Assembly: GCF_020711255.1 (NCBI RefSeq)
Contig: NZ_JAJFAW010000014.1
Span: forward strand, 62,001-126,000
Source of the DNA: Hymenobacter plasmatis
GTDB lineage: Bacteria > Bacteroidota > Bacteroidia > Cytophagales > Hymenobacteraceae
Length of the DNA: 64,000 nucleotides
Direction of reading: 5' to 3'
Shown here: piece by piece, positions 1 through 64,000 of the stretch
Layout: every line of letters starts with the position of its first letter
Position numbering within the stretch: position 1 is the stretch's first letter
The notes under the pieces: model-generated
What the model was told of the DNA's origin: nothing
The model's database searches: none
What the model saw: only the letters and a program-made list of their open reading frames with translations
Made by a program: the position numbers and the translations under genes

Positions 1-3000
1 GAAGAAGGCATAGTCCATGCCTTTGATGCTTTCGGTGCGATAGGTGACGGGGGCGCCACCCACCGTGAGGCCGGTTAAGCGGCCGCCGGCAGCTACTATG
101 GGCAGCATGCCCTGGAGGTTGAGCACGTTGTTGAATACCGACACCGAGAAGCTCAGCTTGTTGGCGTTCCAGGCCATGGCGCCAAACGAGGAGTTGTTAC
201 GGCCGTCGAGCCAGGTCAGCATCTGCTTGGCCGATACCACGGGAATCTGCCGTTGCTGGGCTGCCGCAATGATGGCGTTGGAGCCGTCGATGCTGGTTTG
301 GTCAAAGTCGGTGTGCATGTTAGCTGTAAACACGCCATAGTACCCTTTGGAGCCGATGGCATTATCCAGCAGCGTGTTGATGTGCGTAGCGATGGTTATG
401 CCTGATTCGTCGGTGAGCTGCGTGGTGGCCTGATACACGTCGATGAGCGAGCCGTCCAAATCCGCGAAGCGCATCGGGATGCCCGAGCCCGTAAACATGC
501 CAGGCCGGTCTTTAACCCAGGCCTCTGGCCAGTAGTAGTAGTTGTCGTCGAGGCGGATGCCGTTTTCCAGCTCAATTTTGGGCTCACTGGCCCAGTCGCT
601 CCACGCAATGCAGTGCGTGCGGTGAGTAACGGGCTTGGTGAGGCTGGGGAAATTAGCCGTCCACTGCCCCAGCTGGGTAGTGAAGTCATTCCGCAGGGAC
701 GTGGGCGTCCAGTTGTTACAGCCGGTGTTGAGGTGCAGACTGAGTTCAAAGCCTTGGGCTTCGTAGGCAGCGGCTTGCGCATCGGTGATGGGCGTGCCAG
801 GGTAGATGTAGGACGTGCCGCGAACGGCCGTCCAGTCGGCAACGGCCTGGGCCGTATTAGAGGAGCTTTTGGTGATGAAAGAGTCGAATCTGTTCTTGGT
901 GCCGCCGCTGCCGTGGTCGTCGCCACTCATCACTACGGCAGCTTTCAGGCCCTTGGGCAGATACCAAAACCGGGGCAGAGGCTTCTTGCTGCCCTGCTCC
1001 ATGATGTTGGCCAGCAAGCGCTGCTGCTCGTCGGCCTGCGGAATGGCCACCTTGTTCATGTCAACCCAATCGGTGGAGATTGGGTCATTCGAGTGGAACA
1101 TGTCGTCGGAACGGATGGGGTTGATTGCGCCGTCGCGCTTCTGCCCGGCCCATGCGGGGTTACCCTGGCGGGTGTACACAATGGAGCGGGCCAAATCGTA
1201 GGTGAAGGCAATGGCCTTGCCGCCGTTGGTGCCCACCGCCCGCTGCGTTACGGCTGGGTTGCTGGTGGCCGTGGTGGCGCTGGAGTAGAGCATGGCCAGG
1301 CTGGTGGTGCCGCTGTTCAGGGTATATAGGTCGGCTGTGCCATGAAACTGCATGGTTTCACCCACGATGCCCACGCCGGGCCCGCTGGCCGTATTCACCA
1401 GCAGGTACTTGTCGAGCAGGGTGCCGCCGGTGGCGGTAATGCCCAGCAGCGGAGCCAGCTGCGCATTGGGCTTGAGGGCAATGAGGGTTCCGCCGGCCGT
1501 TACCCAGTCGGTGAGCATGGTTACGTTGGCAGCCGACAAGGAGATGTCGCCCAGTATCACGACGTCATAGGAGCTTAAGGTCGTGTTGTCGACCTGCGAA
1601 ATGTCTTTCGCGGCAAACTCATTGAAGCCTTCGGCCCGCAGAATCTCTATCGGGAAGCGACTGAACGGATTGGCCGAGGAGCTGATAACCAGAATGGGCC
1701 CACCGGGGCCCTCGTTGGGCGAGGGCAGGGGAGCAGGTGGTGGGGGCGGAGTGCCCTGGGTCGTGAACGACGACGTGAAGGTGGCCGCCAGCGCAATGCC
1801 TGCCAGGTCCTTGATGCGCGGGTCGGAAGCGCCGCCCTTCACCGAGATAGTGTAGGCCGTTGAATAGCTCAACGTGGCGGTGGGGTCGAGGGTGGCCGTG
1901 CGGCTGATGGCGTCGTAGGTGACGGTGGCCGCTACCGGCGAGGTGCCGTTCAGCAGCTGCACCGTGGTGCCAGATACGGTGGCCGGGTCCACCGCCTCGT
2001 CGAAGGTGACAGTGATGTTGGCCGTGGCCAAGGCAGACGCGGCATTGTTGGCCGGCGAAGTGGAGAGCACTGTTGGTGCGCTCGTATCGGGTCCCACGGC
2101 GGTGTCAAACACCACATCAACATAGTAATTGCTTGATTGGTAGCTGTCCGTGGGAAAGGCTGGGGTGCCGGTGACTTTGTACACGCCGTTGGGGCCGTTG
2201 GGGTCGGTGCTGGCCAAGCCGCGCAACGGACCGTTCACCACGGCCTGGGCAAAGCCCGTGTTATCGGCCGAGTAGTAGCCAGTGCTGCTGTGGTAGGAAA
2301 TGACGTAGGTGGTGCCAGCCGTGATGGCCACTGGTTTGGTAAACGCTACTTGCTGCCAGCCCGTGGCGGTTTCATTGGTGAAAGTGGACTGCGCCAGCAG
2401 CGTGCCCGTGCTGTTGTAGAGCTGCCCGATGTGCGTGCCGGTGTTGCTGCTCTGCTTATAAAACCGTACTCCCGTAATGTAGCCGTTGGTGCTGGCCTGG
2501 AACTTCATGCCCAGTTGGATGGCACTGCCATTATCGCTATACGGGCCGCCGGTGGGCGCCACGGTGGGCTGAAATACCGTGCAGGGGCAGGCGCCCGTGC
2601 CTGTGCCCGTCCCGATGGAAACGCTCACCGAAACTGGCGCACTCATGTTGCCCGAGTCGTCGAAGGCGCGGCTCTGGATGGTGGCCGGGCCTTGGGTCGA
2701 AGGCGTCCAGGAATAGGTCCAGCTGGTGGTGCCGGTGGCGCGCTGCCACTTGGTGCCGCCGTCGGTGGATATTTCCACGCCGGCCACGGTATTGGCGTCG
2801 GAAGCCGTGCCCGAAACGGTAACGGCCTGGCCGCTGGGCAGGCTGGCCCCGCCAGTGGGGGCCGTGATGGCCACGGTGGGGGCCTGCGTGTCGGAAGAGG
2901 CCGAGGCGGCTGTCAGGCCGCTTTCCAGGGTGGCGGGCTGCACGCCCATGTCGGCAAACAGGTTCACGGTGGCCTGCTTCATATCCTTGTCGGGGGCAGC

Positions 3001-4539
3001 GCTGCCGCGGTCGTGGTGGCTGTCGAGGCCCCATGACCATTGCACGGTGCCGGCCCCAAACACCAATGCCCCGCTACTGTGCTTGTAGAGGGAAAGTTGG
3101 TGGGTGGCACCACCCAAAGAAGTTTGCGAAAGCAGGATTTGGCCCGCGGGATAGCTGTCCTTGAACGCGTCCTGCCGGGGGTCCCACTCGTAGCCCAGGG
3201 TGCCATCGGTGAAGGTGGCGGCGCCGCTGGTTAAGCTGGCCACGCTGGTGTTGCGCCAAAAGCGCAGATTCTTATAGCTGGCCGGCACCGTGATGGCGCC
3301 TTGGGCATTGGTCCAGCTGATTTGACCGCTCAGCTCATTTTCCGGACGGCACCCGTCTGCCGTGGAAAAATTGCAGCCAGAGCGCCACAGGCCCGTCCAC
3401 GTCGTGCTGATGGGGTCGCACTTGCCGCCGCAGGTGTCATCGCCCTCTGTGCCTTCCTTGTAGCATACCAGGGTTCGGTGGCTGTCTTCCCAGCGGGTTT
3501 TCCAGTAGATTTCGTTGCCGCTGAAAAAAGCCACGTGCTTGCCGGCGTTGCGGGCGGCGGTCACGTTAGCCCGGGCCGTGCCCGACCAGTACTCGTCGTG
3601 GCCCACCGACATAAATACCTTGTGGCTCGTGAGCAGGTTGCCGCGCCGGTCCGTGTCCACGTCGGTGCTGTAGCTCACGTTGTAGCCGTTGGCTTCGAGC
3701 CAGCGAATCATGGGGTATTCGGCGTTGAAGAGCCAGTCTTCGGAAGCACCGCCGCCCCCACCACCATTGCGGGTGATGAAGGGCCGGTTGTAGCTCACCT
3801 TGTACGCGTGGTCGCCCGAGACGGCTGCGTAGAGGCTCTTGCCATTGGTGCTGTTATCGCCGTAAATGTTGTAGGCTTGCCAGGTTGCGTCCGAGGTCTG
3901 AAAGAGCAGGTCGGAGTTGCCGGTATCATCCCGCACAATGAAGACAATGTGGCTGGAGCCGCCATTATCAGAGCGGGTGAGCTTGGCGATGTATACGCCC
4001 GAAACGGCATCTGTAGGAATTTGCCAGTTGGCCGACTCGCTCCAGTTGCCGCAATCCAGCAAGCCCGTAGTGGGGTCAACTTGGCAGGGGAGTTGCGTCT
4101 GAGGCAAGGTAGCCGTGACGGTAGCATCGCCCTGGTACCGAGCACCGTTGCCTCTGTAGTAGCCCAAGCGGTAAATCTTGATGCTATAGCCCGAGGCATT
4201 GGTTTTAATTTTGAAGCTGGCCGCCTGGCCTTTGTTGTAGCTGATATCAGTGGCAAATCCCTGAATCGACAAGTCGCCGGCCCCGCTAATCTGCCATTCC
4301 GATTCCGGGTTGCCAGCCATGGCATTCTCGGTTACGATGGCGTTCTGGGCCCAACTGGTAGAGAAAGTAGCGCTTAGTACCAGGGCAAACAGCGCCCGGA
4401 AGGCCAGCGGGCTGTGCTGTAACCGACGCTTGGGAGTAAGATTTTTGCTAATGTAGAGTCTGAGTAGCTGTATGAAAATTGAAAATCGAAAGGCAGAAAA
4501 GCCTTGACAATGAATGGGTACTCTTATAGCTGTTTCCAT
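1..4539 (-). CDS. Giant secreted multidomain protein: DMFase-beta-like (DUF6605), Ig-like, DUF4082, Big_5 and deacetylase-like domains (3' partial)
   Basis: The frame is open from an ATG at 4539 to the window edge (1513 codons), so the C-terminus is missing. The N-terminus is about 65 residues with a hydrophobic stretch near 45-63 ending in SWAQ, read as a signal peptide; the next ATG, at 4320, would lose it. Domains in order: residues ~75-520 resemble the C-terminal domain of N,N-dimethylformamidase beta (DUF6605), with VGHDEYWS near residue 310; ~543-640 is an Ig-like domain; ~655-805 is DUF4082; ~815-925 is a Big_5 Ig-like domain; ~945-1040 looks like a GATase/ThuA-type fold; ~1195 onward has SGDDH and SLHLNTG motifs like polysaccharide deacetylases. 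It is probably exported to the surface, and a T9SS sorting domain may follow outside the window. Substrate unknown. Domain assignments are by eye; that it is one large exported protein is firm. Confidence 0.85.
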   Translation of the reverse strand, partial: METAIRVPIHCQGFSAFRFSIFIQLLRLYISKNLTPKRRLQHSPLAFRALFALVLSATFSTSWAQNAIVTENAMAGNPESEWQISGAGDLSIQGFATDISYNKGQAASFKIKTNASGYSIKIYRLGYYRGNGARYQGDATVTATLPQTQLPCQVDPTTGLLDCGNWSESANWQIPTDAVSGVYIAKLTRSDNGGSSHIVFIVRDDTGNSDLLFQTSDATWQAYNIYGDNSTNGKSLYAAVSGDHAYKVSYNRPFITRNGGGGGGASEDWLFNAEYPMIRWLEANGYNVSYSTDVDTDRRGNLLTSHKVFMSVGHDEYWSGTARANVTAARNAGKHVAFFSGNEIYWKTRWEDSHRTLVCYKEGTEGDDTCGGKCDPISTTWTGLWRSGCNFSTADGCRPENELSGQISWTNAQGAITVPASYKNLRFWRNTSVASLTSGAATFTDGTLGYEWDPRQDAFKDSYPAGQILLSQTSLGGATHQLSLYKHSSGALVFGAGTVQWSWGLDSHHDRGSAAPDKDMKQATVNLFADMGVQPATLESGLTAASASSDTQAPTVAITAPTGGASLPSGQAVTVSGTASDANTVAGVEISTDGGTKWQRATGTTSWTYSWTPSTQGPATIQSRAFDDSGNMSAPVSVSVSIGTGTGTGACPCTVFQPTVAPTGGPYSDNGSAIQLGMKFQASTNGYITGVRFYKQSSNTGTHIGQLYNSTGTLLAQSTFTNETATGWQQVAFTKPVAITAGTTYVISYHSSTGYYSADNTGFAQAVVNGPLRGLASTDPNGPNGVYKVTGTPAFPTDSYQSSNYYVDVVFDTAVGPDTSAPTVLSTSPANNAASALATANITVTFDEAVDPATVSGTTVQLLNGTSPVAATVTYDAISRTATLDPTATLSYSTAYTISVKGGASDPRIKDLAGIALAATFTSSFTTQGTPPPPPAPLPSPNEGPGGPILVISSSANPFSRFPIEILRAEGFNEFAAKDISQVDNTTLSSYDVVILGDISLSAANVTMLTDWVTAGGTLIALKPNAQLAPLLGITATGGTLLDKYLLVNTASGPGVGIVGETMQFHGTADLYTLNSGTTSLAMLYSSATTATSNPAVTQRAVGTNGGKAIAFTYDLARSIVYTRQGNPAWAGQKRDGAINPIRSDDMFHSNDPISTDWVDMNKVAIPQADEQQRLLANIMEQGSKKPLPRFWYLPKGLKAAVVMSGDDHGSGGTKNRFDSFITKSSSNTAQAVADWTAVRGTSYIYPGTPITDAQAAAYEAQGFELSLHLNTGCNNWTPTSLRNDFTTQLGQWTANFPSLTKPVTHRTHCIAWSDWASEPKIELENGIRLDDNYYYWPEAWVKDRPGMFTGSGIPMRFADLDGSLIDVYQATTQLTDESGITIATHINTLLDNAIGSKGYYGVFTANMHTDFDQTSIDGSNAIIAAAQQRQIPVVSAKQMLTWLDGRNNSSFGAMAWNANKLSFSVSVFNNVLNLQGMLPIVAAGGRLTGLTVGGAPVTYRTESIKGMDYAFF

Positions 4540-4905
4540 AATTATGATAGATTAAGGTTAAGAGGCATAATGGCTGGCGATTGGGTGGGGCAATAGCTGG
4601 GAGATGAGCATAGCGGTGAGTGTTAAGTGATGAATTACAGAGTGTTTAATGCTGTGGACGCAAGAGGCCACCGGCCTTCCCCGTGAGAGGAGGCATTCTG
4701 AGAGCCCGTGGTGTTGCGCAATGGAGCGGGGAATAAACTAGGCAGGACCCTGACAATCAGGGCAAAAAGCTGATAGGGTGCTCCAGAATATTGGGTAGAA
4801 AACCAGAGTACTTGTTGTGAATAATGGCGGCTATAAGTTGCTTGTGTGGTAAAATTGTAACTATTTAATGGTAAGTCAATATTGACGAGTTTTGGAATTA
4901 ATGTT

Positions 4906-4938
4906 TTTACGTATTAAACTTTAGCCTTTACGTATTAA
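4906..4938. promoter_or_regulatory. Paired direct repeats, candidate operator
   Basis: The 12-mer TTTACGTATTAA occurs at 4906-4917 and again at 4927-4938, exactly 21 bp apart, about two helical turns. Each copy contains the palindrome TACGTA. The pair lies about 370-400 bp upstream of the start of the giant secreted protein. A tandem operator is an inference from spacing alone. Confidence 0.35.
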
Positions 4939-5428
4939 TTTTTGGTGGCAAAGTACAAATACTGCTAGGTGCTATAGAATCGGCAATATAATTGTGCTAT
5001 CAACTCTTTATACGTTATATACTTTTGATTACAAGTACTTTACAAGAAAAAATAGGCGATTTTGATTCTTTTTAAAGACATTGATTTCGCATTCGAATGG
5101 CACGAGCATGGCTAATCGGGAGTTAGGCGGGCATTTCCCCGAAGCTGGTTTGTCAAGCTTGGGAAAGGCCCTGGGGAAGTAGCATCGGCTGAGATGCAAA
5201 ATGTGGCCCAGCTAAGAAAGTCGGCAAAGGCCACAAGCGAACTTCTCAAATGCCTGAGATAAGGGCGGCTATCAAGGCGCCGGCAAGCCAGCACAGTTGA
5301 GGCTAGTGCCTGCCACCAACAATTGAGCTGAAGGCTTCCTACTAAATATATACGAATAATGTGGGCATGATGAGGCTTTCGAGCCGTGGAAAGTAGTCGT
5401 GCAGAAGTAACCGCATAGTAAAAAGGCG

Positions 5429-5517
5429 GTCATGCTGAGCTTGTCGAAGCATCTCTACTGCTTCGTCCGAGCCATTCAACGAAGCGGGAGAGACGCTTCG
5501 GCTCCGCTCAGCATGAC
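5429..5517. repeat. Palindromic dispersed element, GTCATGCTGAGC family
   Basis: Starts GTCATGCTGAGC and ends GCTCAGCATGAC, with inner complementary stretches around GAAGCATCTC and GAGACGCTTCGG. Related elements are at 58222-58306 and 63619-63707, and an interrupted copy is in 41048-41287. It could fold into one long hairpin. REP/MITE-like; no transposase is nearby. Confidence 0.75.
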
Positions 5518-5665
5518 GTTCATTTGAATACGCTTACTTCTGCGTGGGTACTTACCAGTGCGATACCGGGTGAAACCAAGCAAATCCTTATCTGATAAAA
5601 ATCGGAAGGGGTATGCTTATTTTTCAAAAAAATGTCACTATGTTTATAAGAAAAACAACTATGCC

Positions 5666-5935
5666 ATGAGCGACTTCTTTCCATTTTATTCAAGTATACC
5701 GGAGAAGGACGGGCGGCGGCTATACCATACGCACCCCCGCTGCCGGATTGCGCAGCGCATTTCGATGGCCTACCGCGTGGCTGGCACCGGCGATGAGCGG
5801 CAGCAATGTCCATTCTGTTACCTGTTTGGTCAGTTTGAAATGAACAAGGACTTTCGGGGCCCGCTCCCGCCGGGTTCTTCGCGTGGGGCACCGCGGGGCC
5901 AGGAAACGGGGGCAACATCTGCCTCGCAGTCGTAG
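5666..5935 (+). CDS. Small Cys/His-rich hypothetical protein
   Basis: An 89-residue frame beginning MSDFFPFYSS. The longer in-frame start at 5558 adds a low-quality AT-rich leader, so the ATG at 5666 is preferred. It contains YHTHPRCRIA (His, His, Cys) followed about 25 residues later by CPFC, a spacing that could bind a metal such as zinc. No signal peptide or membrane segment is visible. I think similar short proteins with a His/Cys and CPxC pattern occur in Hymenobacter-like genomes, but this is from memory. The tail after residue ~65 is low complexity. It converges on the histidine kinase with a 46-bp gap. A competing antisense frame (5520-5945) shows no protein-like features. Function unknown. 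Confidence 0.5.
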   Translation: MSDFFPFYSSIPEKDGRRLYHTHPRCRIAQRISMAYRVAGTGDERQQCPFCYLFGQFEMNKDFRGPLPPGSSRGAPRGQETGATSASQS

Positions 5936-5981
5936 TAGTACCCACCCGGCGAGCCGGCGGCTGGTACCGCAGTTGGGACGG

Positions 5982-7988
5982 CTAACCGGGCAAGCAGATG
6001 ATGAACTCGGTGAATTCGCCTTCCTGTGATTCCACGGTGAGGGTACCCCCGTGGCTTTGGGTTACGATGTCGTGCGAGAGGGAAAGGCCCAGGCCCGTGC
6101 CCTCGTGGGTGGGCTTGGTGGTGAAAAACGGCTGAAACACCTTCTCCTTCACGGCCTCCGGGATGCCGGTCCCGTTATCGCGCACCCGAATTTCGACGTA
6201 CCCCGTGGGCAGCTGGCGGGTGCTGACGCTGACTTCGCCCACATAGCCGGCTTCGCCCAATTTCTGGCGCTGCTGCACGGCATAAAACGCATTGGTGAAT
6301 AAGTTGAGCAGCACCCGGCCCAAATCGGATGCTACGGCGGGCACCGGGCGCAGGTTGGGGGCCAGATGCTTGGTGCGGGCCGCATGAAAAGACGGGTCTT
6401 TGGCGCGCAGGCCTTGGTAGGCCAGGCGCAGGTACTCCTCGGTGAGCTGGTTGAGGTTGGTGGGGGCGAGGGGGGCGCTGCCGTTGCGCGAGCGGGCCAG
6501 CATGCCGGAAATGATGGACGTGGCGCGCTGGCCGTGCTCGCTGATTTCGCGCAGGTTCTGCTTGAGGCCGGCCAGCAGAATGCCCTGGCTGTGGTCGGGG
6601 GTGGGGCGGTGGGGGCTGCCGTCGGCCATGTCATCCACGAGCAGGGCACTCACATCGGCGAAGTTTTTTACGAAGGCCAGCGGGTTTTGCAGCTCGTGGG
6701 CGATGCCCGCGGTTAGCTCGCCCAGAAAGGCCATTTTCTCGCTTTGCACCAGCTGGGCCTGGGTGGCCTGCAGCTGCTCCAGGGTGCTGCTCAGCTCGTC
6801 GCGCTGGTGGGCAATCTGGGCGTTTTGGGCGTTGAGCTGCTGGTTGGCGCGCTGCTTGTGCCGGTTGTTGAGCCAGAGCAGCAGCAGGGCCGGCAGGGTA
6901 CTGGCCAACGCGGCCAGCAGCCAATGGTAGCGGCGCTCGGCGGCGGCTTCGGCGGCCTGGTCGGCGAGCTCCTGCTGGCGCAGCCGCTCGCTCACGTCCA
7001 GCGCCTGCACCTGGGCCATCTTGGTGCGGCTGAACAGGCTGTCGCGCGTGGTGCTGGCCAGCGTGAGGTAGCGAAACGCGGCGGCGCTGTCGCGCCGGGC
7101 GGCATACGCCGAAGCCAGAAACTGGCTGGCTTCCAGAATTCCCTTGGGGTATTGGCCCAACTGCCCCGCGGCCAGCGCCTGCCGCCCGGAATAGAGCGCC
7201 GAATCGGACGTGGGGCCGTGCTGGCGTTGGTAGAGCCGGGCCTGGCCCAGGTAGGCCCGGCAGAGCGCAAACGTGATGCGCTGGCCGGTGGCCCGCGCAA
7301 TGCTGCTGCGGTAGTAGCGCTGGGCCAGCTGGGGCCGGCCCAGGCCGGAGTAGATGTTGCCGAGCATGGCCGCATCGCCCACTTCGCTGGTCAGGTCGTG
7401 CTGGTTCAGGTCCAGCGCATATCCTTTTTGGGAGTAGAGCAGGGCCGAGTCGAGGCGGTTGAGCTGCACGTACACGTTGCCGATGTTGCCCATCACGCGG
7501 GTGAGCAGCTTCACGTTTTGGCTTTTTTCGGCCACTGTTTTGGCCCGAAACAGGTAGGCCAGGGCGGTGCGGCTGTTGCCCTGCTCCCAGTTGAGGTAGC
7601 CCAACGCGTTGGTGGCGCGCCCGATTAGCTCCGGGTCGTGCAGGGCCTCGGCCATGCGCAGGCCTTGCAGCCCCACTTGCAGCGCGGCGGGGTAGTTGCC
7701 GGCTTCCCGAAAGCCGGAGCCCAGCCGTACCAGCGCCCAGGCCTCGCCCCGCGGAAACTGCAGTTTCTGGGCGAGCTGCAGGGCCTGCTGGCCGTAGTAA
7801 ATGGTGGACAGCGGCGCCGTTTGGGTGTGCTCGTAGGCCAGCTGGGCCAGCAACAGCACCCGGGCCGAATCGGGCGGCGCCGTGGCCAGCAGCCGTTGTA
7901 AGCTGTCTATCCGGGCATCGTGCTGGGGCGCCGGAAATAAGGATTCCGGGCCAGCCCACCACAGCAACAGCAGCAAAAAGATGTTCAT
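5982..7988 (-). CDS. TPR-containing sensor histidine kinase
   Basis: 668 residues. After an N-terminal signal/anchor (MNIFLLLLLWWAG) comes a run of tetratricopeptide repeats over ~30-330, one transmembrane segment at ~349-368, a short coiled coil (~375-415), a phospho-acceptor domain with His in GIAHELQNP near residue 429, and an HATPase_c domain with an N box near 564, DNGTGIP near 608 and GTGLGLSL near 632. This is the common Bacteroidota layout of a periplasmic TPR sensor linked to a cytoplasmic kinase. All catalytic motifs are intact. No response regulator is adjacent on either side, so its partner must be encoded elsewhere. The signal sensed cannot be read from the sequence. Confidence 0.93.
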   Translation of the reverse strand: MNIFLLLLLWWAGPESLFPAPQHDARIDSLQRLLATAPPDSARVLLLAQLAYEHTQTAPLSTIYYGQQALQLAQKLQFPRGEAWALVRLGSGFREAGNYPAALQVGLQGLRMAEALHDPELIGRATNALGYLNWEQGNSRTALAYLFRAKTVAEKSQNVKLLTRVMGNIGNVYVQLNRLDSALLYSQKGYALDLNQHDLTSEVGDAAMLGNIYSGLGRPQLAQRYYRSSIARATGQRITFALCRAYLGQARLYQRQHGPTSDSALYSGRQALAAGQLGQYPKGILEASQFLASAYAARRDSAAAFRYLTLASTTRDSLFSRTKMAQVQALDVSERLRQQELADQAAEAAAERRYHWLLAALASTLPALLLLWLNNRHKQRANQQLNAQNAQIAHQRDELSSTLEQLQATQAQLVQSEKMAFLGELTAGIAHELQNPLAFVKNFADVSALLVDDMADGSPHRPTPDHSQGILLAGLKQNLREISEHGQRATSIISGMLARSRNGSAPLAPTNLNQLTEEYLRLAYQGLRAKDPSFHAARTKHLAPNLRPVPAVASDLGRVLLNLFTNAFYAVQQRQKLGEAGYVGEVSVSTRQLPTGYVEIRVRDNGTGIPEAVKEKVFQPFFTTKPTHEGTGLGLSLSHDIVTQSHGGTLTVESQEGEFTEFIICLPG

Positions 7989-8618
7989 GACAGGAAAAGA
8001 AGTTCTATCTGAAAAGCAGAAGCTCTATCCGGGTGAAGAAGAACGAAACACGGATGGGCAGCCTGGGGCACTTTCCATCGTGCCGGGCCGAGGCATCAGT
8101 AGCTCAACAGTACTGTTTCCTGTAAGGAAGCTCTGCTTTTAGCTCAAAAACTTACAGCGGAGCGGTGCGCAGAACTCTGCTACTGTTCAGGTAATTGCCA
8201 TGGATAAGGAAATAAGATTGTCTAATATAGCGAGCGAAGCTCCTTGGTAATGCGCTGGCTTAGGATTATTTGCCCGGTAGGCCAACGGCCTGCGGCAGGA
8301 GCCTTAAGCTCAACCGCGGCCGCGGGTGTAGGAGGGGCTTTATACCAACTCCGCGTCGCACATCGCAAACGCTTTCGCCTTCCCGCTGCTGGCTGCAGTT
8401 GAGCTAAAGTCAGCTCAATAAGTACTGGTTGGCATTGCCAGTCAGGGTGTTGGTGTTGGTTTTGTGCCGTTGGTACGGTGCTGCTTGCGTGCCACGGCAG
8501 TGCCTTGCGGAGCGGACGCTGCCTTAAGCGGGCTGGCGGGTGTTTCTTTGCGGCCTTTCCGGGCTGTTCCCGCCGTTCTGTTGTTGGGAAGCTTTGCTCA
8601 CTTGTTCGCGTCCTTCCC
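7989..8618. other. Intergenic region with a cluster of TTGAGCT motifs
   Basis: No supported gene. TTGAGCT or its complement occurs at about 8101, 8140, 8308, 8399 and 8412, the densest cluster in the window. The gap lies between the divergent kinase and GNAT genes and should hold both promoters. A 136-codon antisense frame (8222-8632) and a 47-codon upstream extension of the GNAT frame look like GC-driven open frames. Confidence 0.6.
8399..8418. repeat. Inverted pair of TTGAGCT motifs
   Basis: TTGAGCT at 8399-8405 and AGCTCAA at 8412-8418 form a 7-bp inverted repeat with a 6-nt loop, made from two copies of the recurrent intergenic motif facing each other. Confidence 0.6.
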
Positions 8619-9797
8619 ATGCCGCTAGTCAAAGTTATTGATGCCCGCCAAGCGCGGCTATTTCATGACCTTCCCGCCCGTCTGCACCGCAGGCAGCCGG
8701 TCTACATCGGGCCGTTGGCCGCCGAGGTCGAAGCCGTGTTTGACCCAATTAAGAATCTGAATTTTGCGCATGGCGAGGCCATCCGGTGGGTGCTGACGGA
8801 CGACGCGGGCCAGGTGATTGGCCGGCTGGCTGCGTTTCTGAACCGCGACATGCCCGCCGTGGCCGATGCCGACCTGCCCACGGGTGGCCTGGGCTTCTTT
8901 GAGTGCATCAACGACCAGGCGGCGGCCAACACGCTGTTTGACGCCGGCCGGGAGTGGCTGGCGGCGCGCGGCATGCAGGCCATGGACGGCCCCATCAACT
9001 TTGGCGAGCGGGACCGGTTTTGGGGCCTGCTCGTGGATGGCTTTGAGCTGGAGCCCAACTACGGCATGTTTTGGCACCCGCCGTATTACCAGCAGCTGTT
9101 CGAAGGCTACGGCTTCCAGCTGTATTTCAAGCAGTACACCTGTTGGCGCGACGTAGATATGCCCTTGCACCCCAGCTTCGCGAAGCGGGCCGAGGCCTTC
9201 GCGGCCGAGCAGCCCGCCTACCAGTTTCGCCACGCCCTGAAGCGCGACCCCGAGCGCATGGCCCGCGACTTCCACCACGTATACAATCTGGCCTGGGCCA
9301 ACCACTCCGGCGTGCCGGAAATGAGCCTGGACAAGGCCCGTCAGCTGGTGCAGCAAATGCGCCCGGTGCTCGACGAGCGGCTGCTCTGGTTTGCGTACCA
9401 CCACGACGAGCCGGTGGCCTTCTTCCTGAGTTTGCCCGAGCTCAACCAGATTCTGAAGCATGTAGGGCCGCGCCTCGACCTCGTGGGCAAGCTGCGTTTC
9501 CTGTGGGAACGGTGGCGCTACCAGCGTCGCCGACCGAAGAAGATGTTCGGGGTTATTTATGGTGTGGTGCCCGCCCACCAAGGCAAAAACGTGGACGCAG
9601 TGATGCTGGTGCACGCCCAAAAAGCCTTCCAGGTGGCCGGCTACACCGACATCGAAATGAACTGGATTGGCGATTTCAACCCCCGCATGCTGGCCACCAC
9701 GCGCTCCATCGGCGCCAAGATTTGCAAAACGCACATCACCTACCGCAAGCTGTTCGATGAAAGCCGGCCGTTTGAGCGCTGCCCGATAATTCGGTGA
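8619..9797 (+). CDS. GNAT-like N-acyltransferase family protein
   Basis: 392 residues from the ATG at 8619 (MPLVKVIDARQ). The frame is open 47 codons further up, but that part is low complexity. The pattern matches a family of ~370-390-residue Bacteroidota proteins related to GNAT acyltransferases: an N-terminal stretch with a DLPARLHRRQPVYI motif, VIGRLAAFLNR (typical GNAT beta strands), then AMDGPINFGERDRFWG and EPNYGMFWHPPYYQQLF, and a C-terminal half with the Gly/Lys-containing VPAHQGKNVDAVML. Cytoplasmic; no signal peptide. The acyl substrate is unknown. It converges on tamL across a long inverted repeat. Confidence 0.75.
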   Translation: MPLVKVIDARQARLFHDLPARLHRRQPVYIGPLAAEVEAVFDPIKNLNFAHGEAIRWVLTDDAGQVIGRLAAFLNRDMPAVADADLPTGGLGFFECINDQAAANTLFDAGREWLAARGMQAMDGPINFGERDRFWGLLVDGFELEPNYGMFWHPPYYQQLFEGYGFQLYFKQYTCWRDVDMPLHPSFAKRAEAFAAEQPAYQFRHALKRDPERMARDFHHVYNLAWANHSGVPEMSLDKARQLVQQMRPVLDERLLWFAYHHDEPVAFFLSLPELNQILKHVGPRLDLVGKLRFLWERWRYQRRRPKKMFGVIYGVVPAHQGKNVDAVMLVHAQKAFQVAGYTDIEMNWIGDFNPRMLATTRSIGAKICKTHITYRKLFDESRPFERCPIIR

Positions 9798-9829
9798 TGA
9801 AAATTGGGCTGAGATAGCAGAACAGCAAG

Positions 9830-9991
9830 CTCCCCTCCTTGGTAAGGAGGGGATGTTTTCGCGCAGCGAAAACGGGGGTGGTTGAATCGTTGAACGATTC
9901 CATGCCGAGTCGTTCTTGCATCGTTCAACGGCTCAACCACCCCCGTCCGAGCCGTTGGCTCGAACATCCCCTCCTTGGTAAGGAGGGGAGT
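9830..9991. repeat. Long inverted-repeat element, CTCCCCTCCTTGG family (copy 1)
   Basis: Outer arms of 28 bp at 9830-9857 and 9964-9991 match as inverted repeats with 3 mismatches. Each arm tip is itself an imperfect palindrome (CTCCCCTCCTT, GGT, AAGGAGGGGA). Inside each arm is a short hairpin (9855-9873, stem GTTTTCG; 9948-9962, stem CGAGCC), then GGGGGTGGTTG or its complement. It fills the gap between the convergent GNAT and tamL genes. A second copy is at 29228-29390. It may act as a two-way terminator. Confidence 0.85.
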
Positions 9992-10025
9992 TGGTTGTTC
10001 TGCTAATATACTTTCTAACTTCTCT

Positions 10026-12422
10026 CTAGAATGGGTACCCGATGGCCAGGTTGAGGCGGCCGGCGGTGCTGGTGGGCGTGCCGTAGGGCGCCACCAGCGG
10101 AATGGCGTAGTCGAAGCGGATGACGAAGTACTGCACGTCGATGCGCAGGCCCACGCCAGCGCCCACGGCCATCTGGCTCAAGAAGCTGCTGGCTTTGAAC
10201 TCCCCGCCGGGGCGGTCGGGGTCGGAGTTCATGAGCCAGATGTTGCCGGCATCGACGAATACGGCGCCTTTGAGGTAGGGCACTAGGTCCTGGCGGTATT
10301 CGAGGTTGCCTTCGAGGCGCAGGTCACCCACCTGGTCGTAGTAGCTGATGACTTGGTCCGTGGTCAGAGCCGGCTTATAAGTGCCGGGCCCCAGCTCGCG
10401 GGGCGCAAAGGCCCGGATGGAGTTGGGCCCCCCAATGCCGTACTGGCGCAGGTAAGGCAGGGAGCGGGAGTTGCCGTAGGGCAGCCCGATGCCGGCTTGC
10501 AGGCGGGCCACAATGCGGTTGCCGGAGGTGGGATTGGCCGAGATGCGGTAGTACTCGCGCAGCTCCAAATCGAACTTGGTGTACTGCGAAAAAGGCTGGC
10601 TGAACAGCGTGTAGCGGCCTTTGTCGTCTTTGCTCGACCCGAAAGCTCCGCTGAGGGCTCCGGCCACGTTGCCGCTCACCTCGGCCATGCCCTGGAAGAA
10701 GATTTGCTGGCGGCGCTGCTCCAGCACCTGCTGGTTGTAGGTGTAGCGGTAGCTGCTGCCCAGGATAAACTGCTGCTCAAAGGAGTTGCGCAGAAACGGC
10801 CGTTTAGTCAGAATGCTGTCGAACACGGGCGTGGTCGAAACCAAGCTGTACTCAATGTCAATCGGGCGGAGCTCCTGCTCGTTGGTAATCTTCGTTTTCC
10901 AGCTGTAGCCGTAGTTGAAATTGAAGTTGGAGGTACTGAAAAAGCCCGTGCGGGTGATGTAGCGCACGCCGGCCCCAAACGTGGTGTGCGGCTGGAAGTC
11001 GGAGTTGGTGAGGGTAATGTCGAGCAGCGGCAGGTCGGGGGAGAGGATGCGCGGCACTACCAGCTGGGCATTGATACCGAACTCCGTCGAGGTCAGCCCG
11101 GAATTGTTGCGCGATTCGGCACCGGTTGGGGCACGGGTCTGGGTTTCGGCAATGGCAGTGGCGTTGATGAGCAATTGCTCGCCGCCGCGCAGGGCCGAGC
11201 GGTTGCGGTACGACAGCGTAAGGCCCGGCCCCGTGAAGCCCGTGTTTTTGGTCACCATCTGCAGGTCGGCGCGCAGGCTTTGCTTCTTGAGCTGGCTCAT
11301 CAGCACGTCGGCGTCGAGGCGGGCGCGGCCGGCCGAGTCGCCCGCAGCGGCCGGCTTCAGGCGGATTTCCACAAACTTGAACACGTTCAAGCTCATCAGG
11401 CGGCTGATGGTCTGGTCGCGGCGCTTGCGCCGGTACAGGCTGTCCGGGTACAGAAAGGCGGCGTTGGTAATGGCCTTGGCCTTAAACACCTTCTCGTCGG
11501 GGTAGTACTCGTAGCCGCGGTACCGTATCGGCTCGCGCCGGGTGGTGTCGGTGAGCACGTAGTTGGTGTTCAGCTTTATCACATCCAGCCAGTAGGGGCG
11601 GGTGGCCCGGGCGGGGGCAGTGCTTTTCACGCGCAGGTACACGTTCACCTTGTTGTTGAGGGTGCTGTCGACCTGGAACAGCAGAAAATCAGGCGTGAAG
11701 TAAAAGTAGCCCTGGTTTTTCAGGGCATTGTCGATGCGCACCCGCTCGGCGGTGAAGGTGTTCAGGTTGTAGGCATCGCCGGCTTTGAGTAGCGTGCCGG
11801 GCTGCGTGCCCCGAATGGCGGCGTCCACCAGCGTGTCGCGCTCCGGAAAGTGGATTTCCTGAATGGTGTACACCTTGCCCACCGTGGCCGTGTAGTCAAC
11901 CTGAGCCGTTTTTTCCTGGGTTTTCACCTCATGGCTCACGCCTGCCTTGAAGAAGCCGTTGTTGTACAGCCGGTTGGTCATTAGGCCCTCGGTGGCGCTG
12001 ATTTTCACGTCCTTCAGCAGCACCGGTGGCTCGCCGAACTTGTCGGCCAGGAAGTGGCCCAACCCCTTGGTCTTGCCCTGGCCCAGGCCCCAGAAGTACA
12101 GCTTGGGCCGCAGCCCCAGAATGGAGCCGTTGGGCTTGGGCCGAACCACGGACTCCAGCTCGGTTTGCAGCGCCGCTTGGTTGGTGATTTTCTCCGGCGT
12201 CTTGATGGTGACTTTGCTGCCGGTGTACAGTTTCTGGCCTTCGGGAATGAAGCGCAGGCCCGAGCAGCCCGACAGAATGAGGAAGGAGGAAAGAAGAACG
12301 AAGAATGTAAACTGAGGCTTCCAGGCCCTCCAGCCCCCTGGCAGCTGGTGCTGCGGCAGCATGCGCCAGCCGCCGCGTAGCAAAGTCCGCATGGTGTTAA
12401 AAAGTCGGTGATAATGCTTCAT
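10026..12422 (-). CDS. tamL: TamL: lipoprotein TamA-like Omp85 barrel protein
   Basis: 798 residues. The N-terminus has a hydrophobic stretch (FFVLLSSFLILSGCSG) with a lipobox at LSGC near residue 54, so the mature protein is predicted to be lipidated, as in the Bacteroidota TamL variant of TamA. Residues ~60-330 hold POTRA-like modules (for example VYTIQEIHFPERDTLV); ~390-798 form an Omp85/surface-antigen barrel that ends in F (AIGYPF). TamL is thought to work with TamB in inserting or delivering outer-membrane proteins or lipids. The gene follows tamB after 18 bp, which supports one transcript. Starts at residues 11 and 21 are possible, but all keep the lipobox. Confidence 0.9.
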   Translation of the reverse strand: MKHYHRLFNTMRTLLRGGWRMLPQHQLPGGWRAWKPQFTFFVLLSSFLILSGCSGLRFIPEGQKLYTGSKVTIKTPEKITNQAALQTELESVVRPKPNGSILGLRPKLYFWGLGQGKTKGLGHFLADKFGEPPVLLKDVKISATEGLMTNRLYNNGFFKAGVSHEVKTQEKTAQVDYTATVGKVYTIQEIHFPERDTLVDAAIRGTQPGTLLKAGDAYNLNTFTAERVRIDNALKNQGYFYFTPDFLLFQVDSTLNNKVNVYLRVKSTAPARATRPYWLDVIKLNTNYVLTDTTRREPIRYRGYEYYPDEKVFKAKAITNAAFLYPDSLYRRKRRDQTISRLMSLNVFKFVEIRLKPAAAGDSAGRARLDADVLMSQLKKQSLRADLQMVTKNTGFTGPGLTLSYRNRSALRGGEQLLINATAIAETQTRAPTGAESRNNSGLTSTEFGINAQLVVPRILSPDLPLLDITLTNSDFQPHTTFGAGVRYITRTGFFSTSNFNFNYGYSWKTKITNEQELRPIDIEYSLVSTTPVFDSILTKRPFLRNSFEQQFILGSSYRYTYNQQVLEQRRQQIFFQGMAEVSGNVAGALSGAFGSSKDDKGRYTLFSQPFSQYTKFDLELREYYRISANPTSGNRIVARLQAGIGLPYGNSRSLPYLRQYGIGGPNSIRAFAPRELGPGTYKPALTTDQVISYYDQVGDLRLEGNLEYRQDLVPYLKGAVFVDAGNIWLMNSDPDRPGGEFKASSFLSQMAVGAGVGLRIDVQYFVIRFDYAIPLVAPYGTPTSTAGRLNLAIGYPF

Positions 12423-12440
12423 TCTTGATTCCTCAGTCTT

Positions 12441-15400
12441 CTATTTTTTCACCCGCGAAGTGTCGACCCGGGCCGTGGGCTGGCTCTGGACAGAGTCCTG
12501 CTCGGCTTTCTTATCCACTTTTTCCTGCTTGCGGTTCTCTTTCCGCTCTTCCTTGACGCTCTTCGGTACTTTCGAGAACAGGTCGGCCAGGTCGCGGTAC
12601 TCGCGCTGGAACACCAGGCCGGCCCCCGTGCGCACAATTTGGCCATCGATGTCCTCGTAGGCATTCTGGCGGAACACGCGCACCCGCAGGCGGCCATCGG
12701 CCAGCAGCGAGTATTCCAGGCTCACGTCGCCGGTCAGGTTGCTGGGGGGCGTCTGGCCGGTGGTGGTTTGGGTGCCGGTGTTGCCGCTCAGGGCAATGTC
12801 GGTACCCACGCGCACGGTGAGGCGGTTGTTGAGCAGCTGGCGGCGCACGGCCACGTTCAGGTCGGTGCGGCTGCGGGCTTCGCCCGAGCTGTAGTCGGCC
12901 TGGTTGGTGAGGCCCAGGTCCAGGCCCAGGCCCGAGAGGTACTTGTCGGTAATGTTGTTGAGCTGGTCGGTGAGCACCGCGCTGGCGCTGCCGCGCAGCT
13001 GGCTGGCCACCACGCCTTCGCCGCTGCTGGTCTGGAAGGGATTCTGAGCCACAAAGCGGCCCAGCACCAGCAGCGAAAACACCTGCTTGCTCATTTCCGA
13101 GTTCTGGTTGGGCTGGCGCAGCTGGGCCAGCTTGGCTTCTACTTGGCCGCCCAGGGCGCCGCGCTGGTTTTCGGGTAGCGTGATGTCGAAGCCAATAGTG
13201 GGCTTGCTAATTTGGTCGGTTACGTTCAGCAGTACGTTGAACGGAAGGCGGTTGCGCGCGAGGGTGTTGCTGGTGGCGTCGTCGAGGCCCTGGCCGGACA
13301 GCAGCTCGGCAGGCGCGGCCCGCACCTTGTACAGGGCCGTCACGTTGAGGTCGGCGTTGTAGGGGTCACCGTCCCAGGTGATGGACGAGCCCCGGCGGAT
13401 GATGAAATCGCGCGACGCCAGGTCGTAGAGCGACATGTGGTACTGGCCGCGCGCCACGTCGAGCCGCCCGCTCAGGGTGATGGTGCCGTCCGGCGCAATG
13501 TTGGTGTTGAGGGTGCCAGCGGCCCGCACGCGCAGGTTATCGCCGCTCACCGGGTCGATGACGATGGTAAACGGCGTGCGGTCGTTGATGGTGACCACGG
13601 CCGTCAGGTCGTAGCCGGTGGCGTCAACCTTGGTGGTGTCCAGCGCCACTTTGCGGGCCAGCATGGTATCAAGCGGGGCGCTTTTGTCGATGAACTCCAC
13701 AATGCCTGCCCGCTCCACCGCAGTGGGCGTGGCATTCGGCGATTCCACGGTGAGGTTCGAGCCCTCCACCACCGTCACCCGGGTGTCAACTTTGATGAGC
13801 GAAACCGGCCCGGTCAGGCGCGTATCCGAATCGAGCACCAGCCGGCCGTAAAACAGCTCATTGTTGGCGCGGGTGCTGCGCACGGCCATGAAGTTGTTGG
13901 TCGTGGCCCGCATATCGAAGGAGTAGTTGATAAAGTCCTTGGTCAGCAGGTAGCCGTTGGCCACGGCTTTATTGGAAGCCGAATCCAGCACGGTAAAGTC
14001 GTGGAAGGCAATGCCCCGGTTGTCAAACGTGAGGTCTTGGTTGGGCAGGCGGAAAGGCGAGCCCAGCTGCGGCACGGTAAAGCCGGCGTCGTCGGAAGTG
14101 GTGAGGGTGCCGCGAATCTGGGGCGTGGCGGGCGCGCCGGTCACGCTCAGCTGCCCATGCACGAAGCCGGTGGCGCTGCGCACCTGGCCCACCGAGAACG
14201 GCTCCACCAGTTTCAAGTTGAGCCGGTTGGCATCCACAGTAAAGTTAAGCGGAGTGGCGCTGCTGGCTAGGTAGGTGCCGGTGAGGTGCACGTCGTTGCC
14301 GCTGCCGCCCACGCTGCCGGCCGCGCCGCCGGTGAGGCGGGCGTCCACGTCGTAGCGGCTGGGGGCGGGGTTGGTGGCCCGCAGGGCAATGTCGCCGATG
14401 GCGGCTTTCTGAAACACCAGGTTGCTCACCGTGGCGTCTGCCGTGAAGGCCTGGCGTTTGGTGCCCAGGTTGTCGATGCGGGCCGTGCCATTGAGCGTGC
14501 CGGCCACCAAAGAATCCTGCTGCTGCACGATGCGGGCCAGCTCGGCCAGCTCAAAATTGGTAAACGTGACGCCCAGCGGCGAAGTGGGCACGGCCGGGTT
14601 CTGGCTTTGCAGCGCCAGGCTGCTGCGGCCGTTGGTGAGGCGCAGGCCGTCGGCCACCACGGCGCCGGTGGGGTAGTAGCGCACGTAGTTGTTGGCGCCG
14701 GCCGTCCAGTTCTGGTAGTTGAGCACCTGCTCGGGCGCGGCCGAAAACTGGTAGATAACCTGGTCGCGGCTGCCGGGCACGGGCAAGGACTGCAGCGTGC
14801 CGGCCAGCGCCAGCCGCTCACGGGTAGAAGAGTCGCCGAGGATGGCCGCGCGGGTGAATACCTTATTGTTGGCCACGTTGCCGATGATGCTCGGGCGGCG
14901 CAGCTTCAGCGTAGTATCCTGCGCGGCCTGGGCCATGCGCAGGCCATAGTCGAGCTTGCTGGCATCGGAGTCCACGTTCAGGCGCAGCGAATCGATGCGG
15001 TAGTTGTTGTACCGGATGATGGGAATGCTGGTATTGGCCGTGAGGCGGGCGGCCTGGCGGCTGTAGTCGCCGGCCAGTGTGAAGGGCGAAATCTGCTTGA
15101 GGCCGGGCACCAGCTTGGTGGCCAGCTTGCCGTCTTTCAGCTGCAGTGAATACGTAAAGTGACGGTCGGCGGCGCTGGGCACGTACCGCACGCCGGGCAG
15201 GTCAAAGTAGCGGTCAATATGCTGCTCCAGCTCCGGGGCCAGGTCGCCGAGGTGCACGTTGCCATCGAGCTTCGCGGCCACGATGTTGGAGGTGAAGTCC
15301 AGCGCGGCCCGCGTGGCGGTCTGCGTGATTTTGCCGCGTAGCGTATCAAACGCAAAGGGCTGGTTGTCGCGCACCAGCACCACGTTGGTGCCGCTGAAGG

Positions 15401-17729
15401 TGCCATTGAGCGTGTTGAGGTTGCTGCCCGATAGGTTGGCGTTGAGGTTGCCCTGCACGCGCAGGTCGCCGCCGGTGTAGAAGCCCAGGGCCGTGAGGTT
15501 GGCGCCGCGCAGGTTCAGCGAGGTCACTTCGTAGGTGGGGTTGCGCGGGTCGCGCAGGTTCACCACGGCCTGCAGGTCCAGGTTTAGGTTGGGGTCGTTC
15601 TTGCTGTTGGCGCTGATGACGAAGCGGTTGCGGTCGAGGTCTACCTTAGCCACCACGCCGTGGTAGTTGTAGCCGTTGTAGCGGGCGCTTTGCACGTTGG
15701 CGTTCACCTGGCCCACCAGCGTGCCGGGGTCTTTCAGGTTGCCCGTGGCATTGATGCGCCCGGTGGCCGTGACGCGGCCCAGCTGCGGGTTTTTCAGCAG
15801 GCGGCCAAAGTCAAAGCCCTTCGTGGCAAACGTGCCCACCACCGGCTGGCGGCCGTTGGCCTGTGCCGCCCCCAGGTTGCCGCTAAACGCCATGTCGCCG
15901 TAGGTGCTGCGCAACTGCAGGTTGGTGTTGAACTGCAGCGTGGTGGGCCGCCCCCGGAACGTGCCGCTCACGGCCAGCGACGGCGGAATGCTGATGTTGG
16001 TCGGGATGCTGCCCTTCGGCGCCAAACTGCGGATATCGGCCTCGGTGGTGCTGAATTGCTGGATGTCTAGGTCGGCGTACAGCCGCGAGTCCACGTTGGG
16101 CAGGCCCTGTATGCGGCCGCGCCGGGCGCGCAGCACCGTGTTGCGCAGCCCCACAAACTCCAGGTTGCGCACCGTGAAGTCGCCCACGCGCCCGGCAATC
16201 TGCCCGTTCAGCAGCACCGACTGGTTGGGGCCGGTATTGAACGGGGAGGTGCCGGCCAGGTCCGGGGCCAGGTACAGGATGTCGCGGAAGCCGAGGCGCA
16301 CGTTGCGCAAATCGCCTTCAATCTTCAGGTTGGGCAGGTTCTTGGAGTTGCCCAGGGCCGCCAGGCTTTCGTAGCCAATGGCCAGCGTGCGCCGGATGCG
16401 GGTGTGCGGCGTAATCAAATCGAGGCTGTCGAGGCGGATTTGCACCGAGTCGTACACCACGTTGGCGCGCCACTTATTCACCAGAAAGCCGCTTTGCTCG
16501 CGGCCGGCCAGGTTGTCCACCTTGGCCGTGGTGCGGTTTTCGGAAAAGGAAAAGTCCCGGGTGTTCAGCACCAAATCCGAGAAGTGGAGGTGGTTGTAGT
16601 CCATGGCCGGCAGGCGGGTGCGCTGCTTGGGCTGGTTGAAATTGTCGAAGGCCACATCCAGGCCGCTGATGTCGGATTGGGCCAACGTCACGCGCCACTT
16701 CAGGGGCTGGCCGGTGGCGGCTTTGGTCTTGTCAGCGGCTTCGTCGAGCTTGCGCACGGCCTCGGCGGGGTTCACCACCCGCTCTTCCACGGGCACGTTT
16801 TCGTTTTGGGCGTAGGCGAAGCGCGTGTTTTTGAGGGTGAGCTTGGTGAGGTCAATCCGCTCATTGCGCAGGTCAATGTTGCGGGCCGTGATGTCGGCCA
16901 GCCCAATGTTGGTGCTGATAAATTGAGCTGCGGGGTTGTTCTTATACGTAAAGGCCACGCTGTCGAGGGTGGCCTTGTTGAGGCCAAACTGCAGCGTGAG
17001 CGGCTCGGTAGGAGCGGGGTTATCCACTTCCGGGGCCGTTTTGGTTTGCACAATGGCGATGGAAGCTCGACGGAGAGCGACGTTATCCACTTTGTAGATA
17101 GACTTATCCACATCTACCTCGTCCATGTTCACCGTCAGCTCGCCCAGGCGGGCGCGCACGTCGGAGCCGGTTATCTGGTCGTTTTGGGTAAAGTAGATGT
17201 TGGTGAGCCGCAGCTTGCCGATGTCGTACTTGAGCTTGGAGGCCGTGGTGTCGGTGGGCGCGTTGGGGTCCACGAAGGCATCGATGATGAAGTCGTAGTT
17301 GTTCACCGAGTCGGGCTCGGTGCGGGTCAGGCGCACGCGGCCGTCGTTCAGCTCTACGTTCGACACGTTGATCTGGCTGTGCAGCAGCGCCAGGATGTCG
17401 AGGTCGACGCCGAGGTGGCCCACCGACAGCAGGGTGTCGCGCTGCTGGTCGGCCAGGTACACGCCGTCGAGGTTGATGGCGTGGCGGAAATCGGTGCGAA
17501 ATTTCCCAATGCGCACCTCCGTCTTCAGCTTGCCGCGCAGGTAGCTTTCGGCCCGACGGGCCACAAAATCCTGCCCCGCGGGAAATTGCAATACCACCAC
17601 TACAGCTACTACGAGGACGAGAACCAGGGCCAGAAGCCCGAGCAGTCCGTAAAGGGCACGGCGTAAAAAAGTGGACAAAGCAGAAGGTGAGTAAGCGGCG
17701 AACAGAACGGGACGAGGTTCCAAACGCAA
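12441..17729 (-). CDS. tamB: TamB-like translocation and assembly module protein
   Basis: 1762 residues. A single N-terminal membrane anchor (LLGLLALVLVLVVAVVVVLQ) is followed by a very long stretch of beta-rich AsmA/TamB-type repeats. The C-terminal ~450 residues match the DUF490/TamB domain (for example PTIGFDITLPENQRG, VFSLLVLGRFV, DLNVAVRRQLLNNRLTVRVG). The extreme C-terminus is a charged Lys/Glu tail. The product should span the periplasm from the inner membrane and contact TamL. It sits directly upstream of tamL and is divergent from malQ with 109 bp between starts; that gap contains one TTGAGCT motif near 17774. Confidence 0.92.
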   Translation of the reverse strand: MRLEPRPVLFAAYSPSALSTFLRRALYGLLGLLALVLVLVVAVVVVLQFPAGQDFVARRAESYLRGKLKTEVRIGKFRTDFRHAINLDGVYLADQQRDTLLSVGHLGVDLDILALLHSQINVSNVELNDGRVRLTRTEPDSVNNYDFIIDAFVDPNAPTDTTASKLKYDIGKLRLTNIYFTQNDQITGSDVRARLGELTVNMDEVDVDKSIYKVDNVALRRASIAIVQTKTAPEVDNPAPTEPLTLQFGLNKATLDSVAFTYKNNPAAQFISTNIGLADITARNIDLRNERIDLTKLTLKNTRFAYAQNENVPVEERVVNPAEAVRKLDEAADKTKAATGQPLKWRVTLAQSDISGLDVAFDNFNQPKQRTRLPAMDYNHLHFSDLVLNTRDFSFSENRTTAKVDNLAGREQSGFLVNKWRANVVYDSVQIRLDSLDLITPHTRIRRTLAIGYESLAALGNSKNLPNLKIEGDLRNVRLGFRDILYLAPDLAGTSPFNTGPNQSVLLNGQIAGRVGDFTVRNLEFVGLRNTVLRARRGRIQGLPNVDSRLYADLDIQQFSTTEADIRSLAPKGSIPTNISIPPSLAVSGTFRGRPTTLQFNTNLQLRSTYGDMAFSGNLGAAQANGRQPVVGTFATKGFDFGRLLKNPQLGRVTATGRINATGNLKDPGTLVGQVNANVQSARYNGYNYHGVVAKVDLDRNRFVISANSKNDPNLNLDLQAVVNLRDPRNPTYEVTSLNLRGANLTALGFYTGGDLRVQGNLNANLSGSNLNTLNGTFSGTNVVLVRDNQPFAFDTLRGKITQTATRAALDFTSNIVAAKLDGNVHLGDLAPELEQHIDRYFDLPGVRYVPSAADRHFTYSLQLKDGKLATKLVPGLKQISPFTLAGDYSRQAARLTANTSIPIIRYNNYRIDSLRLNVDSDASKLDYGLRMAQAAQDTTLKLRRPSIIGNVANNKVFTRAAILGDSSTRERLALAGTLQSLPVPGSRDQVIYQFSAAPEQVLNYQNWTAGANNYVRYYPTGAVVADGLRLTNGRSSLALQSQNPAVPTSPLGVTFTNFELAELARIVQQQDSLVAGTLNGTARIDNLGTKRQAFTADATVSNLVFQKAAIGDIALRATNPAPSRYDVDARLTGGAAGSVGGSGNDVHLTGTYLASSATPLNFTVDANRLNLKLVEPFSVGQVRSATGFVHGQLSVTGAPATPQIRGTLTTSDDAGFTVPQLGSPFRLPNQDLTFDNRGIAFHDFTVLDSASNKAVANGYLLTKDFINYSFDMRATTNNFMAVRSTRANNELFYGRLVLDSDTRLTGPVSLIKVDTRVTVVEGSNLTVESPNATPTAVERAGIVEFIDKSAPLDTMLARKVALDTTKVDATGYDLTAVVTINDRTPFTIVIDPVSGDNLRVRAAGTLNTNIAPDGTITLSGRLDVARGQYHMSLYDLASRDFIIRRGSSITWDGDPYNADLNVTALYKVRAAPAELLSGQGLDDATSNTLARNRLPFNVLLNVTDQISKPTIGFDITLPENQRGALGGQVEAKLAQLRQPNQNSEMSKQVFSLLVLGRFVAQNPFQTSSGEGVVASQLRGSASAVLTDQLNNITDKYLSGLGLDLGLTNQADYSSGEARSRTDLNVAVRRQLLNNRLTVRVGTDIALSGNTGTQTTTGQTPPSNLTGDVSLEYSLLADGRLRVRVFRQNAYEDIDGQIVRTGAGLVFQREYRDLADLFSKVPKSVKEERKENRKQEKVDKKAEQDSVQSQPTARVDTSRVKK

Positions 17730-17838
17730 AACCTACGGCCCGGGTTGGCAACTATTTGCCGCCGAATGCATATAGTTGAGCTTGATGCGGGCTGCCACAT
17801 GCCCGCCTTATCTTGCGCCCCCCAAACTCACCGATTGC

Positions 17839-20643
17839 ATGATACTACGCTTTTCTCTTCCCTACCGCACCGCATTTGGCCAGCGCCTGGCCGTGTGCGG
17901 CTCCCATCCCGATTTGGGCAATTGGCAGCTGGCCACCGCGGCCATCATGCTCTACGACGAAGCCACGGGCTGCTGGAGCTATGAGCTGACCGTGGGCGAT
18001 GCGGCAGCCGAACAAGTGCTTACCTATAAATATGCCTTGCTCGACGCCAACACCGGCAGCCAGACTTGGGAATTCGGTCCCAACCGCAGCATCGCCTACG
18101 ATGCTTCCCGCGCGCCGCGCTTGCAGCTGGCCGATTACTGGCGCTCCCCGTCCCAACCCGAAAATGAGCTGTTCACGGCTGCCTTCACCAAGGCCCTGTT
18201 TCGGCGGCCCGCCTCAACAACCAGCGCTGCGGCCCCAACCAACAATGGGAAAAAAGCCAAATCCGGCAAAGCCGTGACCGAAGCGCCGGTAGCTACCCCA
18301 GCGGCTACTTCCGTGGCCGCCCCCGGCGCTGGCCAAACCCTGTTTCGCCTGATGGCGCCGCGTGTGCCGCCACAGTACGGCCTGTGCATCCTCGGCTCCG
18401 ACCCGGCCCTGGGCGCCTGGGACAACACCAAAGGCCTCGTGCTGTCGGATAAGGATTTCCCGACCTGGGCCGGCACCATCACGCTGCAAAACCCCACCGA
18501 GGACTGCCAGTACAAATACGCCATCTGGGATGCGCAGGCCGGCCACGCCCTGGACATGGAGGGCGGCGAAAACCGTGTGATTCCCGCCACCACCAACCGC
18601 ACCGCGGCCCGGGTTTTCAATGACGAAGCTTACCGCTACCCGGATGCGTGGCGTGGTGCCGGGGTAGCCCTGCCCGTATTTGCCATGCGCAGCGAAAACG
18701 GCTTCGGCGTGGGCGAATTCGCCGACCTGAAGCTGCTCACCGATTGGGCCGTGCAAACCGGCCTGAAGCTGGTGCAGATTCTGCCCATCAACGACACCAC
18801 GGCCACCCACACATGGGTCGATTCCTACCCGTACGCCGCCATTTCGGTGTTTGCCCTGCATCCGCAGTTCATCCACCTCGAAGGCATCGCGACTCTCAAG
18901 GACAAGAAAGCCGCCAGCGAAATGGCCCAGCTCAAGCAGGAGCTGAACGCCAAAGACTTCGTGGACTACGAGCCGGTGATGAACGCCAAGTGGAAGTTTC
19001 TCAAGCTGCTCTACCAGCAGGAGAAAAAGACATTCCTGGCCAACCCCGACTACCGCGAGTTCCTGAGCAGCCAAGCCGATTGGCTGGTGCCCTACGCCGC
19101 CTTCTCGGCCCTGCGCGACCGGTTCGGTACCGCCGACTTCCAGCAGTGGCCCACCGAGTTCCGCACCCCGCAAAACTTAGCTCAACTCACTGCCGAAACC
19201 GCTTCTGACTACGACGAGTACGGCCTGTTCTTCTTCACGCAGTTCCATCTCGACAAGCAGCTGCGCGAGGCCGTGAACTACGCCCGCAGCCGCGGCGTGG
19301 TGCTGAAGGGCGACCTGCCCATCGGCATCTACCGCCACTCCGTAGACGCCTGGACCCAGCCCAAGCTCTACCACATGGACCGCCAGGCCGGCGCCCCGCC
19401 GGACGATTTCTCCACCACCGGCCAGAACTGGCGCTTCCCCACCTACAACTGGGAGCGCATGGCCCTGGACGGCTACAAGTGGTGGAAGCAGCGCATGGGC
19501 CACCTCGCCCGCTACTTCGATACCCTGCGCATCGACCACATTCTGGGCTTCTTCCGCATCTGGGAAATGCCCATTGAATCGGTGGAGGGCTTGTTGGGCC
19601 ATTTCTCGCCGGCCTTGCCGCTGCACCGCCATGAGATTCAGCGCCGCTTGGGTTGGTTTGACTACAGCCGCCTGTGCGAGCCGTACATCCGCTGGCACAT
19701 GCTTCAGGATATCTTCCAGGGCGAGGCCCAGTCGGTGTTCGATGAGTACATGTACGACGCCAGCTATGGCCGCATCCACCTGAAGGAGGCCGTGGACACC
19801 CAGCGTAAGATTGAGGCCTACATTGCCCAGAAGCTGGCCGTCGCGCCCGAGCACGCCGACTACTTTGCCTGGCTGCAGAAGGGCTTGTTCCAGCTGGTGA
19901 ATGAGGTGTTGTTTGTGCCCGCCGGCGATGACTTCTACCACCCACGCATCACCCTCAACAAGAGCTACTCGTTCCGCGAGCTCGACACCGACGAAGACCG
20001 CCGCCGCCTCTACGACGACATCTACGTCGACTTCTTCTTCCGCCGCCACGAAGAGTTCTGGCGCCAGCAGGGCCTCGTGAAGCTGCCGCCCGTGCGCTAC
20101 GCCACCGACATGCTCATCTGCGGCGAAGACCTCGGCATGGTGCCAGCCTCCGTGCCCGGCGTGATGAAGGAGCTTGGCATCCTGGGCCTGAACATCCAGC
20201 GCATGCCCTCCAACCCCGAAACCGAGTTCGGCCACCCCGACACCGCCGCTTACCTGAGCGTTGTCACGACCAGCAGCCACGACATGAGCACCATCCGCGG
20301 CTGGTGGGAAGAAGACCGGGTGCGTACCCAGCGCTTCTTCGAAACCATCTTGGGTCACTGGCGCGAAGTGGCGCCCTTCTACTGCGAGCCTTGGGTAGCG
20401 CGCGAAATTGTGGTGCAGCACCTGCACTCGCCCGCCATGTGGGCCATCTTCCCGCTGCAGGACCTGCTGGCCATGGACCGCAACCTGCGCCGCGCCAACC
20501 CGCACGACGAGCAAATCAACGTGCCCAGCAACCCCACCCACTTCTGGAAATACCGTCTGCACCTGCCCTTGGAGGAGCTGGTTGACGCCGTGGGCTTCAA
20601 CGAGCCGCTGCAGGCGCTGGTAACAGCCAGCGGCCGCAGCTGA
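17839..20643 (+). CDS. malQ: 4-alpha-glucanotransferase with two N-terminal CBM20 domains
   Basis: 934 residues from ATG 17839 (MILRFSLPYRT); an in-frame ATG at 17776 adds a poor leader. Residues ~1-105 and ~155-265 each look like a CBM20 starch-binding domain (GSHPDLGNW and GSDPALGAWD motifs), separated by an Ala/Thr/Lys-rich linker. From ~270 the protein is a GH77 amylomaltase: LRIDHILGFFRIWEMP carries the nucleophile Asp near 565, ICGEDLGMVP the acid/base Glu near 761, and SSHDMSTIRGWW the third carboxylate near 814. The reaction is transfer of alpha-1,4-glucan segments in maltodextrin or glycogen metabolism. No signal peptide, so cytoplasmic. This CBM-bearing type (plant DPE2-like) is known in bacteria. 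A terminator follows. Confidence 0.93.
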   Translation: MILRFSLPYRTAFGQRLAVCGSHPDLGNWQLATAAIMLYDEATGCWSYELTVGDAAAEQVLTYKYALLDANTGSQTWEFGPNRSIAYDASRAPRLQLADYWRSPSQPENELFTAAFTKALFRRPASTTSAAAPTNNGKKAKSGKAVTEAPVATPAATSVAAPGAGQTLFRLMAPRVPPQYGLCILGSDPALGAWDNTKGLVLSDKDFPTWAGTITLQNPTEDCQYKYAIWDAQAGHALDMEGGENRVIPATTNRTAARVFNDEAYRYPDAWRGAGVALPVFAMRSENGFGVGEFADLKLLTDWAVQTGLKLVQILPINDTTATHTWVDSYPYAAISVFALHPQFIHLEGIATLKDKKAASEMAQLKQELNAKDFVDYEPVMNAKWKFLKLLYQQEKKTFLANPDYREFLSSQADWLVPYAAFSALRDRFGTADFQQWPTEFRTPQNLAQLTAETASDYDEYGLFFFTQFHLDKQLREAVNYARSRGVVLKGDLPIGIYRHSVDAWTQPKLYHMDRQAGAPPDDFSTTGQNWRFPTYNWERMALDGYKWWKQRMGHLARYFDTLRIDHILGFFRIWEMPIESVEGLLGHFSPALPLHRHEIQRRLGWFDYSRLCEPYIRWHMLQDIFQGEAQSVFDEYMYDASYGRIHLKEAVDTQRKIEAYIAQKLAVAPEHADYFAWLQKGLFQLVNEVLFVPAGDDFYHPRITLNKSYSFRELDTDEDRRRLYDDIYVDFFFRRHEEFWRQQGLVKLPPVRYATDMLICGEDLGMVPASVPGVMKELGILGLNIQRMPSNPETEFGHPDTAAYLSVVTTSSHDMSTIRGWWEEDRVRTQRFFETILGHWREVAPFYCEPWVAREIVVQHLHSPAMWAIFPLQDLLAMDRNLRRANPHDEQINVPSNPTHFWKYRLHLPLEELVDAVGFNEPLQALVTASGRS

Positions 20644-20676
20644 TTAGCTCAATATTCCTTTAAGCTTACCTATATG

Positions 20677-20710
20677 AACGGCCCCGCATAAGCGGGGCCG
20701 TTTTTGTTTT
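20677..20710 (+). terminator. Rho-independent terminator after malQ
   Basis: AACGGCCCCGC-ATAA-GCGGGGCCGTT hairpin followed by a T-rich run (TTTTTGTTTT), 34 bp past the malQ stop codon. Confidence 0.9.
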
Positions 20711-20989
20711 AAGGCCTAAAGCATCAGCTGATTCAGTTGCGAAAATGCAGGGGTTGCCGAAAACGCCAAATCACTTAGGGGATACAATTAATCATTCGGC
20801 CAGAAAAAGTGGCAACTCGGCCAGAAGCTCAATAATCGAAATCCTATATAAAATACGTTTGTGCCCAGTTTAAAGCAAGTATAAGCTCAGCAATTAGATG
20901 CTTTTAATGCTTAGTGAGTGCTGTTTGTCTTTTTAGTTGAATAAGCTGCTTTTGTAATCATTTGCTTTTTTTTACCTCTAAAAGTTTTT
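20711..20989. promoter_or_regulatory. Upstream region of the T9SS-exported repeat protein, with paired direct repeats
   Basis: AT-rich leader of the next gene. TCGGCCAGAA occurs at 20796-20805 and 20817-20826, exactly 21 bp apart, a candidate tandem operator. The second copy abuts a TTGAGCT motif in reverse orientation (20826-20832). No clean TAnnTTTG promoter box was found. No gene is seen. Confidence 0.4.
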
Positions 20990-23900
20990 ATGAAATTTTC
21001 TTTACCCTTTTGGTACACCTTCCTTGCTCTGCTACCCTTAGGAATTCGGGCGCAAGTGCCGTTACTTGAATTGAACGAAAGCACTCCCAAGGTTGGCACA
21101 GCTGATTTGCGTAAGCGTGAAGTAGCGTTCAAGCAGTTAAGTACGGCTGCGGCCGCGAGGGCTACGGCGGCTTGTACTAACACCACGACGCTTAATTTCT
21201 CTCAGCGGCAGCTGAATGAAGATTGGAAGAACCATTCCCCGGTCAACGCCGGTGCGGCGAATACTAACACGACAATTACGACGGCTGGCTCTTACATAGA
21301 GCCAGTAGGCGGAGCCGAAACCTTTTTGTACGTAGGTAACAATGGCGGCACGCTAAATGGCCAGCCGTTGTTTTGGGGCGCCGATTATACCAGCTCGCAA
21401 AATGCGACCACGCAGATTACATACTCTTTCAACCGTCCGGTCAACAACTTCTCGCTCCACATTCAGGACATCGATTTGGGAGCAGGAGCATCGGGATGGG
21501 TTGATGTTGTAACCCTCGCTGCTTCCCAGGCCAATGGCGTTGTCCTGAACTTATCATCGGCTTCCGATGCCACGTTCACCAATGACGCAGCTTATACATC
21601 TATAAGCGGCAACAGAATCACTGGCATCAGGAATAATGTGGCTAACTCCGAACTCGCCTCGGTTACCATCACTTTTAATAAGCCCATTACCTCCTTCCAG
21701 ATTACCTATCAAAACACCGTCAATCTGACAAATCCCGGGGGCCAGTTCATCGGAATTGATTACATGAGCTGGTGTACGCAAGCCAACGTGGCAACCACGC
21801 TTACGGGCCCCGCCCGTGCCGTGGTAGGAACGCAGGTGGTTTACACTGCCACCACTACGGCATCCGGCGACTATGATGCCTCCGGCGTTCAGCCGAAGGT
21901 GCAGCTCACTCCTGGCCTGAACACGCAGAGCCCTGTATTTCCAACGGGCAGCAGCTACAACAACGCCACTGGTTTGCTCACCCTGCAAGCTGTTCCGCTA
22001 CTGGCCGTTGGCACCAGCACCACATCCGTCATCAAGTTCAATATGCCCGCCTCTACGGTAACCGGTTCGGCCAGCAGCAGTATTGATACCGACGACGCTG
22101 ACCCGTTGGATAACAACGGTTCCCTTGCGGCCGCCAACGTAACCACTACCACCAATGCGACTCCGACGGCGGCAGCCAAGACGGCCAGCGTTACTGCCAA
22201 CACAACGGTATACTCTGCACTGCCAGCCATGACGGGCACCGATCCGAACAACGACGTGCTCACCTATACGATTGTTGGGTCGAGCATTGCCAGCATCAAC
22301 TTCGGAACCGTCTATTACACCCGCGGTGGGGTGCGGACGGTCCTTGCCGGCACCAGCGATGTGACGCTGACGGCAGCCGAGGCGGCGACCCTGGAGTTTA
22401 AGAATACCAACGGCGCAGCAAATTCCAGCCGTGCCTTCAGCTACTTTGTGTCAGACCCTTACGGCGGCAGCAGCCCTGCGGTAAACTATACCATTGCCAT
22501 CGGCAACCAGCCAGCCGTGTACAGCTCGCCAAACGTTGCTTATGTAGATGGCGCGAATTATCAAAACGAAGTTATTGCTACAGTAACCGACCCGGATGGC
22601 GCTATTGCTACCGCTTCTATAACTGGTGGTACACTGCCAGCTAACTTGCTGTTTAATGCTGCTACGGGTACTTTTTCGCGGGATAACAAAAAAGATATTC
22701 CTGCTGGAATTTACACCTTTACCGTGACCACAACCGGTACCGCAAGTGGTACTACAACCGGGATTAGCGTCACTATCAAGATTATTTCTTCCGATACAGA
22801 AGCCGCCTATTCGACTGGCAACACGTTCAACCGCGACGCCCTCACCAACGGCTCGACGCTGGCTACGGTTACCGACGCCGATGGTCCGCTGACTGGCGCC
22901 ACGCTCACAGGTTCTGCAGCCAGGGGAATGTTATTCAACACGCAAACCGGGCAATTTTCCGTCGGTTCGGACACGGCGCCGTTTGTGGGTACCTATACCT
23001 ACACGGTAAATACGACCGATATAGCAGGCGGCCTCACCACGACGAACGTTACAATCGCCATCCGCGACGATGTGGAAGCTGCTTACACCGCCGTTCAATC
23101 CTATAACCGGGATGCCTTAGCAAACAACACGACGCTGGCCACCGTGACCGACGCCGATGGCGTTGTATCATCGGCTACGTTAGCCGGAGGGGTGTTGCCA
23201 ACGGGCACTGCTCTTAATCCCACCACGGGCGCCTTCAGTGTAAGCGACGCCACGGCTCTTGCCAACGGCAGGTATTCCTTCACCGTGAATACCGTGGACG
23301 TTACGGGTGGCCGAACCACTTCCCTGATAGGAGTCAATTTGTTCGAAACCGAGGCAATATATACTTCTGCCCCGTCCAAGACAGGGGCGTATGCCAATGG
23401 GTATTCGCTGGCTACCGTGACCGATGCGGATGGGAGCATTACCAATGCGGTACTGAGTGGGTCGAGCCTGCCGGCCGGGGTTGGGCTGAATGCTAGCACA
23501 GGTCAGTTCACCGTTACCGACCGTACGCTGTTGCGGTCCGGCACGTACACTGTACAAACCAAAACAACCGACGCTACTGGGGGCATAACCTTGCAAGGCG
23601 TGACAATCAATATTGGGGCGTATCCGCTCCCAGTTGAGCTGACTGCCTTCACGGCTGCCGTAAAAAACCAAGATGCCCAACTTGCCTGGCGCACCGCCTC
23701 CGAAAAGAACAACGACCACTTCGACGTGGAGCGCAGCCTCAACGGCACGGACTTCGCTAAGATTGGCCAGGTGAAGGGCCAAGGCACGAGCTCGGCGGCA
23801 ACGGACTACACGCTGACGGATGCAGGCATCGGCGCCAAGGCCACGGGCGTGGTGTACTACCGCCTGCGGCAGGTAGACGCCGATGGCACCGAGAACTTCT

Positions 23901-24193
23901 CGCCCGTGCGCAGCGTGACGTTTACCAAAGCACTGGCTCCCGCCATTAGCCTGTTCCCCAACCCGGCCACTGCTGCCGGCACCAAGCTCGACCTGACGGC
24001 CCTGCCGGCTGGCGTGTACCAAGTGAGCGTACTCGACGACGCCGGCCGCACCGTGCTGGTTGCAACGCTGAACGCGGGCCTCGCCCACGCCCTGGATTTG
24101 CGCACCATAGCCAGCGGTAGCTATACGCTGCTGGTGCGTGGCCAGAATGGCGGCCAGGTGGTGAACCTGACCAAGCGCCTCATTAAAGAATAA
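20990..24193 (+). CDS. Secreted cadherin-like/Ig-like repeat protein with T9SS type A sorting domain
   Basis: 1067 residues. A clear signal peptide (MKFSLPFWYTFLALLPLGIRAQ) starts the protein. Residues ~60-260 form a beta-rich domain containing FSLHIQDIDLG. A DUF11-like stretch with LDNNGSLAAANV follows (~270-385). From ~500 to ~880 there are about four tandem repeats of ~85 residues, each with a variant of LATVTDADG followed by GTYTYTVNTTD. The C-terminus has the block LPVELTAFTA and VYYRLRQVDADG that usually precedes sorting domains, then FPNPA and a ~75-residue type A sorting domain ending in LTKRLIKE. It is predicted to be exported by T9SS and anchored or released at the surface; adhesion is a guess. 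It is a single-gene unit with its own terminator. Confidence 0.9.
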   Translation: MKFSLPFWYTFLALLPLGIRAQVPLLELNESTPKVGTADLRKREVAFKQLSTAAAARATAACTNTTTLNFSQRQLNEDWKNHSPVNAGAANTNTTITTAGSYIEPVGGAETFLYVGNNGGTLNGQPLFWGADYTSSQNATTQITYSFNRPVNNFSLHIQDIDLGAGASGWVDVVTLAASQANGVVLNLSSASDATFTNDAAYTSISGNRITGIRNNVANSELASVTITFNKPITSFQITYQNTVNLTNPGGQFIGIDYMSWCTQANVATTLTGPARAVVGTQVVYTATTTASGDYDASGVQPKVQLTPGLNTQSPVFPTGSSYNNATGLLTLQAVPLLAVGTSTTSVIKFNMPASTVTGSASSSIDTDDADPLDNNGSLAAANVTTTTNATPTAAAKTASVTANTTVYSALPAMTGTDPNNDVLTYTIVGSSIASINFGTVYYTRGGVRTVLAGTSDVTLTAAEAATLEFKNTNGAANSSRAFSYFVSDPYGGSSPAVNYTIAIGNQPAVYSSPNVAYVDGANYQNEVIATVTDPDGAIATASITGGTLPANLLFNAATGTFSRDNKKDIPAGIYTFTVTTTGTASGTTTGISVTIKIISSDTEAAYSTGNTFNRDALTNGSTLATVTDADGPLTGATLTGSAARGMLFNTQTGQFSVGSDTAPFVGTYTYTVNTTDIAGGLTTTNVTIAIRDDVEAAYTAVQSYNRDALANNTTLATVTDADGVVSSATLAGGVLPTGTALNPTTGAFSVSDATALANGRYSFTVNTVDVTGGRTTSLIGVNLFETEAIYTSAPSKTGAYANGYSLATVTDADGSITNAVLSGSSLPAGVGLNASTGQFTVTDRTLLRSGTYTVQTKTTDATGGITLQGVTINIGAYPLPVELTAFTAAVKNQDAQLAWRTASEKNNDHFDVERSLNGTDFAKIGQVKGQGTSSAATDYTLTDAGIGAKATGVVYYRLRQVDADGTENFSPVRSVTFTKALAPAISLFPNPATAAGTKLDLTALPAGVYQVSVLDDAGRTVLVATLNAGLAHALDLRTIASGSYTLLVRGQNGGQVVNLTKRLIKE

Positions 24194-24219
24194 GACAGCT
24201 GCCGCTACACCGGCAAATG

Positions 24220-24254
24220 AAAAAAGCCCCTCCCGCTTCGGGAGGGGCTTTTTT
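24220..24254 (+). terminator. Rho-independent terminator
   Basis: A-run, then AGCCCCTCCCGCTTCGGGAGGGGCT hairpin with a CTTC-type loop and T-run, 27 bp after the stop of the T9SS cargo gene. The flanking A and T runs would also let it work on the other strand. Confidence 0.93.
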
Positions 24255-24336
24255 GTGCCTTCGTTGAGCTGCCCGACGCAACCTCCTACCCGTGGCGGGG
24301 GTTAAAACGGCTTGGGGCTTGTTTTTTGTCTTTCCG

Positions 24337-25263
24337 ATGCAATTTCAATACGACGTTCTGATTATTGGGGCGGGCAGCGCTGGCCTGTCGGCGGCCCTTA
24401 CGCTGGGGCGTTGCCTGCGCCGGGTGCTGCTGGCCGATGGCGGCCCCCCGCGCAACGAGGCCTCGCCCGGCGTGCACGGCTTTCTCACGCGCGACGGCAT
24501 TCCTCCGGCCGAACTGCTGCGGCTGGGGCAGGAGCAGCTGCGGCAGTACACCACGGTGGAAATGCAGTGCCTGGAAATTAACGAGGTAATCCCGCTGGAA
24601 AAGGGCTTTCGGGCCTCCGGCTGTCTAACCACCGACGATACGCCCGTGAGCATCACGGCCCGGCGGGTGCTGCTGGCCACGGGCGTATTGGACGTGTTGC
24701 CGCCATTGCCGGGGTTCCGGGAGCTGTGGGGGCGGGGGGTGCTGCACTGCCCGTACTGCCACGGGTGGGAGGTGCGCAACCAGCCCCTGGCGGTGTACGG
24801 GCAGGGCCGCATTGTGACGGGCCTGGCGCTGCTGGTGAGCCGCTGGAGCCACGACGTGGTGGTGGTGACCAACGGGCCGGGACACCTGACGCACAATGCC
24901 CGGCGCCGGCTGCGGCGGCAGCACATCAAAATCCGCGAAGAACACATCACGCGCCTCATCGGCTCGGCCACCGACGACCTGGAATGCATTGAGTTTGCCG
25001 ATGGCAGCCAGCTCGAGCGCAAGGCCCTGTTTCTGCACGCCTCCCAGTACCAGCGCAGTACGCTGGCCGAAAAGCTCGGGGCGCGCCATACCAGCAAAGG
25101 CGCCGTGTGGGTCAATTCGGGCATGCAAACCTCGGTGCCGGGCCTGTACGCAGCCGGCGACACCACCCCTGGCGCCCAGCAGGCCCTGCTGGCCGCGGCG
25201 GCCGGCAGCCGGGCCGCCATCGTCATCAACGAAGCCCTTACTCGCGAGGAATGCCCGCGTTGA
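24337..25263 (+). CDS. Thioredoxin-reductase-like FAD/NAD(P) oxidoreductase
   Basis: 308 residues from ATG 24337 (MQFQYDVLIIGAGSAG); a start at 24292 would add 15 unlikely residues. The Rossmann motif GAGSAGLSAA lies at ~10-19, the redox-type motif HCPYCHGWE at ~140-148, a second nucleotide-binding stretch (VYGQGRIVTGLAL) at ~154-166, and the terminal FAD motif LYAAGDTTPG at ~271-280. This matches the CPYCHG subgroup of thioredoxin-reductase-like flavoproteins, which often act on disulfides other than thioredoxin. The second Gly motif is atypical, so NADPH use is uncertain. The stop codon TGA lies inside a GTTGAGCTAA motif. It converges on the patatin gene with a 30-bp gap. Confidence 0.85.
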   Translation: MQFQYDVLIIGAGSAGLSAALTLGRCLRRVLLADGGPPRNEASPGVHGFLTRDGIPPAELLRLGQEQLRQYTTVEMQCLEINEVIPLEKGFRASGCLTTDDTPVSITARRVLLATGVLDVLPPLPGFRELWGRGVLHCPYCHGWEVRNQPLAVYGQGRIVTGLALLVSRWSHDVVVVTNGPGHLTHNARRRLRRQHIKIREEHITRLIGSATDDLECIEFADGSQLERKALFLHASQYQRSTLAEKLGARHTSKGAVWVNSGMQTSVPGLYAAGDTTPGAQQALLAAAAGSRAAIVINEALTREECPR

Positions 25264-25293
25264 GCTAAATAAGGGCCGCCAAAGCCCTCAGGC

Positions 25294-27609
25294 TTATTCC
25301 AGGGCCCGGCTGCGGAAGAGCAGGTAGCCCAGGTGCCCGTACACGCTGAAGCGGCGGGCGGGGTCGTCGTAAAACAGCGCGTGCAGAGCCAGCGGGCCCA
25401 CCGGCGTTTGGAACACGAGGCCCGTGCTGGCCGTGAGGCGGGGGCGCTCGAAGCTGCCGAGCCGGACGGCGCGCTGGTTTTCGTCCTGCCGCAGGGGCTT
25501 GTAGTTCACGTGGGTAAACACTTCGTTGCGCCATTCGAGCTTGCCCAGGAAGGGCATGGTGTAGCGCAGGCCCACGGCCGCGTAGCGCGGCGAGCGGTAG
25601 TTGTCCATAAATGAAGTGCGCGAGTCGGGCAGGGGCGCAAATACTGGCGCCGTGGTGATGCTGGAGCGGTAGTTAGCAAATGTGCCCTGGCCGCTAATTA
25701 CCACTTCGCCGTAGTAGCCCCAGGCGTGCTTGTCGCCCTTCAGGGGGAAGTATTTCTCGAGCGTGCCGCGAACCTGCACCCACTGGTGGTTTTGCGAGAA
25801 GCCGGGCAGAATGGAGGTGTCGCCCTGCTTGTAGTCTTCGGAGCCACTCACGCCGCGCACCGTGAACACGGCGCGCTTGCCGCTGGTAGCATACTGCTTG
25901 CGGTTGAGAGAGTTGCGGGCAAACTGCACGGCTACCGTACCGCCCCGGAAGTTAGTTTTGTCGAGCTTGGTGGTGCTGGATATTTCAGACACGTTGGCGT
26001 AGTCGTCGCTCAGGTAGAAGGCGCCCACATCGAGCAGAATCCGGCTGCGGTAGTTGGGGCTGATGCCTACTTGCGCGCCCACTTTGGTGTCCTGCTGGCG
26101 CACCTGGGTACTCAGCACGTCGCGGCCCAGCAAGCCGCTGGTGTTCTGGTAGTCCCAGCGGTTGTAGGTGGCGGTGGGTTCCACGTAAAAGGGCAGCCGG
26201 CCGGGCACGTTGATGCGGAAGCTGCCCTGCGCGCCGTTGTAAAAGCGGCCCAGGCTCACGTTGGCCGTGGCCGAGTACAGTAGCCGGCGAAGGTAGCGGT
26301 ACTCTACGCCCACGTAGAGGTTGTCGAGCGGCCGGTTGCTCAGCACAAAGCCCGCTTCGGCGGTCACGTTGTTGTTCTGGCGGGCGTCCACGCTCATCAC
26401 GTAGCCTTTCTGGGCGGGGTCGTACTTGATGCGCGGGTAGATGTTGCGGAAAAAGTCGTCCGACGCCAGCCGGAAGTAGCCCTCTTCCAGGTCGTCGATG
26501 GTGTAGTTGCGGCCCGCGGAGCGACGGAAGAACTGCTGCGCGTAGCTGTTCTGGTCGGGCCGTAGGCCTTGCACCCGCACCTGCACAAAGTTGGGCTCGG
26601 GCGCGCCGGCCTGGAAGGCCTGCCGGCGCTTCTGCAGCTCCAGCGTGTCCACGCGCCGCGTGATGCGTTTCTTGAGCAACTCCAGCTGGCGCTGGGCGGC
26701 GGTGTCGCCTTTGGCAATCAAGTCGTGCACCCGGTCAAAATCGGTGCCGCCGAACCCTTCCAGGTCGGGCTGGATGAACACGCCGTTTTTGCCCACGCTC
26801 AGGGTATCGGCCACGTTGGCGCCTAGGAAAAGCAGCGTGCCGGTGAGCAGCGCGTCGTCGTTCTTGAAGGGGTATTTCTTGTACGCCACGTCGCCCACGT
26901 TCACGCCGATGATGACGTCCGGGGCGAATTCCTTGCGCATCACATCGGTGGGAAAATTGTTGTAGATGCCGCCGTCGAAGAGGTAGCGCCCGTCGGGGTT
27001 GCGGATGGGGCGGAAGGCCAGCGGCACGGTCATGGAGTTGCGCACGGCATCGGCCAGCGAGCCGCTTTTCTGGATTACCTGCTTGCGGGTGAACACCTCC
27101 GCCGCCAGGCAGCGGAAGGGCACAAACAACTTGTCGAAATCGTAGTTGGCCTGCGCGGCGGCTGGGGCCAGCGTGCGGGCCAGGGCAAAGTTGAGGTTGA
27201 GGTCGTTCACCAGGTTGGTGCTGATGCGCGCCTTGAACGTGGAGTCCAGCGCCACACCCACCCGCAGGGCCGAGGGCGAGGGCTCGGCGGTGAGGTAGTT
27301 GAAGGTCTTGTCCTCGGTGGGCTTGCCGCTCACCCAGTTCTGAAATTCCGGCGTGAGCATCAGCTGCTCCATTTCGCGCGGCGAGTACCCCGCCGCATAC
27401 AGCGCCCCCACAATGGAGCCCATGCTGGTGCCAATAATATAGTCGATGGGGATGCCGTTCTCCTCCAGTACTTTAAGCACGCCCACGTGGGCCAGTCCTT
27501 TGGCGCCTCCGCCGCTCAGCACCACGCCCACCCGCTGGGCCGAGGCCCCAAAAGGCAGCAGGCAGACCAGCCCTAAAAGCGCAACAATGCGCGGTATCAT
27601 TTTTTGCAT
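25294..27609 (-). CDS. Patatin-like phospholipase fused to an Omp85-type barrel
   Basis: 771 residues. Signal peptide MQKMIPRIVALLGLVCLLPFGASAQ, then a patatin domain: oxyanion motif SGGGAKG near 31-37, nucleophile motif GTSMGS near 60, and catalytic DGG near 212. Residues ~335-410 look like one POTRA module, and ~420-771 form a BamA/surface-antigen beta-barrel. The order of signal, lipase, POTRA, barrel is that of type Vd autotransporters such as PlpD and FplA, and is common in Bacteroidota. A surface-exposed or periplasmic phospholipase is inferred; whether the lipase domain is released cannot be told. All catalytic residues are present. Confidence 0.9.
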   Translation of the reverse strand: MQKMIPRIVALLGLVCLLPFGASAQRVGVVLSGGGAKGLAHVGVLKVLEENGIPIDYIIGTSMGSIVGALYAAGYSPREMEQLMLTPEFQNWVSGKPTEDKTFNYLTAEPSPSALRVGVALDSTFKARISTNLVNDLNLNFALARTLAPAAAQANYDFDKLFVPFRCLAAEVFTRKQVIQKSGSLADAVRNSMTVPLAFRPIRNPDGRYLFDGGIYNNFPTDVMRKEFAPDVIIGVNVGDVAYKKYPFKNDDALLTGTLLFLGANVADTLSVGKNGVFIQPDLEGFGGTDFDRVHDLIAKGDTAAQRQLELLKKRITRRVDTLELQKRRQAFQAGAPEPNFVQVRVQGLRPDQNSYAQQFFRRSAGRNYTIDDLEEGYFRLASDDFFRNIYPRIKYDPAQKGYVMSVDARQNNNVTAEAGFVLSNRPLDNLYVGVEYRYLRRLLYSATANVSLGRFYNGAQGSFRINVPGRLPFYVEPTATYNRWDYQNTSGLLGRDVLSTQVRQQDTKVGAQVGISPNYRSRILLDVGAFYLSDDYANVSEISSTTKLDKTNFRGGTVAVQFARNSLNRKQYATSGKRAVFTVRGVSGSEDYKQGDTSILPGFSQNHQWVQVRGTLEKYFPLKGDKHAWGYYGEVVISGQGTFANYRSSITTAPVFAPLPDSRTSFMDNYRSPRYAAVGLRYTMPFLGKLEWRNEVFTHVNYKPLRQDENQRAVRLGSFERPRLTASTGLVFQTPVGPLALHALFYDDPARRFSVYGHLGYLLFRSRALE

Positions 27610-27734
27610 AAATCTAAGTTACTGTGCTTTTAAACAAAGCAGTCTTCTCTACGCCTCCGGTGCGGGGCGGGTTGTTGGGTGCGGGCCAGGCAAAGGGCCT
27701 GGACTAGCGTGCCAGCGGGGTCAGTAGCTGCCCG

Positions 27735-28109
27735 TTACCACTTCTTAAAGATGACGTACACGGCGGCCACCAGCAGCGCAAAGCCCACCACGTGGTTCCA
27801 GCCCAATTTATCGGTTTTGAAGATGAAGACGGCGCACAGCGTAAACACCGTGAGGGTGACAACTTCCTGAATCACCTTGAGCTGAAATAAGCTGAACGGC
27901 CCGCCATTTTCTACAAACCCCAGCCGGTTGGCCGGCACCTGAAAGATGTACTCGAACAGCGCCAGGCCCCAGCTTATCATGATTACGCCAAACAGCCCCA
28001 TTTTGGCAAACCAGGCCATTTTCTTGAACAAGTGCAGATGCCCGTACCAGGCAAACGTCATGAATAGGTTGGAAAGGGTGAGGAGCAGGATGGAGTAAAC
28101 ACCTTTCAT
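27735..28109 (-). CDS. DUF486 / DMT-family small membrane protein
   Basis: 124 residues from ATG 28109 (MKGVYSILLLTLSNLFMTFAW); the frame extends 23 codons further but that part is hydrophilic and unlikely. Four hydrophobic segments and motifs such as FMTFAWYGHL, SWGLALFEYIFQVPANRLG and FSLFQLKVIQEV match the DUF486 family, which belongs to the drug/metabolite transporter superfamily. The length fits the family's ~110-120 residues. Function in the family is not established. It is divergent from the Kir channel gene. Confidence 0.9.
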   Translation of the reverse strand: MKGVYSILLLTLSNLFMTFAWYGHLHLFKKMAWFAKMGLFGVIMISWGLALFEYIFQVPANRLGFVENGGPFSLFQLKVIQEVVTLTVFTLCAVFIFKTDKLGWNHVVGFALLVAAVYVIFKKW

Positions 28110-28294
28110 GGGAGGAAACCGGACAATTTGCGGAGCTGGAGTGGATGGTTCAAAACAGACAAAGCAGGACTCGGCCATCCTTGTTATAGTTTCGGCCGTG
28201 GGTTCTCTGCTGCCGATGCCAAACGGTAGCCGGGCCCTGCAAGTTGGGCCGGAATTAGCTCAACCGCTCGTTTTTAGTTTTCAGCAGTACCCCT

Positions 28295-29209
28295 ATGGCA
28301 ACCCTCGACCCCGGCATTGGCGAAAAATTCTCGCGGCGCACCAAGCGGGCCATCAACCACGACGGTTCGTTCAACGTGCGGCGGCGCGGCGGCCCCCACC
28401 GCTTCGACGCTTACCAGTGGCTTGTGCAGATGGATTGGTGGCCATTTATCGGCGTAGTGGTGGCGTTTTTCGGCGTGCTCAATGCCATTTTTGCCGCTGC
28501 CTACCTGCTGCTGGGGCTGGAAAACCTGCCCGGGGTAACGGCGCCCCGCGGCGTGTGGCAGGATTTTCTAAGCGCCTTATTTTTCTCTATCCAAACCTTC
28601 ACGTCGGTGGGCTACGGCCACGTGTACCCGGGCAGCAATGGCGCCGGACTGGTGTCCAGCCTGGAGGCGCTGGTGGGCGTGCTCACCTTTGCCCTGGCCA
28701 CGGGCTTGCTATACGGGCGGTTTTCGCGGCCCACGGCACGCATTCATTTCAGCCGCACGGCCATCATCAGCCGCCGCCCCGACGGCACGCCCAGCCTGCA
28801 GTTCCGCATCGCCAACCAGCGCTCCAACATCCTGATTGACTTGCAGGCCCGCGTGCTGGTCAAAACCATTGAGCCGGGCACCAGCAACCAGAAGTATGCT
28901 TTTCTGCCGCTGGAGCGCGATACCGTGAATTTCTTCCCGCTCAGCTGGACGATAGTGCACGACATTACGCCGGAAAGCCCGCTGTACGGCTATGGGCCGG
29001 AAGATTATCAAGCCCAGGACGTGGAGATTATCATCCAGCTGAAGGGCTACGACGACACCTTTGCCCAGGATGTGCACGCCCGCAACTCCTACACCCACGA
29101 GGAAATCGAGTGGCACCGTCGCTTCATCCGCGCCTACGAAGTGGACGATGACGGCATCGCCGTTATCGACCTGGACCAGCTGCACCGCACCGAGCCGCTG
29201 GAGGATTAA
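28295..29209 (+). CDS. KirBac-type inward-rectifier potassium channel
   Basis: 304 residues. An N-terminal slide-helix region (GEKFSRRTKRAINHDGSF, NVRRRGG) is followed by TM1 (~48-74), a pore helix with selectivity filter TSVGYGH near 102-108, TM2 (~118-145), and a C-terminal cytoplasmic immunoglobulin-like domain (~150-304) with typical Kir strands. The order and length fit prokaryotic Kir channels. His replaces the Asp or Glu that often follows GYG in KirBac proteins. It forms K+-selective tetramers in the inner membrane by family knowledge; the physiological role in bacteria is poorly known. A TTGAGCT motif (near 28254) lies in the divergent promoter region, and an inverted-repeat element starts 18 bp after the stop. 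Confidence 0.9.
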   Translation: MATLDPGIGEKFSRRTKRAINHDGSFNVRRRGGPHRFDAYQWLVQMDWWPFIGVVVAFFGVLNAIFAAAYLLLGLENLPGVTAPRGVWQDFLSALFFSIQTFTSVGYGHVYPGSNGAGLVSSLEALVGVLTFALATGLLYGRFSRPTARIHFSRTAIISRRPDGTPSLQFRIANQRSNILIDLQARVLVKTIEPGTSNQKYAFLPLERDTVNFFPLSWTIVHDITPESPLYGYGPEDYQAQDVEIIIQLKGYDDTFAQDVHARNSYTHEEIEWHRRFIRAYEVDDDGIAVIDLDQLHRTEPLED

Positions 29210-29227
29210 TTGGGCTAGAAAACAAAA

Positions 29228-29390
29228 CTCCCCTCCTTGGTAAGAAGGGGACGCTCAACTGCTAAGTTGAGCTGGGGTGGTTGCGGGCGTTGAACGACAC
29301 CCGAACGATGCTGGTGCGAAACGTTCAACGCCCGCAACCACCCCCGTTTCAGCTGGCGCTGAAACATCCCCTCCTTGGTAAGGAGGGGAG
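29228..29390. repeat. Long inverted-repeat element, CTCCCCTCCTTGG family (copy 2)
   Basis: Same design as 9830-9991: palindromic arm tips, a short internal hairpin in each arm (29253-29272, stem GCTCAACT; 29346-29365, stem GTTTCAGC), then GGGGTGGTTGCGGGCGTT and its complement. It lies between the convergent Kir and phospholipase C-like genes. The hairpin sequences differ from copy 1 while pairing is kept. Confidence 0.85.
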
Positions 29391-29406
29391 TGATGTTTGG
29401 CTTTCC

Positions 29407-30390
29407 TTATTCGTCGTGTCCGGGCACACTCACTACCGGCGCGGCTGCTGCTTCCTTAGCTTCGCGTTCGAGGCGTAGCTTCTCAGTTTCGGAAGGGGTG
29501 CGGGGTAGCTTGCTCAAATCGGGCGAACCGGCATCGACCCAGCAGGTGTACCAGAAGTTGCCGATGAGAGCCGCGGCGTAGCGCATCTGGCGCTCTACCT
29601 GGCCGTTGAGCCGGGCATGGTAGGCTTTGCTGAACTCGCGCGAATACGTGCGTACGGTTTGGGTGCCGCGCTGCTCGTAGCCGTATTTGCGGTCTTCGGG
29701 AAATTGAGCCGTCAGCTCTTTTTCGAAGCGAAACACCGAGTCCACGGCGGCGTGCGAGCGGATTACGGCGGCCCAAATGGCGTCGGTGGGCTTTTCCAGG
29801 TACTGCGCCTTGCCGCTGAACAGGTCGTAGTCGGTGCTCAGCAGCTCGGGCAGGCGCGACTCCCACAGGCCGTGAATGCCACGCTGGTTGGTGAGCTGGC
29901 CGTTGTAGTTTTTGGTGGTGTGCAGCGGCACGCAGGCATCGGCAATGTAGTGGCCCAGGTCGGCGGAGAGGTGCAGGATGCGGTCGGTGTCGCGGGCCTG
30001 GAAGGCGGCGGTGAGCTGGTTTTTCATCGTCACCACGTTCCAGGGCACGATGCCGTGGAGCAGCAGGGAATCTTCGCCGTAGCGGGCCACGGCATCGGCG
30101 TAGCGGCGGGGCATTTTGTAGGCGGCGCTGTCGCCGTAGCGGTCCACGTCGAGGAAGTGCTTTGGGGCCTCGGTGGGCACCACCATGCGGCGCGAGTCGG
30201 GCCGGGTGGCGTTGGTGGTCAGGTAGTCAATGTTGGCCTTGTAGAAGCCCACCATGGCGGGCGGCAGCGTGTACACGGCCAGGCGGTTGAGCAGCCGGTG
30301 GCCAAAAAAGCCCCAGGCCTGCGCCCGATGATAAAAGAAGAGCAGGGGTAGACAAACCAGAAGGAGTAGAGCAGGTTTTTTCACGGGCAA
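29407..30390 (-). CDS. Zinc-dependent phospholipase C / S1-P1 nuclease-fold protein
   Basis: 327 residues. The signal peptide ends in RAQA, so the mature protein would begin WGFFGHR; an N-terminal Trp whose backbone binds zinc is the hallmark of the PLC/S1-P1 fold. Further likely zinc ligands are in KHFLDVDRYGD and HLSADLGHYIADACVPLH (HxxxD-type). Length and motif order fit a periplasmic zinc-dependent phospholipase C-like hydrolase. Whether it acts on phospholipids or nucleic acids is not decidable here. The C-terminal ~20 residues are charged and Ala-rich. An inverted-repeat element lies just beyond its 3' end. Confidence 0.8.
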   Translation of the reverse strand: MPVKKPALLLLVCLPLLFFYHRAQAWGFFGHRLLNRLAVYTLPPAMVGFYKANIDYLTTNATRPDSRRMVVPTEAPKHFLDVDRYGDSAAYKMPRRYADAVARYGEDSLLLHGIVPWNVVTMKNQLTAAFQARDTDRILHLSADLGHYIADACVPLHTTKNYNGQLTNQRGIHGLWESRLPELLSTDYDLFSGKAQYLEKPTDAIWAAVIRSHAAVDSVFRFEKELTAQFPEDRKYGYEQRGTQTVRTYSREFSKAYHARLNGQVERQMRYAAALIGNFWYTCWVDAGSPDLSKLPRTPSETEKLRLEREAKEAAAAPVVSVPGHDE

Positions 30391-30453
30391 AAGGTACGGG
30401 AACCGTCTTTTATCCGAAGCACAATTGAGCTAAAACCCCTTGCCCCATAAATA

Positions 30454-30486
30454 AAAAACACCCCTGGCGCTAAGCCAAGGGTGTTC
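30454..30486 (-). terminator. Terminator of the SusC/SusD operon
   Basis: Read on the minus strand, the hairpin ACACCCTTGGC-TTAG-CGCCAGGGGTGT is followed by a run of T. It lies 24 bp beyond the stop of the last operon gene. A TTGAGCT motif sits on either side (near 30426 and 30504). Confidence 0.85.
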
Positions 30487-30509
30487 TTGATAGTTATGGG
30501 CAAGTTGAG

Positions 30510-31097
30510 CTAATCTACCACCCGCACGCGGACGGCGGTAGACACCAGCTGCCGGCCGTCTTCCAGGGTAATGAGGAAGTAGAAGGGAAGCTGGTTGGGG
30601 TTTTGGGCGTTGAAGGCAGCGGTTGGCGCCACCACGGCCGGCTGGCCGGCGGCGGCGGCGCCAACGCGGGTGCGGTAGGTGGTGTACTGGCTCAGGCTCG
30701 AAGTAAACGTAATCTGGTTGGTGCCATTGCCGGGGATGGGCACTAGTTTTTTGCCCGTTACGTCGTAGTTGTAAGACAAGGACTCCGCCCCGGTCATGTT
30801 GGCCAGGCCGGCCGTGCCGGTGGTGATGCGGCTGATTTCTTTAATCTTGCCCTTGTCGGATGGGATTTGCAGGATGATGGTGAAGGGCCCCGTGTTTCCG
30901 GCGGCGTCCTTCTTGCTCACCGAAGCCGTGACGATGGGGAACCGCTCGAAAAACTCCTGGTTGGGCACCGTGATGGGGATTTCGGCTACGCTGTCTTGCA
31001 GGGGCGAGAGGCTTTTGTCGTCATACTCCTTTTTGCAGGAGAACACTCCCACCGAAAGCAGGCCGAGCAGGATGAATTGGGCGAGTTGCTTTTTCAT
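30510..31097 (-). CDS. SusC/D-operon lipoprotein of unknown function
   Basis: 195 residues with a lipoprotein signal peptide (FILLGLLSVGVFSCKK, lipobox GVFSC). The rest is beta-rich, with FTIILQIPSDKGKIKEISRI resembling the small beta-sandwich surface lipoproteins that accompany SusCD pairs. It is the last gene of the susC-susD unit (39 bp after susD), suggesting a role in binding the same ligand. No enzyme motif is seen. Its stop codon TAG lies inside a TTAGCTCAA motif. Confidence 0.8.
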   Translation of the reverse strand: MKKQLAQFILLGLLSVGVFSCKKEYDDKSLSPLQDSVAEIPITVPNQEFFERFPIVTASVSKKDAAGNTGPFTIILQIPSDKGKIKEISRITTGTAGLANMTGAESLSYNYDVTGKKLVPIPGNGTNQITFTSSLSQYTTYRTRVGAAAAGQPAVVAPTAAFNAQNPNQLPFYFLITLEDGRQLVSTAVRVRVVD

Positions 31098-31136
31098 GAT
31101 AATGAGTCGAAAGACGTGAGGAAAGCAGGTCCGGCC

Positions 31137-32660
31137 TTATTCGGCCCACCACACTTTCACCGTGGTCAGGGGCTGGGGAGTGGGGATGTTCTGGGCATTG
31201 GAGGTAATCTCCACGTTTGGATAATAGAACCGGCTGGGGATGGCGGTGGGGCTTTCGGAGCTGGGGTTGGTGGAGAGGGCCAGCCGCGGGAAGCCCGTGC
31301 GGCGGTAGTCGTTGTAGGCCTCGTAGCCATTGCCAACCCAGGCTATCCACTTCTGGGTGATAATCTGGTTGAGCCGGTGCTCGGTGGTGCCCGATAAGGT
31401 CACCACCTTGGGGTTGGCCGCGAAATATGCCGTGATGTCGGTGGCCGAAACGCCCGCCTTGGTCATCGAGGCCCGAATGCCTTCCTGAAACAGCGTTTGC
31501 GCCGTTTGGCCCGTTACGGTTACGCCGGGCAGGGTCAGCACCGACTCGGCCAGGATGAAGGCCCGCTGGAAGTTGGTAACCAGCCGGATGGGCGCTTCGC
31601 CGCTGGTGCCGATGGTGTAAACGCCGTAGCGCGAGCGGCTGGATATCACGGGCGTAGCGGCCGTGCCGCCGTTGTCGTAGCCCGTAAACTTGCCGAAATC
31701 GGTGTTCGTAGCCGCTGCGTTGCCCGGCGTGGCCGTGAAATACCTGGGAAGCCGCGGGTCCTTCAGCAGGTTGAGCGTATCGAGAAAGCGCTGGCTCAGC
31801 ATCTGGTCATCGGGGCGGTTCACGTAGTTGTAGGCGTATATGGGATTTTGGTTGCCCACGGCCGTGCCGAAGGGTACCTCAAAGTCCTCGCTGTTGTCGG
31901 CGATGTACGCTGTGGGCGTTTTGGCCAGCACTTCCTTGATGACGGTGGTTGCCAGGGCCGGCTCCTTCTTGCTGATGGTGTTGGCAAACTTGAGCAGCAG
32001 CGTGTTGCCAAACTTCTTCCACTTGGCCAGGTCGCCTTTGTACACCAGGTCGTCGCCGGCGCCGGGCTTCAGCGTGCTGGTCTTGTCCACATCGGCCAGG
32101 CCTTCGCGCACCAAATCGAACAGGCTCTGAATGCCCAGCGCGGTGTTGCCTTTGTAGATGTCTTCCTGCTTGTCGAAGCGCGGCTGCAGGTTGGGGGTTT
32201 CCAGGTTGCCCTGCAGGGCCTGCGAGTAGGGAATGTCGCCCCACAGGTCGGTGAGCACGGCGTAGTTGTAGGCCTTCAGCATCTTGGACACGCCGGCGTA
32301 GGCCGGGCTGGTGGCCTGCGTCGAGTTGATGATTTGCTGCAGGTTAATCAGCGTGCCCCCGTAGAACTCGTTGTTCCACTGGTTGTCGAAGCCGCCCCGA
32401 ATCTGGTACGTGTCGTAGGTGCGGGGCTGGTTGAGGATGCCGGCCGTGTGCTGCACAAACAGCTCGGCCACCCGGCCCACCTCGTTGCCAATGGCAAAGC
32501 CCGTGGTGGCCTCAGCCCCCGTGAGCAGCACCGTGGGCGGTACATTCTGGGGCGAGTTGGGGTTGTTGTTGACATCCAGAAAGTCGTTCTTGTTGCAACT
32601 GCCCACTGCCAGGGCAACCGCGAGCACCTGAGCACAGCGAAATAGCGTCATGGATTTCAT
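31137..32660 (-). CDS. SusD/RagB-like nutrient-binding outer-membrane lipoprotein
   Basis: 507 residues. The lipobox is AVGSC near residue 22, followed by NKNDFLDVNNNPNSPQNVPP, the typical N-terminus of the SusD-like_2 branch. TPR-rich helical regions follow (for example YAGVSKMLKAYNYAVLTDLW, GDIPYSQAL). The product caps the SusC transporter at the cell surface and binds its ligand. The gene starts 21 bp after susC and is almost certainly cotranscribed. The ligand is not predictable: no glycosidase or peptidase is linked. Confidence 0.93.
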   Translation of the reverse strand: MKSMTLFRCAQVLAVALAVGSCNKNDFLDVNNNPNSPQNVPPTVLLTGAEATTGFAIGNEVGRVAELFVQHTAGILNQPRTYDTYQIRGGFDNQWNNEFYGGTLINLQQIINSTQATSPAYAGVSKMLKAYNYAVLTDLWGDIPYSQALQGNLETPNLQPRFDKQEDIYKGNTALGIQSLFDLVREGLADVDKTSTLKPGAGDDLVYKGDLAKWKKFGNTLLLKFANTISKKEPALATTVIKEVLAKTPTAYIADNSEDFEVPFGTAVGNQNPIYAYNYVNRPDDQMLSQRFLDTLNLLKDPRLPRYFTATPGNAAATNTDFGKFTGYDNGGTAATPVISSRSRYGVYTIGTSGEAPIRLVTNFQRAFILAESVLTLPGVTVTGQTAQTLFQEGIRASMTKAGVSATDITAYFAANPKVVTLSGTTEHRLNQIITQKWIAWVGNGYEAYNDYRRTGFPRLALSTNPSSESPTAIPSRFYYPNVEITSNAQNIPTPQPLTTVKVWWAE

Positions 32661-32681
32661 GTCGGAATCGGTCGAAACCGC

Positions 32682-35600
32682 TTAAAAAGTAAAACGGATG
32701 TTGGCGCCGTACGTGCGGGCGTTGGGCGGGCCCTGCAGGTCGAGCCCGCGGATGTTGCCGGCGCCCTGGGTGTTCAGCTCGGGGTCGAAGTTGGCGTTGG
32801 GCGCGTAGAAGAACAGGTTGCGGCCCGAGAGCGAGAAGTTCACCTGGCCAAAGGGCAGGTTGCCCAGCGCCGTCTTGGGCACGGTGTAGCCCACCGATAC
32901 TTCGCGCAGGCGGTACACGGTGGCGTCGTACACGTTCAGGTCGCTTTGCAGGCCAAACGCCGCCCAGTAAGTCTGAGCGTCTACCTCGATGTTGTTGGGC
33001 CGGAACGTGCCGTCCGAATTGCGAATCACGCCCGGAATCACGCGGGGCAGCTCCCGGTCGTGGCCGGTTTCCTCGAGCGCGCCGTTGGACCGGTAAAAGC
33101 CGTTGGTGAAGGAGAGGATATCGCCGCCCTGGCGGGTGTCCACCACAAACGAGAGGTTGATGCCGCGGTACGTGAGGTTGTTGGTGAGGCCGCCCTGCCA
33201 GCGCTGGTTGGGGTTGGCAATAATGGAGTTCGGGATATCGGCCTCAAACACACCCGTGCGCGGGTCGATGATGTACTGGCCGTCGGGGCTGCGCGACTTC
33301 TTGCCGCCCACAATCACGCCGTAGGGCTGGCCCACCACAATAAACGGCAGGCTGCCAATGAAGCCCGAGCCGGTGATACGGGCCCGCTCCACGCCCTCGG
33401 CAATGGACACCACCTTGTTGCGGTTGGCCGTGTAGTTGGCCGTGATGTCCCAGCGGAAGTTGTCGGTGCGCACCGGCGTGACGGTCATCAGGCCTTCGAT
33501 GCCCTTGTTGTCGAGCCGGCCCACGTTGGCGTAGCGTTGCGTAAAGCCGGTGCTACCCGGCGTGGTGATGGGCACAATCTGGTTGCTGCTGACGGTCTTG
33601 TAGGCCGTCAGGTCAAACGTGAGACGGTTTTGGAAGAAGCCCAGGTTCAGGCCCGCTTCCACCGACTTGGTAAATTCCGGCTCCAGGTTCGGGTTGCCCA
33701 GCGTTTGGCTGATGCGGAAGCCGCCGCCGCCGTTCAGTGGGAACGTGAGGCCGGCCACGTTGTTGCCCTGCACGATGACGCTGTAGGGCGTGGTCAGCGA
33801 ATACGGGTCGGCGTCGCGGCCTACGCGGGCCACGTTGCCGCGAATCTTGCCATAAGAGAGAATCGACGAGTTGAGCTTGAGCGCATCGGTGAACACCAGC
33901 CCCAGCGTGGCCGAAGGGAAGAAGTAGGAGTTCTTGTTCTTCGGCAGGGTTGAGGTTTGGTCGATTCGGCCCGTCACGTCCACAAACAGATAGTCGTTGA
34001 AGGCCAAAGACAGTTGGCTGTAGTAGCCCAGCAGCCGCCGCACCTCCGACCGCTCGCCGGTGCCGTTCGAGAAAACGCCGCCCACCGAGGCATTTGTAAA
34101 GCCCGGCACCAGCACGTTGTCGGCCTGCGAAGAAATGCTCTGGAAGCGCCGCTGGTTGACGTTTTGGCCCAGGAGCAGGGTGGCGTTCAGGCCCGGCCGC
34201 AGCACGTTGTCGCGCTTCAGGGTCACGAGCAGGTCGCCGTTGAGCTCACTACGGAAAATGTTTTGGTCCAGAATCTGGCCCGAGGGCACACGGGCGGCCC
34301 CCACGGAGTAAATCTGCTTGCGCCGGTCGGTGTAGGTGTCGTAGCCCAGGCGGTAGGCCACGTTCAGCCAGGGGGCCACGTCGTAGCTCAGGTTACCCAC
34401 GTTGATAAAGCGCGTGAGGTCGCTGGTGGTGGGGTTGTTGCGCAGGTTCCAGTAGGGGTTGTCGGAACCGCCGAAGAAGACGCTGCGGCCCGTGACGGGG
34501 TCCGTGTTGGGGAAGCCCTGCAGGTCGTAGCTGCGCGGCACACTGGGCAGCTGGCCAAACGCGCTGCTGCCGTTGCCCACGGGCGCGCCCAACTGGTTCG
34601 ACAAAACCATGTTCACCGAGCCCCCGGCCTTCAGCTTATTAATCAGGGTGGTATTGCCGCCCAGCTGCACGTTGGTGCGCTTCAGGTTGGCAAATTCCGT
34701 GATGCCGACCTGGTTGGTGTTGTTGATGTTCAGGCTGAAGTTCTGGTCCTTATTGCCGCCGGCGATGTTGGCCCCGTTCGATAGGATGTGGCCCGTCCGG
34801 AAGAAGTTCTTGATGTTGTTTGGGTAGGCCTTGTATTCCACCGGCGTGCCATCGGGCAGCTTCAGCACGCCAATGCCGTTGGCCGCCGTGGCCGGAGTGC
34901 CGAACCGCGGCCCCCACGATGCCTGCGAACCGGTGTTGATGTTACCACCCGTGGTGATGAGCACCCCGCCGGTGCCCTGGCCGTAGTCGTTCTGGAAGTC
35001 CTGCAGCCCGTACACTTTCTGGATGCTGTAGTCCGACGTCACCGTTACCTCGAGCTTCTTGTTCACGTTGCGGCCCGACTTGGTGGTAATGATAACCGCC
35101 CCCGACGCCGCGCGCGACCCATATAGGGCCGCCGCGGCGGGCCCTTTCAGGATGCTGATGCTCTCCACGTTGTTGGGGTCAATGTCGAGCGCGCGGTTGG
35201 AGCTTTGCGCGGCGCCGAGCGTGCCCAGCGTGGTGCCGTTCGTCACGTCCAGCGAGTTGCTGATGGGGATGCCGTCCACGATAAACAGGGGCTGGTTGTT
35301 GCCCTGCAGCGAGGTAATGCCCCGGATGTTGATGTTGGTGGAGGAGCCCGGAAGGCCGCTGGCACTGGTGATGTTGACGCCAGAAACCCGGCCCTGCAGC
35401 GTGTTGAGCACGTTGGGTTCCGATTTCTGGGCCAGGTCTTCGCCTTTTACCTGCTGCTGCGTTGTATTCACCGAGCGCACGTCGCGCTCAATGCCCAGGG
35501 CCGTCACCACCACCTCGTTGAGCTGCTTCACGTCGCTGGCCAGCGCTACGTTGTAGGTGTTATCCGTGCCGATGGGCTGCTCCACGGTGGCGTACCCAAT

Positions 35601-35828
35601 GGAGCTGAAGCTAAGCGTGCCCCCGCTGGCCGGTACGCTGAGCGTAAACGAGCCGTCCGGACCGGTCGAGGTGCCCACGGTAGAGCCTTTCAGTAGCACC
35701 GTCACGCCCGGCAGCCCTTCACTCGTTTGCTTGTCCGTGACCCGCCCGGTAATCTGTCGGTTCTGCGCCCAGGCAACCTGGAGCGCATTGAGCAAAATAA
35801 ATAAGCCCAACAGTAGCATTTTTTTCAT
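32682..35828 (-). CDS. SusC/RagA-family TonB-dependent outer-membrane transporter
   Basis: 1048 residues. Signal peptide (LLLGLFILLNALQVAWAQ), a carboxypeptidase-D regulatory-like domain (~23-105, ITGRVTDKQTSEGLPGVTVL), a TonB-box-like segment (LNEVVVTALGI near 105-115), plug (~125-235, including FIVDGIPISN), then a 22-strand-type barrel ending in F (GANIRFTF). It imports the ligand captured by the SusD partner, powered by TonB. The first gene of a three-gene operon; no anti-sigma or ECF sigma gene is adjacent, so regulation is not apparent. Confidence 0.95.
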   Translation of the reverse strand: MKKMLLLGLFILLNALQVAWAQNRQITGRVTDKQTSEGLPGVTVLLKGSTVGTSTGPDGSFTLSVPASGGTLSFSSIGYATVEQPIGTDNTYNVALASDVKQLNEVVVTALGIERDVRSVNTTQQQVKGEDLAQKSEPNVLNTLQGRVSGVNITSASGLPGSSTNINIRGITSLQGNNQPLFIVDGIPISNSLDVTNGTTLGTLGAAQSSNRALDIDPNNVESISILKGPAAAALYGSRAASGAVIITTKSGRNVNKKLEVTVTSDYSIQKVYGLQDFQNDYGQGTGGVLITTGGNINTGSQASWGPRFGTPATAANGIGVLKLPDGTPVEYKAYPNNIKNFFRTGHILSNGANIAGGNKDQNFSLNINNTNQVGITEFANLKRTNVQLGGNTTLINKLKAGGSVNMVLSNQLGAPVGNGSSAFGQLPSVPRSYDLQGFPNTDPVTGRSVFFGGSDNPYWNLRNNPTTSDLTRFINVGNLSYDVAPWLNVAYRLGYDTYTDRRKQIYSVGAARVPSGQILDQNIFRSELNGDLLVTLKRDNVLRPGLNATLLLGQNVNQRRFQSISSQADNVLVPGFTNASVGGVFSNGTGERSEVRRLLGYYSQLSLAFNDYLFVDVTGRIDQTSTLPKNKNSYFFPSATLGLVFTDALKLNSSILSYGKIRGNVARVGRDADPYSLTTPYSVIVQGNNVAGLTFPLNGGGGFRISQTLGNPNLEPEFTKSVEAGLNLGFFQNRLTFDLTAYKTVSSNQIVPITTPGSTGFTQRYANVGRLDNKGIEGLMTVTPVRTDNFRWDITANYTANRNKVVSIAEGVERARITGSGFIGSLPFIVVGQPYGVIVGGKKSRSPDGQYIIDPRTGVFEADIPNSIIANPNQRWQGGLTNNLTYRGINLSFVVDTRQGGDILSFTNGFYRSNGALEETGHDRELPRVIPGVIRNSDGTFRPNNIEVDAQTYWAAFGLQSDLNVYDATVYRLREVSVGYTVPKTALGNLPFGQVNFSLSGRNLFFYAPNANFDPELNTQGAGNIRGLDLQGPPNARTYGANIRFTF

Positions 35829-36136
35829 AATGGCTGACTTTTATTGAGGAGGGAATCTGCAACAAATTACAAATCAGCGCGCCAAATAATATAGTATTGA
35901 CAAGACATTTTTGAATTATTAGCAGTAGTTGAGCTAAAAAAGTCGTCAGTTGTGCTGACCTACTGTTAACGGGTTGCTGGAAATCAGCTTCTTGATTTCA
36001 TGGAGAAAAATAAAGATTCTAATATTATTTAAGCGGCTGCAATGAGGAAAATTCAGGTCTACTAAAAGTCTGCTCAAGGTCTCAACCCACGGCAACCGCT
36101 ATCCAGCTACTAAAGAGGCGCAGGGTCCCGTAAAAG
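35829..36136. other. Intergenic region upstream of susC
   Basis: AT-rich leader expected to hold the susC promoter. A weak TAnnTTTG-like match (GTAATTTG on the minus strand) lies about 40 bp before the start, with one mismatch. A TTGAGCT motif is near 35927. No gene is seen. Confidence 0.4.
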
Positions 36137-36173
36137 CCGCGCCCCCGGCAGCTGGAGCTACCGGGGGCGCGGG
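36137..36173 (-). terminator. Terminator downstream of def
   Basis: CCGCGCCCCCGGCAGC paired with the complementary GCTACCGGGGGCGCGGG. Read on the minus strand it is followed by CTTTTAC, a weak T-tract. It lies about 64 bp after the def stop codon. Confidence 0.75.
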
Positions 36174-36236
36174 AGGGCGAAGGCTGGTCACGCTCAGAGA
36201 GCGGAACGGGCAGCCTTCAGGAGAAATTGAGCTGGT

Positions 36237-36845
36237 TTAGCGGCGCTTGCCTTCGCCGGCAAACTTCATGCGGTAGTCGTGCTTCACGTCGCCTTTGCTG
36301 ATGCGGGCGAGCTTGCCTTTCAGCAGCTGCTTTTTAAACGCCGACAGCTTGTCGGTGAACAGCACGCCTTCCAGGTGGTCGTACTCGTGCTGAATGATGC
36401 GGGCGGCCATGCCGGAAAAGGCTTCTTCGTGCACCTGGCGGTTTTCGTCTTCGTAGCGCAGCACGATGTCGGCGTGGCGGTTCACCAGCTCGCGCACCCC
36501 GGGGATGCTCAGGCAGCCCTCCTCAAAGCCCCACATCTCGCCGGTTTCGCTCACCATCACGGGGTTGATAAACGCGCGCTTGATGGGCGGCTCGGGCATT
36601 TCGCCTTCTTCCAGCTCGGCCAGGTCTTCTTCGTCCAGCTCCACCATCGGCCCCGAGTCCATCACAAACAGGCGCACGCCCTTGCCAATCTGGGGCGCGG
36701 CCAGGCCCACGCCGTGGGCGTAGTACATGGTCTCGTACATGTCGGCAATGAGCTGCTGCAGGTCGGCAGCGGCCAGGTCGGCCGCCAGGTTTTTGGCTTT
36801 GGTCTTCAGCACGGGGTCGCCAATGGCAACGATGGAGTAAATCAT
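36237..36845 (-). CDS. def: Peptide deformylase
   Basis: 202 residues. All three deformylase motifs are present: GVGLAAPQIG near 44-53, EEGCLSIPG near 106-114 and QHEYDHLEG near 149-157 (Cys and two His bind the metal, Glu is catalytic). It removes the formyl group from nascent proteins in the cytoplasm. An acidic insert (DEEDLAELEEGEMPEPP, ~75-91) is present, as in other Bacteroidota enzymes. It lies downstream of ruvX; the 155-bp gap holds an inverted repeat. The TTGAGCT motif occurs just after the stop (near 36226). Confidence 0.97.
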   Translation of the reverse strand: MIYSIVAIGDPVLKTKAKNLAADLAAADLQQLIADMYETMYYAHGVGLAAPQIGKGVRLFVMDSGPMVELDEEDLAELEEGEMPEPPIKRAFINPVMVSETGEMWGFEEGCLSIPGVRELVNRHADIVLRYEDENRQVHEEAFSGMAARIIQHEYDHLEGVLFTDKLSAFKKQLLKGKLARISKGDVKHDYRMKFAGEGKRR

Positions 36846-36870
36846 ATTGTAGTGGTCAATTTAAAATAGA

Positions 36871-36989
36871 ACGTCATGCTCATCTGGCGTCCGCGTAGCC
36901 GAAGCAGCTCGCGTGGGGTAGCAATCAAAGCAGCCCAACGATGCGAGCGAGACGCTTCGGCTACGCGGACGCCAGATGAGCATGGCGTT
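36871..36989. repeat. Long inverted repeat between ruvX and def
   Basis: Arms of about 34 bp: one starts ACGTCATGCTCATCTGGCGT (36871), the other ends CGCCAGATGAGCATGGCGT (near 36988), with ~49 bp between. The sequence is related to the GTCATGCTGAGC family but with the core changed to GCTCATCTGGCGTCCGCG. The arms are nearly perfect, suggesting a recent copy. Confidence 0.8.
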
Positions 36990-37000
36990 TAACAAAACAA

Positions 37001-37426
37001 CTAAACCTCACGCATGAGCGGCGATTCAAGAAACGATTGGAGAATGATGGTGGCACTGATGCGGTCTACGGTGGCTTTGTCGCGGCGGGCCTTCTGGCCA
37101 AGGCCACCGGCCAGCATGGTGGCGTGCGCCATGCGGGAGGTAAACCGCTCGTCGAGCTCGTGCACGGGCACTTCGGGCAGCTCGCGGCGCAGGCGGCGCA
37201 GCAGGCCCACCACGGCGCTGGTCACGTCGGTGGGCTCGTTGAGCAGCGTGCGCGGCATGCCCACCACCACGGCCCGCAGCGGCTCGCGCTGGTGGTACGC
37301 CAGCACGTACTTCACCAAATCCTGGCTATGGATGGTTTCCAGGGGCGAGGCAATCATGCACAGGGGGTCGGTCACGGCCAGCCCAACGCGCTTGTTTCCG
37401 TAATCGATGGCGAGAATGCGGCCCAT
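37001..37426 (-). CDS. ruvX: RuvX/YqgF putative Holliday-junction resolvase
   Basis: 141 residues, the usual length. RNase H-like motifs: AIDYGNKRVGLAVTDP (first Asp at residue 8), DERFTSRMA with Glu near 95, and DKATVDRISATIILQSFLE with Asp near 122. In other bacteria the protein acts in 16S rRNA 5' processing and/or branched-DNA resolution. Upstream of def on the same strand. ATG 37426 is the natural start (MGRILAIDYG). Confidence 0.95.
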   Translation of the reverse strand: MGRILAIDYGNKRVGLAVTDPLCMIASPLETIHSQDLVKYVLAYHQREPLRAVVVGMPRTLLNEPTDVTSAVVGLLRRLRRELPEVPVHELDERFTSRMAHATMLAGGLGQKARRDKATVDRISATIILQSFLESPLMREV

Positions 37427-37859
37427 GTGCCCGGGGGTGGAGTAGCGAAGTGAGGTGTTGGCAAGTATTGCCGCCGCAAAGATACGGCAGGGGCAAGGGC
37501 CTCAATCCAAAGGGTTGCTCCGGCCCGTAGTTGAGCTGGTTTTGAAATAAAAATGGCCGAGTTAGGGGGCGGAAGAATAGGACGTTTCAAGAAGGGGTAA
37601 TTGGTGTGAAATTCGGAAAATATCAAGCTTATATGGGTAAAATTATAAAATGTGTCTCCTCAAAACTTATTATTTAGAGGTGTTTACAATTGTAATTTGC
37701 CATTAAATACGTCAAAATTTATCTTTATAGACGTAAAATGTTGTAATTTTCTTCGAAATACAAGTATTGTTGTCTTAGCGAATTCTGTTCTAAGAAAATT
37801 TCAATAGTTTTGGTCTGTACAATACGATTTTTCTATTCGCTAGCACTTATACCTTTCTT
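37427..37859. promoter_or_regulatory. Regulatory region upstream of the CtpA-type protease
   Basis: Sharply AT-rich from 37600. It contains a 12-bp palindrome TTACAATTGTAA (37684-37695), an inverted pair TACGTC (37708-37713) and GACGTA (37730-37735), and TAGTTTTG (37805-37812), which fits the Bacteroidota -7 box TAnnTTTG. I found no TTG at the proper distance upstream, so the promoter call is tentative. A TTGAGCT motif is near 37528. No gene is seen. Confidence 0.4.
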
Positions 37860-39536
37860 ATGTCTTCCTCGTCTTCAGCGGCTTCCGAAACGGCTCGGCC
37901 TGCTCCCTCCCGGGGGCGGCGCGGGTGGTTGCGGCAGGGAGTACTACTGATGCTGGCCATGGGCTGCGGGGTGCTGGTGGCCAACAACCCCTTCCGCCCG
38001 TCGTCGGAAAACCCCGACGCTACGGCTCGCGGCTACCTGCGCTTCAAGGAAATATTGAGCTACGTGGACCGCGACTACGCCGACTCCGTCGACACGGAAG
38101 CCCTGGCCGACTACGCCGTGGGGCAGATGCTCGAAAAGCTCGACCCGCACTCCGTCTACATCCCCGCCCGCGACCGCGAAAAGACCGATTCCTTCCTGCA
38201 AAGCGACTTCGACGGCATCGGCATCGAATTCAACCTGTTTCGGGACACCATGACCGTGGTGGCCCCGCTCAGCGGCGGCCCGGCCGAGCAAGCCGGCGTG
38301 CAAGCCGGCGACCAGATTCTGAGCATCGCCAACAAGCGCGTATCGGGCGGGCACCTGAGCACCGCCCGGCTCAGCGAGCTGCTGCGCGGGCCCCGCGGCA
38401 GCAGCGTCACGATGGAGCTGCGCCGCCGCGGCCAGGGCCACCCGCTCAACCTGACCATTCCCCGCAGCCGTGTGCCCAACGCCTCGGTAGATGCCGCGTA
38501 CCTGGTGGATGGCCAAACCGGCTACATCAAAGTGAGCCGGTTCGCCTCCAATACCTACGACGAGTTCAAGGCTGCTTTGGCTGACCTGCGCCGCCAGGGC
38601 CTAACCCGCCTCGTGCTGGATTTGCGCGGCAACCCCGGCGGCTACCTCGACCGTGCCACCCAGCTGGCCGATGAGTTTATTGGGGGCTCGCGCAAAATCG
38701 TGTACACCGACGGCAAGGGCGAGCAGTACGACTCGCAGACCTACGCCCGGGTGGCCGGCGAGTTTGAAGAAGGTGCCCTGGTGGTGCTCGTGGACGAAGG
38801 CAGCGCCTCGGCCGCCGAAGTGGTGGCCGGCGCCCTGCAAGACCACGACCGCGCCACCATCGTGGGCCGCCGCACCTTCGGCAAGGGCCTGGTGCAGCAG
38901 CCCATTGCCCTGAGCGACGGCAGCGAGCTGCGCCTGACCATTGCGCGCTACTACACCCCATCCGGCCGCTCCATCCAGAAGCCCTACGGCGCCAACTACG
39001 CCGAATACCGCGCCGACGTGGCCAACCGTGCCGCCCGCGGCGAGCTGCAGTCGGCCGACAGCATTCGCTTCGCCAAAGAGCTGCGTTTCCGCACCGACCA
39101 CGGCCGCACCGTGTACGGCGGCGGCGGCATCATGCCGGATGTATTTGTGCCCCGCGATACGCTGGCGCATTCCGCCTACGTCACCAAGCTGCTGAGCTAC
39201 GGCGTGGCCCGCGCCTTTGCGCTCGCCTTTTATCAGGCGCACAAAGCGGAGCTGGAAGGCCTGCGCTTCGAGCAGTTCCATGCCACCTTCCGCATTTCCG
39301 ATGCGCAGCTGGTGAGCCTGGCCGCCCAAGCAGCTCAGGTTGGCGTGACCACGGATGTGGCCTCCATTCGCCGGTGCGCGCCCCTGCTGCGCAACCAGCT
39401 CAAGGCCTACATTGCCCGCAGCGCCTACGGGCCCGTGGCGTACTACACGGTGCTCCGCGAACAAGACCCCGAGCTGCAGCGCGCCCTGCACGTGGTGAGC
39501 GACAGCACCGCCCAACTGGCCCTGCTGGGAAAATAA
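37860..39536 (+). CDS. S41-family C-terminal processing peptidase (CtpA-type)
   Basis: 558 residues. An N-terminal membrane anchor (QGVLLMLAMGCGVLVANNP) places it in the periplasm. A PDZ domain lies at ~115-195 (APLSGGPAEQAGVQAGDQIL). The catalytic Ser is in DEGSASAAEV near 316, and the catalytic Lys in RRTFGKGLVQ near 341, the 25-residue spacing of CtpA proteases. It cleaves exported proteins near their C-terminus by family knowledge; the target is unknown. Monocistronic, with an inverted repeat and a strong hairpin downstream. Confidence 0.95.
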   Translation: MSSSSSAASETARPAPSRGRRGWLRQGVLLMLAMGCGVLVANNPFRPSSENPDATARGYLRFKEILSYVDRDYADSVDTEALADYAVGQMLEKLDPHSVYIPARDREKTDSFLQSDFDGIGIEFNLFRDTMTVVAPLSGGPAEQAGVQAGDQILSIANKRVSGGHLSTARLSELLRGPRGSSVTMELRRRGQGHPLNLTIPRSRVPNASVDAAYLVDGQTGYIKVSRFASNTYDEFKAALADLRRQGLTRLVLDLRGNPGGYLDRATQLADEFIGGSRKIVYTDGKGEQYDSQTYARVAGEFEEGALVVLVDEGSASAAEVVAGALQDHDRATIVGRRTFGKGLVQQPIALSDGSELRLTIARYYTPSGRSIQKPYGANYAEYRADVANRAARGELQSADSIRFAKELRFRTDHGRTVYGGGGIMPDVFVPRDTLAHSAYVTKLLSYGVARAFALAFYQAHKAELEGLRFEQFHATFRISDAQLVSLAAQAAQVGVTTDVASIRRCAPLLRNQLKAYIARSAYGPVAYYTVLREQDPELQRALHVVSDSTAQLALLGK

Positions 39537-39567
39537 GCGCGGGCGGCACCTGTCATTGCGCCTTTTC

Positions 39568-39720
39568 TGTCATTGCGAGCGCAGCGAGGCAATCCGTCCT
39601 GTAAAAGCCAGACACTTTCTAAAGCGACAAGCCCCGGTACTGTGCTGTACCGGGGCTTGTCACATTATTGGGCTGGTCGCGGAGAGAGGACGGATTGCCG
39701 CGCTGCGCTCACAATGACAG
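39568..39720. repeat. Inverted repeat of the TGTCATTGCGAGCG family
   Basis: Arms of 32 bp at 39568-39599 and 39688-39719 (TGTCATTGCGAGCGCAGCGA against its complement). The sequence resembles a repeat scattered in many bacterial genomes. A second, independent palindrome (39626-39661) is nested inside. It lies between two genes on the same strand. Confidence 0.8.
39626..39661 (+). terminator. Hairpin, probable terminator of the ctpA-type gene
   Basis: A perfect 15-bp stem, GACAAGCCCCGGTAC with its complement, and a 6-nt loop, about 90 bp after the stop. There is no T-tract on either side, so termination is inferred from stem strength only. Confidence 0.6.
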
Positions 39721-39801
39721 GCGCTGCCCATAATGACCGTTGGGCAACGCCAAAACAAGCCGGCCCCGTAACTTCACTGCCCAAATCCCACCCTTGTTCT
39801 C

Positions 39802-41007
39802 ATGTCGCACTACCACCGCCTCGGCCAGATTCCGCGCAAGCGCCACACCCAGTTTCGCCAGCCCGATGGCACCCTGTATTCGGAGCAATTGGTGGGCACG
39901 CTGGGCTTCCACGGCGTGTCGTCGCTACTGTACCACGTGCACCCGCCCACCCAGATTAAGCATGTAGGCGAGCCACGGTCCTACGCCCCCAAGCTGCTGA
40001 AGGACCGGCCGCTGCAGCCCGAGCACCTGCGCACGCTGGCTCAAACCAGCACCGGGGGCGACTACCTCGCCGCTCGCCAAACCCTGCTCGGCAACGCCGA
40101 CGTGACCATGAGCATCTGCAACCCCACCGACAAGCGGATGGATTATTTCTACAAGAACGCCCAGGCCGATGAGGTGATTTTCGTGCACGAAGGCCGCGGC
40201 GAACTCTGGAGCCAGATGGGCAAAGTTGCCTTCGAGCCCGGCGACTACGTGGTGGTGCCGCGCACGGTCATTCACCAGCTCCACTTCGAAGAAGGCCCCG
40301 TCCGGCTGATGATTATTGAGTCGTTCAGCCCTGTGGAAACCGTACGGCGCTATCGCAACCACTTCGGCCAGCTGCTGGAGCACTCGCCGTATTGCGAGCG
40401 CGACATGCGCCCACCCACCGAGCTGATTCTCGACGACTTGCCCGAGGGCGACTACGTGGTGCAGGTCAAGAAAGAGGGCATGCTGCACCAGCTCACTTAC
40501 GCGCATTCGCCCTTCGATGTGGTGGGCTGGGATGGGTATTTCTACCCCTACGCCTTCAGCATCCACGATTTTGAGCCCATCACCGGGCGCCTGCACCAGC
40601 CGCCACCCGTGCACCAAACCTTCGAGGGCCGCAACTACGTCATCTGCTCGTTTGTGCCGCGTCTTTTCGACTACCACCCGCTCAGCATTCCGGCGCCCTA
40701 TAACCACTCTAACGTCGATTCCGACGAGGTGCTGTACTACGTGGCCGGCAATTTCATGTCGCGCAAGGGCGTGGACCTGGCCTCCTTCACCTGGCACCCC
40801 ACGGGCCTGCCGCACGGCCCGCACCCCGGCACCGTGGAGGCGAGCATCGGCAAGAAAGAAACCCACGAGTTGGCCGTTATGCTCGATACCTTCCGCCCGC
40901 TCTACCTCACCGAAGCGGCGCTGCCTTATGTAGATGCCCGCTATCCGATGAGCTGGAATCCCGGCTTCGTGCCCGACCCGCCCAAATCGGCGGATATGAT
41001 GGATTGA
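39802..41007 (+). CDS. hmgA: Homogentisate 1,2-dioxygenase
   Basis: 401 residues. Cupin-type features include FVHEGRGELWSQMGKVAFEP, VPRTVIHQLHFE, SDEVLYYVAGNFMSRKG (likely Fe-binding Glu) and GLPHGPHPGTVEA (likely Fe-binding His). These match homogentisate dioxygenase, which opens the aromatic ring of homogentisate to maleylacetoacetate in tyrosine breakdown. Cytoplasmic. No other gene of the pathway (hpd, maiA, fahA) is near, so they are unlinked or lie outside the window. The stop codon TGA lies inside ATTGAGCTGA. Confidence 0.9.
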   Translation: MSHYHRLGQIPRKRHTQFRQPDGTLYSEQLVGTLGFHGVSSLLYHVHPPTQIKHVGEPRSYAPKLLKDRPLQPEHLRTLAQTSTGGDYLAARQTLLGNADVTMSICNPTDKRMDYFYKNAQADEVIFVHEGRGELWSQMGKVAFEPGDYVVVPRTVIHQLHFEEGPVRLMIIESFSPVETVRRYRNHFGQLLEHSPYCERDMRPPTELILDDLPEGDYVVQVKKEGMLHQLTYAHSPFDVVGWDGYFYPYAFSIHDFEPITGRLHQPPPVHQTFEGRNYVICSFVPRLFDYHPLSIPAPYNHSNVDSDEVLYYVAGNFMSRKGVDLASFTWHPTGLPHGPHPGTVEASIGKKETHELAVMLDTFRPLYLTEAALPYVDARYPMSWNPGFVPDPPKSADMMD

Positions 41008-41047
41008 GCTGAACTGTGGGCTAAGCGCTAGCTAAGCCAAAACAGAA

Positions 41048-41287
41048 CGTCATGCTGAGCTTGTCGAAGCATCTCTACTGCTTCGTTGAGCCGCACCGGG
41101 GAACCTCACCCCTGGCCCCTCTCCAAAAGAGAGGGGAGCCTGACGGTAACCAGTCAACAAAAAGACCCGACTCAATATTGAGTCGGGTCTTTTAATTAGG
41201 AATTGAGCTGATTCTTGTGCCGTGGCTCCCCTCTCTTTTGGAGAGGGGCCGGGGGTGAGGTTCTCACGCGAGATGCTTCGCTCAGCC
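41048..41287. repeat. Nested inverted repeats between convergent genes
   Basis: Three layers. Outer: a GTCATGCTGAGC-family element split into halves (about 41048-41093 and 41263-41287). Middle: a 39-bp inverted repeat, 41102-41140 and 41224-41262, identical but for one base, starting AACCTCACCCCTGGCCCCTC, whose tips are themselves palindromic (CCCCTCTC, GAGAGGGG). Inner: a terminator at 41159-41193. It looks as though one element inserted into another around an existing terminator. Confidence 0.85.
41159..41193. terminator. Bidirectional terminator between hmgA and the tricorn-like gene
   Basis: AAAAGACCCGACTCAATATT and its complement form a near-perfect hairpin flanked by an A-run on the left and a T-run on the right, so it can work for both converging genes. 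Confidence 0.9.
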
Positions 41288-41317
41288 GGAAGCTCCACTC
41301 ATTCTCGGCCGTCAGTC

Positions 41318-44300
41318 TTATTGCTCCATCTTCCCGCCGGCCCGCTCGGGGTGCTGCGCGGGGATGGTCTGTAGCTTGAAGGGCTGCTTTTTTAAGTCAG
41401 CCATGATGACATCCACAGCTTTGGCAAGCTGCGGGTCGTCGCCGTTTTGAGTAGCGTTGGGCAGCACGTCGACTTCGATGTCGGGCGAGACGCCGATGTT
41501 CTCGATTTCCCATTTCCCGTCGGGGCTGTAGATGCCGAAGCTGGGCGAGGTCACGCTGCCGCCGTCGATGAGCGGCGGGTAGCCCGAAATGCCAACCAAC
41601 CCGCCCCAGGTGCGCTTGCCCACGATGGTGCCCAGCCCGCGCCGCCGGAAGAAGGCCGGCAACGCATCACCGCCCGAGCCGGCAAACTCATTCACCAGCA
41701 TCACCTTCGGGCCATAGATGGATGCCCCCGGGGAGGTGAAAGCGGGGCCCTCCCGAGTGGCCCAGTAACTGAGCAAAGGCCGGTTGAGCAGGTCGAGGAT
41801 GTAGTCGGCCACGAAGCCGCCGCCGTTGAACCGCTCGTCAACGATAACGGCCTGTTTGTCGAGCTGGCTGAAGTAGTAGCGGTTGAAAAACTCGTAGCCC
41901 TCGGGGCCGGTGTTGGGCAGGTACACGTAGGCTACGCGCCCGCCGGTGAGCTCGTCCACCTTGCGGCGGTTGCCCTCAACCCAGGCAATGCGGCGCAAGG
42001 TGGCCTCGCTGGCCACGGGCACCACGGTTACCTCGCGGGCACCGCTCATGGTGGGCTTGGTGTTTACCGTAAGCGTGATTTGCTTGCCCACGGTGTTCTC
42101 AAAGAAGCTGTACACGTTGTCGGTGCCGCGCACCGGGCGGTTGTTCACGGCCAGTAGGTACTCGCCTACTTTTACGTTCACGCCGGGGCCGGTGAGCGGG
42201 GCGCGAAGGCCGGGGTTGAAGCTTTCGCCGTTGAAGACCCGCTTGAAGCGGTAATGGTCGTTGGCTACCTCGTAGTCAGCGCCGAGCAGCCCCACGGGGC
42301 CGGCTTGCAGGGCCGGCATGTCGCCGCCGCTCACGTAGTTGTGGCCCACCACCATTTCGCCCATCATCTCGCCAAATAGGTAGTTGAGGTCAGCGCGGTG
42401 TGCCACGTAGGGCAGGAAGGAGGCGTACTTTTTCTTGGTGGCCACCCAGTCCAGGCCGTGCATGTTGGCGTCGTAGAAGTAGTCGCGCTCCAGGCGCCAC
42501 ACTTCGTTGAACATCTGCGCCCACTCTTGGCGCGGGTCGATGTAGGCGTCCATGCCGGTGAGGGTGAGCTTGCCGTCGGTCGCGGTGGGTTTGCCCGCAG
42601 CTTCCACAATTCCGAAGGCGTTGCCGGACGCCATATAGAGCAGCTTCTTGCCATCGGCGCTGAGCGCATAGCCGCTCACCTCGGCCATAAACACGTCGTC
42701 TTTGCGCTCTTTCAGGTCGAAGCGGTGCAGGCGTTGGGTGGGTTCGGCGGCCGTGGCCGCGGGGCCGGCCGGGGTGGTGGCGGGCATGGCTTCCAGGTAA
42801 AACAGCTTGTCGCCGTCGGCTACTTCCAAGCCGTCGAGGGAGCCCACGGCAGAGCCGGGCACCACCAGCACGCGCTGACTCATGCCGACGGTGTCGATAA
42901 CCACTTTCACGCTGGCTGGCTTTTTCCCTTTCAGGTCCTTTATGGCCACTTTGGGGGCGGGGCGGTTGCCCACCGGCTTGCCCACTGCCACAGAGTCCGG
43001 CTTTCTGATGGCGTCCTTTTCCTCGTCGCTTTGCGGGGCAAAAGGCGACGCATCCTTCTGGTTGAGCACGGCCACGTAGAGGGTGCGCTTGCTCATGCGG
43101 TCGTAGGCTGTCATGTCGAGCCAGGTGGTGCGCAGGCCCACGTCGGTGCTGGCCGCAAAGAAGAGGTACTTGCCGTCGCGGCTAAAGGCTGGCGAGGTAG
43201 CGTCGCTGCGCCCGTCGCTGATGGCAAAGCGCCGCCCCGTGGGCAAGTGGTATACAAATACGGTGCGCAGGTGATTGGGCATCAGGGCCGAGTAGGCCAG
43301 CCACTGGGCGTCCGGCGACCAGGCCGGAGCCATCACCGGCTCGCCGCGCACGGGGCCGAAAGCATCAGTGGCCACCCGCACCGACTTTTTGTTGGCCAGG
43401 TTCAGGTACCAGAGGTTGAGCTTTTTGTCGGTGTAGGCAATTTTCTTGCTGTCGGGCGACCACAGCGGATGGAAGTAAAAGGACGGCGCCCCCAGCGAGT
43501 AGGACTCGGCGGGCTTGATGCCGCGTTGGTCCTGCACGTGCAGCTGGTACTCGCCCGATACGTCCGACACGTAGGCGATGCGCGTGCCGTCGGGCGACCA
43601 CGCCGGGTAGCGCTCGTGGGCGCCGTCGGAGTGGGTGAGGTTACGGCTCTCGCCTTTCTTAGCGGGGACGGTGAAAATGTCGCCCCGGGCTTCTACCACG
43701 GCCCGCATGCCGGTGGGCGAAATCGCGGCCGAGCGCAGCATATTGGCCACGTTGCGGTACTGCGGGCGCAGGGCCAGCACCTCGGGCGTGATGCTGATTT
43801 TGAGGGACGTGGCTTTGCCCGATTCGGTATTGAGCACATGCAGCCGCCCGGCCTGCTCGTACACCAGCTCGGTGCCGTAGCCGGCCAGCGCTTTCACGTC
43901 GTAGTCGGTATGGCGCGTGAGCTGCTCCACTTTCTTGGAGGCCACGTCGTACACAAACACGTTGTTGGTACGCTGCCGGTCGCTGAGGAAATACACCTTG
44001 CCGCCCAGCCAGCGCGGGCTGGTATCGGTGGCGTTTTCGTGGGGGATTTCTTCGGTGGCCAGGGTTTGCAGGTTGGTGAGCCAGATGGGGCCGGTGCGGC
44101 CGCCGCGGTAGTGCTTCCAGGTATCGGTAGCGTTGGTGATGTGCGTGTGGGCCAACGTTTTGCCATCGGCCGAGTAGCTCCCTTTTTCGCCCATGAGCAG
44201 GGGCAGGCGCGTGGGTAGGCCACCGGCCACCGCCACCGTAAACAGCTGCAACGACCGCGCATACGCTTCCTGCGAGCTACTGAAGAGAATGCTCTTGCCG

Positions 44301-44659
44301 TCGGGCGTCCAGTCGCGCACCACGTCGGCCGAGGGGTGCCAGGTGAGGCGGCGCGGCTGCCCGCCGCCGATGGGCACCAGGTACACGTCGGGGTTGCGGT
44401 CGTAGTCGCCGGTGAAAGCTATCCACTGGCCGTCGGGCGAGAAGTGGGGGCTGGTTTCCACGCCCGGGCCCACTGTGAGGCGCTGCGGGTTGGAGCCGTC
44501 GCGGTTGGCCGTCCAGATGTCGCCGGCGTAGCTGAAGGCCAGCTTGTCGCGGCTCAGGGCCGGCTCGCGCAGCAGCAGGGTTTCGGGGCCAGCGGTTTGG
44601 GCCTGGGAGGGTAGCGCAAACGCCCACGCCAAGGCAAGCAAAGAGTAAGGTTTCACCAT
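41318..44659 (-). CDS. Tricorn-protease-like S41 peptidase
   Basis: 1113 residues with a signal peptide (LLALAWAFALPSQAQ). Residues ~35-560 are WD40/TolB-like beta-propeller repeats (SPDGQWIAFTGD, SPDGTRIAYVSD and so on). A second propeller-like stretch (~600-720) and a helical tricorn C1-like domain follow, then a PDZ domain (~790-880) and an S41 protease core with NEFAGSGGDALP (nucleophile Ser near 993). This is the bacterial tricorn-homologue layout. The archaeal tricorn is cytosolic and trims proteasome products; here the signal peptide points to the periplasm. The substrate is unknown. Convergent with hmgA. Confidence 0.92.
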   Translation of the reverse strand: MVKPYSLLALAWAFALPSQAQTAGPETLLLREPALSRDKLAFSYAGDIWTANRDGSNPQRLTVGPGVETSPHFSPDGQWIAFTGDYDRNPDVYLVPIGGGQPRRLTWHPSADVVRDWTPDGKSILFSSSQEAYARSLQLFTVAVAGGLPTRLPLLMGEKGSYSADGKTLAHTHITNATDTWKHYRGGRTGPIWLTNLQTLATEEIPHENATDTSPRWLGGKVYFLSDRQRTNNVFVYDVASKKVEQLTRHTDYDVKALAGYGTELVYEQAGRLHVLNTESGKATSLKISITPEVLALRPQYRNVANMLRSAAISPTGMRAVVEARGDIFTVPAKKGESRNLTHSDGAHERYPAWSPDGTRIAYVSDVSGEYQLHVQDQRGIKPAESYSLGAPSFYFHPLWSPDSKKIAYTDKKLNLWYLNLANKKSVRVATDAFGPVRGEPVMAPAWSPDAQWLAYSALMPNHLRTVFVYHLPTGRRFAISDGRSDATSPAFSRDGKYLFFAASTDVGLRTTWLDMTAYDRMSKRTLYVAVLNQKDASPFAPQSDEEKDAIRKPDSVAVGKPVGNRPAPKVAIKDLKGKKPASVKVVIDTVGMSQRVLVVPGSAVGSLDGLEVADGDKLFYLEAMPATTPAGPAATAAEPTQRLHRFDLKERKDDVFMAEVSGYALSADGKKLLYMASGNAFGIVEAAGKPTATDGKLTLTGMDAYIDPRQEWAQMFNEVWRLERDYFYDANMHGLDWVATKKKYASFLPYVAHRADLNYLFGEMMGEMVVGHNYVSGGDMPALQAGPVGLLGADYEVANDHYRFKRVFNGESFNPGLRAPLTGPGVNVKVGEYLLAVNNRPVRGTDNVYSFFENTVGKQITLTVNTKPTMSGAREVTVVPVASEATLRRIAWVEGNRRKVDELTGGRVAYVYLPNTGPEGYEFFNRYYFSQLDKQAVIVDERFNGGGFVADYILDLLNRPLLSYWATREGPAFTSPGASIYGPKVMLVNEFAGSGGDALPAFFRRRGLGTIVGKRTWGGLVGISGYPPLIDGGSVTSPSFGIYSPDGKWEIENIGVSPDIEVDVLPNATQNGDDPQLAKAVDVIMADLKKQPFKLQTIPAQHPERAGGKMEQ

Positions 44660-44806
44660 GTTTTAATTGAAGGATATGAAGAGGTGTCCAAGTTAGCTCT
44701 GAAACTGATAAACAAGTATTTTCGCTTAGGCGAGGAGCTACCTGCTCGCGGTGAACCATTGGCTTAGCTTTTGCCGTATTTGCAGTCCAGTCATTCTTTA
44801 ATCTCT

Positions 44807-45328
44807 ATGAAAAAGATTTTCCTATTAGCTCCTCTGGTGCTTTTCCTGGCCGTGGTCGGCTGCAAAAAGCTTGACCAGCTTCTGACTTTCAACGTCGACG
44901 TTTCGCAGAGCGTAACCATACCCGGCTATTTCGTGGGCGCCCAGCTGGCCCCGGTGAAGGTGGTTACGAAGTCGGAAGAGTCGTTCCGCAACAACAAGAC
45001 CACGCGCGACAACGTCAAAAACGTGTACCTCAACAAGATGGTGCTGACAGTGACCAGTCCCTCAGGGTCCACGTTTGACTTCCTGGACAAGATTGATATC
45101 TACATCAATACGCCCAATGCCAACAACAAAATTAAGTTGGCCTACCTCTACACCGTGCCCCAGGGCACCAACACCATCACCCTGATACCCACCACCGATA
45201 AGCTCGACGAGTACCTGAAGTCCGACACGTACGAGCTGACGGTAGACGCCAAGCTCACCGGCTTCAGTGCCAACGACTTTACCGTGCGGTCCGACGCCAC
45301 CTTTAAGGTTACGGCTGACCCGCTGTAG
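44807..45328 (+). CDS. Hypothetical lipoprotein
   Basis: 173 residues from ATG 44807 (MKKIFLLAPLVLFLAVVGCKK); the frame is open 12 codons further but this start gives a textbook lipoprotein signal (lipobox VVGC). The mature part is beta-rich without a motif I recognise. It contains LNKMVLTVTSPSGSTFDFL and NTITLIPTTDKLDEYLKS. Possibly a small envelope beta-sandwich protein. It is divergent from the tricorn-like gene and ends in a shared terminator. Confidence 0.8.
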   Translation: MKKIFLLAPLVLFLAVVGCKKLDQLLTFNVDVSQSVTIPGYFVGAQLAPVKVVTKSEESFRNNKTTRDNVKNVYLNKMVLTVTSPSGSTFDFLDKIDIYINTPNANNKIKLAYLYTVPQGTNTITLIPTTDKLDEYLKSDTYELTVDAKLTGFSANDFTVRSDATFKVTADPL

Positions 45329-45345
45329 CGCAAGCCGATTTATTG

Positions 45346-45389
45346 AAAACGACAACGCCGGCCCGAATTGGGCCGGCGTTGTCGTTTTC
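45346..45389. terminator. Bidirectional terminator
   Basis: A perfect hairpin of AAAACGACAACGCCGGCCC and its complement with a 6-nt loop (GAATTG region). The A- and T-runs on the flanks allow use by both the lipoprotein gene and the convergent gene at 45406. Confidence 0.92.
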
Positions 45390-45405
45390 GGAGCAGTTCG
45401 GGTAG

Positions 45406-46134
45406 TTATTTCACCACCGCAATGCGGTTGTAGTAGTCCATCATGCGGGCAATGTCGGCGGGGCGGGTGTAGTCGAGGTGCTGCGTGGTAGCGAAGGTGC
45501 GCACCTCGTCGGTGCGGGCGCCAAACAGACGCAGCACGCCGGCCTGGGTGGGCTCGAGCGGGCGCAGGGGCTCGCTGCCGTTGGTGCCCGGGCCGGCAAG
45601 CAGGGTCGCTACCAGGGGGCGGCGCCCGTTGGGCGTGGGCACCGGCGCGACTGAATACAGCCAGCCCAACAGCATGGGCCCGGCATCGATGGCGGTGAGC
45701 ACTTCCACAAACTCGCGGCGCGTGCCGGTGCTGCCTTCCTTCACCACCCGGGAGCGGAAGCGGCGCAGTGGCATTTCCGCGTCGCCGGCTTCGCCCAGGT
45801 CGAAGCCCCGCAGGCTGCCGGCCGGCCACAAGTGGGTGGAGTCAATTTCCACCGAGTCCTGGGTTTCGAGCAGCTGCAAGCCGGCGTGGTAGCGCAGGCC
45901 CGGCACGGGGCGGCAGTGGCCATCGTAGGTGCGCAACGTGCCAAACTGGAAGGTGCCATCGCCCAATAAACCGGTTGCCTGCTTGACCGAAGCTCGCAGG
46001 GTGCGCCCCAAAGTGGCGTCATTGGCCTGCTGGTAAATACTTTGGGCTTCCGCTTGGTCTCGTGCCATCTGGGCCCTGGCGGGCTGCCAGCAGGCCAGTA
46101 AGAACACCGCAAATAAGTAGTAGGAGTGCTTCAC
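45406..46134 (-). CDS. Exported protein of unknown function
   Basis: 242 residues if translated from a GTG at 46134 (VKHSYYLFAVFLLACWQPARAQ), which gives a clean signal peptide; the ATG at 46245 would place 37 odd residues before it. No lipobox Cys is correctly placed at the cleavage site, so it is probably periplasmic or secreted. The mature part contains YDGHCRPVPGLRYHAG, FVEVLTAIDAGPMLLGWLYS and a C-terminal YYNRIAVVK. I do not recognise the family. Monocistronic and convergent with the lipoprotein gene. Confidence 0.7.
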   Translation of the reverse strand: MKHSYYLFAVFLLACWQPARAQMARDQAEAQSIYQQANDATLGRTLRASVKQATGLLGDGTFQFGTLRTYDGHCRPVPGLRYHAGLQLLETQDSVEIDSTHLWPAGSLRGFDLGEAGDAEMPLRRFRSRVVKEGSTGTRREFVEVLTAIDAGPMLLGWLYSVAPVPTPNGRRPLVATLLAGPGTNGSEPLRPLEPTQAGVLRLFGARTDEVRTFATTQHLDYTRPADIARMMDYYNRIAVVK

Positions 46135-46611
46135 TAACTTATTATTAAAGGAAGATGGAATAAAAACGGCACCAAAACTACAATAACATCGGCATCTATC
46201 ACGATTCTGCTTAGCGTGCCAAATTACTTTCGGGCAGCCAAGCACCGTGCCAACCCAAGACGCAGAAATTATGTGCAGGTTTCTTGCGGATGTAAATAAA
46301 TGATAAATAGAGAGAAAGATGATAAGGGTTGGCGCATTTCATCTAGTGCTTGACAGAATAATCAGCCTAACCTATTAGCTCAACTTAAGAAACGCTGGTT
46401 GTAATATTCCACCATTTACACCTTATCTGTTCCGTTGCTATTTGGGCGTGGGCCAGGGCTGCGAACATAACGAATAGAAGTGGCCGTGCTGCGCAGCGTG
46501 GTTTGCGAATAGTCGGCAGAAAGCCACGCAAGTGCTGGAAAGCAAAAACGCCACCCCGACGCCCGTAAATTGAGCTGAAAGGGTGACGCTGCATTGCTGA
46601 TGAATACAGAC
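46135..46611. other. Intergenic region
   Basis: Contains two TTGAGCT-type motifs (near 46376 and 46568). The half near 46135 should carry the promoter of the exported protein. A minus-strand frame (46385-46768) overlaps the end of the HMG-CoA reductase gene and has no supporting feature. No terminator hairpin for the reductase gene was found. Confidence 0.5.
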
Positions 46612-48150
46612 TTACCGGTTGCGGCCGTACTGCTCGTGGCTGCTCACCCAGTCGGAGCTGCTGATGGCGGCGCCCAAACTCAATTCGCCAGCCAGGACCA
46701 CGCCGGCCACTATTTCGGCAAATTTGCGCACCGTGCCGCGGCCCACGCAGCCCAACATTTCCAGGCATTCGTTTTGGGTGGCCAGGCCAGTGCCGCCGCC
46801 GTGGGTGGCCACGATGAGCGAGGGGATGGTGATGCTGATGTACAGGTCGCCATCGGGCGTAACTTCCGAGTACAGCACGCCGGCCGACGACTCGCTCACG
46901 TTGGCCACGTCCTGGCCGGTGGCGATGAACATGGCCGTGATGCCGTTGGCCGAGTGCGCGCCGTTGTTGTTGGCCCCCGACATGAAGGCACCCACGTTGC
47001 TCACCTGGCCGTGGTAGGCCAGCTGCTCGGGCGTCACGCGCATGCGCTGCTGCAGCACCTCGCGCTTCACCACGGCTTCGGCCACCACGCGCTTGCCGCG
47101 GGTGCGCATGATGTTGATTTGGGAGGCTTTCTTGTCGGTGGCGAAGTTCGACTCGAGGTAGAAGTGCTCCACTTTGGCGCCGCGGTAGTTCTCCAGAATC
47201 CAGGAGCAGGCCGCAAAGGTGGCCCGGCCCACCATGTTCTGCCCGGCGGCGTCGCCGGTGCTGAAATTGAAGCGCAGGTACGCAAATTTGTTGCTGAGGT
47301 ACGTGTCGATGTACTGCAGCTTGGCCACGCTGGACGTGCTTTCGGCCTGGGGCCGGATTTGCTCAATGGACTCCTCCACCCACTTGCCAAAGTCGCGGGC
47401 GCCGCGGGCATCGCTGAACACGAACACCGGCGCCCGCTGCATGGCGTCGCCGATGACGGTGCATTTCACGCCCCCGCACAGGTTCAGCACCTGCATGCCG
47501 CGGTTGTAGCTCGCTACCAGCGTGCCCTCGGTGGTGGCCATCGGTATCAGAAACTCGCCTTGGGCGTGCTCGCCGTTCACGAGCAGGGGCCCGGCCAGCC
47601 CCACCGGAATCTGCGCCACGCCCGTGAAATGTTCGCAGTTGCCCTTAAGCACGTGGGGGTCAAAAGAGTAGTGCTTGAGGTGCTGAAACTGCTTGCCCGA
47701 AAACTCCTCGGCGAAGCGCTGTCGGGCCGCGATGGCCGCCTCGGAGTAGTCGTCTTCCTGGGAGCGCGGAATGTGGGGCTTAAAACTGGTCAGGCCCACA
47801 ATGGCGTCTTCGACCTCCACGTGCAGGTCGCCGAAGGCATCGGTTGAAAACCAAATCTGCACCGGGTGCATGCCCTCGGCGAGGCGAGGCGTGTCGAGAA
47901 AAACCTCGAGCGAGCGGCCCACGGGCAGCTCAATGGCCCGCCCGTCGGCGTTGATGTCGGTAGCAGCCCGCCGCTCTCCGTTGCCCAAATCGACGTGGAT
48001 TTTCTCAGCCGGAATCACCACATCGCCGATTTGTACCTGCTTAAAGCCCGTCAGGTTCACGTTGTCGAGCCGGTTTTTAATGCTGAACGCCACGCCTGAA
48101 TGCGGCAGGTTGTGGAGGCTGCCGCGGGTGTAAAGCAGCTTCAGGAGCAT
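46612..48150 (-). CDS. Hydroxymethylglutaryl-CoA reductase with N-terminal extension
   Basis: 512 residues from ATG 48150 (MLLKLLYTRGSLHN); in-frame ATGs at 48171 and 48261 are also possible. Catalytic features of the class I fold: ATTEGTLVASYNRG (Glu near 208), TGDAAGQNMV (cofactor loop), ATDKKASQINIMRTRGK (Lys), TGQDVANV (Asp), HGGGTGLATQ, and a C-terminal HEQYGRN in the place of the catalytic His. It reduces HMG-CoA to mevalonate for isoprenoid synthesis. The first ~150 residues form a beta-rich domain (for example QVQIGDVVIPAEKIHVDL) not part of a standard reductase. No other mevalonate gene is in the window. Confidence 0.88.
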   Translation of the reverse strand: MLLKLLYTRGSLHNLPHSGVAFSIKNRLDNVNLTGFKQVQIGDVVIPAEKIHVDLGNGERRAATDINADGRAIELPVGRSLEVFLDTPRLAEGMHPVQIWFSTDAFGDLHVEVEDAIVGLTSFKPHIPRSQEDDYSEAAIAARQRFAEEFSGKQFQHLKHYSFDPHVLKGNCEHFTGVAQIPVGLAGPLLVNGEHAQGEFLIPMATTEGTLVASYNRGMQVLNLCGGVKCTVIGDAMQRAPVFVFSDARGARDFGKWVEESIEQIRPQAESTSSVAKLQYIDTYLSNKFAYLRFNFSTGDAAGQNMVGRATFAACSWILENYRGAKVEHFYLESNFATDKKASQINIMRTRGKRVVAEAVVKREVLQQRMRVTPEQLAYHGQVSNVGAFMSGANNNGAHSANGITAMFIATGQDVANVSESSAGVLYSEVTPDGDLYISITIPSLIVATHGGGTGLATQNECLEMLGCVGRGTVRKFAEIVAGVVLAGELSLGAAISSSDWVSSHEQYGRNR

Positions 48151-48654
48151 GGGGCTGGGGGTGAAGACCATTGGTTTTTGCGGGAATGTGAGGAGGTAGG
48201 AACGGGTGCGGGAGTGCGTGGGGGTGAAGGTGGGAAATTTTAAGGAGAAAATTGCCTCCATCGGAACGATGAATGCAAGCCCGGGACGCCCGGACTTCGG
48301 CCGTAAGCGGGAATACTTCAGCTCACCGCCCGGCCAATGCCCACCTTCTAGAGGCCAGTGGCGGAAAAAGTAATGGCCCCATTGGGGGCAAGTTGCAAAA
48401 TTGTGGGGCTGGAGGTATATTCATGTAGATAAAGTATTTAGCAAGTATATCGGTCTTTAGTGTTTAGGTTAGTTGACCTGTTCACCCTCCATTCATCCTC
48501 CTGTTGCGTATTTTACTTATTAAACCCCCCGTGCATCGGCGCGGTTAGTAGGCGCCATACGTCTCCAATTCTGCCTCACATAGGGCAGTGGCTATGCCCT
48601 AATTATTACCTTTGTGCGGCGTCGGGAATGCCCGTCGGCTGCCTCTTTTCTGCT
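48151..48654. other. Intergenic region between divergent genes
   Basis: Should hold the promoters for the HMG-CoA reductase and PhyH genes. In-frame upstream extensions of both genes (to 48261 and 48460) lack protein-like features. No repeat element or clear promoter box was seen. Confidence 0.4.
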
Positions 48655-49470
48655 ATGGCCTCCCCCTCAGACTATCCACGCTTCACGCTCGGCAGTACGC
48701 TTACTGCCGAACAGCGAGCTTTTTTCTCTAAACACGGCTTCCTTCACTTTCGCCCCTTTGCCTCGCCCGAATACGTTCAGCAACTCCTGAAAGCCACCGA
48801 AGAAGTACAAGCCAAATGGCTTGCCCAGGGCGTAGAAAAAGTGAACGGCGTGCCCATCAAATACGGCCACGACGTAGATGGCTCCCGCATTGTGCAGCGC
48901 TTCGCTTTTGCCTCGCAGCACAGCCCCATACTACACGAGCTGGTGCAAGACCCCCGGTTCAAGGCCTTGTTTCCGTTGCTCGAAGCCGAAGGCGGCCGGG
49001 TGGGCGAAAACGAGAAGGACGGACTCGTGGTGAACCACTACGTGAACATCGAAGGCTCGGAATTCTCGCAGATGGGCTGGCACACCGACTCGCTGCGCGA
49101 CGTATTCTACGGCAAGCGCATTGGCCCCATGCTCAACGTGGGCCTGCACCTCGACGGCACCAAAGCCACCAACGGCGGCTTGCGCGTGATTCCCGGCACC
49201 CACCGCCAGAGCCTGCACAAGATGCTGTTTCGGAAGAAGTACTACAAAGACGTCTTCTACGACCCCAACGAAATGGCCATCGAAACCGAAGCCGGCGACC
49301 TCACCGTGCACGACGGCCGCATGTGGCACCGCGTAGCTCAATCGCCGCTAATCGGCGAAGCCAGCCGCCGCCGCGTGATGTACGTGCCCATCATCGCCGG
49401 CAAGTACCAGCCCAAGAGTGAAACCAGCCCCACGCCGTTTTACCTGCGCTTCCTGCACCTTGTTAAATAA
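48655..49470 (+). CDS. Phytanoyl-CoA dioxygenase (PhyH) family protein
   Basis: 271 residues from ATG 48655 (MASPSDYPRFTLG); the frame opens 65 codons earlier, but that stretch is Cys- and Pro-rich noise. It has the Fe(II)/2-oxoglutarate fold: FFSKHGFLHFRPF near the N-terminus, the HxD pair in GWHTDSLRD (~143-150), RVIPGTHRQS, and the distal His in HDGRMWHR (~220-227) with a 2-oxoglutarate-binding Arg shortly after. The substrate in this family is very variable. It is followed by an SDR gene on the same strand 90 bp on; a linked reaction is possible but unproven. Confidence 0.85.
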   Translation: MASPSDYPRFTLGSTLTAEQRAFFSKHGFLHFRPFASPEYVQQLLKATEEVQAKWLAQGVEKVNGVPIKYGHDVDGSRIVQRFAFASQHSPILHELVQDPRFKALFPLLEAEGGRVGENEKDGLVVNHYVNIEGSEFSQMGWHTDSLRDVFYGKRIGPMLNVGLHLDGTKATNGGLRVIPGTHRQSLHKMLFRKKYYKDVFYDPNEMAIETEAGDLTVHDGRMWHRVAQSPLIGEASRRRVMYVPIIAGKYQPKSETSPTPFYLRFLHLVK

Positions 49471-49560
49471 ATGAGGAATGAAGAATGAGGAAGGAAGAAT
49501 TAGTCGTTGGGCTAATTCCTCATTTGTCATTAGTCCCTCCTCATTAGTCACTCCACATAA
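49471..49560. repeat. Low-complexity imperfect inverted repeat
   Basis: Repeated ATGAGGAATGAAGAATGA-type units followed by GAATTAGTC, a short loop and TAATTCCTCATT, then CATTAGTCCCTCCTCATTAG. It could form a weak hairpin between the PhyH and SDR genes. Such AATGAAGAATGA runs look like slippage-prone repeats; no coding sense. Confidence 0.55.
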
Positions 49561-50343
49561 ATGGCTTACGCACTCGTTACCGGCGCTTCGCGCGGCATTG
49601 GCCGCGCCCTTTCCCTTTTGCTGGCCCAGCGCGGCTACGACCTGCTGCTGGTGGCGCGCTCCGAAGCCCAATTGCAGGACCTGGCCCGGGAAATAGGGGA
49701 GAAGCACCAGCGTCAGGCCCGCGTACTGGCCCTGGACCTTGCCGCTCCCGGCGCCGCCGAGACTGTAGCCACCTGGGCCACCCAGCAAACCGACCAGCTG
49801 GCCATCATGGCCAATAACGCCGGCTACGGCCTGTGGGGCCGCTTCGAGCAGCTCAGCTTGGCCGAGCAGCAAAACATGCTTCAGCTCAACATGCATTTGC
49901 CGGTGGCGCTCACGCACGCGCTGCTGCCGGCGCTGCACCGGGTCCCCAAGGCTTACGTGCTGAATGTGGCCAGCACCGCGGCCTACCAGGCCGTGCCGTC
50001 GCTCTCGCTCTACGCGGCCAGCAAGGCGTTTTTGCTGAGCTTCAGCCGGGGCCTGCGCTACGAGCTCAAGAGCAGCAACATCTCCGTGACCTGCCTGTGC
50101 CCCGGCGCTACCACCACCAGCTTTGCTGACCGCGCTGGTATGGGCGCCGAGCTGCAAGCCACCGCCAACAAAGTATCGATGACGGCCGAGGCCGTGGCCG
50201 AAGCCGCCGTGGTGGGCCTGCTGGCCGGCGAAGCCGAAATCATCCCCGGCATGCTCAACAAGGTATCGGCGGGCCTCACCAGCGTGGTGCCCAAGGGCAT
50301 TGTGGAGAAAATCGCCGCCGGGATTTACGAGAAGTATTTGTAG
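49561..50343 (+). CDS. Short-chain dehydrogenase/reductase (SDR)
   Basis: 260 residues. Classical SDR motifs: TGASRGIG (7-14, cofactor), NNAGYG (~90), catalytic Ser in NVASTAAY (~140) and YAASK (~153-157). The cofactor is likely NADP(H), judged by the Arg in the first motif. Resembles the DltE/YqjQ-like ~260-residue SDRs. Substrate unknown. The C-terminal (LNKVSAGLTSVVPKGIVEKI) helix is typical of this subgroup. The end overlaps the convergent PAP2 gene by 19 bp. Confidence 0.92.
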   Translation: MAYALVTGASRGIGRALSLLLAQRGYDLLLVARSEAQLQDLAREIGEKHQRQARVLALDLAAPGAAETVATWATQQTDQLAIMANNAGYGLWGRFEQLSLAEQQNMLQLNMHLPVALTHALLPALHRVPKAYVLNVASTAAYQAVPSLSLYAASKAFLLSFSRGLRYELKSSNISVTCLCPGATTTSFADRAGMGAELQATANKVSMTAEAVAEAAVVGLLAGEAEIIPGMLNKVSAGLTSVVPKGIVEKIAAGIYEKYL

Positions 50344-51032
50344 GGCGGCCGGTGCCGGGCCACTTGCTCGGCCAGCCAGTAAGCCAGCCAGGCAAACAGC
50401 GGCGCGGCCAGCACGTCGTAGGAATAATGCACCCGCTGCACCAGCACTAGGGTGCCCACTGCCCCGGTAAGCACCGCCAGCGGCCAGCGCCAGCGGCGGC
50501 CCCGCACGGCCAGGGCCAGCAGGGCCATGGTGGCCGTGTGCCCCGAGAAGAACAAGTCGCGCACCACGGGCTGCGTGGTCACGGCAAAGAGGTGGTCCAC
50601 CACGGGGTCGTGCAGCGCGACCAGCGCGAGGGGCGGGTCCAGCGGCAGCAGCCACAGCGTGAACATGCGCAGCAGCTGCAAAATAAAGTACGCCCAAAAA
50701 GCCCGGAGCAGTAGCTGGGGGCGCGGCAGCAAGAAGGCCAGCGTGGCCCCAATGCTCCCATAAATCAACCCAAAAGTGAGGGTCGACTCGTCGTGCACCG
50801 GCAGCAAACTCAGCAGCGGGTCGGCCAGCAGCCGGCCGGGGCGCGACTGAATGAAGTGGAAGTAGCGCGGCGCCGCCTCCAGCAGCCCCAGCAGTCCCAG
50901 CCCCACCAGCCCCAGCCGCCCGCGGAAATCCGGGCTGGCCCAGGCCCCCGGCCAGGATTGCTCAGGGGGAAGCGTTGCCGGGGCCGGTGCCGCGGCTTTA
51001 GGCAAACGACGGGGTTTTAAGAGCGTAGCCAC
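50325..51032 (-). CDS. PAP2 / sphingomyelin-synthase-like membrane phosphotransferase
   Basis: 235 residues with about six hydrophobic segments. The motifs DLFFSGHTATMALL (~165-178) and HYSYDVLAAPLFAW (~202-215) match the C2 and C3 motifs of the PAP2_C branch, which includes sphingomyelin and inositol-phosphorylceramide synthases; the His, His and Asp triad is complete. It may act as a lipid phosphatase or move a head group between lipids. Bacteroidota often make sphingolipids, which fits, but no sphingolipid gene is linked. It overlaps the SDR gene tail-to-tail and is divergent from the M20 gene. Confidence 0.8.
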   Translation of the reverse strand: MATLLKPRRLPKAAAPAPATLPPEQSWPGAWASPDFRGRLGLVGLGLLGLLEAAPRYFHFIQSRPGRLLADPLLSLLPVHDESTLTFGLIYGSIGATLAFLLPRPQLLLRAFWAYFILQLLRMFTLWLLPLDPPLALVALHDPVVDHLFAVTTQPVVRDLFFSGHTATMALLALAVRGRRWRWPLAVLTGAVGTLVLVQRVHYSYDVLAAPLFAWLAYWLAEQVARHRPPYKYFS

Positions 51033-51185
51033 AGGAATTGGGCAGTCGGGTAGTGAGCAGCAGAAGAATCGGGTACAAAAATACGCCTATGGCTCAACAC
51101 TAGCGGATTTGTAGCCATCCCGTGCGTAACATTACCTGCCGGCTCAATTGTGCCGTGCGCCCCTCATCCGTTGCTTACATTCTTT

Positions 51186-52502
51186 ATGCGCATTTCTATT
51201 CCCCTGGTTTCCGCAAGCGTTGTGATGGCGCTGGCCAATCTGCCTGCCCAAGCCCAAAACAGTGCCCTCAATGCCCGGATTGGCCAGCTGGCTACCCAGG
51301 AAGAAAGCAAGGTCATCGCCTGGCGGCGCGACATTCACGAGCACCCCGAACTGGGCAACCAGGAAACCCGAACCGCTGGCATTATTGCCGCTCATCTCAA
51401 GAAGCTGGGCTTTGAGGTGCAGACCGGCGTGGGCCGCACCGGCGTGGTGGGCATTCTGAAGGGCGGCAAGCCCGGCCCCGTGGTGGCCCTGCGCGCCGAC
51501 ATGGACGGTCTGCCCCTCACCGAAAGCAACGACCTGCCCTTTGCTTCGAAAGTAAAAACCACCTACCTGGGCCAGCCCGTGGGCGTGATGCACGCCTGCG
51601 GCCACGACACCCACGTGGCTATGCTCATGGGGGCGGCCGAGGTGTTGAGCCAGGTGAAAAAGGACCTGCCCGGCACCGTGAAGTTCATCTTTCAGCCCGC
51701 CGAGGAAGGCTCCTTGCCGGGCGTGGAAGGCGGTGCCAAGCTCATGGTGAAGGAAGGCGTGCTCGACAAGCCCAAGGTGGATGCCGTGTTCGGGGTGCAC
51801 ATCAGCGCCGGGACCGAAGTGGGCAACCTGAACTACCGCCCCGGCGGCGAAATGGCGTCTTCTGACCGCTTCACCATCAAAGTGCACGGCAAGGGCGCGC
51901 ACGGCGCCTACCCCTGGAACAGCGTGGACCCCGTGGTGACGGCCGCCCAGATTATCATGGGCCTGCAAACCATCGTGAGCCGCGAGGTAAAACTCACCGA
52001 TGACGCCGCCGTGGTAACTGTGGGCACCATTAACGCAGGCGTGCGCTACAACGTCATCCCGCCCGATGTGGAGATGAGCGGCACCATCCGGGCCCTCAAC
52101 CCGGCCGTGCAAAAGCAAATCTGGGCCTCCATCCGTCGCATCGCCACCAACATTGCCGAGAGCGCCGGCGCCACGGCCGATGTCACCATCGAACCCTACG
52201 TACCCGTGACCATCAACGACCCTGCCCTGACAGCCCAAATGCTGCCGACGCTGCAAGCTGCGGCCGGACCGGGGCGCGTGCACGAAATCAAGGCCGTGAC
52301 CGGCGCCGAAGACTTCTCCTTCTACCAGAAAAAGGTGCCCGGCTTGTTCCTCTTTGTGGGCGGCATGACCAAAGGCCAGGACCCCGCCACCGCGGCCGAC
52401 CACCACACGGCCGGCTTCCGCATCGACGAAAGTGGGCTGACGCTGGGCGTGAAAACCCTGGCCACGCTAGCCGCCGATTACTTGAACGCCAAGAAGCTCT
52501 AG
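51186..52502 (+). CDS. Secreted M20-family amidohydrolase
   Basis: 438 residues from ATG 51186 (MRISIPLVSASVVMALANLP), giving a signal peptide ending AQAQ; the ATG at 51150 would spoil it. Metal-binding motifs of the M20D/aminoacylase branch: HEHPELGNQE (~57-66), RADMDGLPL, HACGHDTHVAML (~138-149), FQPAEEG and a C-terminal HHTAGFRID. The dimerisation domain includes VHGKGAHGAYPW. The enzyme hydrolyses N-acyl amino acids or similar amides in the periplasm, by family knowledge. All metal ligands are intact. A strong hairpin follows. Confidence 0.93.
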   Translation: MRISIPLVSASVVMALANLPAQAQNSALNARIGQLATQEESKVIAWRRDIHEHPELGNQETRTAGIIAAHLKKLGFEVQTGVGRTGVVGILKGGKPGPVVALRADMDGLPLTESNDLPFASKVKTTYLGQPVGVMHACGHDTHVAMLMGAAEVLSQVKKDLPGTVKFIFQPAEEGSLPGVEGGAKLMVKEGVLDKPKVDAVFGVHISAGTEVGNLNYRPGGEMASSDRFTIKVHGKGAHGAYPWNSVDPVVTAAQIIMGLQTIVSREVKLTDDAAVVTVGTINAGVRYNVIPPDVEMSGTIRALNPAVQKQIWASIRRIATNIAESAGATADVTIEPYVPVTINDPALTAQMLPTLQAAAGPGRVHEIKAVTGAEDFSFYQKKVPGLFLFVGGMTKGQDPATAADHHTAGFRIDESGLTLGVKTLATLAADYLNAKKL

Positions 52503-52536
52503 CCGGCCGACATAGCCGCCACCGATACAACCAAAA

Positions 52537-52596
52537 CCGAGGCCCTGCGCGGGCGGCTGGTGGGCTCAGGCCCCGGCTGCTGGCGCAGGGCCTCGG
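52537..52596 (+). terminator. Large hairpin after the M20 gene
   Basis: A perfect 14-bp stem (CCGAGGCCCTGCGC with its complement) around a 32-nt GC-rich loop, 35 bp past the stop. There is no T-tract, so the terminator role is inferred. Confidence 0.6.
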
Positions 52597-52915
52597 CCGT
52601 TATTGACAGCGCTAAGGGTGCCAAAATGGAGCCGCCGCCAAGCGGAACAAAGCTCCTCTATGCCATCCGTTTCAGGTGCCTGGACCTGATTAGTTCTAGC
52701 AAAAATCGACCCAATTTAATTATCGTGTTAAAGGAATGTTTCAATTTGGCAGAGTGCAATTCGTTTAAATATTCATGTATAAGATTCGGGCATTTGTAAC
52801 CAAATTTTCAAGATAGAGTAAGGCCCATCACGAATTTGATTACGTTGCGTCAGCTTTATGGCGAATTATTGAAATTCGTGCAATTCTTTTTCCCACCATC
52901 ACTCCATTTTCTTAC
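52597..52915. promoter_or_regulatory. Upstream region of the M4 metalloprotease
   Basis: AT-rich from 52700. It holds an inverted pair CACGAATTT (52829-52837) and AAATTCGTG (52872-52880) ending 35 bp before the start codon, a possible operator or leader hairpin. No clean TAnnTTTG box was found. No gene is seen. Confidence 0.35.
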
Positions 52916-55375
52916 ATGAGAAAACAATACTCTGCTGTTGCATTATTGATGCTCGGCTCACTGGCTGCTACCACAGCCCAGGCCCAGGATGCCGCGCGCA
53001 TTCAAAACAAAGTTTTAGGCGAAGACAACCAGCCCGTGCTGGTGCAGTTCAGCGCCGAAGGAAAAATGGCTTACCGCGGCATTGAAGGCAGCCAAGTCCT
53101 GCGCCAGCAGCTGGCCCTGACCAACGCCGACCAAATGGTGAAGCGCAACGTGGAAACCGACCAGCTTGGCTTCACGCACGAGAAGTTTGCCCAGTACTAC
53201 CAGGGCATCCGGGTGGAGCACGCCGACTACACGGTGCACGCCAAGGGCGGCACGGTGGAAAGCATCAGTGGCGACTTCGAGCGGATTGAGGGGCTGAGCA
53301 CCACGCCCTCGTTGAATGCCTCGGCGGCGCTGACCCGGGCCCTGGCCCACGTGGGCGCCACCAAGTACATGTGGCAGAGCGGCGATGCCGACGCCGCTTC
53401 TTACCGCCCCACGGGCGAACTGGTGTTTGTGCGCGATGCCCGCGCAACCAACGCCAAAAGCTCAATCGTACTGGCGTGGAAATTTGACGTGTACGCCGCC
53501 GCTCCCGTCAGCCGCGCCTACATCTACGTGGATGCCCGCACCGGCGAAGTGGTGTTACAAGACAACATCATCAAGCACGCCGCAGCTACGGGCACGTTTG
53601 CCACCGCGTATAGCGGCACCCGCACGTTCAACGACGGCACCACCACCGGCGGCTACTTCCTGCGCGAAGGCACCACCCGCGGCCTGGGCATCGAAACCTA
53701 CAACTGCAAGAAGGGCAGCAGCTACACCGCCGCTACCGACTTCATCGACGCCGACAACAGCTGGACGGAATACAACAACGCCAACTTCGACAACGTGGCC
53801 GGCGACGCCCACGTGGGCGCTCAGGCTACCTACGACTACTGGAAGAACGTGCACGGCCGCAACTCCTACGACAACGCCGGTGCCAAAATCAAGAGCTACG
53901 TGCACTTCGACGATACCCCCGGCGACGGCGTGGGCTATGAGAATGCGTACTGGAACGGCTCGGTGATGACCTACGGCGACGGCGCCTCGCGCTTCCGCCC
54001 GCTGACGGCGCTGGACGTGTGCGGCCACGAAATCGGCCACGCCGTGTGCGAAAGAACTGCTAACCTGACTTATGCCAACGAGTCGGGCGCCATGAACGAA
54101 GGCCTCTCCGACATCTGGGGTGCCAGCATCGAGGCGTACGCCGTAGCGAACCTGGGCTTCACCTCGGGCGGCGTAAAAGCCAAATCGACCTGGTTGATTG
54201 GCGAGGAAATCGACAAGCAGCAGGCCGCGCTGCGCTCCATGAGCGACCCCAAGTCGTTGGGCCAGCCCGCTTACTACAAAGGCCAGTACTGGGTGCCGAC
54301 CACCACGTCTCCTTCTAACGCCAACGACCAGGGCGGTGTGCACACCAACTCGGGCGTGCTGAACCACTGGTTCTACATCCTCGCGGTGGGCAAATCGGGC
54401 ACCAACGAAGGCGGTGGCGTTTATAGCGTAACCGGCGTAGGCCTCGACGCAGCGGCCAAAATCACGTTCCGCATGGAAAGCGTGTACATGGTGGCTTCTT
54501 CTACCTATGCTCAAGCCCGCACGTACGCCATCCAAGCTGCTACCGACCTGTACGGTGCCGGTTCGGCTCAGGTAACGGCGGTTACCAATGCTTGGTTTGC
54601 CGTTGGTGTTGGCGCAGCCGCTGGCGGCACCACGCCTCCCCCCACCACTACCTATTGCACCATCAAAGGCACCACCCAGTCGTATGAGTGGATTGACCTG
54701 GTGAACATTGGCAGCATCAACCGCGCTTCGGGCTCGGATGCAGGCTACTACAATGGCACGGCCCTGAGCACCAGCCTGGCCGCCGGCACCAGCAACACCA
54801 TTTACTTCAGCGCCGGCTTCTCTGGTGCGGCTTACACCGAGTACTGGAAAATCTACATCGACTACAACAAGAACGGCGTATTCACCGATGCAGGCGAACT
54901 GGTAATATCCGGCTCGTCGGCAAGCAGCGGCACCCTCAGCAGCACCATCGCGGTGCCTACCACGGCCCGCAGCGGTGCTACCCGCATGCGCATCGTAATG
55001 AGCGATGCCAGCGCCACCACGAGCTGCGGCACCTTTAGCTACGGCGAGGCCGAGGACTACACGGTGAACATCACCGGCGGCGCGGCCTTGACCGAAGGCG
55101 TCTACGGCCTGACCGGCAACTCTTCGCCCCTGGGCAATGAGCTGGCCCGCACGCTGGAAGTATTCCCCAACCCTGCCACCGACGCCGTACGCTTCGTGCT
55201 GCCCGGCAACGCCGAAGCCACGAGCGTAGTAGTGACCGACGTCCGCGGGGCCCGCGTACCCGGCGCTAGCTTCAGCAACGGCACACTCAACATCAGCAGC
55301 CTGGCCAAGGGCATGTACACCCTAAGCGTAAGCGACGGGCAGAAAGTGTTCCACCAGCGCTTTGTGAAAGAGTAA
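52916..55375 (+). CDS. T9SS-exported M4 (thermolysin-type) metalloprotease with GEVED domain
   Basis: 819 residues. Signal peptide (MRKQYSAVALLMLGSLAATT, ending AQAQ), an FTP/PepSY propeptide (~45-215), then an M4 catalytic domain with HEIGH near 371 (zinc-binding His pair and Glu) and NEGLSDIWG near 394 (third ligand Glu), and VHTNSGVLNHWFY with the active-site His. After the protease comes a GEVED domain (~650-725, IYIDYNKNGVFTDAGEL, GEAEDYTVNI) and a type A sorting domain (FPNPATDAVRF to the end, HQRFVKE). A secreted endopeptidase delivered by T9SS, autoactivated by removal of the propeptide, is inferred from the family. Single-gene unit. Confidence 0.95.
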   Translation: MRKQYSAVALLMLGSLAATTAQAQDAARIQNKVLGEDNQPVLVQFSAEGKMAYRGIEGSQVLRQQLALTNADQMVKRNVETDQLGFTHEKFAQYYQGIRVEHADYTVHAKGGTVESISGDFERIEGLSTTPSLNASAALTRALAHVGATKYMWQSGDADAASYRPTGELVFVRDARATNAKSSIVLAWKFDVYAAAPVSRAYIYVDARTGEVVLQDNIIKHAAATGTFATAYSGTRTFNDGTTTGGYFLREGTTRGLGIETYNCKKGSSYTAATDFIDADNSWTEYNNANFDNVAGDAHVGAQATYDYWKNVHGRNSYDNAGAKIKSYVHFDDTPGDGVGYENAYWNGSVMTYGDGASRFRPLTALDVCGHEIGHAVCERTANLTYANESGAMNEGLSDIWGASIEAYAVANLGFTSGGVKAKSTWLIGEEIDKQQAALRSMSDPKSLGQPAYYKGQYWVPTTTSPSNANDQGGVHTNSGVLNHWFYILAVGKSGTNEGGGVYSVTGVGLDAAAKITFRMESVYMVASSTYAQARTYAIQAATDLYGAGSAQVTAVTNAWFAVGVGAAAGGTTPPPTTTYCTIKGTTQSYEWIDLVNIGSINRASGSDAGYYNGTALSTSLAAGTSNTIYFSAGFSGAAYTEYWKIYIDYNKNGVFTDAGELVISGSSASSGTLSSTIAVPTTARSGATRMRIVMSDASATTSCGTFSYGEAEDYTVNITGGAALTEGVYGLTGNSSPLGNELARTLEVFPNPATDAVRFVLPGNAEATSVVVTDVRGARVPGASFSNGTLNISSLAKGMYTLSVSDGQKVFHQRFVKE

Positions 55376-55394
55376 CCGCTCCTCGCAATATTGC

Positions 55395-55430
55395 AAAAAG
55401 GCCCGTCAGCATTGCTGGCGGGCCTTTTTT
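55395..55430. terminator. Bidirectional terminator after the M4 protease
   Basis: AAAAAGGCCCGTCAGC with its near-complement GCTGGCGGGCCTTTTTT; shared by the convergent outer-membrane protein gene. Confidence 0.92.
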
Positions 55431-55471
55431 GTGTTTGGCTAACTGGTTGACTGGCTAATTTTCCAGCGGTA

Positions 55472-56209
55472 TTAGCGCAGGGCGTAGTCAAGTTTCAGCA
55501 TCACCGTGGCGAAACCGTCTTTATTGAGCCCTGCGCCACCCAGGCGGACGTTGATATCGTCGAGCTGGTCGGTGGATGTGATGTAGTAGTTGGCTTCCAG
55601 GCCGGCCCGCAGCCGGTCGGTCAGGAGCACGCTGAAGCCTCCGCCCACCGGCACCACGCCGGCCAGCGCGGGGTAATCGTTGCGCTCCGGCTGCAGGTAA
55701 ATGGTAGTATTATCGGGCCGCTCCGTGCCAAAGTAGGAGTGTGGGTTGTAGAGCAGCAGCCCGGCGCCTACCTGCGCATACACCTGCAGCGTGGGCGCAT
55801 CGGCCTGCGATGCCGCAAAAATGGATTCGTCGTGCAGGAAATCGAAGCGCAGAAACACCGTACCCAGGCCGTTGGAGCTGGTGAAGGCGAGGCCGCGCTC
55901 CACGGCTTTATCGCGGGCACCCAGCTTCACGTAGGAAAATTCGCCCCCGATTTTCAGGTGGGGAGTGAGGCGATAAAGCCCGCCTGCGCTAAAGGCGGGG
56001 CCGAAGAAATTGTTGCCGGGGCTGTTGCCCAGGTCGCCGTCGTAGAGCCCGGTGCCGGCCCCAAACGTGAGATGGACCGGGCCCCGGTAGTAGGGGCGGC
56101 CTTGGCTATTATAATGGCGCCGCTGCCCGTAATGCTGGGCTTGGGCCGTGTTACTGCTAATGATTCCTGCTGTTGTTACTACTCCTAAAAGCAAGGCCTT
56201 AATCCGCAT
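55472..56209 (-). CDS. Outer-membrane beta-barrel protein
   Basis: 245 residues from ATG 56209 (MRIKALLLGVVTTAGIISS), with signal peptide ending AQAQ; the frame opens 17 codons earlier. The mature part has an HYGQRRHYNSQGRPYYRGP lead then amphipathic strands typical of small porin-like barrels (HLTFGAGTGLYDGDLG, IGGEFSYVKLGARDK, SVLLTDRLRAGLEANYYI) and ends VMLKLDYALR. The probable role is structural. No specific family is recognised beyond the outer-membrane beta-barrel superfamily. The next gene upstream encodes a TPR protein on the same strand, 80 bp away. Confidence 0.8.
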   Translation of the reverse strand: MRIKALLLGVVTTAGIISSNTAQAQHYGQRRHYNSQGRPYYRGPVHLTFGAGTGLYDGDLGNSPGNNFFGPAFSAGGLYRLTPHLKIGGEFSYVKLGARDKAVERGLAFTSSNGLGTVFLRFDFLHDESIFAASQADAPTLQVYAQVGAGLLLYNPHSYFGTERPDNTTIYLQPERNDYPALAGVVPVGGGFSVLLTDRLRAGLEANYYITSTDQLDDINVRLGGAGLNKDGFATVMLKLDYALR

Positions 56210-56289
56210 ACTATCGATATAAAAGTGAAGGAAACCGCTTATACGGAGCTTAACGGGCAAACCGCTGAAATCCGTCTGTTTAGTGGCGC

Positions 56290-57060
56290 TTACTTGAAGG
56301 TGCCTTGCGGGTCTGGCTGCTTGGCCAGCAGGTCAGTGATTAGTTGAAAGTCGAGGCTGGGGACGCTCAGCGACCGGCCTTTGTGGATGGCAGCCCAGGC
56401 CTCGGGGTATTTCTCCTGGTAGTACAGGCCGCGCGCCAGCTGCTGCCAGGCATCGGCGTTGGCGGGGTCCAGGGTGGTGGCGCGCTGGAGCAGGTCCATG
56501 CCGGCGGTCAGGTCCTTCTTTTTCTTGGTCTTGCTGTAGCGAATAAGGTAGCTAGCGCCCAGGTCGCTCATGAGCAGGGTGCTGCTGGGGGACAGCGCCA
56601 GGCCCTTGGCGAGGAGGCCAATGGCGGCGTCGGGGTTGGGCTGGGTGCTGGCCACAATGCCCAGGCCGCGGTAGGCTTCGGCATTTTGGGGGTTGAGCAG
56701 CCAGGCCAGGTTAAAGCGGTAAGCGGCGGTGTCGGGCTGGTTTTCGCGCAGGTACTCGTAGCCTTTGGTGGTGAAAAAAGAGCTGGCCTCGGTCGTGGAG
56801 CTAAAGCTGGCCGCAATGGCCTTGAGCTGGGCTTCACCAATGACCTGGGTGGCTTGGGCTGGCGTGAGGCCGCCAAACAGCGGCTGCAGGCGCGCCGCGC
56901 GCGGCGATGCCGTGGCAGTTGGGAGGCTGCCATCGGCGTTGGCAACGCTGGCGGCGCGGCCTTTGCGCTGGGCATGCGCAGGGGCCGCCGCGAGCAGCCC
57001 AAGCAGCAACAAAGCAACCCAGGGCTGCGAAATGGTTTTGAGCGAAGCGGAAAACAACAC
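56290..57060 (-). CDS. Exported TPR protein
   Basis: 256 residues. Signal peptide (WVALLLLGLLAAAPAHAQ), a linker, then TPR units over ~90-240 (AAYRFNLAWLLNPQNAEAYRGL, read in two halves; DLLQRATTLDPANADAW; GLYYQEKYPEAWAAIHKGRS). It is predicted to be periplasmic, serving as a scaffold. It lies upstream of the barrel protein and may be cotranscribed with it. Family function unknown. Confidence 0.8.
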   Translation of the reverse strand: MLFSASLKTISQPWVALLLLGLLAAAPAHAQRKGRAASVANADGSLPTATASPRAARLQPLFGGLTPAQATQVIGEAQLKAIAASFSSTTEASSFFTTKGYEYLRENQPDTAAYRFNLAWLLNPQNAEAYRGLGIVASTQPNPDAAIGLLAKGLALSPSSTLLMSDLGASYLIRYSKTKKKKDLTAGMDLLQRATTLDPANADAWQQLARGLYYQEKYPEAWAAIHKGRSLSVPSLDFQLITDLLAKQPDPQGTFK

Positions 57061-57257
57061 GGGATTGGATGAATAATGAATAAACCCAGCCGCTATAAAA
57101 AGGGCCAGGCAGGCTTTCTGACAAAGATAAACCCAATAGCGGCAAGGACATGGCCCGCCCTAGCATTGAGCTCAGGTCAAACTGCGGCGGCAGCCAGGGC
57201 GTAAGTGGGCCACCGCGCCCGCAGTTGGCCGCGGCCCTTTCCGGTTTCATTGACTTT

Positions 57258-58142
57258 ATGCGTCGTTTCTTTTTGTTGATGCCCCTGGCCGTGCTGCTGG
57301 CCGCCGTGGTGGTAGTGCTGGCTACCGAATACGTGGTGGCCCGCCCCAGCCACCGCACCAAAGACGTGGCCTACGTGCCGGCCTCCGCACCCGATTTTGA
57401 TAAGGAGCGGCACGTTCTGGATGTGTACTCGCCCAACGACGCCGCGGCCAAAACCGCCGGCTACCCGGTGGTGCTGTTCATCCACGGCGGCAGCTGGACG
57501 AGCGGCAGCAAGAACATTTACACCTTCATTGGTCGGCGGCTGGCCAAGCAGGGCGTGGTGGCCGTGGTTATCAACTACCGCCTGGCCCCAACGGTGCACG
57601 TGCCCGAGCAGGCTGCCGACTGCGCCCGCGCCCTGGCCTGGACCGTGAACAACATCGGGCACTACGGCGGCGACCCGGCCCGCGTCTTCGTGATGGGGCA
57701 CTCGGCCGGTGGTGGCTTGGCTGCTTTGCTCGCTACCGATGATGCCCTGCTCGCCCGCAATGGCTTGCCCCAAAACCCCGTGCGCGGCGCCATCATGGAC
57801 GACCCGGCTGGCCTGGATATGTATAGCTACCTCAAGGAAATGAAGTACGAGGGCGACCAGCAGTACCTCGTGCCCTTCGGCAAAGACCCTGCGGTGTGGA
57901 AAGAGCAGTCGGCCATCTACAAGATTAAGCAGGGCATGCCACCTTTCATGTTCTTTATTGGCGGCGAAACCTACCCGAGCATCAGCGGTAGTTCGGGTCG
58001 CTTCCGCGACCGGCTCAAGGTCATTGGGCAGCCAGCCCAATACACGGTGCTGCCCGGCAAGCACCACATTCCCATGGTTCTGCAGCTGTATTGGCAGCAC
58101 AATATTATTTACCAGGAACTGCTGAAGATGGTAGGGGCATAA
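57258..58142 (+). CDS. Alpha/beta hydrolase (HSL/BD-FAE-like esterase)
   Basis: 294 residues from ATG 57258 (MRRFFLLMPLAVLLAAVVVV); the frame opens 36 codons earlier without merit. One N-terminal signal or anchor helix. Oxyanion motif HGGSW near 77, nucleophile elbow GHSAGGG near 148-154, and catalytic His in GKHHIPM near 268. These fit the carboxylesterase branch of alpha/beta hydrolases, including the kynurenine-formamidase-like (BD-FAE) group. The substrate is unknown. It converges on ogt across nested repeat elements. Confidence 0.88.
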   Translation: MRRFFLLMPLAVLLAAVVVVLATEYVVARPSHRTKDVAYVPASAPDFDKERHVLDVYSPNDAAAKTAGYPVVLFIHGGSWTSGSKNIYTFIGRRLAKQGVVAVVINYRLAPTVHVPEQAADCARALAWTVNNIGHYGGDPARVFVMGHSAGGGLAALLATDDALLARNGLPQNPVRGAIMDDPAGLDMYSYLKEMKYEGDQQYLVPFGKDPAVWKEQSAIYKIKQGMPPFMFFIGGETYPSISGSSGRFRDRLKVIGQPAQYTVLPGKHHIPMVLQLYWQHNIIYQELLKMVGA

Positions 58143-58221
58143 GGGTTAGAATATCCTGCGGCGTCAACCAGCTCGTCCTGCAGAGCGTAGCATCTTTGCC
58201 GCGATACTAACCCCAATCGTC

Positions 58222-58306
58222 TGTCATGCAGAGCGCAGCGAAGCATCTTATCGCCGCTGAACAAATCGTTGAGCCGTGAGAAGATGCTTCCTGCGTCAGC
58301 ATGACA
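58222..58306. repeat. Palindromic element, GTCATGCTGAGC family
   Basis: Starts TGTCATGCAGAGCGCAGCGA and ends GCGTCAGCATGACA, with inner complementary GAAGCATCTT/AAGATGCTTC. A decayed second copy seems to flank it (CCTGCAGAGCGTAGCATC near 58178 and GGTGCTTCGCTGCGCGC near 58321). It lies between two convergent genes. Confidence 0.75.
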
Positions 58307-58395
58307 AGAGGCGCGAGCGAGGTGCTTCGCTGCGCGCTGCATTACGTTCTGGTTGATTCCACAAGGCATGCCAGAGGCAACCAGCCCCCGCCACC

Positions 58396-58887
58396 TCACC
58401 CAAACAGCCCAATTTGCCGCGTCGGCTGCTCAAAATCCAGCAGCCACTTTTTGCGGTGCATGCCGCCGGCGTAGCCGGTGAGGCTGCCATCAGCCCCGAT
58501 GACGCGGTGGCAGGGCCACACGATGGCCAGCGGGTTTTGGCCATTGGCGGCGCCCACGGCCCGCACCGATTTGGGGTTGTTTAGCAGCTTGGCTACATCG
58601 AGGTAAGAAGCCGTGCGGCCGTAGCCGATGCCCACCAGCGCCTGCCAGACCTGCCGCTGAAAATCGGTGCCAAACGTGGGCGCGTAGGTGAGGCTGAAAT
58701 CGCGCAGCTCGCGGCCGAAATAGGCTTGCAGTTGGCGGTGGCCCTCCTGCAGGCACGCCGGCACGGCGCCGAACGGGGTGGCCGCCGGCCCGGCTGTTTC
58801 GTGGAAGCTTACGGCGCCCAGCCCTGCCTCGGTACCAGTGAGGGATATCAAGCCCAGGGGCGAGTCGAGGTAAGCCGTGGCAATCAT
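58396..58887 (-). CDS. ogt: Methylated-DNA--protein-cysteine methyltransferase
   Basis: 163 residues. The acceptor motif is PCHRVIG, with the Cys near 126, followed by GYAGGMHRKKWLL, as in the O6-alkylguanine DNA alkyltransferases. The helix-turn-helix region precedes it (YLDVAKLLNNPKSVRAVGAAN). It repairs alkylated guanine by transferring the alkyl group to its Cys and is used once. Start ATG 58887 overlaps the stop of the upstream glycosidase as ATGA, implying translational coupling. Confidence 0.95.
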   Translation of the reverse strand: MIATAYLDSPLGLISLTGTEAGLGAVSFHETAGPAATPFGAVPACLQEGHRQLQAYFGRELRDFSLTYAPTFGTDFQRQVWQALVGIGYGRTASYLDVAKLLNNPKSVRAVGAANGQNPLAIVWPCHRVIGADGSLTGYAGGMHRKKWLLDFEQPTRQIGLFG

Positions 58888-60116
58888 AACAGCAAGGTAG
58901 GGGCCGTATGCGCAAGTGCCGCCTGCTCATCGGCACCTTGCCGGCGGCGCAGGGGTAGGGCGGCGCTCACGTGGGCCTGGGCGGCGAGCAGGGCGTCGGC
59001 GGTGGGCTGGTGCAGCACGCGGGCGGGGCCGGGCTGGCTCAAGTCGGCATCCCACAGGCCGGATTGGTGCCACTGCTCGAGGTGGTCCCAGTCGGGCCGG
59101 TCGATGATGGGGTAGAGGCAGGTGCCCCACAGCGGCAGGCCCTCCTGGCGCACGGCGGCGCACTCCCGAGCTATCATCTGCAGCCACTGCGGCCGGTCGA
59201 CGCCAGGGTGGCTGGTTTCTGTGAGGGCGAAGGGGCGCTTGTAGCGCTTGTAGGCATCGCGCAGCAAGTCGCGCAGGGGCCGCCAGCGCGGGTCATGCAC
59301 GGCATCGTTCCAGCCCAATTTGTTAGGCGTTCCGTTCTGCCACTGGTTGTCGTAGTAGTAGTTAAAGCCCACAATGTCGAGCAGGTAGGGCTGGCCGCCC
59401 AGCTCGGGGCACATACGGCCGCTTAGGATGTCGGTGGCCTGAAACTGGTTATTGTTGGCCTCGCGGGCCTTGCGGCGCTCGTGCGAAGACGCAAACCGCG
59501 GCGGCACGATGTTCACCAGCGGCTCGGTGGTAAGAATGCGGATGCTGGGGTCGGCCTCGCGCAGGGCGTACACACCCTCGATGTAGGCGCGCATCAGGCC
59601 GTACTTCACCTCCCAGCCCTGGTGGTTGCAGTAGGGCGAGGTACCGCGGGCGTCGCCCCCCAGCCAGGAAATAAAGCTCACCTCGTTGATGGGCGTGACG
59701 ATGAGCACATCATCGGGCCGCTGCGAGCGGTAGAAATCCACAAAAGCGCGGCAGAGGGCGGCAAAGCGCCGGGCAAACAGCGGGTGGAGCGGCGTGAGGT
59801 CGTCGGGATAGCCGAAGTGGCACAGGTCCCAGACCTGCTGGATGCCGTGGCGCTGGCCAGCCTCCAGCATCAGCTTCACCGTGCTAAAATCGTAGTGGTA
59901 GGGTGTTTTCTCGATGTGGGCCCAGCGGATGCCCTCGCGCACGGTGCGTACCTGGAACGGGGCCAGCGCCGCATAATCTTCGTCGATGAGCTGCAAATGG
60001 CCGGTGAGGGGCAGGAAATCGACGCGGTGGCCGAAGCAGTTGAGCTGGTCGGTGCACTCGTAGCCGCCCCACCAGAAGGAGCGAAACGGGCTGGTTTCGG
60101 GAAAAGTAATTGCCAT
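58884..60116 (-). CDS. Clan-A (GH1-like) glycosidase-related protein
   Basis: 410 residues from ATG 60116 (MAITFPETSPFRSFWWGGYE); the frame extends 70 codons further but is low quality. A TIM-barrel of clan A is suggested by an acid/base Glu in TPINEVSF (near 144), a nucleophile Glu in ALTETSHPG (near 299), GFNYYYDNQWQ and LWGTCLYPIIDRPDW. It resembles GH1 beta-glucosidases, but is shorter and lacks the standard GH1 strings, so the true family is unsure. No signal peptide, hence cytoplasmic. Coupled to ogt by an ATGA overlap. Confidence 0.75.
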   Translation of the reverse strand: MAITFPETSPFRSFWWGGYECTDQLNCFGHRVDFLPLTGHLQLIDEDYAALAPFQVRTVREGIRWAHIEKTPYHYDFSTVKLMLEAGQRHGIQQVWDLCHFGYPDDLTPLHPLFARRFAALCRAFVDFYRSQRPDDVLIVTPINEVSFISWLGGDARGTSPYCNHQGWEVKYGLMRAYIEGVYALREADPSIRILTTEPLVNIVPPRFASSHERRKAREANNNQFQATDILSGRMCPELGGQPYLLDIVGFNYYYDNQWQNGTPNKLGWNDAVHDPRWRPLRDLLRDAYKRYKRPFALTETSHPGVDRPQWLQMIARECAAVRQEGLPLWGTCLYPIIDRPDWDHLEQWHQSGLWDADLSQPGPARVLHQPTADALLAAQAHVSAALPLRRRQGADEQAALAHTAPTLLL

Positions 60117-60210
60117 AGAAAAGGAGCTGCGTGGAACATGCGCGTGCCGGCGGCAACCCGAAAGTTGCGGCCGGCACGCGCCCTCCTTTACCCCAAATTG
60201 GCCTCTGGGG

Positions 60211-61161
60211 TTAACGCGGAGCTTCACTATTGAGGCTTTCCGGGCGATTAGCCAGGTTTTTGGCCTCGATAAAAATGCGCTGCACCTCCGGGTGCTCGGC
60301 CCGAATGGCGTCCTGCAGCATCTCAACGGCGCTGGCTACCTGGCCGGAGCTCAGGTCGTCGGCAAATTCCACGTCGAGGGCCAGCACCACGTCGTTGGGG
60401 CCCAGGTACATGGTGAGGGGAGAGCGAATCTCGCACACCTGAGGCTGGGCGCGGGCAATGCGCTCCAGGTTGGCCAGGGTCTCGGCATCGACGCCCGTGC
60501 CCACCAGCAGGGCCTTGGTGCGGGCCACCAAAAACACGGCCACGAGCATCAGCAGCAGCCCAATGGCAACGGACGCGGCCCCGTCGAAGTACGGGTTGTT
60601 GAGCAAATGGCCCAGGAACACCCCAACCAAAGCCAGCAGCAGGCCCACCAGGGCCGCCAGATTTTCCATCACGGAGGCGAAAACCGCCGGGTCTTTGCTC
60701 GTGCGCAGCATCTTCACGAAGCCCACGTTCGCATCGGACTGCGCCAGCAGCGCCTTCACCGACAAATACATGGCCACGCCTTCGAAGAGCAGCGAAACGC
60801 CCAGCACGATGTAGTTCCACTTGGCGTCTTCGAGCGGCACCGGGTCTTGGATGTGCTTGATGCCCTCGTAGAACGACATGCCGCCGCCGATGGCAAAGAT
60901 GAGCACCGCCACAATCAAGCCCCAGAAATACAGCTCCTTGCTGTGCCCAAACGGGTGCTCGGCATCGGGCGGGCGCTGGCTGCGGTTTACGCCGTAGAGC
61001 AGCAGGCCGCTGTTGCCGGTATCTACCAGCGAGTGAATGCCCTCCGAAAGCATGGCCGATGAGCCCGTGAAATAGGCCGCCACAAACTTGCTGACGGCAA
61101 TGGCGACGTTGGCAGCGATGCCGCCGTAGAGGGAGATTTTAGAAGCGTTAGCGGAAGCCAT
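60211..61161 (-). CDS. Cation diffusion facilitator transporter (paralogue 2)
   Basis: 316 residues with about six membrane helices (~10-200) and a C-terminal metal-binding domain (~210-300). The TM2 metal site HSLVD (~42-46) is intact. In the TM5 region it has MENLAALVG, where the neighbour has LEDLAALVG, so one acidic residue is replaced by Asn. Otherwise it is strongly similar to the gene just upstream, from which it is separated by 29 bp. A proton-coupled exporter of Zn2+, Mn2+ or Fe2+ by family knowledge; the specificity may differ from its partner. Confidence 0.93.
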   Translation of the reverse strand: MASANASKISLYGGIAANVAIAVSKFVAAYFTGSSAMLSEGIHSLVDTGNSGLLLYGVNRSQRPPDAEHPFGHSKELYFWGLIVAVLIFAIGGGMSFYEGIKHIQDPVPLEDAKWNYIVLGVSLLFEGVAMYLSVKALLAQSDANVGFVKMLRTSKDPAVFASVMENLAALVGLLLALVGVFLGHLLNNPYFDGAASVAIGLLLMLVAVFLVARTKALLVGTGVDAETLANLERIARAQPQVCEIRSPLTMYLGPNDVVLALDVEFADDLSSGQVASAVEMLQDAIRAEHPEVQRIFIEAKNLANRPESLNSEAPR

Positions 61162-61190
61162 AAAGCAGGTTCGTAGATAATTGGGCGGGG

Positions 61191-62138
61191 TTAATCCAGG
61201 GTTGCGCTGCCCACACGCTCCTTCTCGCCAATGGCTTTGGCTTCGATAAAAATGCGTTTGAACTCCGGGTGCTCGGCCCGGATGGCGTTTTGCAGGGCAT
61301 GCACGGCGTGCTCCACTTCATCGGCCGTCAGGCGGTTTTCAAATTCGATGTCCAGGGCCAGGATAACATCGGCTGGCCCAAGGTACATGGTGAGCGGCAC
61401 CCGCATGTGCTGCACCGCGGGCTGGGCGTGCACAATGCGCTCGAGGTCCAGCAGGGTTTCGTCGTCGGCCCCGATGCCCACCAGCAGGGCCTTGGTTTTG
61501 TAAATGAGGAACATGGCCACGCCCACCAGCAGCGTGCCAATACCTATGGAAGCTACGCCATCGAAGTAGGGATTGCCCAGCAGGTGACCCAGGTACACAC
61601 CGGCCAGGGCGATGACCAGCCCAACCAAAGCAGCCAAGTCTTCGAGGAGAATGGCAAACACCGCCGGGTCTTTGCTGCGGCGCAGGGTTTGCCAGAAGCC
61701 TTCGTCGCCGCGGTCGGCATTGAAGGCTTTGAAAGCCAGAAAGCAGGAAATGCCCTCGAACACCAGCGAGATGCCCAGCACCCAGTAGTTCCAGGTAGGG
61801 TCGGATAGGGGCGCCGGGTGCTTGAGGTGCTCGATACCTTCGTAGAACGACATGCCGCCGCCCACCGAGAATACCAGAACGGCCACAATAAGCGCCCAGA
61901 AATACAGCTCTTTGCTGCGCCCGAACGGATGGCGCCGGTCGGGCGCCTTGCCGCTCTGGTGCACCCCAAGCAGGATGAGAAACCCGTTGCCACTGTCCAC
62001 CAGCGAGTGAATGCCCTCGGAGAGCATAGCCGACGAGCCCGTGAAGTACGCCGCCACAAACTTGCTGACGGCAATGGCAATATTGGCCCCGATGGCTCCG
62101 TAAATGGCAAATTTGGAGGAGGACGCGGCTGAGCTCAT
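61191..62138 (-). CDS. Cation diffusion facilitator transporter (paralogue 1)
   Basis: 315 residues; same layout as the next gene. SKFVAAYFTGSSAMLSEGIH precedes the TM2 motif HSLVD, with LLEDLAALVG in the TM5 region. The cytoplasmic domain ends with EHPEFKRIFIEAKAIG. It is the first gene of a probable minus-strand unit: two transporters, then the glycosidase and ogt. The pair looks like a tandem duplication. The metal is not predictable. The divergent gap to the permease holds GTTGAGCTAA near 62198. Confidence 0.94.
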   Translation of the reverse strand: MSSAASSSKFAIYGAIGANIAIAVSKFVAAYFTGSSAMLSEGIHSLVDSGNGFLILLGVHQSGKAPDRRHPFGRSKELYFWALIVAVLVFSVGGGMSFYEGIEHLKHPAPLSDPTWNYWVLGISLVFEGISCFLAFKAFNADRGDEGFWQTLRRSKDPAVFAILLEDLAALVGLVIALAGVYLGHLLGNPYFDGVASIGIGTLLVGVAMFLIYKTKALLVGIGADDETLLDLERIVHAQPAVQHMRVPLTMYLGPADVILALDIEFENRLTADEVEHAVHALQNAIRAEHPEFKRIFIEAKAIGEKERVGSATLD

Positions 62139-62260
62139 GCCTAGCCTTACGCAGCAAGCGCGGCCGGTGTTGGCCGAAACCAGGCGGCCGGGGCGCGGTT
62201 GAGCTAACCACAGCCGCCATTGCGCCTTGGCAATGACAAGCCCGGCACTACTTTCGCCCC

Positions 62261-63601
62261 ATGTCCCAACCTACTCTACAGCGCCGCTTAGGCCTCGTCC
62301 AGGCTACTGCGCTCAATATGATTGACATGGTCGGTATCGGCCCGTTTGTCACGCTGCCGCTCGTCATGGGGTTTATGGGGCCCAATTTCCTGCTGGCCTG
62401 GCTGGTGGGGGCGGGGTTGGCGCTCATCGATGGACTTATCTGGAGCGAGCTGGGCGCTGCCCACCCCGAAGCCGGCGGCTCCTACCGCTTCCTCAAGCTG
62501 GCCTACGGCGAGCAGAAGTGGGGCCGGCTGATGTCGTTTCTCTACGTGTGGCAAACGCTGGTGCAGGCCCCGCTGGTGCTGGCTTCGGGCGCCATCGGCT
62601 TTGCCCAATACTTCGGCTACCTCGTGCCGCTCACCGAGTGGTGGCAGCCCAAGCTGGTATCGGGCGCGGTGGTACTGCTGCTTATCGTGCTGCTCTATCG
62701 GCGCATTGAGGACATTGGCAAGCTGGGGGTGATGCTCTGGGTGGGCGTGCTGGGGCTGATGGGCTGGCTGATTTTTGGCGGCCTCACCCACCCCAACCAC
62801 CCAGTGGCCTGGCTGCCGGAAGGCGGGTTCAGCGCCCTGCCAGGCGTGCTGCTGTCGGCGGCCATGGGCCAGGCGGCCATCAAAACCATTTACTCCTACC
62901 TGGGCTACTACAACGTGTGCCACCTGGGCGGCGAAATCGTGAACCCACAGCGCGTGATTCCGCGCAGCATCTTCCTCAGCATTCTGGGCATCATGGCCCT
63001 GTACCTGCTGCTCAACTGGAGCGTGGGCACGGTCATTCCCTGGCAGGAAGCCAGCAAGTCGGAGTTCATTGTGAGCACCTTCGTGGCCAAGATTTACGGC
63101 GCGGGTGCGGCCCAAGCAGCCACGGCGCTTGTGCTGCTGGTAGCGTTTGCGTCGCTATTTGCGGTGCTGTTGGGCTACTCACGCATTCCCTATGCCGCCG
63201 CCGCCGATGGCGAGTTTCTGCCCATCTTCGCCAAGCTGCACCCCACCAAGCAGTTTCCCTACGTGTCGCTGCTGATTCTCGGCGGCGTGGGTTTTGTGTT
63301 TAGCCTGCTGTTCCGGCTAGGCGAGGTCATTACGGCCATTCTGGCTATGCGCATCCTGGTGCAGTTTGTGGGGCAGGCCGTGGGGCTGATGCTGCTCCGG
63401 CGCCGGCGCGGCACAGCGGCGCTGCCGTTCAAAATGCCGCTGTATCCGCTGCCCGTGCTCATTGCCATTGCGGTGTGGCTGCTGGTGTTCTGGAGCACCG
63501 GGCCGAAGTTTATGCTTTCCGGCCTCACGGTAATTGTGCTGGGCGTGGGCGTGTTTATGCTCTGGAGCCGCCGGCTGGGCCGCTGGCCATTTGAACGGTA
63601 A
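62261..63601 (+). CDS. APC-superfamily amino acid permease
   Basis: 446 residues with about 12 membrane helices. TM1 has the unwound-helix motif MVGIGPFVTLP, and TM3/TM6-like regions GGSYRFLKLAYGE and YSYLGYYNVCHLGGEIVNP are typical of APC permeases (the latter marks the LAT/cationic amino acid branch). An inner-membrane amino acid or polyamine transporter is inferred; the substrate is unknown. Single gene, with an inverted-repeat element between it and the convergent GNAT gene. Confidence 0.93.
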   Translation: MSQPTLQRRLGLVQATALNMIDMVGIGPFVTLPLVMGFMGPNFLLAWLVGAGLALIDGLIWSELGAAHPEAGGSYRFLKLAYGEQKWGRLMSFLYVWQTLVQAPLVLASGAIGFAQYFGYLVPLTEWWQPKLVSGAVVLLLIVLLYRRIEDIGKLGVMLWVGVLGLMGWLIFGGLTHPNHPVAWLPEGGFSALPGVLLSAAMGQAAIKTIYSYLGYYNVCHLGGEIVNPQRVIPRSIFLSILGIMALYLLLNWSVGTVIPWQEASKSEFIVSTFVAKIYGAGAAQAATALVLLVAFASLFAVLLGYSRIPYAAAADGEFLPIFAKLHPTKQFPYVSLLILGGVGFVFSLLFRLGEVITAILAMRILVQFVGQAVGLMLLRRRRGTAALPFKMPLYPLPVLIAIAVWLLVFWSTGPKFMLSGLTVIVLGVGVFMLWSRRLGRWPFER

Positions 63602-63618
63602 CGAGCAAATAAAAATGT

Positions 63619-63707
63619 CTGTCATGCTGAGCCGAGCGAAGCATCCTCTCACGCTAGAACGCATTGTTCGGCGGTGAGAAGATGCTTCGCGCTGCTCAGC
63701 ATGACAG
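63619..63707. repeat. Palindromic element, GTCATGCTGAGC family
   Basis: Starts CTGTCATGCTGAGCCGAGCG and ends GCTGCTCAGCATGACAG; inner arms GAAGCATC and GATGCTTC, then CTCTCACGC / GGTGAGAA. It sits in the convergent gap between the permease and GNAT genes. Confidence 0.8.
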
Positions 63708-63741
63708 CCGTTTTAGAGTCTGGCAGTAGGTGACTGGCAGT

Positions 63742-64000
63742 TTAGCCCAACCGCTTCTCGTAGCAGAAGAACCGCAGCCCCGGCCGGAACCCAAGCGTGA
63801 TTTCACCCGCAAACCTGTAGCCCAACTTCGGGAATAGCCGTTGCGTGGCCGCATTTTCCGAGTTGGTATCCACGCGCAACGTGCGCAGGCCCTGCGCCAC
63901 GGCCTGCTTTTCGGCTTGCTCCATCAGGGCCAGTGCTACGCCCCGGCCCTGGGCCGCGGGGTCTACCGCCAGGCGGTGCGTGACCAAAGCGGGTTCGGCC
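63742..64000 (-). CDS. GNAT-family N-acetyltransferase (5' partial)
   Basis: The C-terminal 85 codons of a GNAT protein are present; the frame runs off the window edge. The acetyl-CoA loop is VDPAAQGRGVALALM, followed by VDTNSENAATQRLFPKLGY, the usual motif A/B order. The end is FFCYEKRLG. The substrate is unknown; the start lies beyond the window. Confidence 0.9.
   Translation of the reverse strand, partial: AEPALVTHRLAVDPAAQGRGVALALMEQAEKQAVAQGLRTLRVDTNSENAATQRLFPKLGYRFAGEITLGFRPGLRFFCYEKRLG

Follow-up and report, generated by a model that had tools for sequence, protein, structure and literature searches.

Strict copies of the word in the window

The window analysed here is a 64-kb stretch of the 5.13-Mb genome of a Hymenobacter species (G000), and it holds 17 copies of the ten-base word RTTGAGCTRA, which we call the strict form. 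They lie on both strands, between genes, within genes and across stop codons, and are listed below with details of their state in the sister species G068 (~93% identical) and the next relative, G033.

5322–5331, plus strand: intergenic
8398–8407, plus strand: intergenic; forms the left arm of an inverted pair (8398–8419); kept in G068 with one R-to-R change
8410–8419, minus strand: intergenic; right arm of the same pair; same in G068 despite 10 differences in 40 flanking bases
19177–19186, minus strand: coding; no difference in G068 and four in G033
20644–20653, minus strand: intergenic; adjoins the stop of gene 17839–20643; broken by two changes in G068
23633–23642, plus strand: coding
25259–25268, plus strand: overlaps a stop codon (gene end 25263)
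28255–28264, minus strand: intergenic
30424–30433, plus strand: intergenic
30504–30513, plus strand: overlaps the stop codon of minus-strand gene 30510–31097
35928–35937, plus strand: intergenic
41003–41012, plus strand: overlaps the stop codon of gene 39802–41007
41202–41211, plus strand: intergenic; class retained in G068, with 11 flank differences
46375–46384, minus strand: intergenic; broken in G068
46569–46578, plus strand: intergenic; class retained in G068
49881–49890, minus strand: coding
62198–62207, plus strand: intergenic; same in G068

Shuffled versions of the window contained a mean of 0.22 strict copies and at most 2. The core of the word, TTGAGCT, occurs 52 times, compared with a mean of 6.65 and a maximum of 13 in 100 dinucleotide shuffles. 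According to our own hexamer-based gene finder, whose gene starts are approximate, 21 of these lie between genes, 3 at gene edges and 28 within genes; the 24 intergenic and edge copies compare with 2.8 expected when the 9,786 intergenic bases are modelled as an order-2 Markov chain. A sequence-only reading of this DNA had listed 24 core copies in the gaps, and all are present, on one strand or the other, within 4 bases of the listed positions; its count of about 15 in coding DNA was too low. The same reading drew attention to copies that overlap stop codons and to a hairpin formed by two copies at 8399–8418. Both exist. The strict form overlaps the stop in only 6 of 383 G000 genes and 4 of 446 G068 genes, and close pairs of the looser word described below (within 120 bp) are inverted about as often as direct, with 14 inverted and 11 direct in one genome (n = 25) and 14 of each in the other. 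The tail of the motif, CTAA or CTGA, can itself supply a stop codon. A search of the window against Rfam gave no match.

Form and copy number across the genome

Genome-wide, 738 strict copies compare with 19 of the reversed pattern, so the recurrence of the ten-base motif proposed from the window is borne out. Its strictness is not: what recurs throughout the genome is a looser word, approximately RTTGRGCTRR (the loose form), with 2429 copies against 78 of the reversed control. G068 contains 545 strict and 1922 loose copies, and six other Hymenobacter genomes hold 274–352 loose copies against 72–105 of the reversed control. The word is A/G-degenerate at four positions and is not self-complementary; outside the core there is a weak A before and a weak A/T after. 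No second strongly conserved block lies within 40 bp on either side (isolated values ≤0.09 bits), and a promoter element was rejected on this ground.

The word had been described as recurring in intergenic DNA. Enrichment in the gaps is real, with the strict form 9–10 times denser between genes than within them, but the word is not confined to gaps. In 526 kb of G000 we counted 28 strict and 144 loose coding copies against 2.8 and 20 after synonymous codon shuffling, and the corresponding values in G068 were 19 against 2.1 and 111 against 18.2. Synonymous shuffles thus give 6–10 times fewer copies, and an artefact of codon usage was rejected for this reason; constraint on coding sequence explains, at least in part, why gaps and stop codons had stood out. 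Among coding 7-mers in G000 the two strongest are TTGGGCT and TTGAGCT, and overlapping motif words top the G068 list; no motif 7-mer is among the 14 top coding 7-mers of a pool of four other species. Within genes the word favours neither strand relative to the gene (of the 144 loose G000 copies, 55 are same-sense in frame 0 and 47 opposite in frame 2), and the spacing of copies is indistinguishable from exponential.

Confinement to two sister species and shortage in unshared DNA

Among 120 Hymenobacter genomes the excess is found in two, G000 and G068, and in G033 the motif stands at background. A draw of 395 Bacteroidota genomes revealed no excess in the other 394. Scans for counterpart words covered four of the 118 other Hymenobacter genomes: the best joint gene-and-gap 7-mer score, size-matched, was 27.1 in G000 and 19.0 in G068, and 7.0, 7.2, 12.3 and 6.0 in G033, G008, G010 and G069, respectively. 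In the 8-mer scan, TGAGCTTG from G010 scored 9.7, near the G068 best of 10.0. It was rejected because it has no longer consensus, is partly MITE-derived and fell in rank when 220 kb of G010 were used (18 against 6.2 coding, 10 against 1.7 intergenic); GCCGGGC was rejected for an excess of only ~2-fold. We take neither as a counterpart, and a weaker counterpart in other Hymenobacter genomes is possible.

Sites are kept between G000 and G068 only a little more often than permuted controls: 21 of 35 strict intergenic sites are retained (controls, 24 of 45) and 39 of 68 loose ones (controls, 74 of 157). Individual copies are intact amid diverged flanks. Of the 29 loose intergenic sites missing from G068, substitutions alone account for 20 and alignment gaps for 9, with no repeated unit by eye. 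A mobile-element footprint was ruled out, the flanks being unrelated; one 11-bp length difference between short direct repeats looks like slippage. A test for gain relative to G033 (12 of 13 against 228 of 330) was not significant (p = 0.12).

Copies are scarcer in DNA that the sister species does not share. We counted DNA as unshared if it had no alignment of at least 1 kb at 80% identity with the syntenic region of G068, so that the class takes in diverged genes and DNA possibly located elsewhere in G068; contig C3 lies outside this comparison. Loose coding copies number 9 in 55.0 kb of unshared DNA against 103 in 293 kb of shared DNA (p = 0.012), and loose intergenic copies 10 in 15.2 kb against 68 in 51.4 kb (p = 0.02). 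Strict coding copies are likewise fewer in unshared DNA (p = 0.027), and strict intergenic copies show no significant shortage there (6 against 35, p = 0.14). A 21-kb glycan-utilisation locus holds 1 copy against 9.9 expected.

A putative uptake-type word, its rivals and known systems

ComEC is present in all 12 Hymenobacter genomes tested. The type IV pilin N-terminus (PF07963), a 27-position model that can miss diverged pilins, has no match in any of the 12, and hence there is no sign of a ComP-like receptor. We found no description of competence in this genus in the literature searched. G033 and G008 carry the same genes beside comEC, and this shared neighbourhood therefore offers no receptor candidate. 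Of the 19 genes called in 20 kb there, 15 are matched in the corresponding piece of G033 or G008. Four matched only G068 there; two of these occur elsewhere in 11 and 12 of the 12 genomes, and the last two encode an ABM-domain protein and a weak cupin protein. On these counts we set aside the idea of a clade-specific gene next to comEC, the ABM-domain and cupin genes being possible exceptions. A DUF1343 gene (PF07075), without which Riemerella is not competent, was rejected as a discriminator because all 12 genomes carry it.

As the best of the readings considered, we tentatively take RTTGRGCTRR to be a recently evolved, pilus-independent self-DNA word of the uptake type, amplified by molecular drive, and regard this as quite possible. 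On this view the word would serve DNA recognition in either orientation throughout the genome. It probably arose in the shared ancestry of G000 and G068 after the separation from the G033 lineage, its copies since multiplying through many independent changes. The likeliest driver would be an uptake-type bias, in which word-bearing DNA is taken in or recombined more readily, so that copies build up where constraint permits, in intergenic DNA and at synonymous sites, as with the DNA uptake sequences (DUS) of Neisseria and the uptake signal sequences (USS) of Pasteurellaceae. Because ComEC is present and type IV pilins were not detected, recognition of the word would fall to another protein of the surface or periplasm, as in the competence system described for Riemerella. 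Uptake, receptor and drive are the parts of this account that we infer. A further-reaching version, conceivable but more doubtful, is that a self-DNA uptake word was born de novo in the Bacteroidota, in a bacterium lacking type IV pilins, and rose from background to ~2,400 copies along the branch that led to the two sisters, in which case a non-pilus class of sequence-specific uptake would exist and drive would be visible near its start. In favour of the uptake reading stand the copy number, the coding excess, the strand symmetry and near-random spacing, the shortage in unshared DNA, the copies intact in diverged flanks, the inverted copies around some terminators, ComEC and the preference of R. 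columbina for its own DNA. Against it we count the missing pilin, the absence of described competence in the genus, the weak conservation, the non-significant results for strict intergenic sites in unshared DNA and for gain, and the lack of a candidate beside comEC, and several of its features are also those of HIP1-type words.

In a HIP1-like account, which we consider somewhat unlikely, a lineage-specific methyltransferase acting on part of the word, helped by a bias in mismatch repair or in some other repair pathway, would create and protect copies with no role in uptake. HIP1 provides the precedent, as a high-frequency genomic word that individual lineages have lost or replaced and for which methylation-dependent biased repair has been proposed (PMC4390886). 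One-base variants at the TTG of our core occupy at most 4 intergenic sites each, as if near-misses were converted or rejected; however, HIPs are palindromic, whereas RTTGRGCTRR is non-palindromic and A/G-degenerate at four places. Rather less probable is a site for an abundant, clade-specific nucleoid-associated or chromosome-organising protein. Genome-wide, orientation-independent and near-randomly spaced copies, some retained in diverged flanks, would suit such a protein, but it does not predict the shortage in unshared DNA, and some two thousand sites forced into synonymous gene positions would be unusual for proteins of this type. Chi and KOPS words are strand-polarised along replichores; high copy number and preference for shared DNA would fit a Chi-like recombination hotspot or a KOPS-like segregation word, but G068 shows no replichore strand bias (163 of 328 copies on the plus strand; best two-arc split 58.5%, permutation p = 0.11), and we think this quite improbable.

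The sequence-only reading had proposed a protein-binding or terminator-associated signal. A DNA signal recognised by a protein is still likely, but the word is very unlikely to be a transcription terminator, a mark of RNA 3' ends or a regulator-binding element. Such an element could account for the higher density between genes, for the strict form being richest in G000 convergent gaps (1.16 per kb, against 0.40 in tandem and 0.62 in divergent gaps), for the inverted pairs that surround some terminators and for the lean of the strict form against gene direction in tandem gaps (30 of 42, two genomes together with shared sites counted twice, p = 0.008; loose, 50 of 87). It does not account for the lack of a fixed sense, the symmetric coding copies and their 6–10-fold excess, nor for the Rfam result; most copies have no terminator hairpin beside them, and the convergent preference is nearly gone for G068 strict sites (0.40 against 0.33 per kb). 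Remnants of a mobile repeat (REP/MITE) are barely conceivable as a general source. A palindromic MITE-like repeat has expanded in the same two species, with a few word copies in its loop and more intergenic copies than expected within 120 bp of it (G000, 17 of 108, 8.4 expected; G068, 12 of 98, 4.5 expected), but most copies lie far from it, flank similarity ends by ~13 bp and the G068 losses are mostly substitutions, so that this origin is refuted for most copies.

If the uptake reading is true, the word is new for the phylum Bacteroidota. The established examples of sequence-specific uptake words come from Pasteurellaceae and Neisseriaceae (PMC7811141). How such a word originates is probably hard to study there because the words are shared widely within each family. 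Here the word is found in two sisters and stands at background in the next relative, which supplies a recent beginning together with an outgroup and two replicates. Should it have no part in uptake, there is still a process that has put about two thousand copies of a single ten-base word into a genome, synonymous sites of genes included.

The DUS of Neisseriaceae are a close parallel: a word on the scale of ten bases, about a thousand copies or more on both strands, within genes and between them, inverted pairs at some terminators, fewer copies in acquired DNA and a lineage-specific form. DUS 10-mers number 943 to 3236 per Neisseria genome (PMC3630211), are rare in acquired DNA and are conserved at 97% identity against ~85% (PMC2397512), more strongly than the Hymenobacter word. 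The latter belongs to another phylum and to two species only, with no type IV pilins found, four degenerate positions and inverted pairs no commoner than direct ones. Like the USS of Pasteurellaceae it is a genome-wide word favouring shared DNA, but the word differs, no pilin was found and its core has only the weak flanking preferences. With cyanobacterial HIP1 and other iterated palindromes it shares genome-wide iteration and lineage-specific gain and loss, but those words are palindromic and tied to methyltransferases. R. columbina, also of the Bacteroidota, differs in having no defined motif (PMC7965970); the words reported as k-mers for Riemerella are A-rich and of low complexity, and the authors draw no conclusion from them. 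It prefers its own DNA, as that study reports, and this preference implies that within the same phylum some mark of self is read.

A degenerate word in genes and between them

All 24 positions at which the sequence-only reading had placed TTGAGCT are present in the window, which holds 17 copies of RTTGAGCTRA against 0.22 in shuffled sequence. That reading had named a genome-wide count without excess as its refutation, and the count does not refute it: the whole Hymenobacter plasmatis genome (G000; 5.13 Mb, 72 contigs) carries 738 copies (355 forward and 383 reverse), whereas the reversed pattern occurs 19 times. In 464 kb, the excess was kept when the fifth base changed from A to G (RTTGGGCTRA; 21 intergenic sites against 1.15 expected, 24 coding against 3.3) or the last A became G (18 against 1.0 and 27 against 3.7). 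One-base changes within TTG or GC of the core gave at most 4 intergenic sites each, though one of them, RTGGAGCTRA, has 10 coding sites against 2.1 expected. Clear information in a logo from 166 intergenic TTGRGCT sites is confined to the stretch from 2 bases before the core to 4 after it. We define RTTGAGCTRA as the strict form and RTTGRGCTRR as the loose form.

The motif had been described as intergenic, which holds in part. In 526 kb of G000 it is denser between genes, with 56 intergenic and 28 coding strict sites (62 and 6.4 per 100 kb) and 108 intergenic and 144 coding loose sites (120 and 33 per 100 kb), but coding copies also lie far above expectation. After 30 rounds of shuffling synonymous codons inside each gene, coding sites averaged 2.8 for the strict form (maximum 6) and 20 for the loose form (maximum 27); in 580 kb of the sister species G068, observed and shuffled counts were 19 and 2.1 (strict) and 111 and 18.2 (loose). 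Among coding 7-mers ranked against such shuffles, TTGGGCT is first and TTGAGCT second in G000, TGAGCTG, GTTGAGC and TTGAGCT top the G068 list, and none of these words appears among the 14 listed for four other species pooled. Because coding copies exceed synonymous shuffles, synonymous choice writes the motif into genes too, and coding constraint can suffice to account for its greater density between them.

Some inverted pairs flank bidirectional terminators (C5 16695/16737 and C1 116344/116388, both outside the window), and in tandem gaps 30 of 42 strict sites are oriented against gene direction (p 0.008; G000 and G068 together, shared sites counted twice), as are 50 of 87 loose sites, unevenly by genome (23/50 and 27/37). 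Coding sites are about equal on either gene strand: of 144 loose ones in G000, the two largest classes are same-sense frame 0 (55) and opposite frame 2 (47). We consider a terminator or regulator site unlikely. Site pairs within 120 bp are over-abundant (25 against 14.1 expected in G000, 28 against 14.3 in G068), with no preference for inverted over direct orientation (14/25 and 14/28 inverted), and spacing does not depart from exponential (KS p 0.22 and 0.32). The G068 chromosome is a single contig; an 880-kb sample of it has 163 plus and 165 minus loose sites (n=328), and no replichore polarity was detected, the best two-arc split reaching only 58.5% (permutation p 0.11).

Confinement to two sister species

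Among 120 Hymenobacter genomes, G000 holds 738 strict sites, G068 545 and the remaining 118 between 14 and 98; a wider draw of 395 Bacteroidota genomes, with G000 among them and G068 not, gives 0-84 for the other 394. Loose counts are 2429 in G000 and 1922 in G068, about 7-fold above those of six relatives (G033 312, G008 290, G091 288, G007 352, G010 274, G069 284), which are themselves 3-4 times the reversed-pattern control (72-105 across all eight genomes). By TamL, G068 is the genome nearest to G000 (97%; syntenic DNA mostly about 93% identical) and G033 the second nearest (81%), with the motif at background. The 20 kb around comEC hold 14 loose sites in G000, 13 in G068, 1 in G033 and 2 in G008. 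A joint, size-matched 7-mer scan of genes and gaps returned TTGAGCT or an overlapping word as best in G000 (score 27.1) and G068 (19.0); top scores elsewhere were 7.0 (G033), 7.2 (G008), 12.3 (G010) and 6.0 (G069). Two leads for a counterpart word in G010 did not develop into one when more G010 DNA was scanned.

A gain along the lineage leading to G000 and G068 would explain this most simply. In the direct test, of G000 coding sites kept in G068 but missing in G033, the count is 12 of 13 against 228 of 330 for controls; this agrees in direction with gain and is not significant (p 0.12). Sites in syntenic G068 DNA are kept slightly more often than permuted control words: 21/35 against 24/45 (strict intergenic), 39/68 against 74/157 (loose intergenic), 15/21 against 71/128 (strict coding) and 79/103 against 739/1071 (loose coding). 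Some cases stand out, among them two sites that are intact in G068 despite changes at 18 of 40 (C1 73998) and 16 of 40 (C2 22983) flank positions. By eye, the 29 loose intergenic sites lost in G068 went by substitutions alone in 20 cases and with gaps in 9. Gain and loss of copies are quick.

G000 stretches of at least 1 kb that do not align to the syntenic G068 region hold fewer sites than shared DNA: 9 loose coding sites in 55.0 kb against 103 in 293 kb (p 0.012), 10 loose intergenic in 15.2 kb against 68 in 51.4 kb (p 0.020), 0 strict coding against 21 (p 0.027) and 6 strict intergenic against 35 (p 0.14). One 21-kb locus for glycan utilisation, with glycoside hydrolases, SusD and a TonB-dependent receptor, was picked post hoc and has 1 loose site against 9.9 expected (P 0.0006). 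Such a locus at L001:289-19568, almost motif-free, is unaligned to the syntenic G068 stretch and may sit elsewhere in G068.

Other repeats and words

Two further intergenic repeats occur in the window.

5429-5517, 41049-41279, 58240-58290 and 63621-63705: MITE/REP-like palindromic repeat (GTCATGCTGAG ... GAAGCATCT and its inverse)
9830-9990 and 29228-29390: inverted repeat with CTCCCCTCCTT arms

Copies of GAAGCATCT are intergenic in 67/67 cases in G000 (526 kb) and 19/19 in G068 (180 kb), and the repeat is rarer in four other Hymenobacter (0-5 per ~120 kb each). Its loop sometimes contains a loose motif copy, and the two, both expanding in G000 and G068, may have a common cause. The CTCCCCTCCTT-armed repeat numbers 6 in G000 (526 kb), 3 in G068 (180 kb) and 0 in the four other samples. 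G068 also has intergenic AATGAGG-type short tandem repeats (L078-L086; C1 1680001-1860000), with 5 copies of AATGAGGAATGAGGAA in these 180 kb and 0 in samples of G000 and the four others. In G068 coding DNA, 6-mers that contain GATC, CAGATC among them, are about 24-fold depleted (10 against 240 by synonymous shuffles; L078-L086, L115-L134). They are also depleted in the four other species pooled (34 against 209) and are absent among the 14 6-mers listed for G000; the two sister species may differ in how they avoid restriction.

Comparison with uptake and other word systems

We tentatively favor an uptake-type word as the likeliest reading. Its distribution resembles that of DUS/USS; it differs from them in weak conservation, in having no excess of inverted pairs and in the absence of a detected pilin. 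ComEC (PF03772) was found in 12/12 Hymenobacter tested, G000 and G068 among them, with neighbour genes common to G033 and G008, and a type IV pilin N-terminus (PF07963) in 0/12, the same search matching 8/14 control genomes. Next after an uptake-type word comes a HIP1-like word or one bound by a DNA-binding protein: HIP1 words, as described in excerpts of PMC4390886, are likewise high-frequency and lineage-specific, but they are palindromic and tied to methyltransferases.

Within the phylum, according to excerpts of PMC8459023, competence in R. anatipestifer requires ComEC, DprA, ComF and RecA, together with four proteins that lack well-characterised counterparts; the DNA channel proposed by the authors is a barrel in the outer membrane. 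We found no earlier description of the motif in Hymenobacter or Bacteroidetes in open-licence literature; the nearest report is the self-DNA preference of R. columbina (PMC7965970, excerpts), whose listed k-mers are A-rich and were left open by its authors. There, transformation was lowered by an equal amount of the species' own competing DNA, and R. anatipestifer or E. coli DNA added in the same quantity did not lower it.
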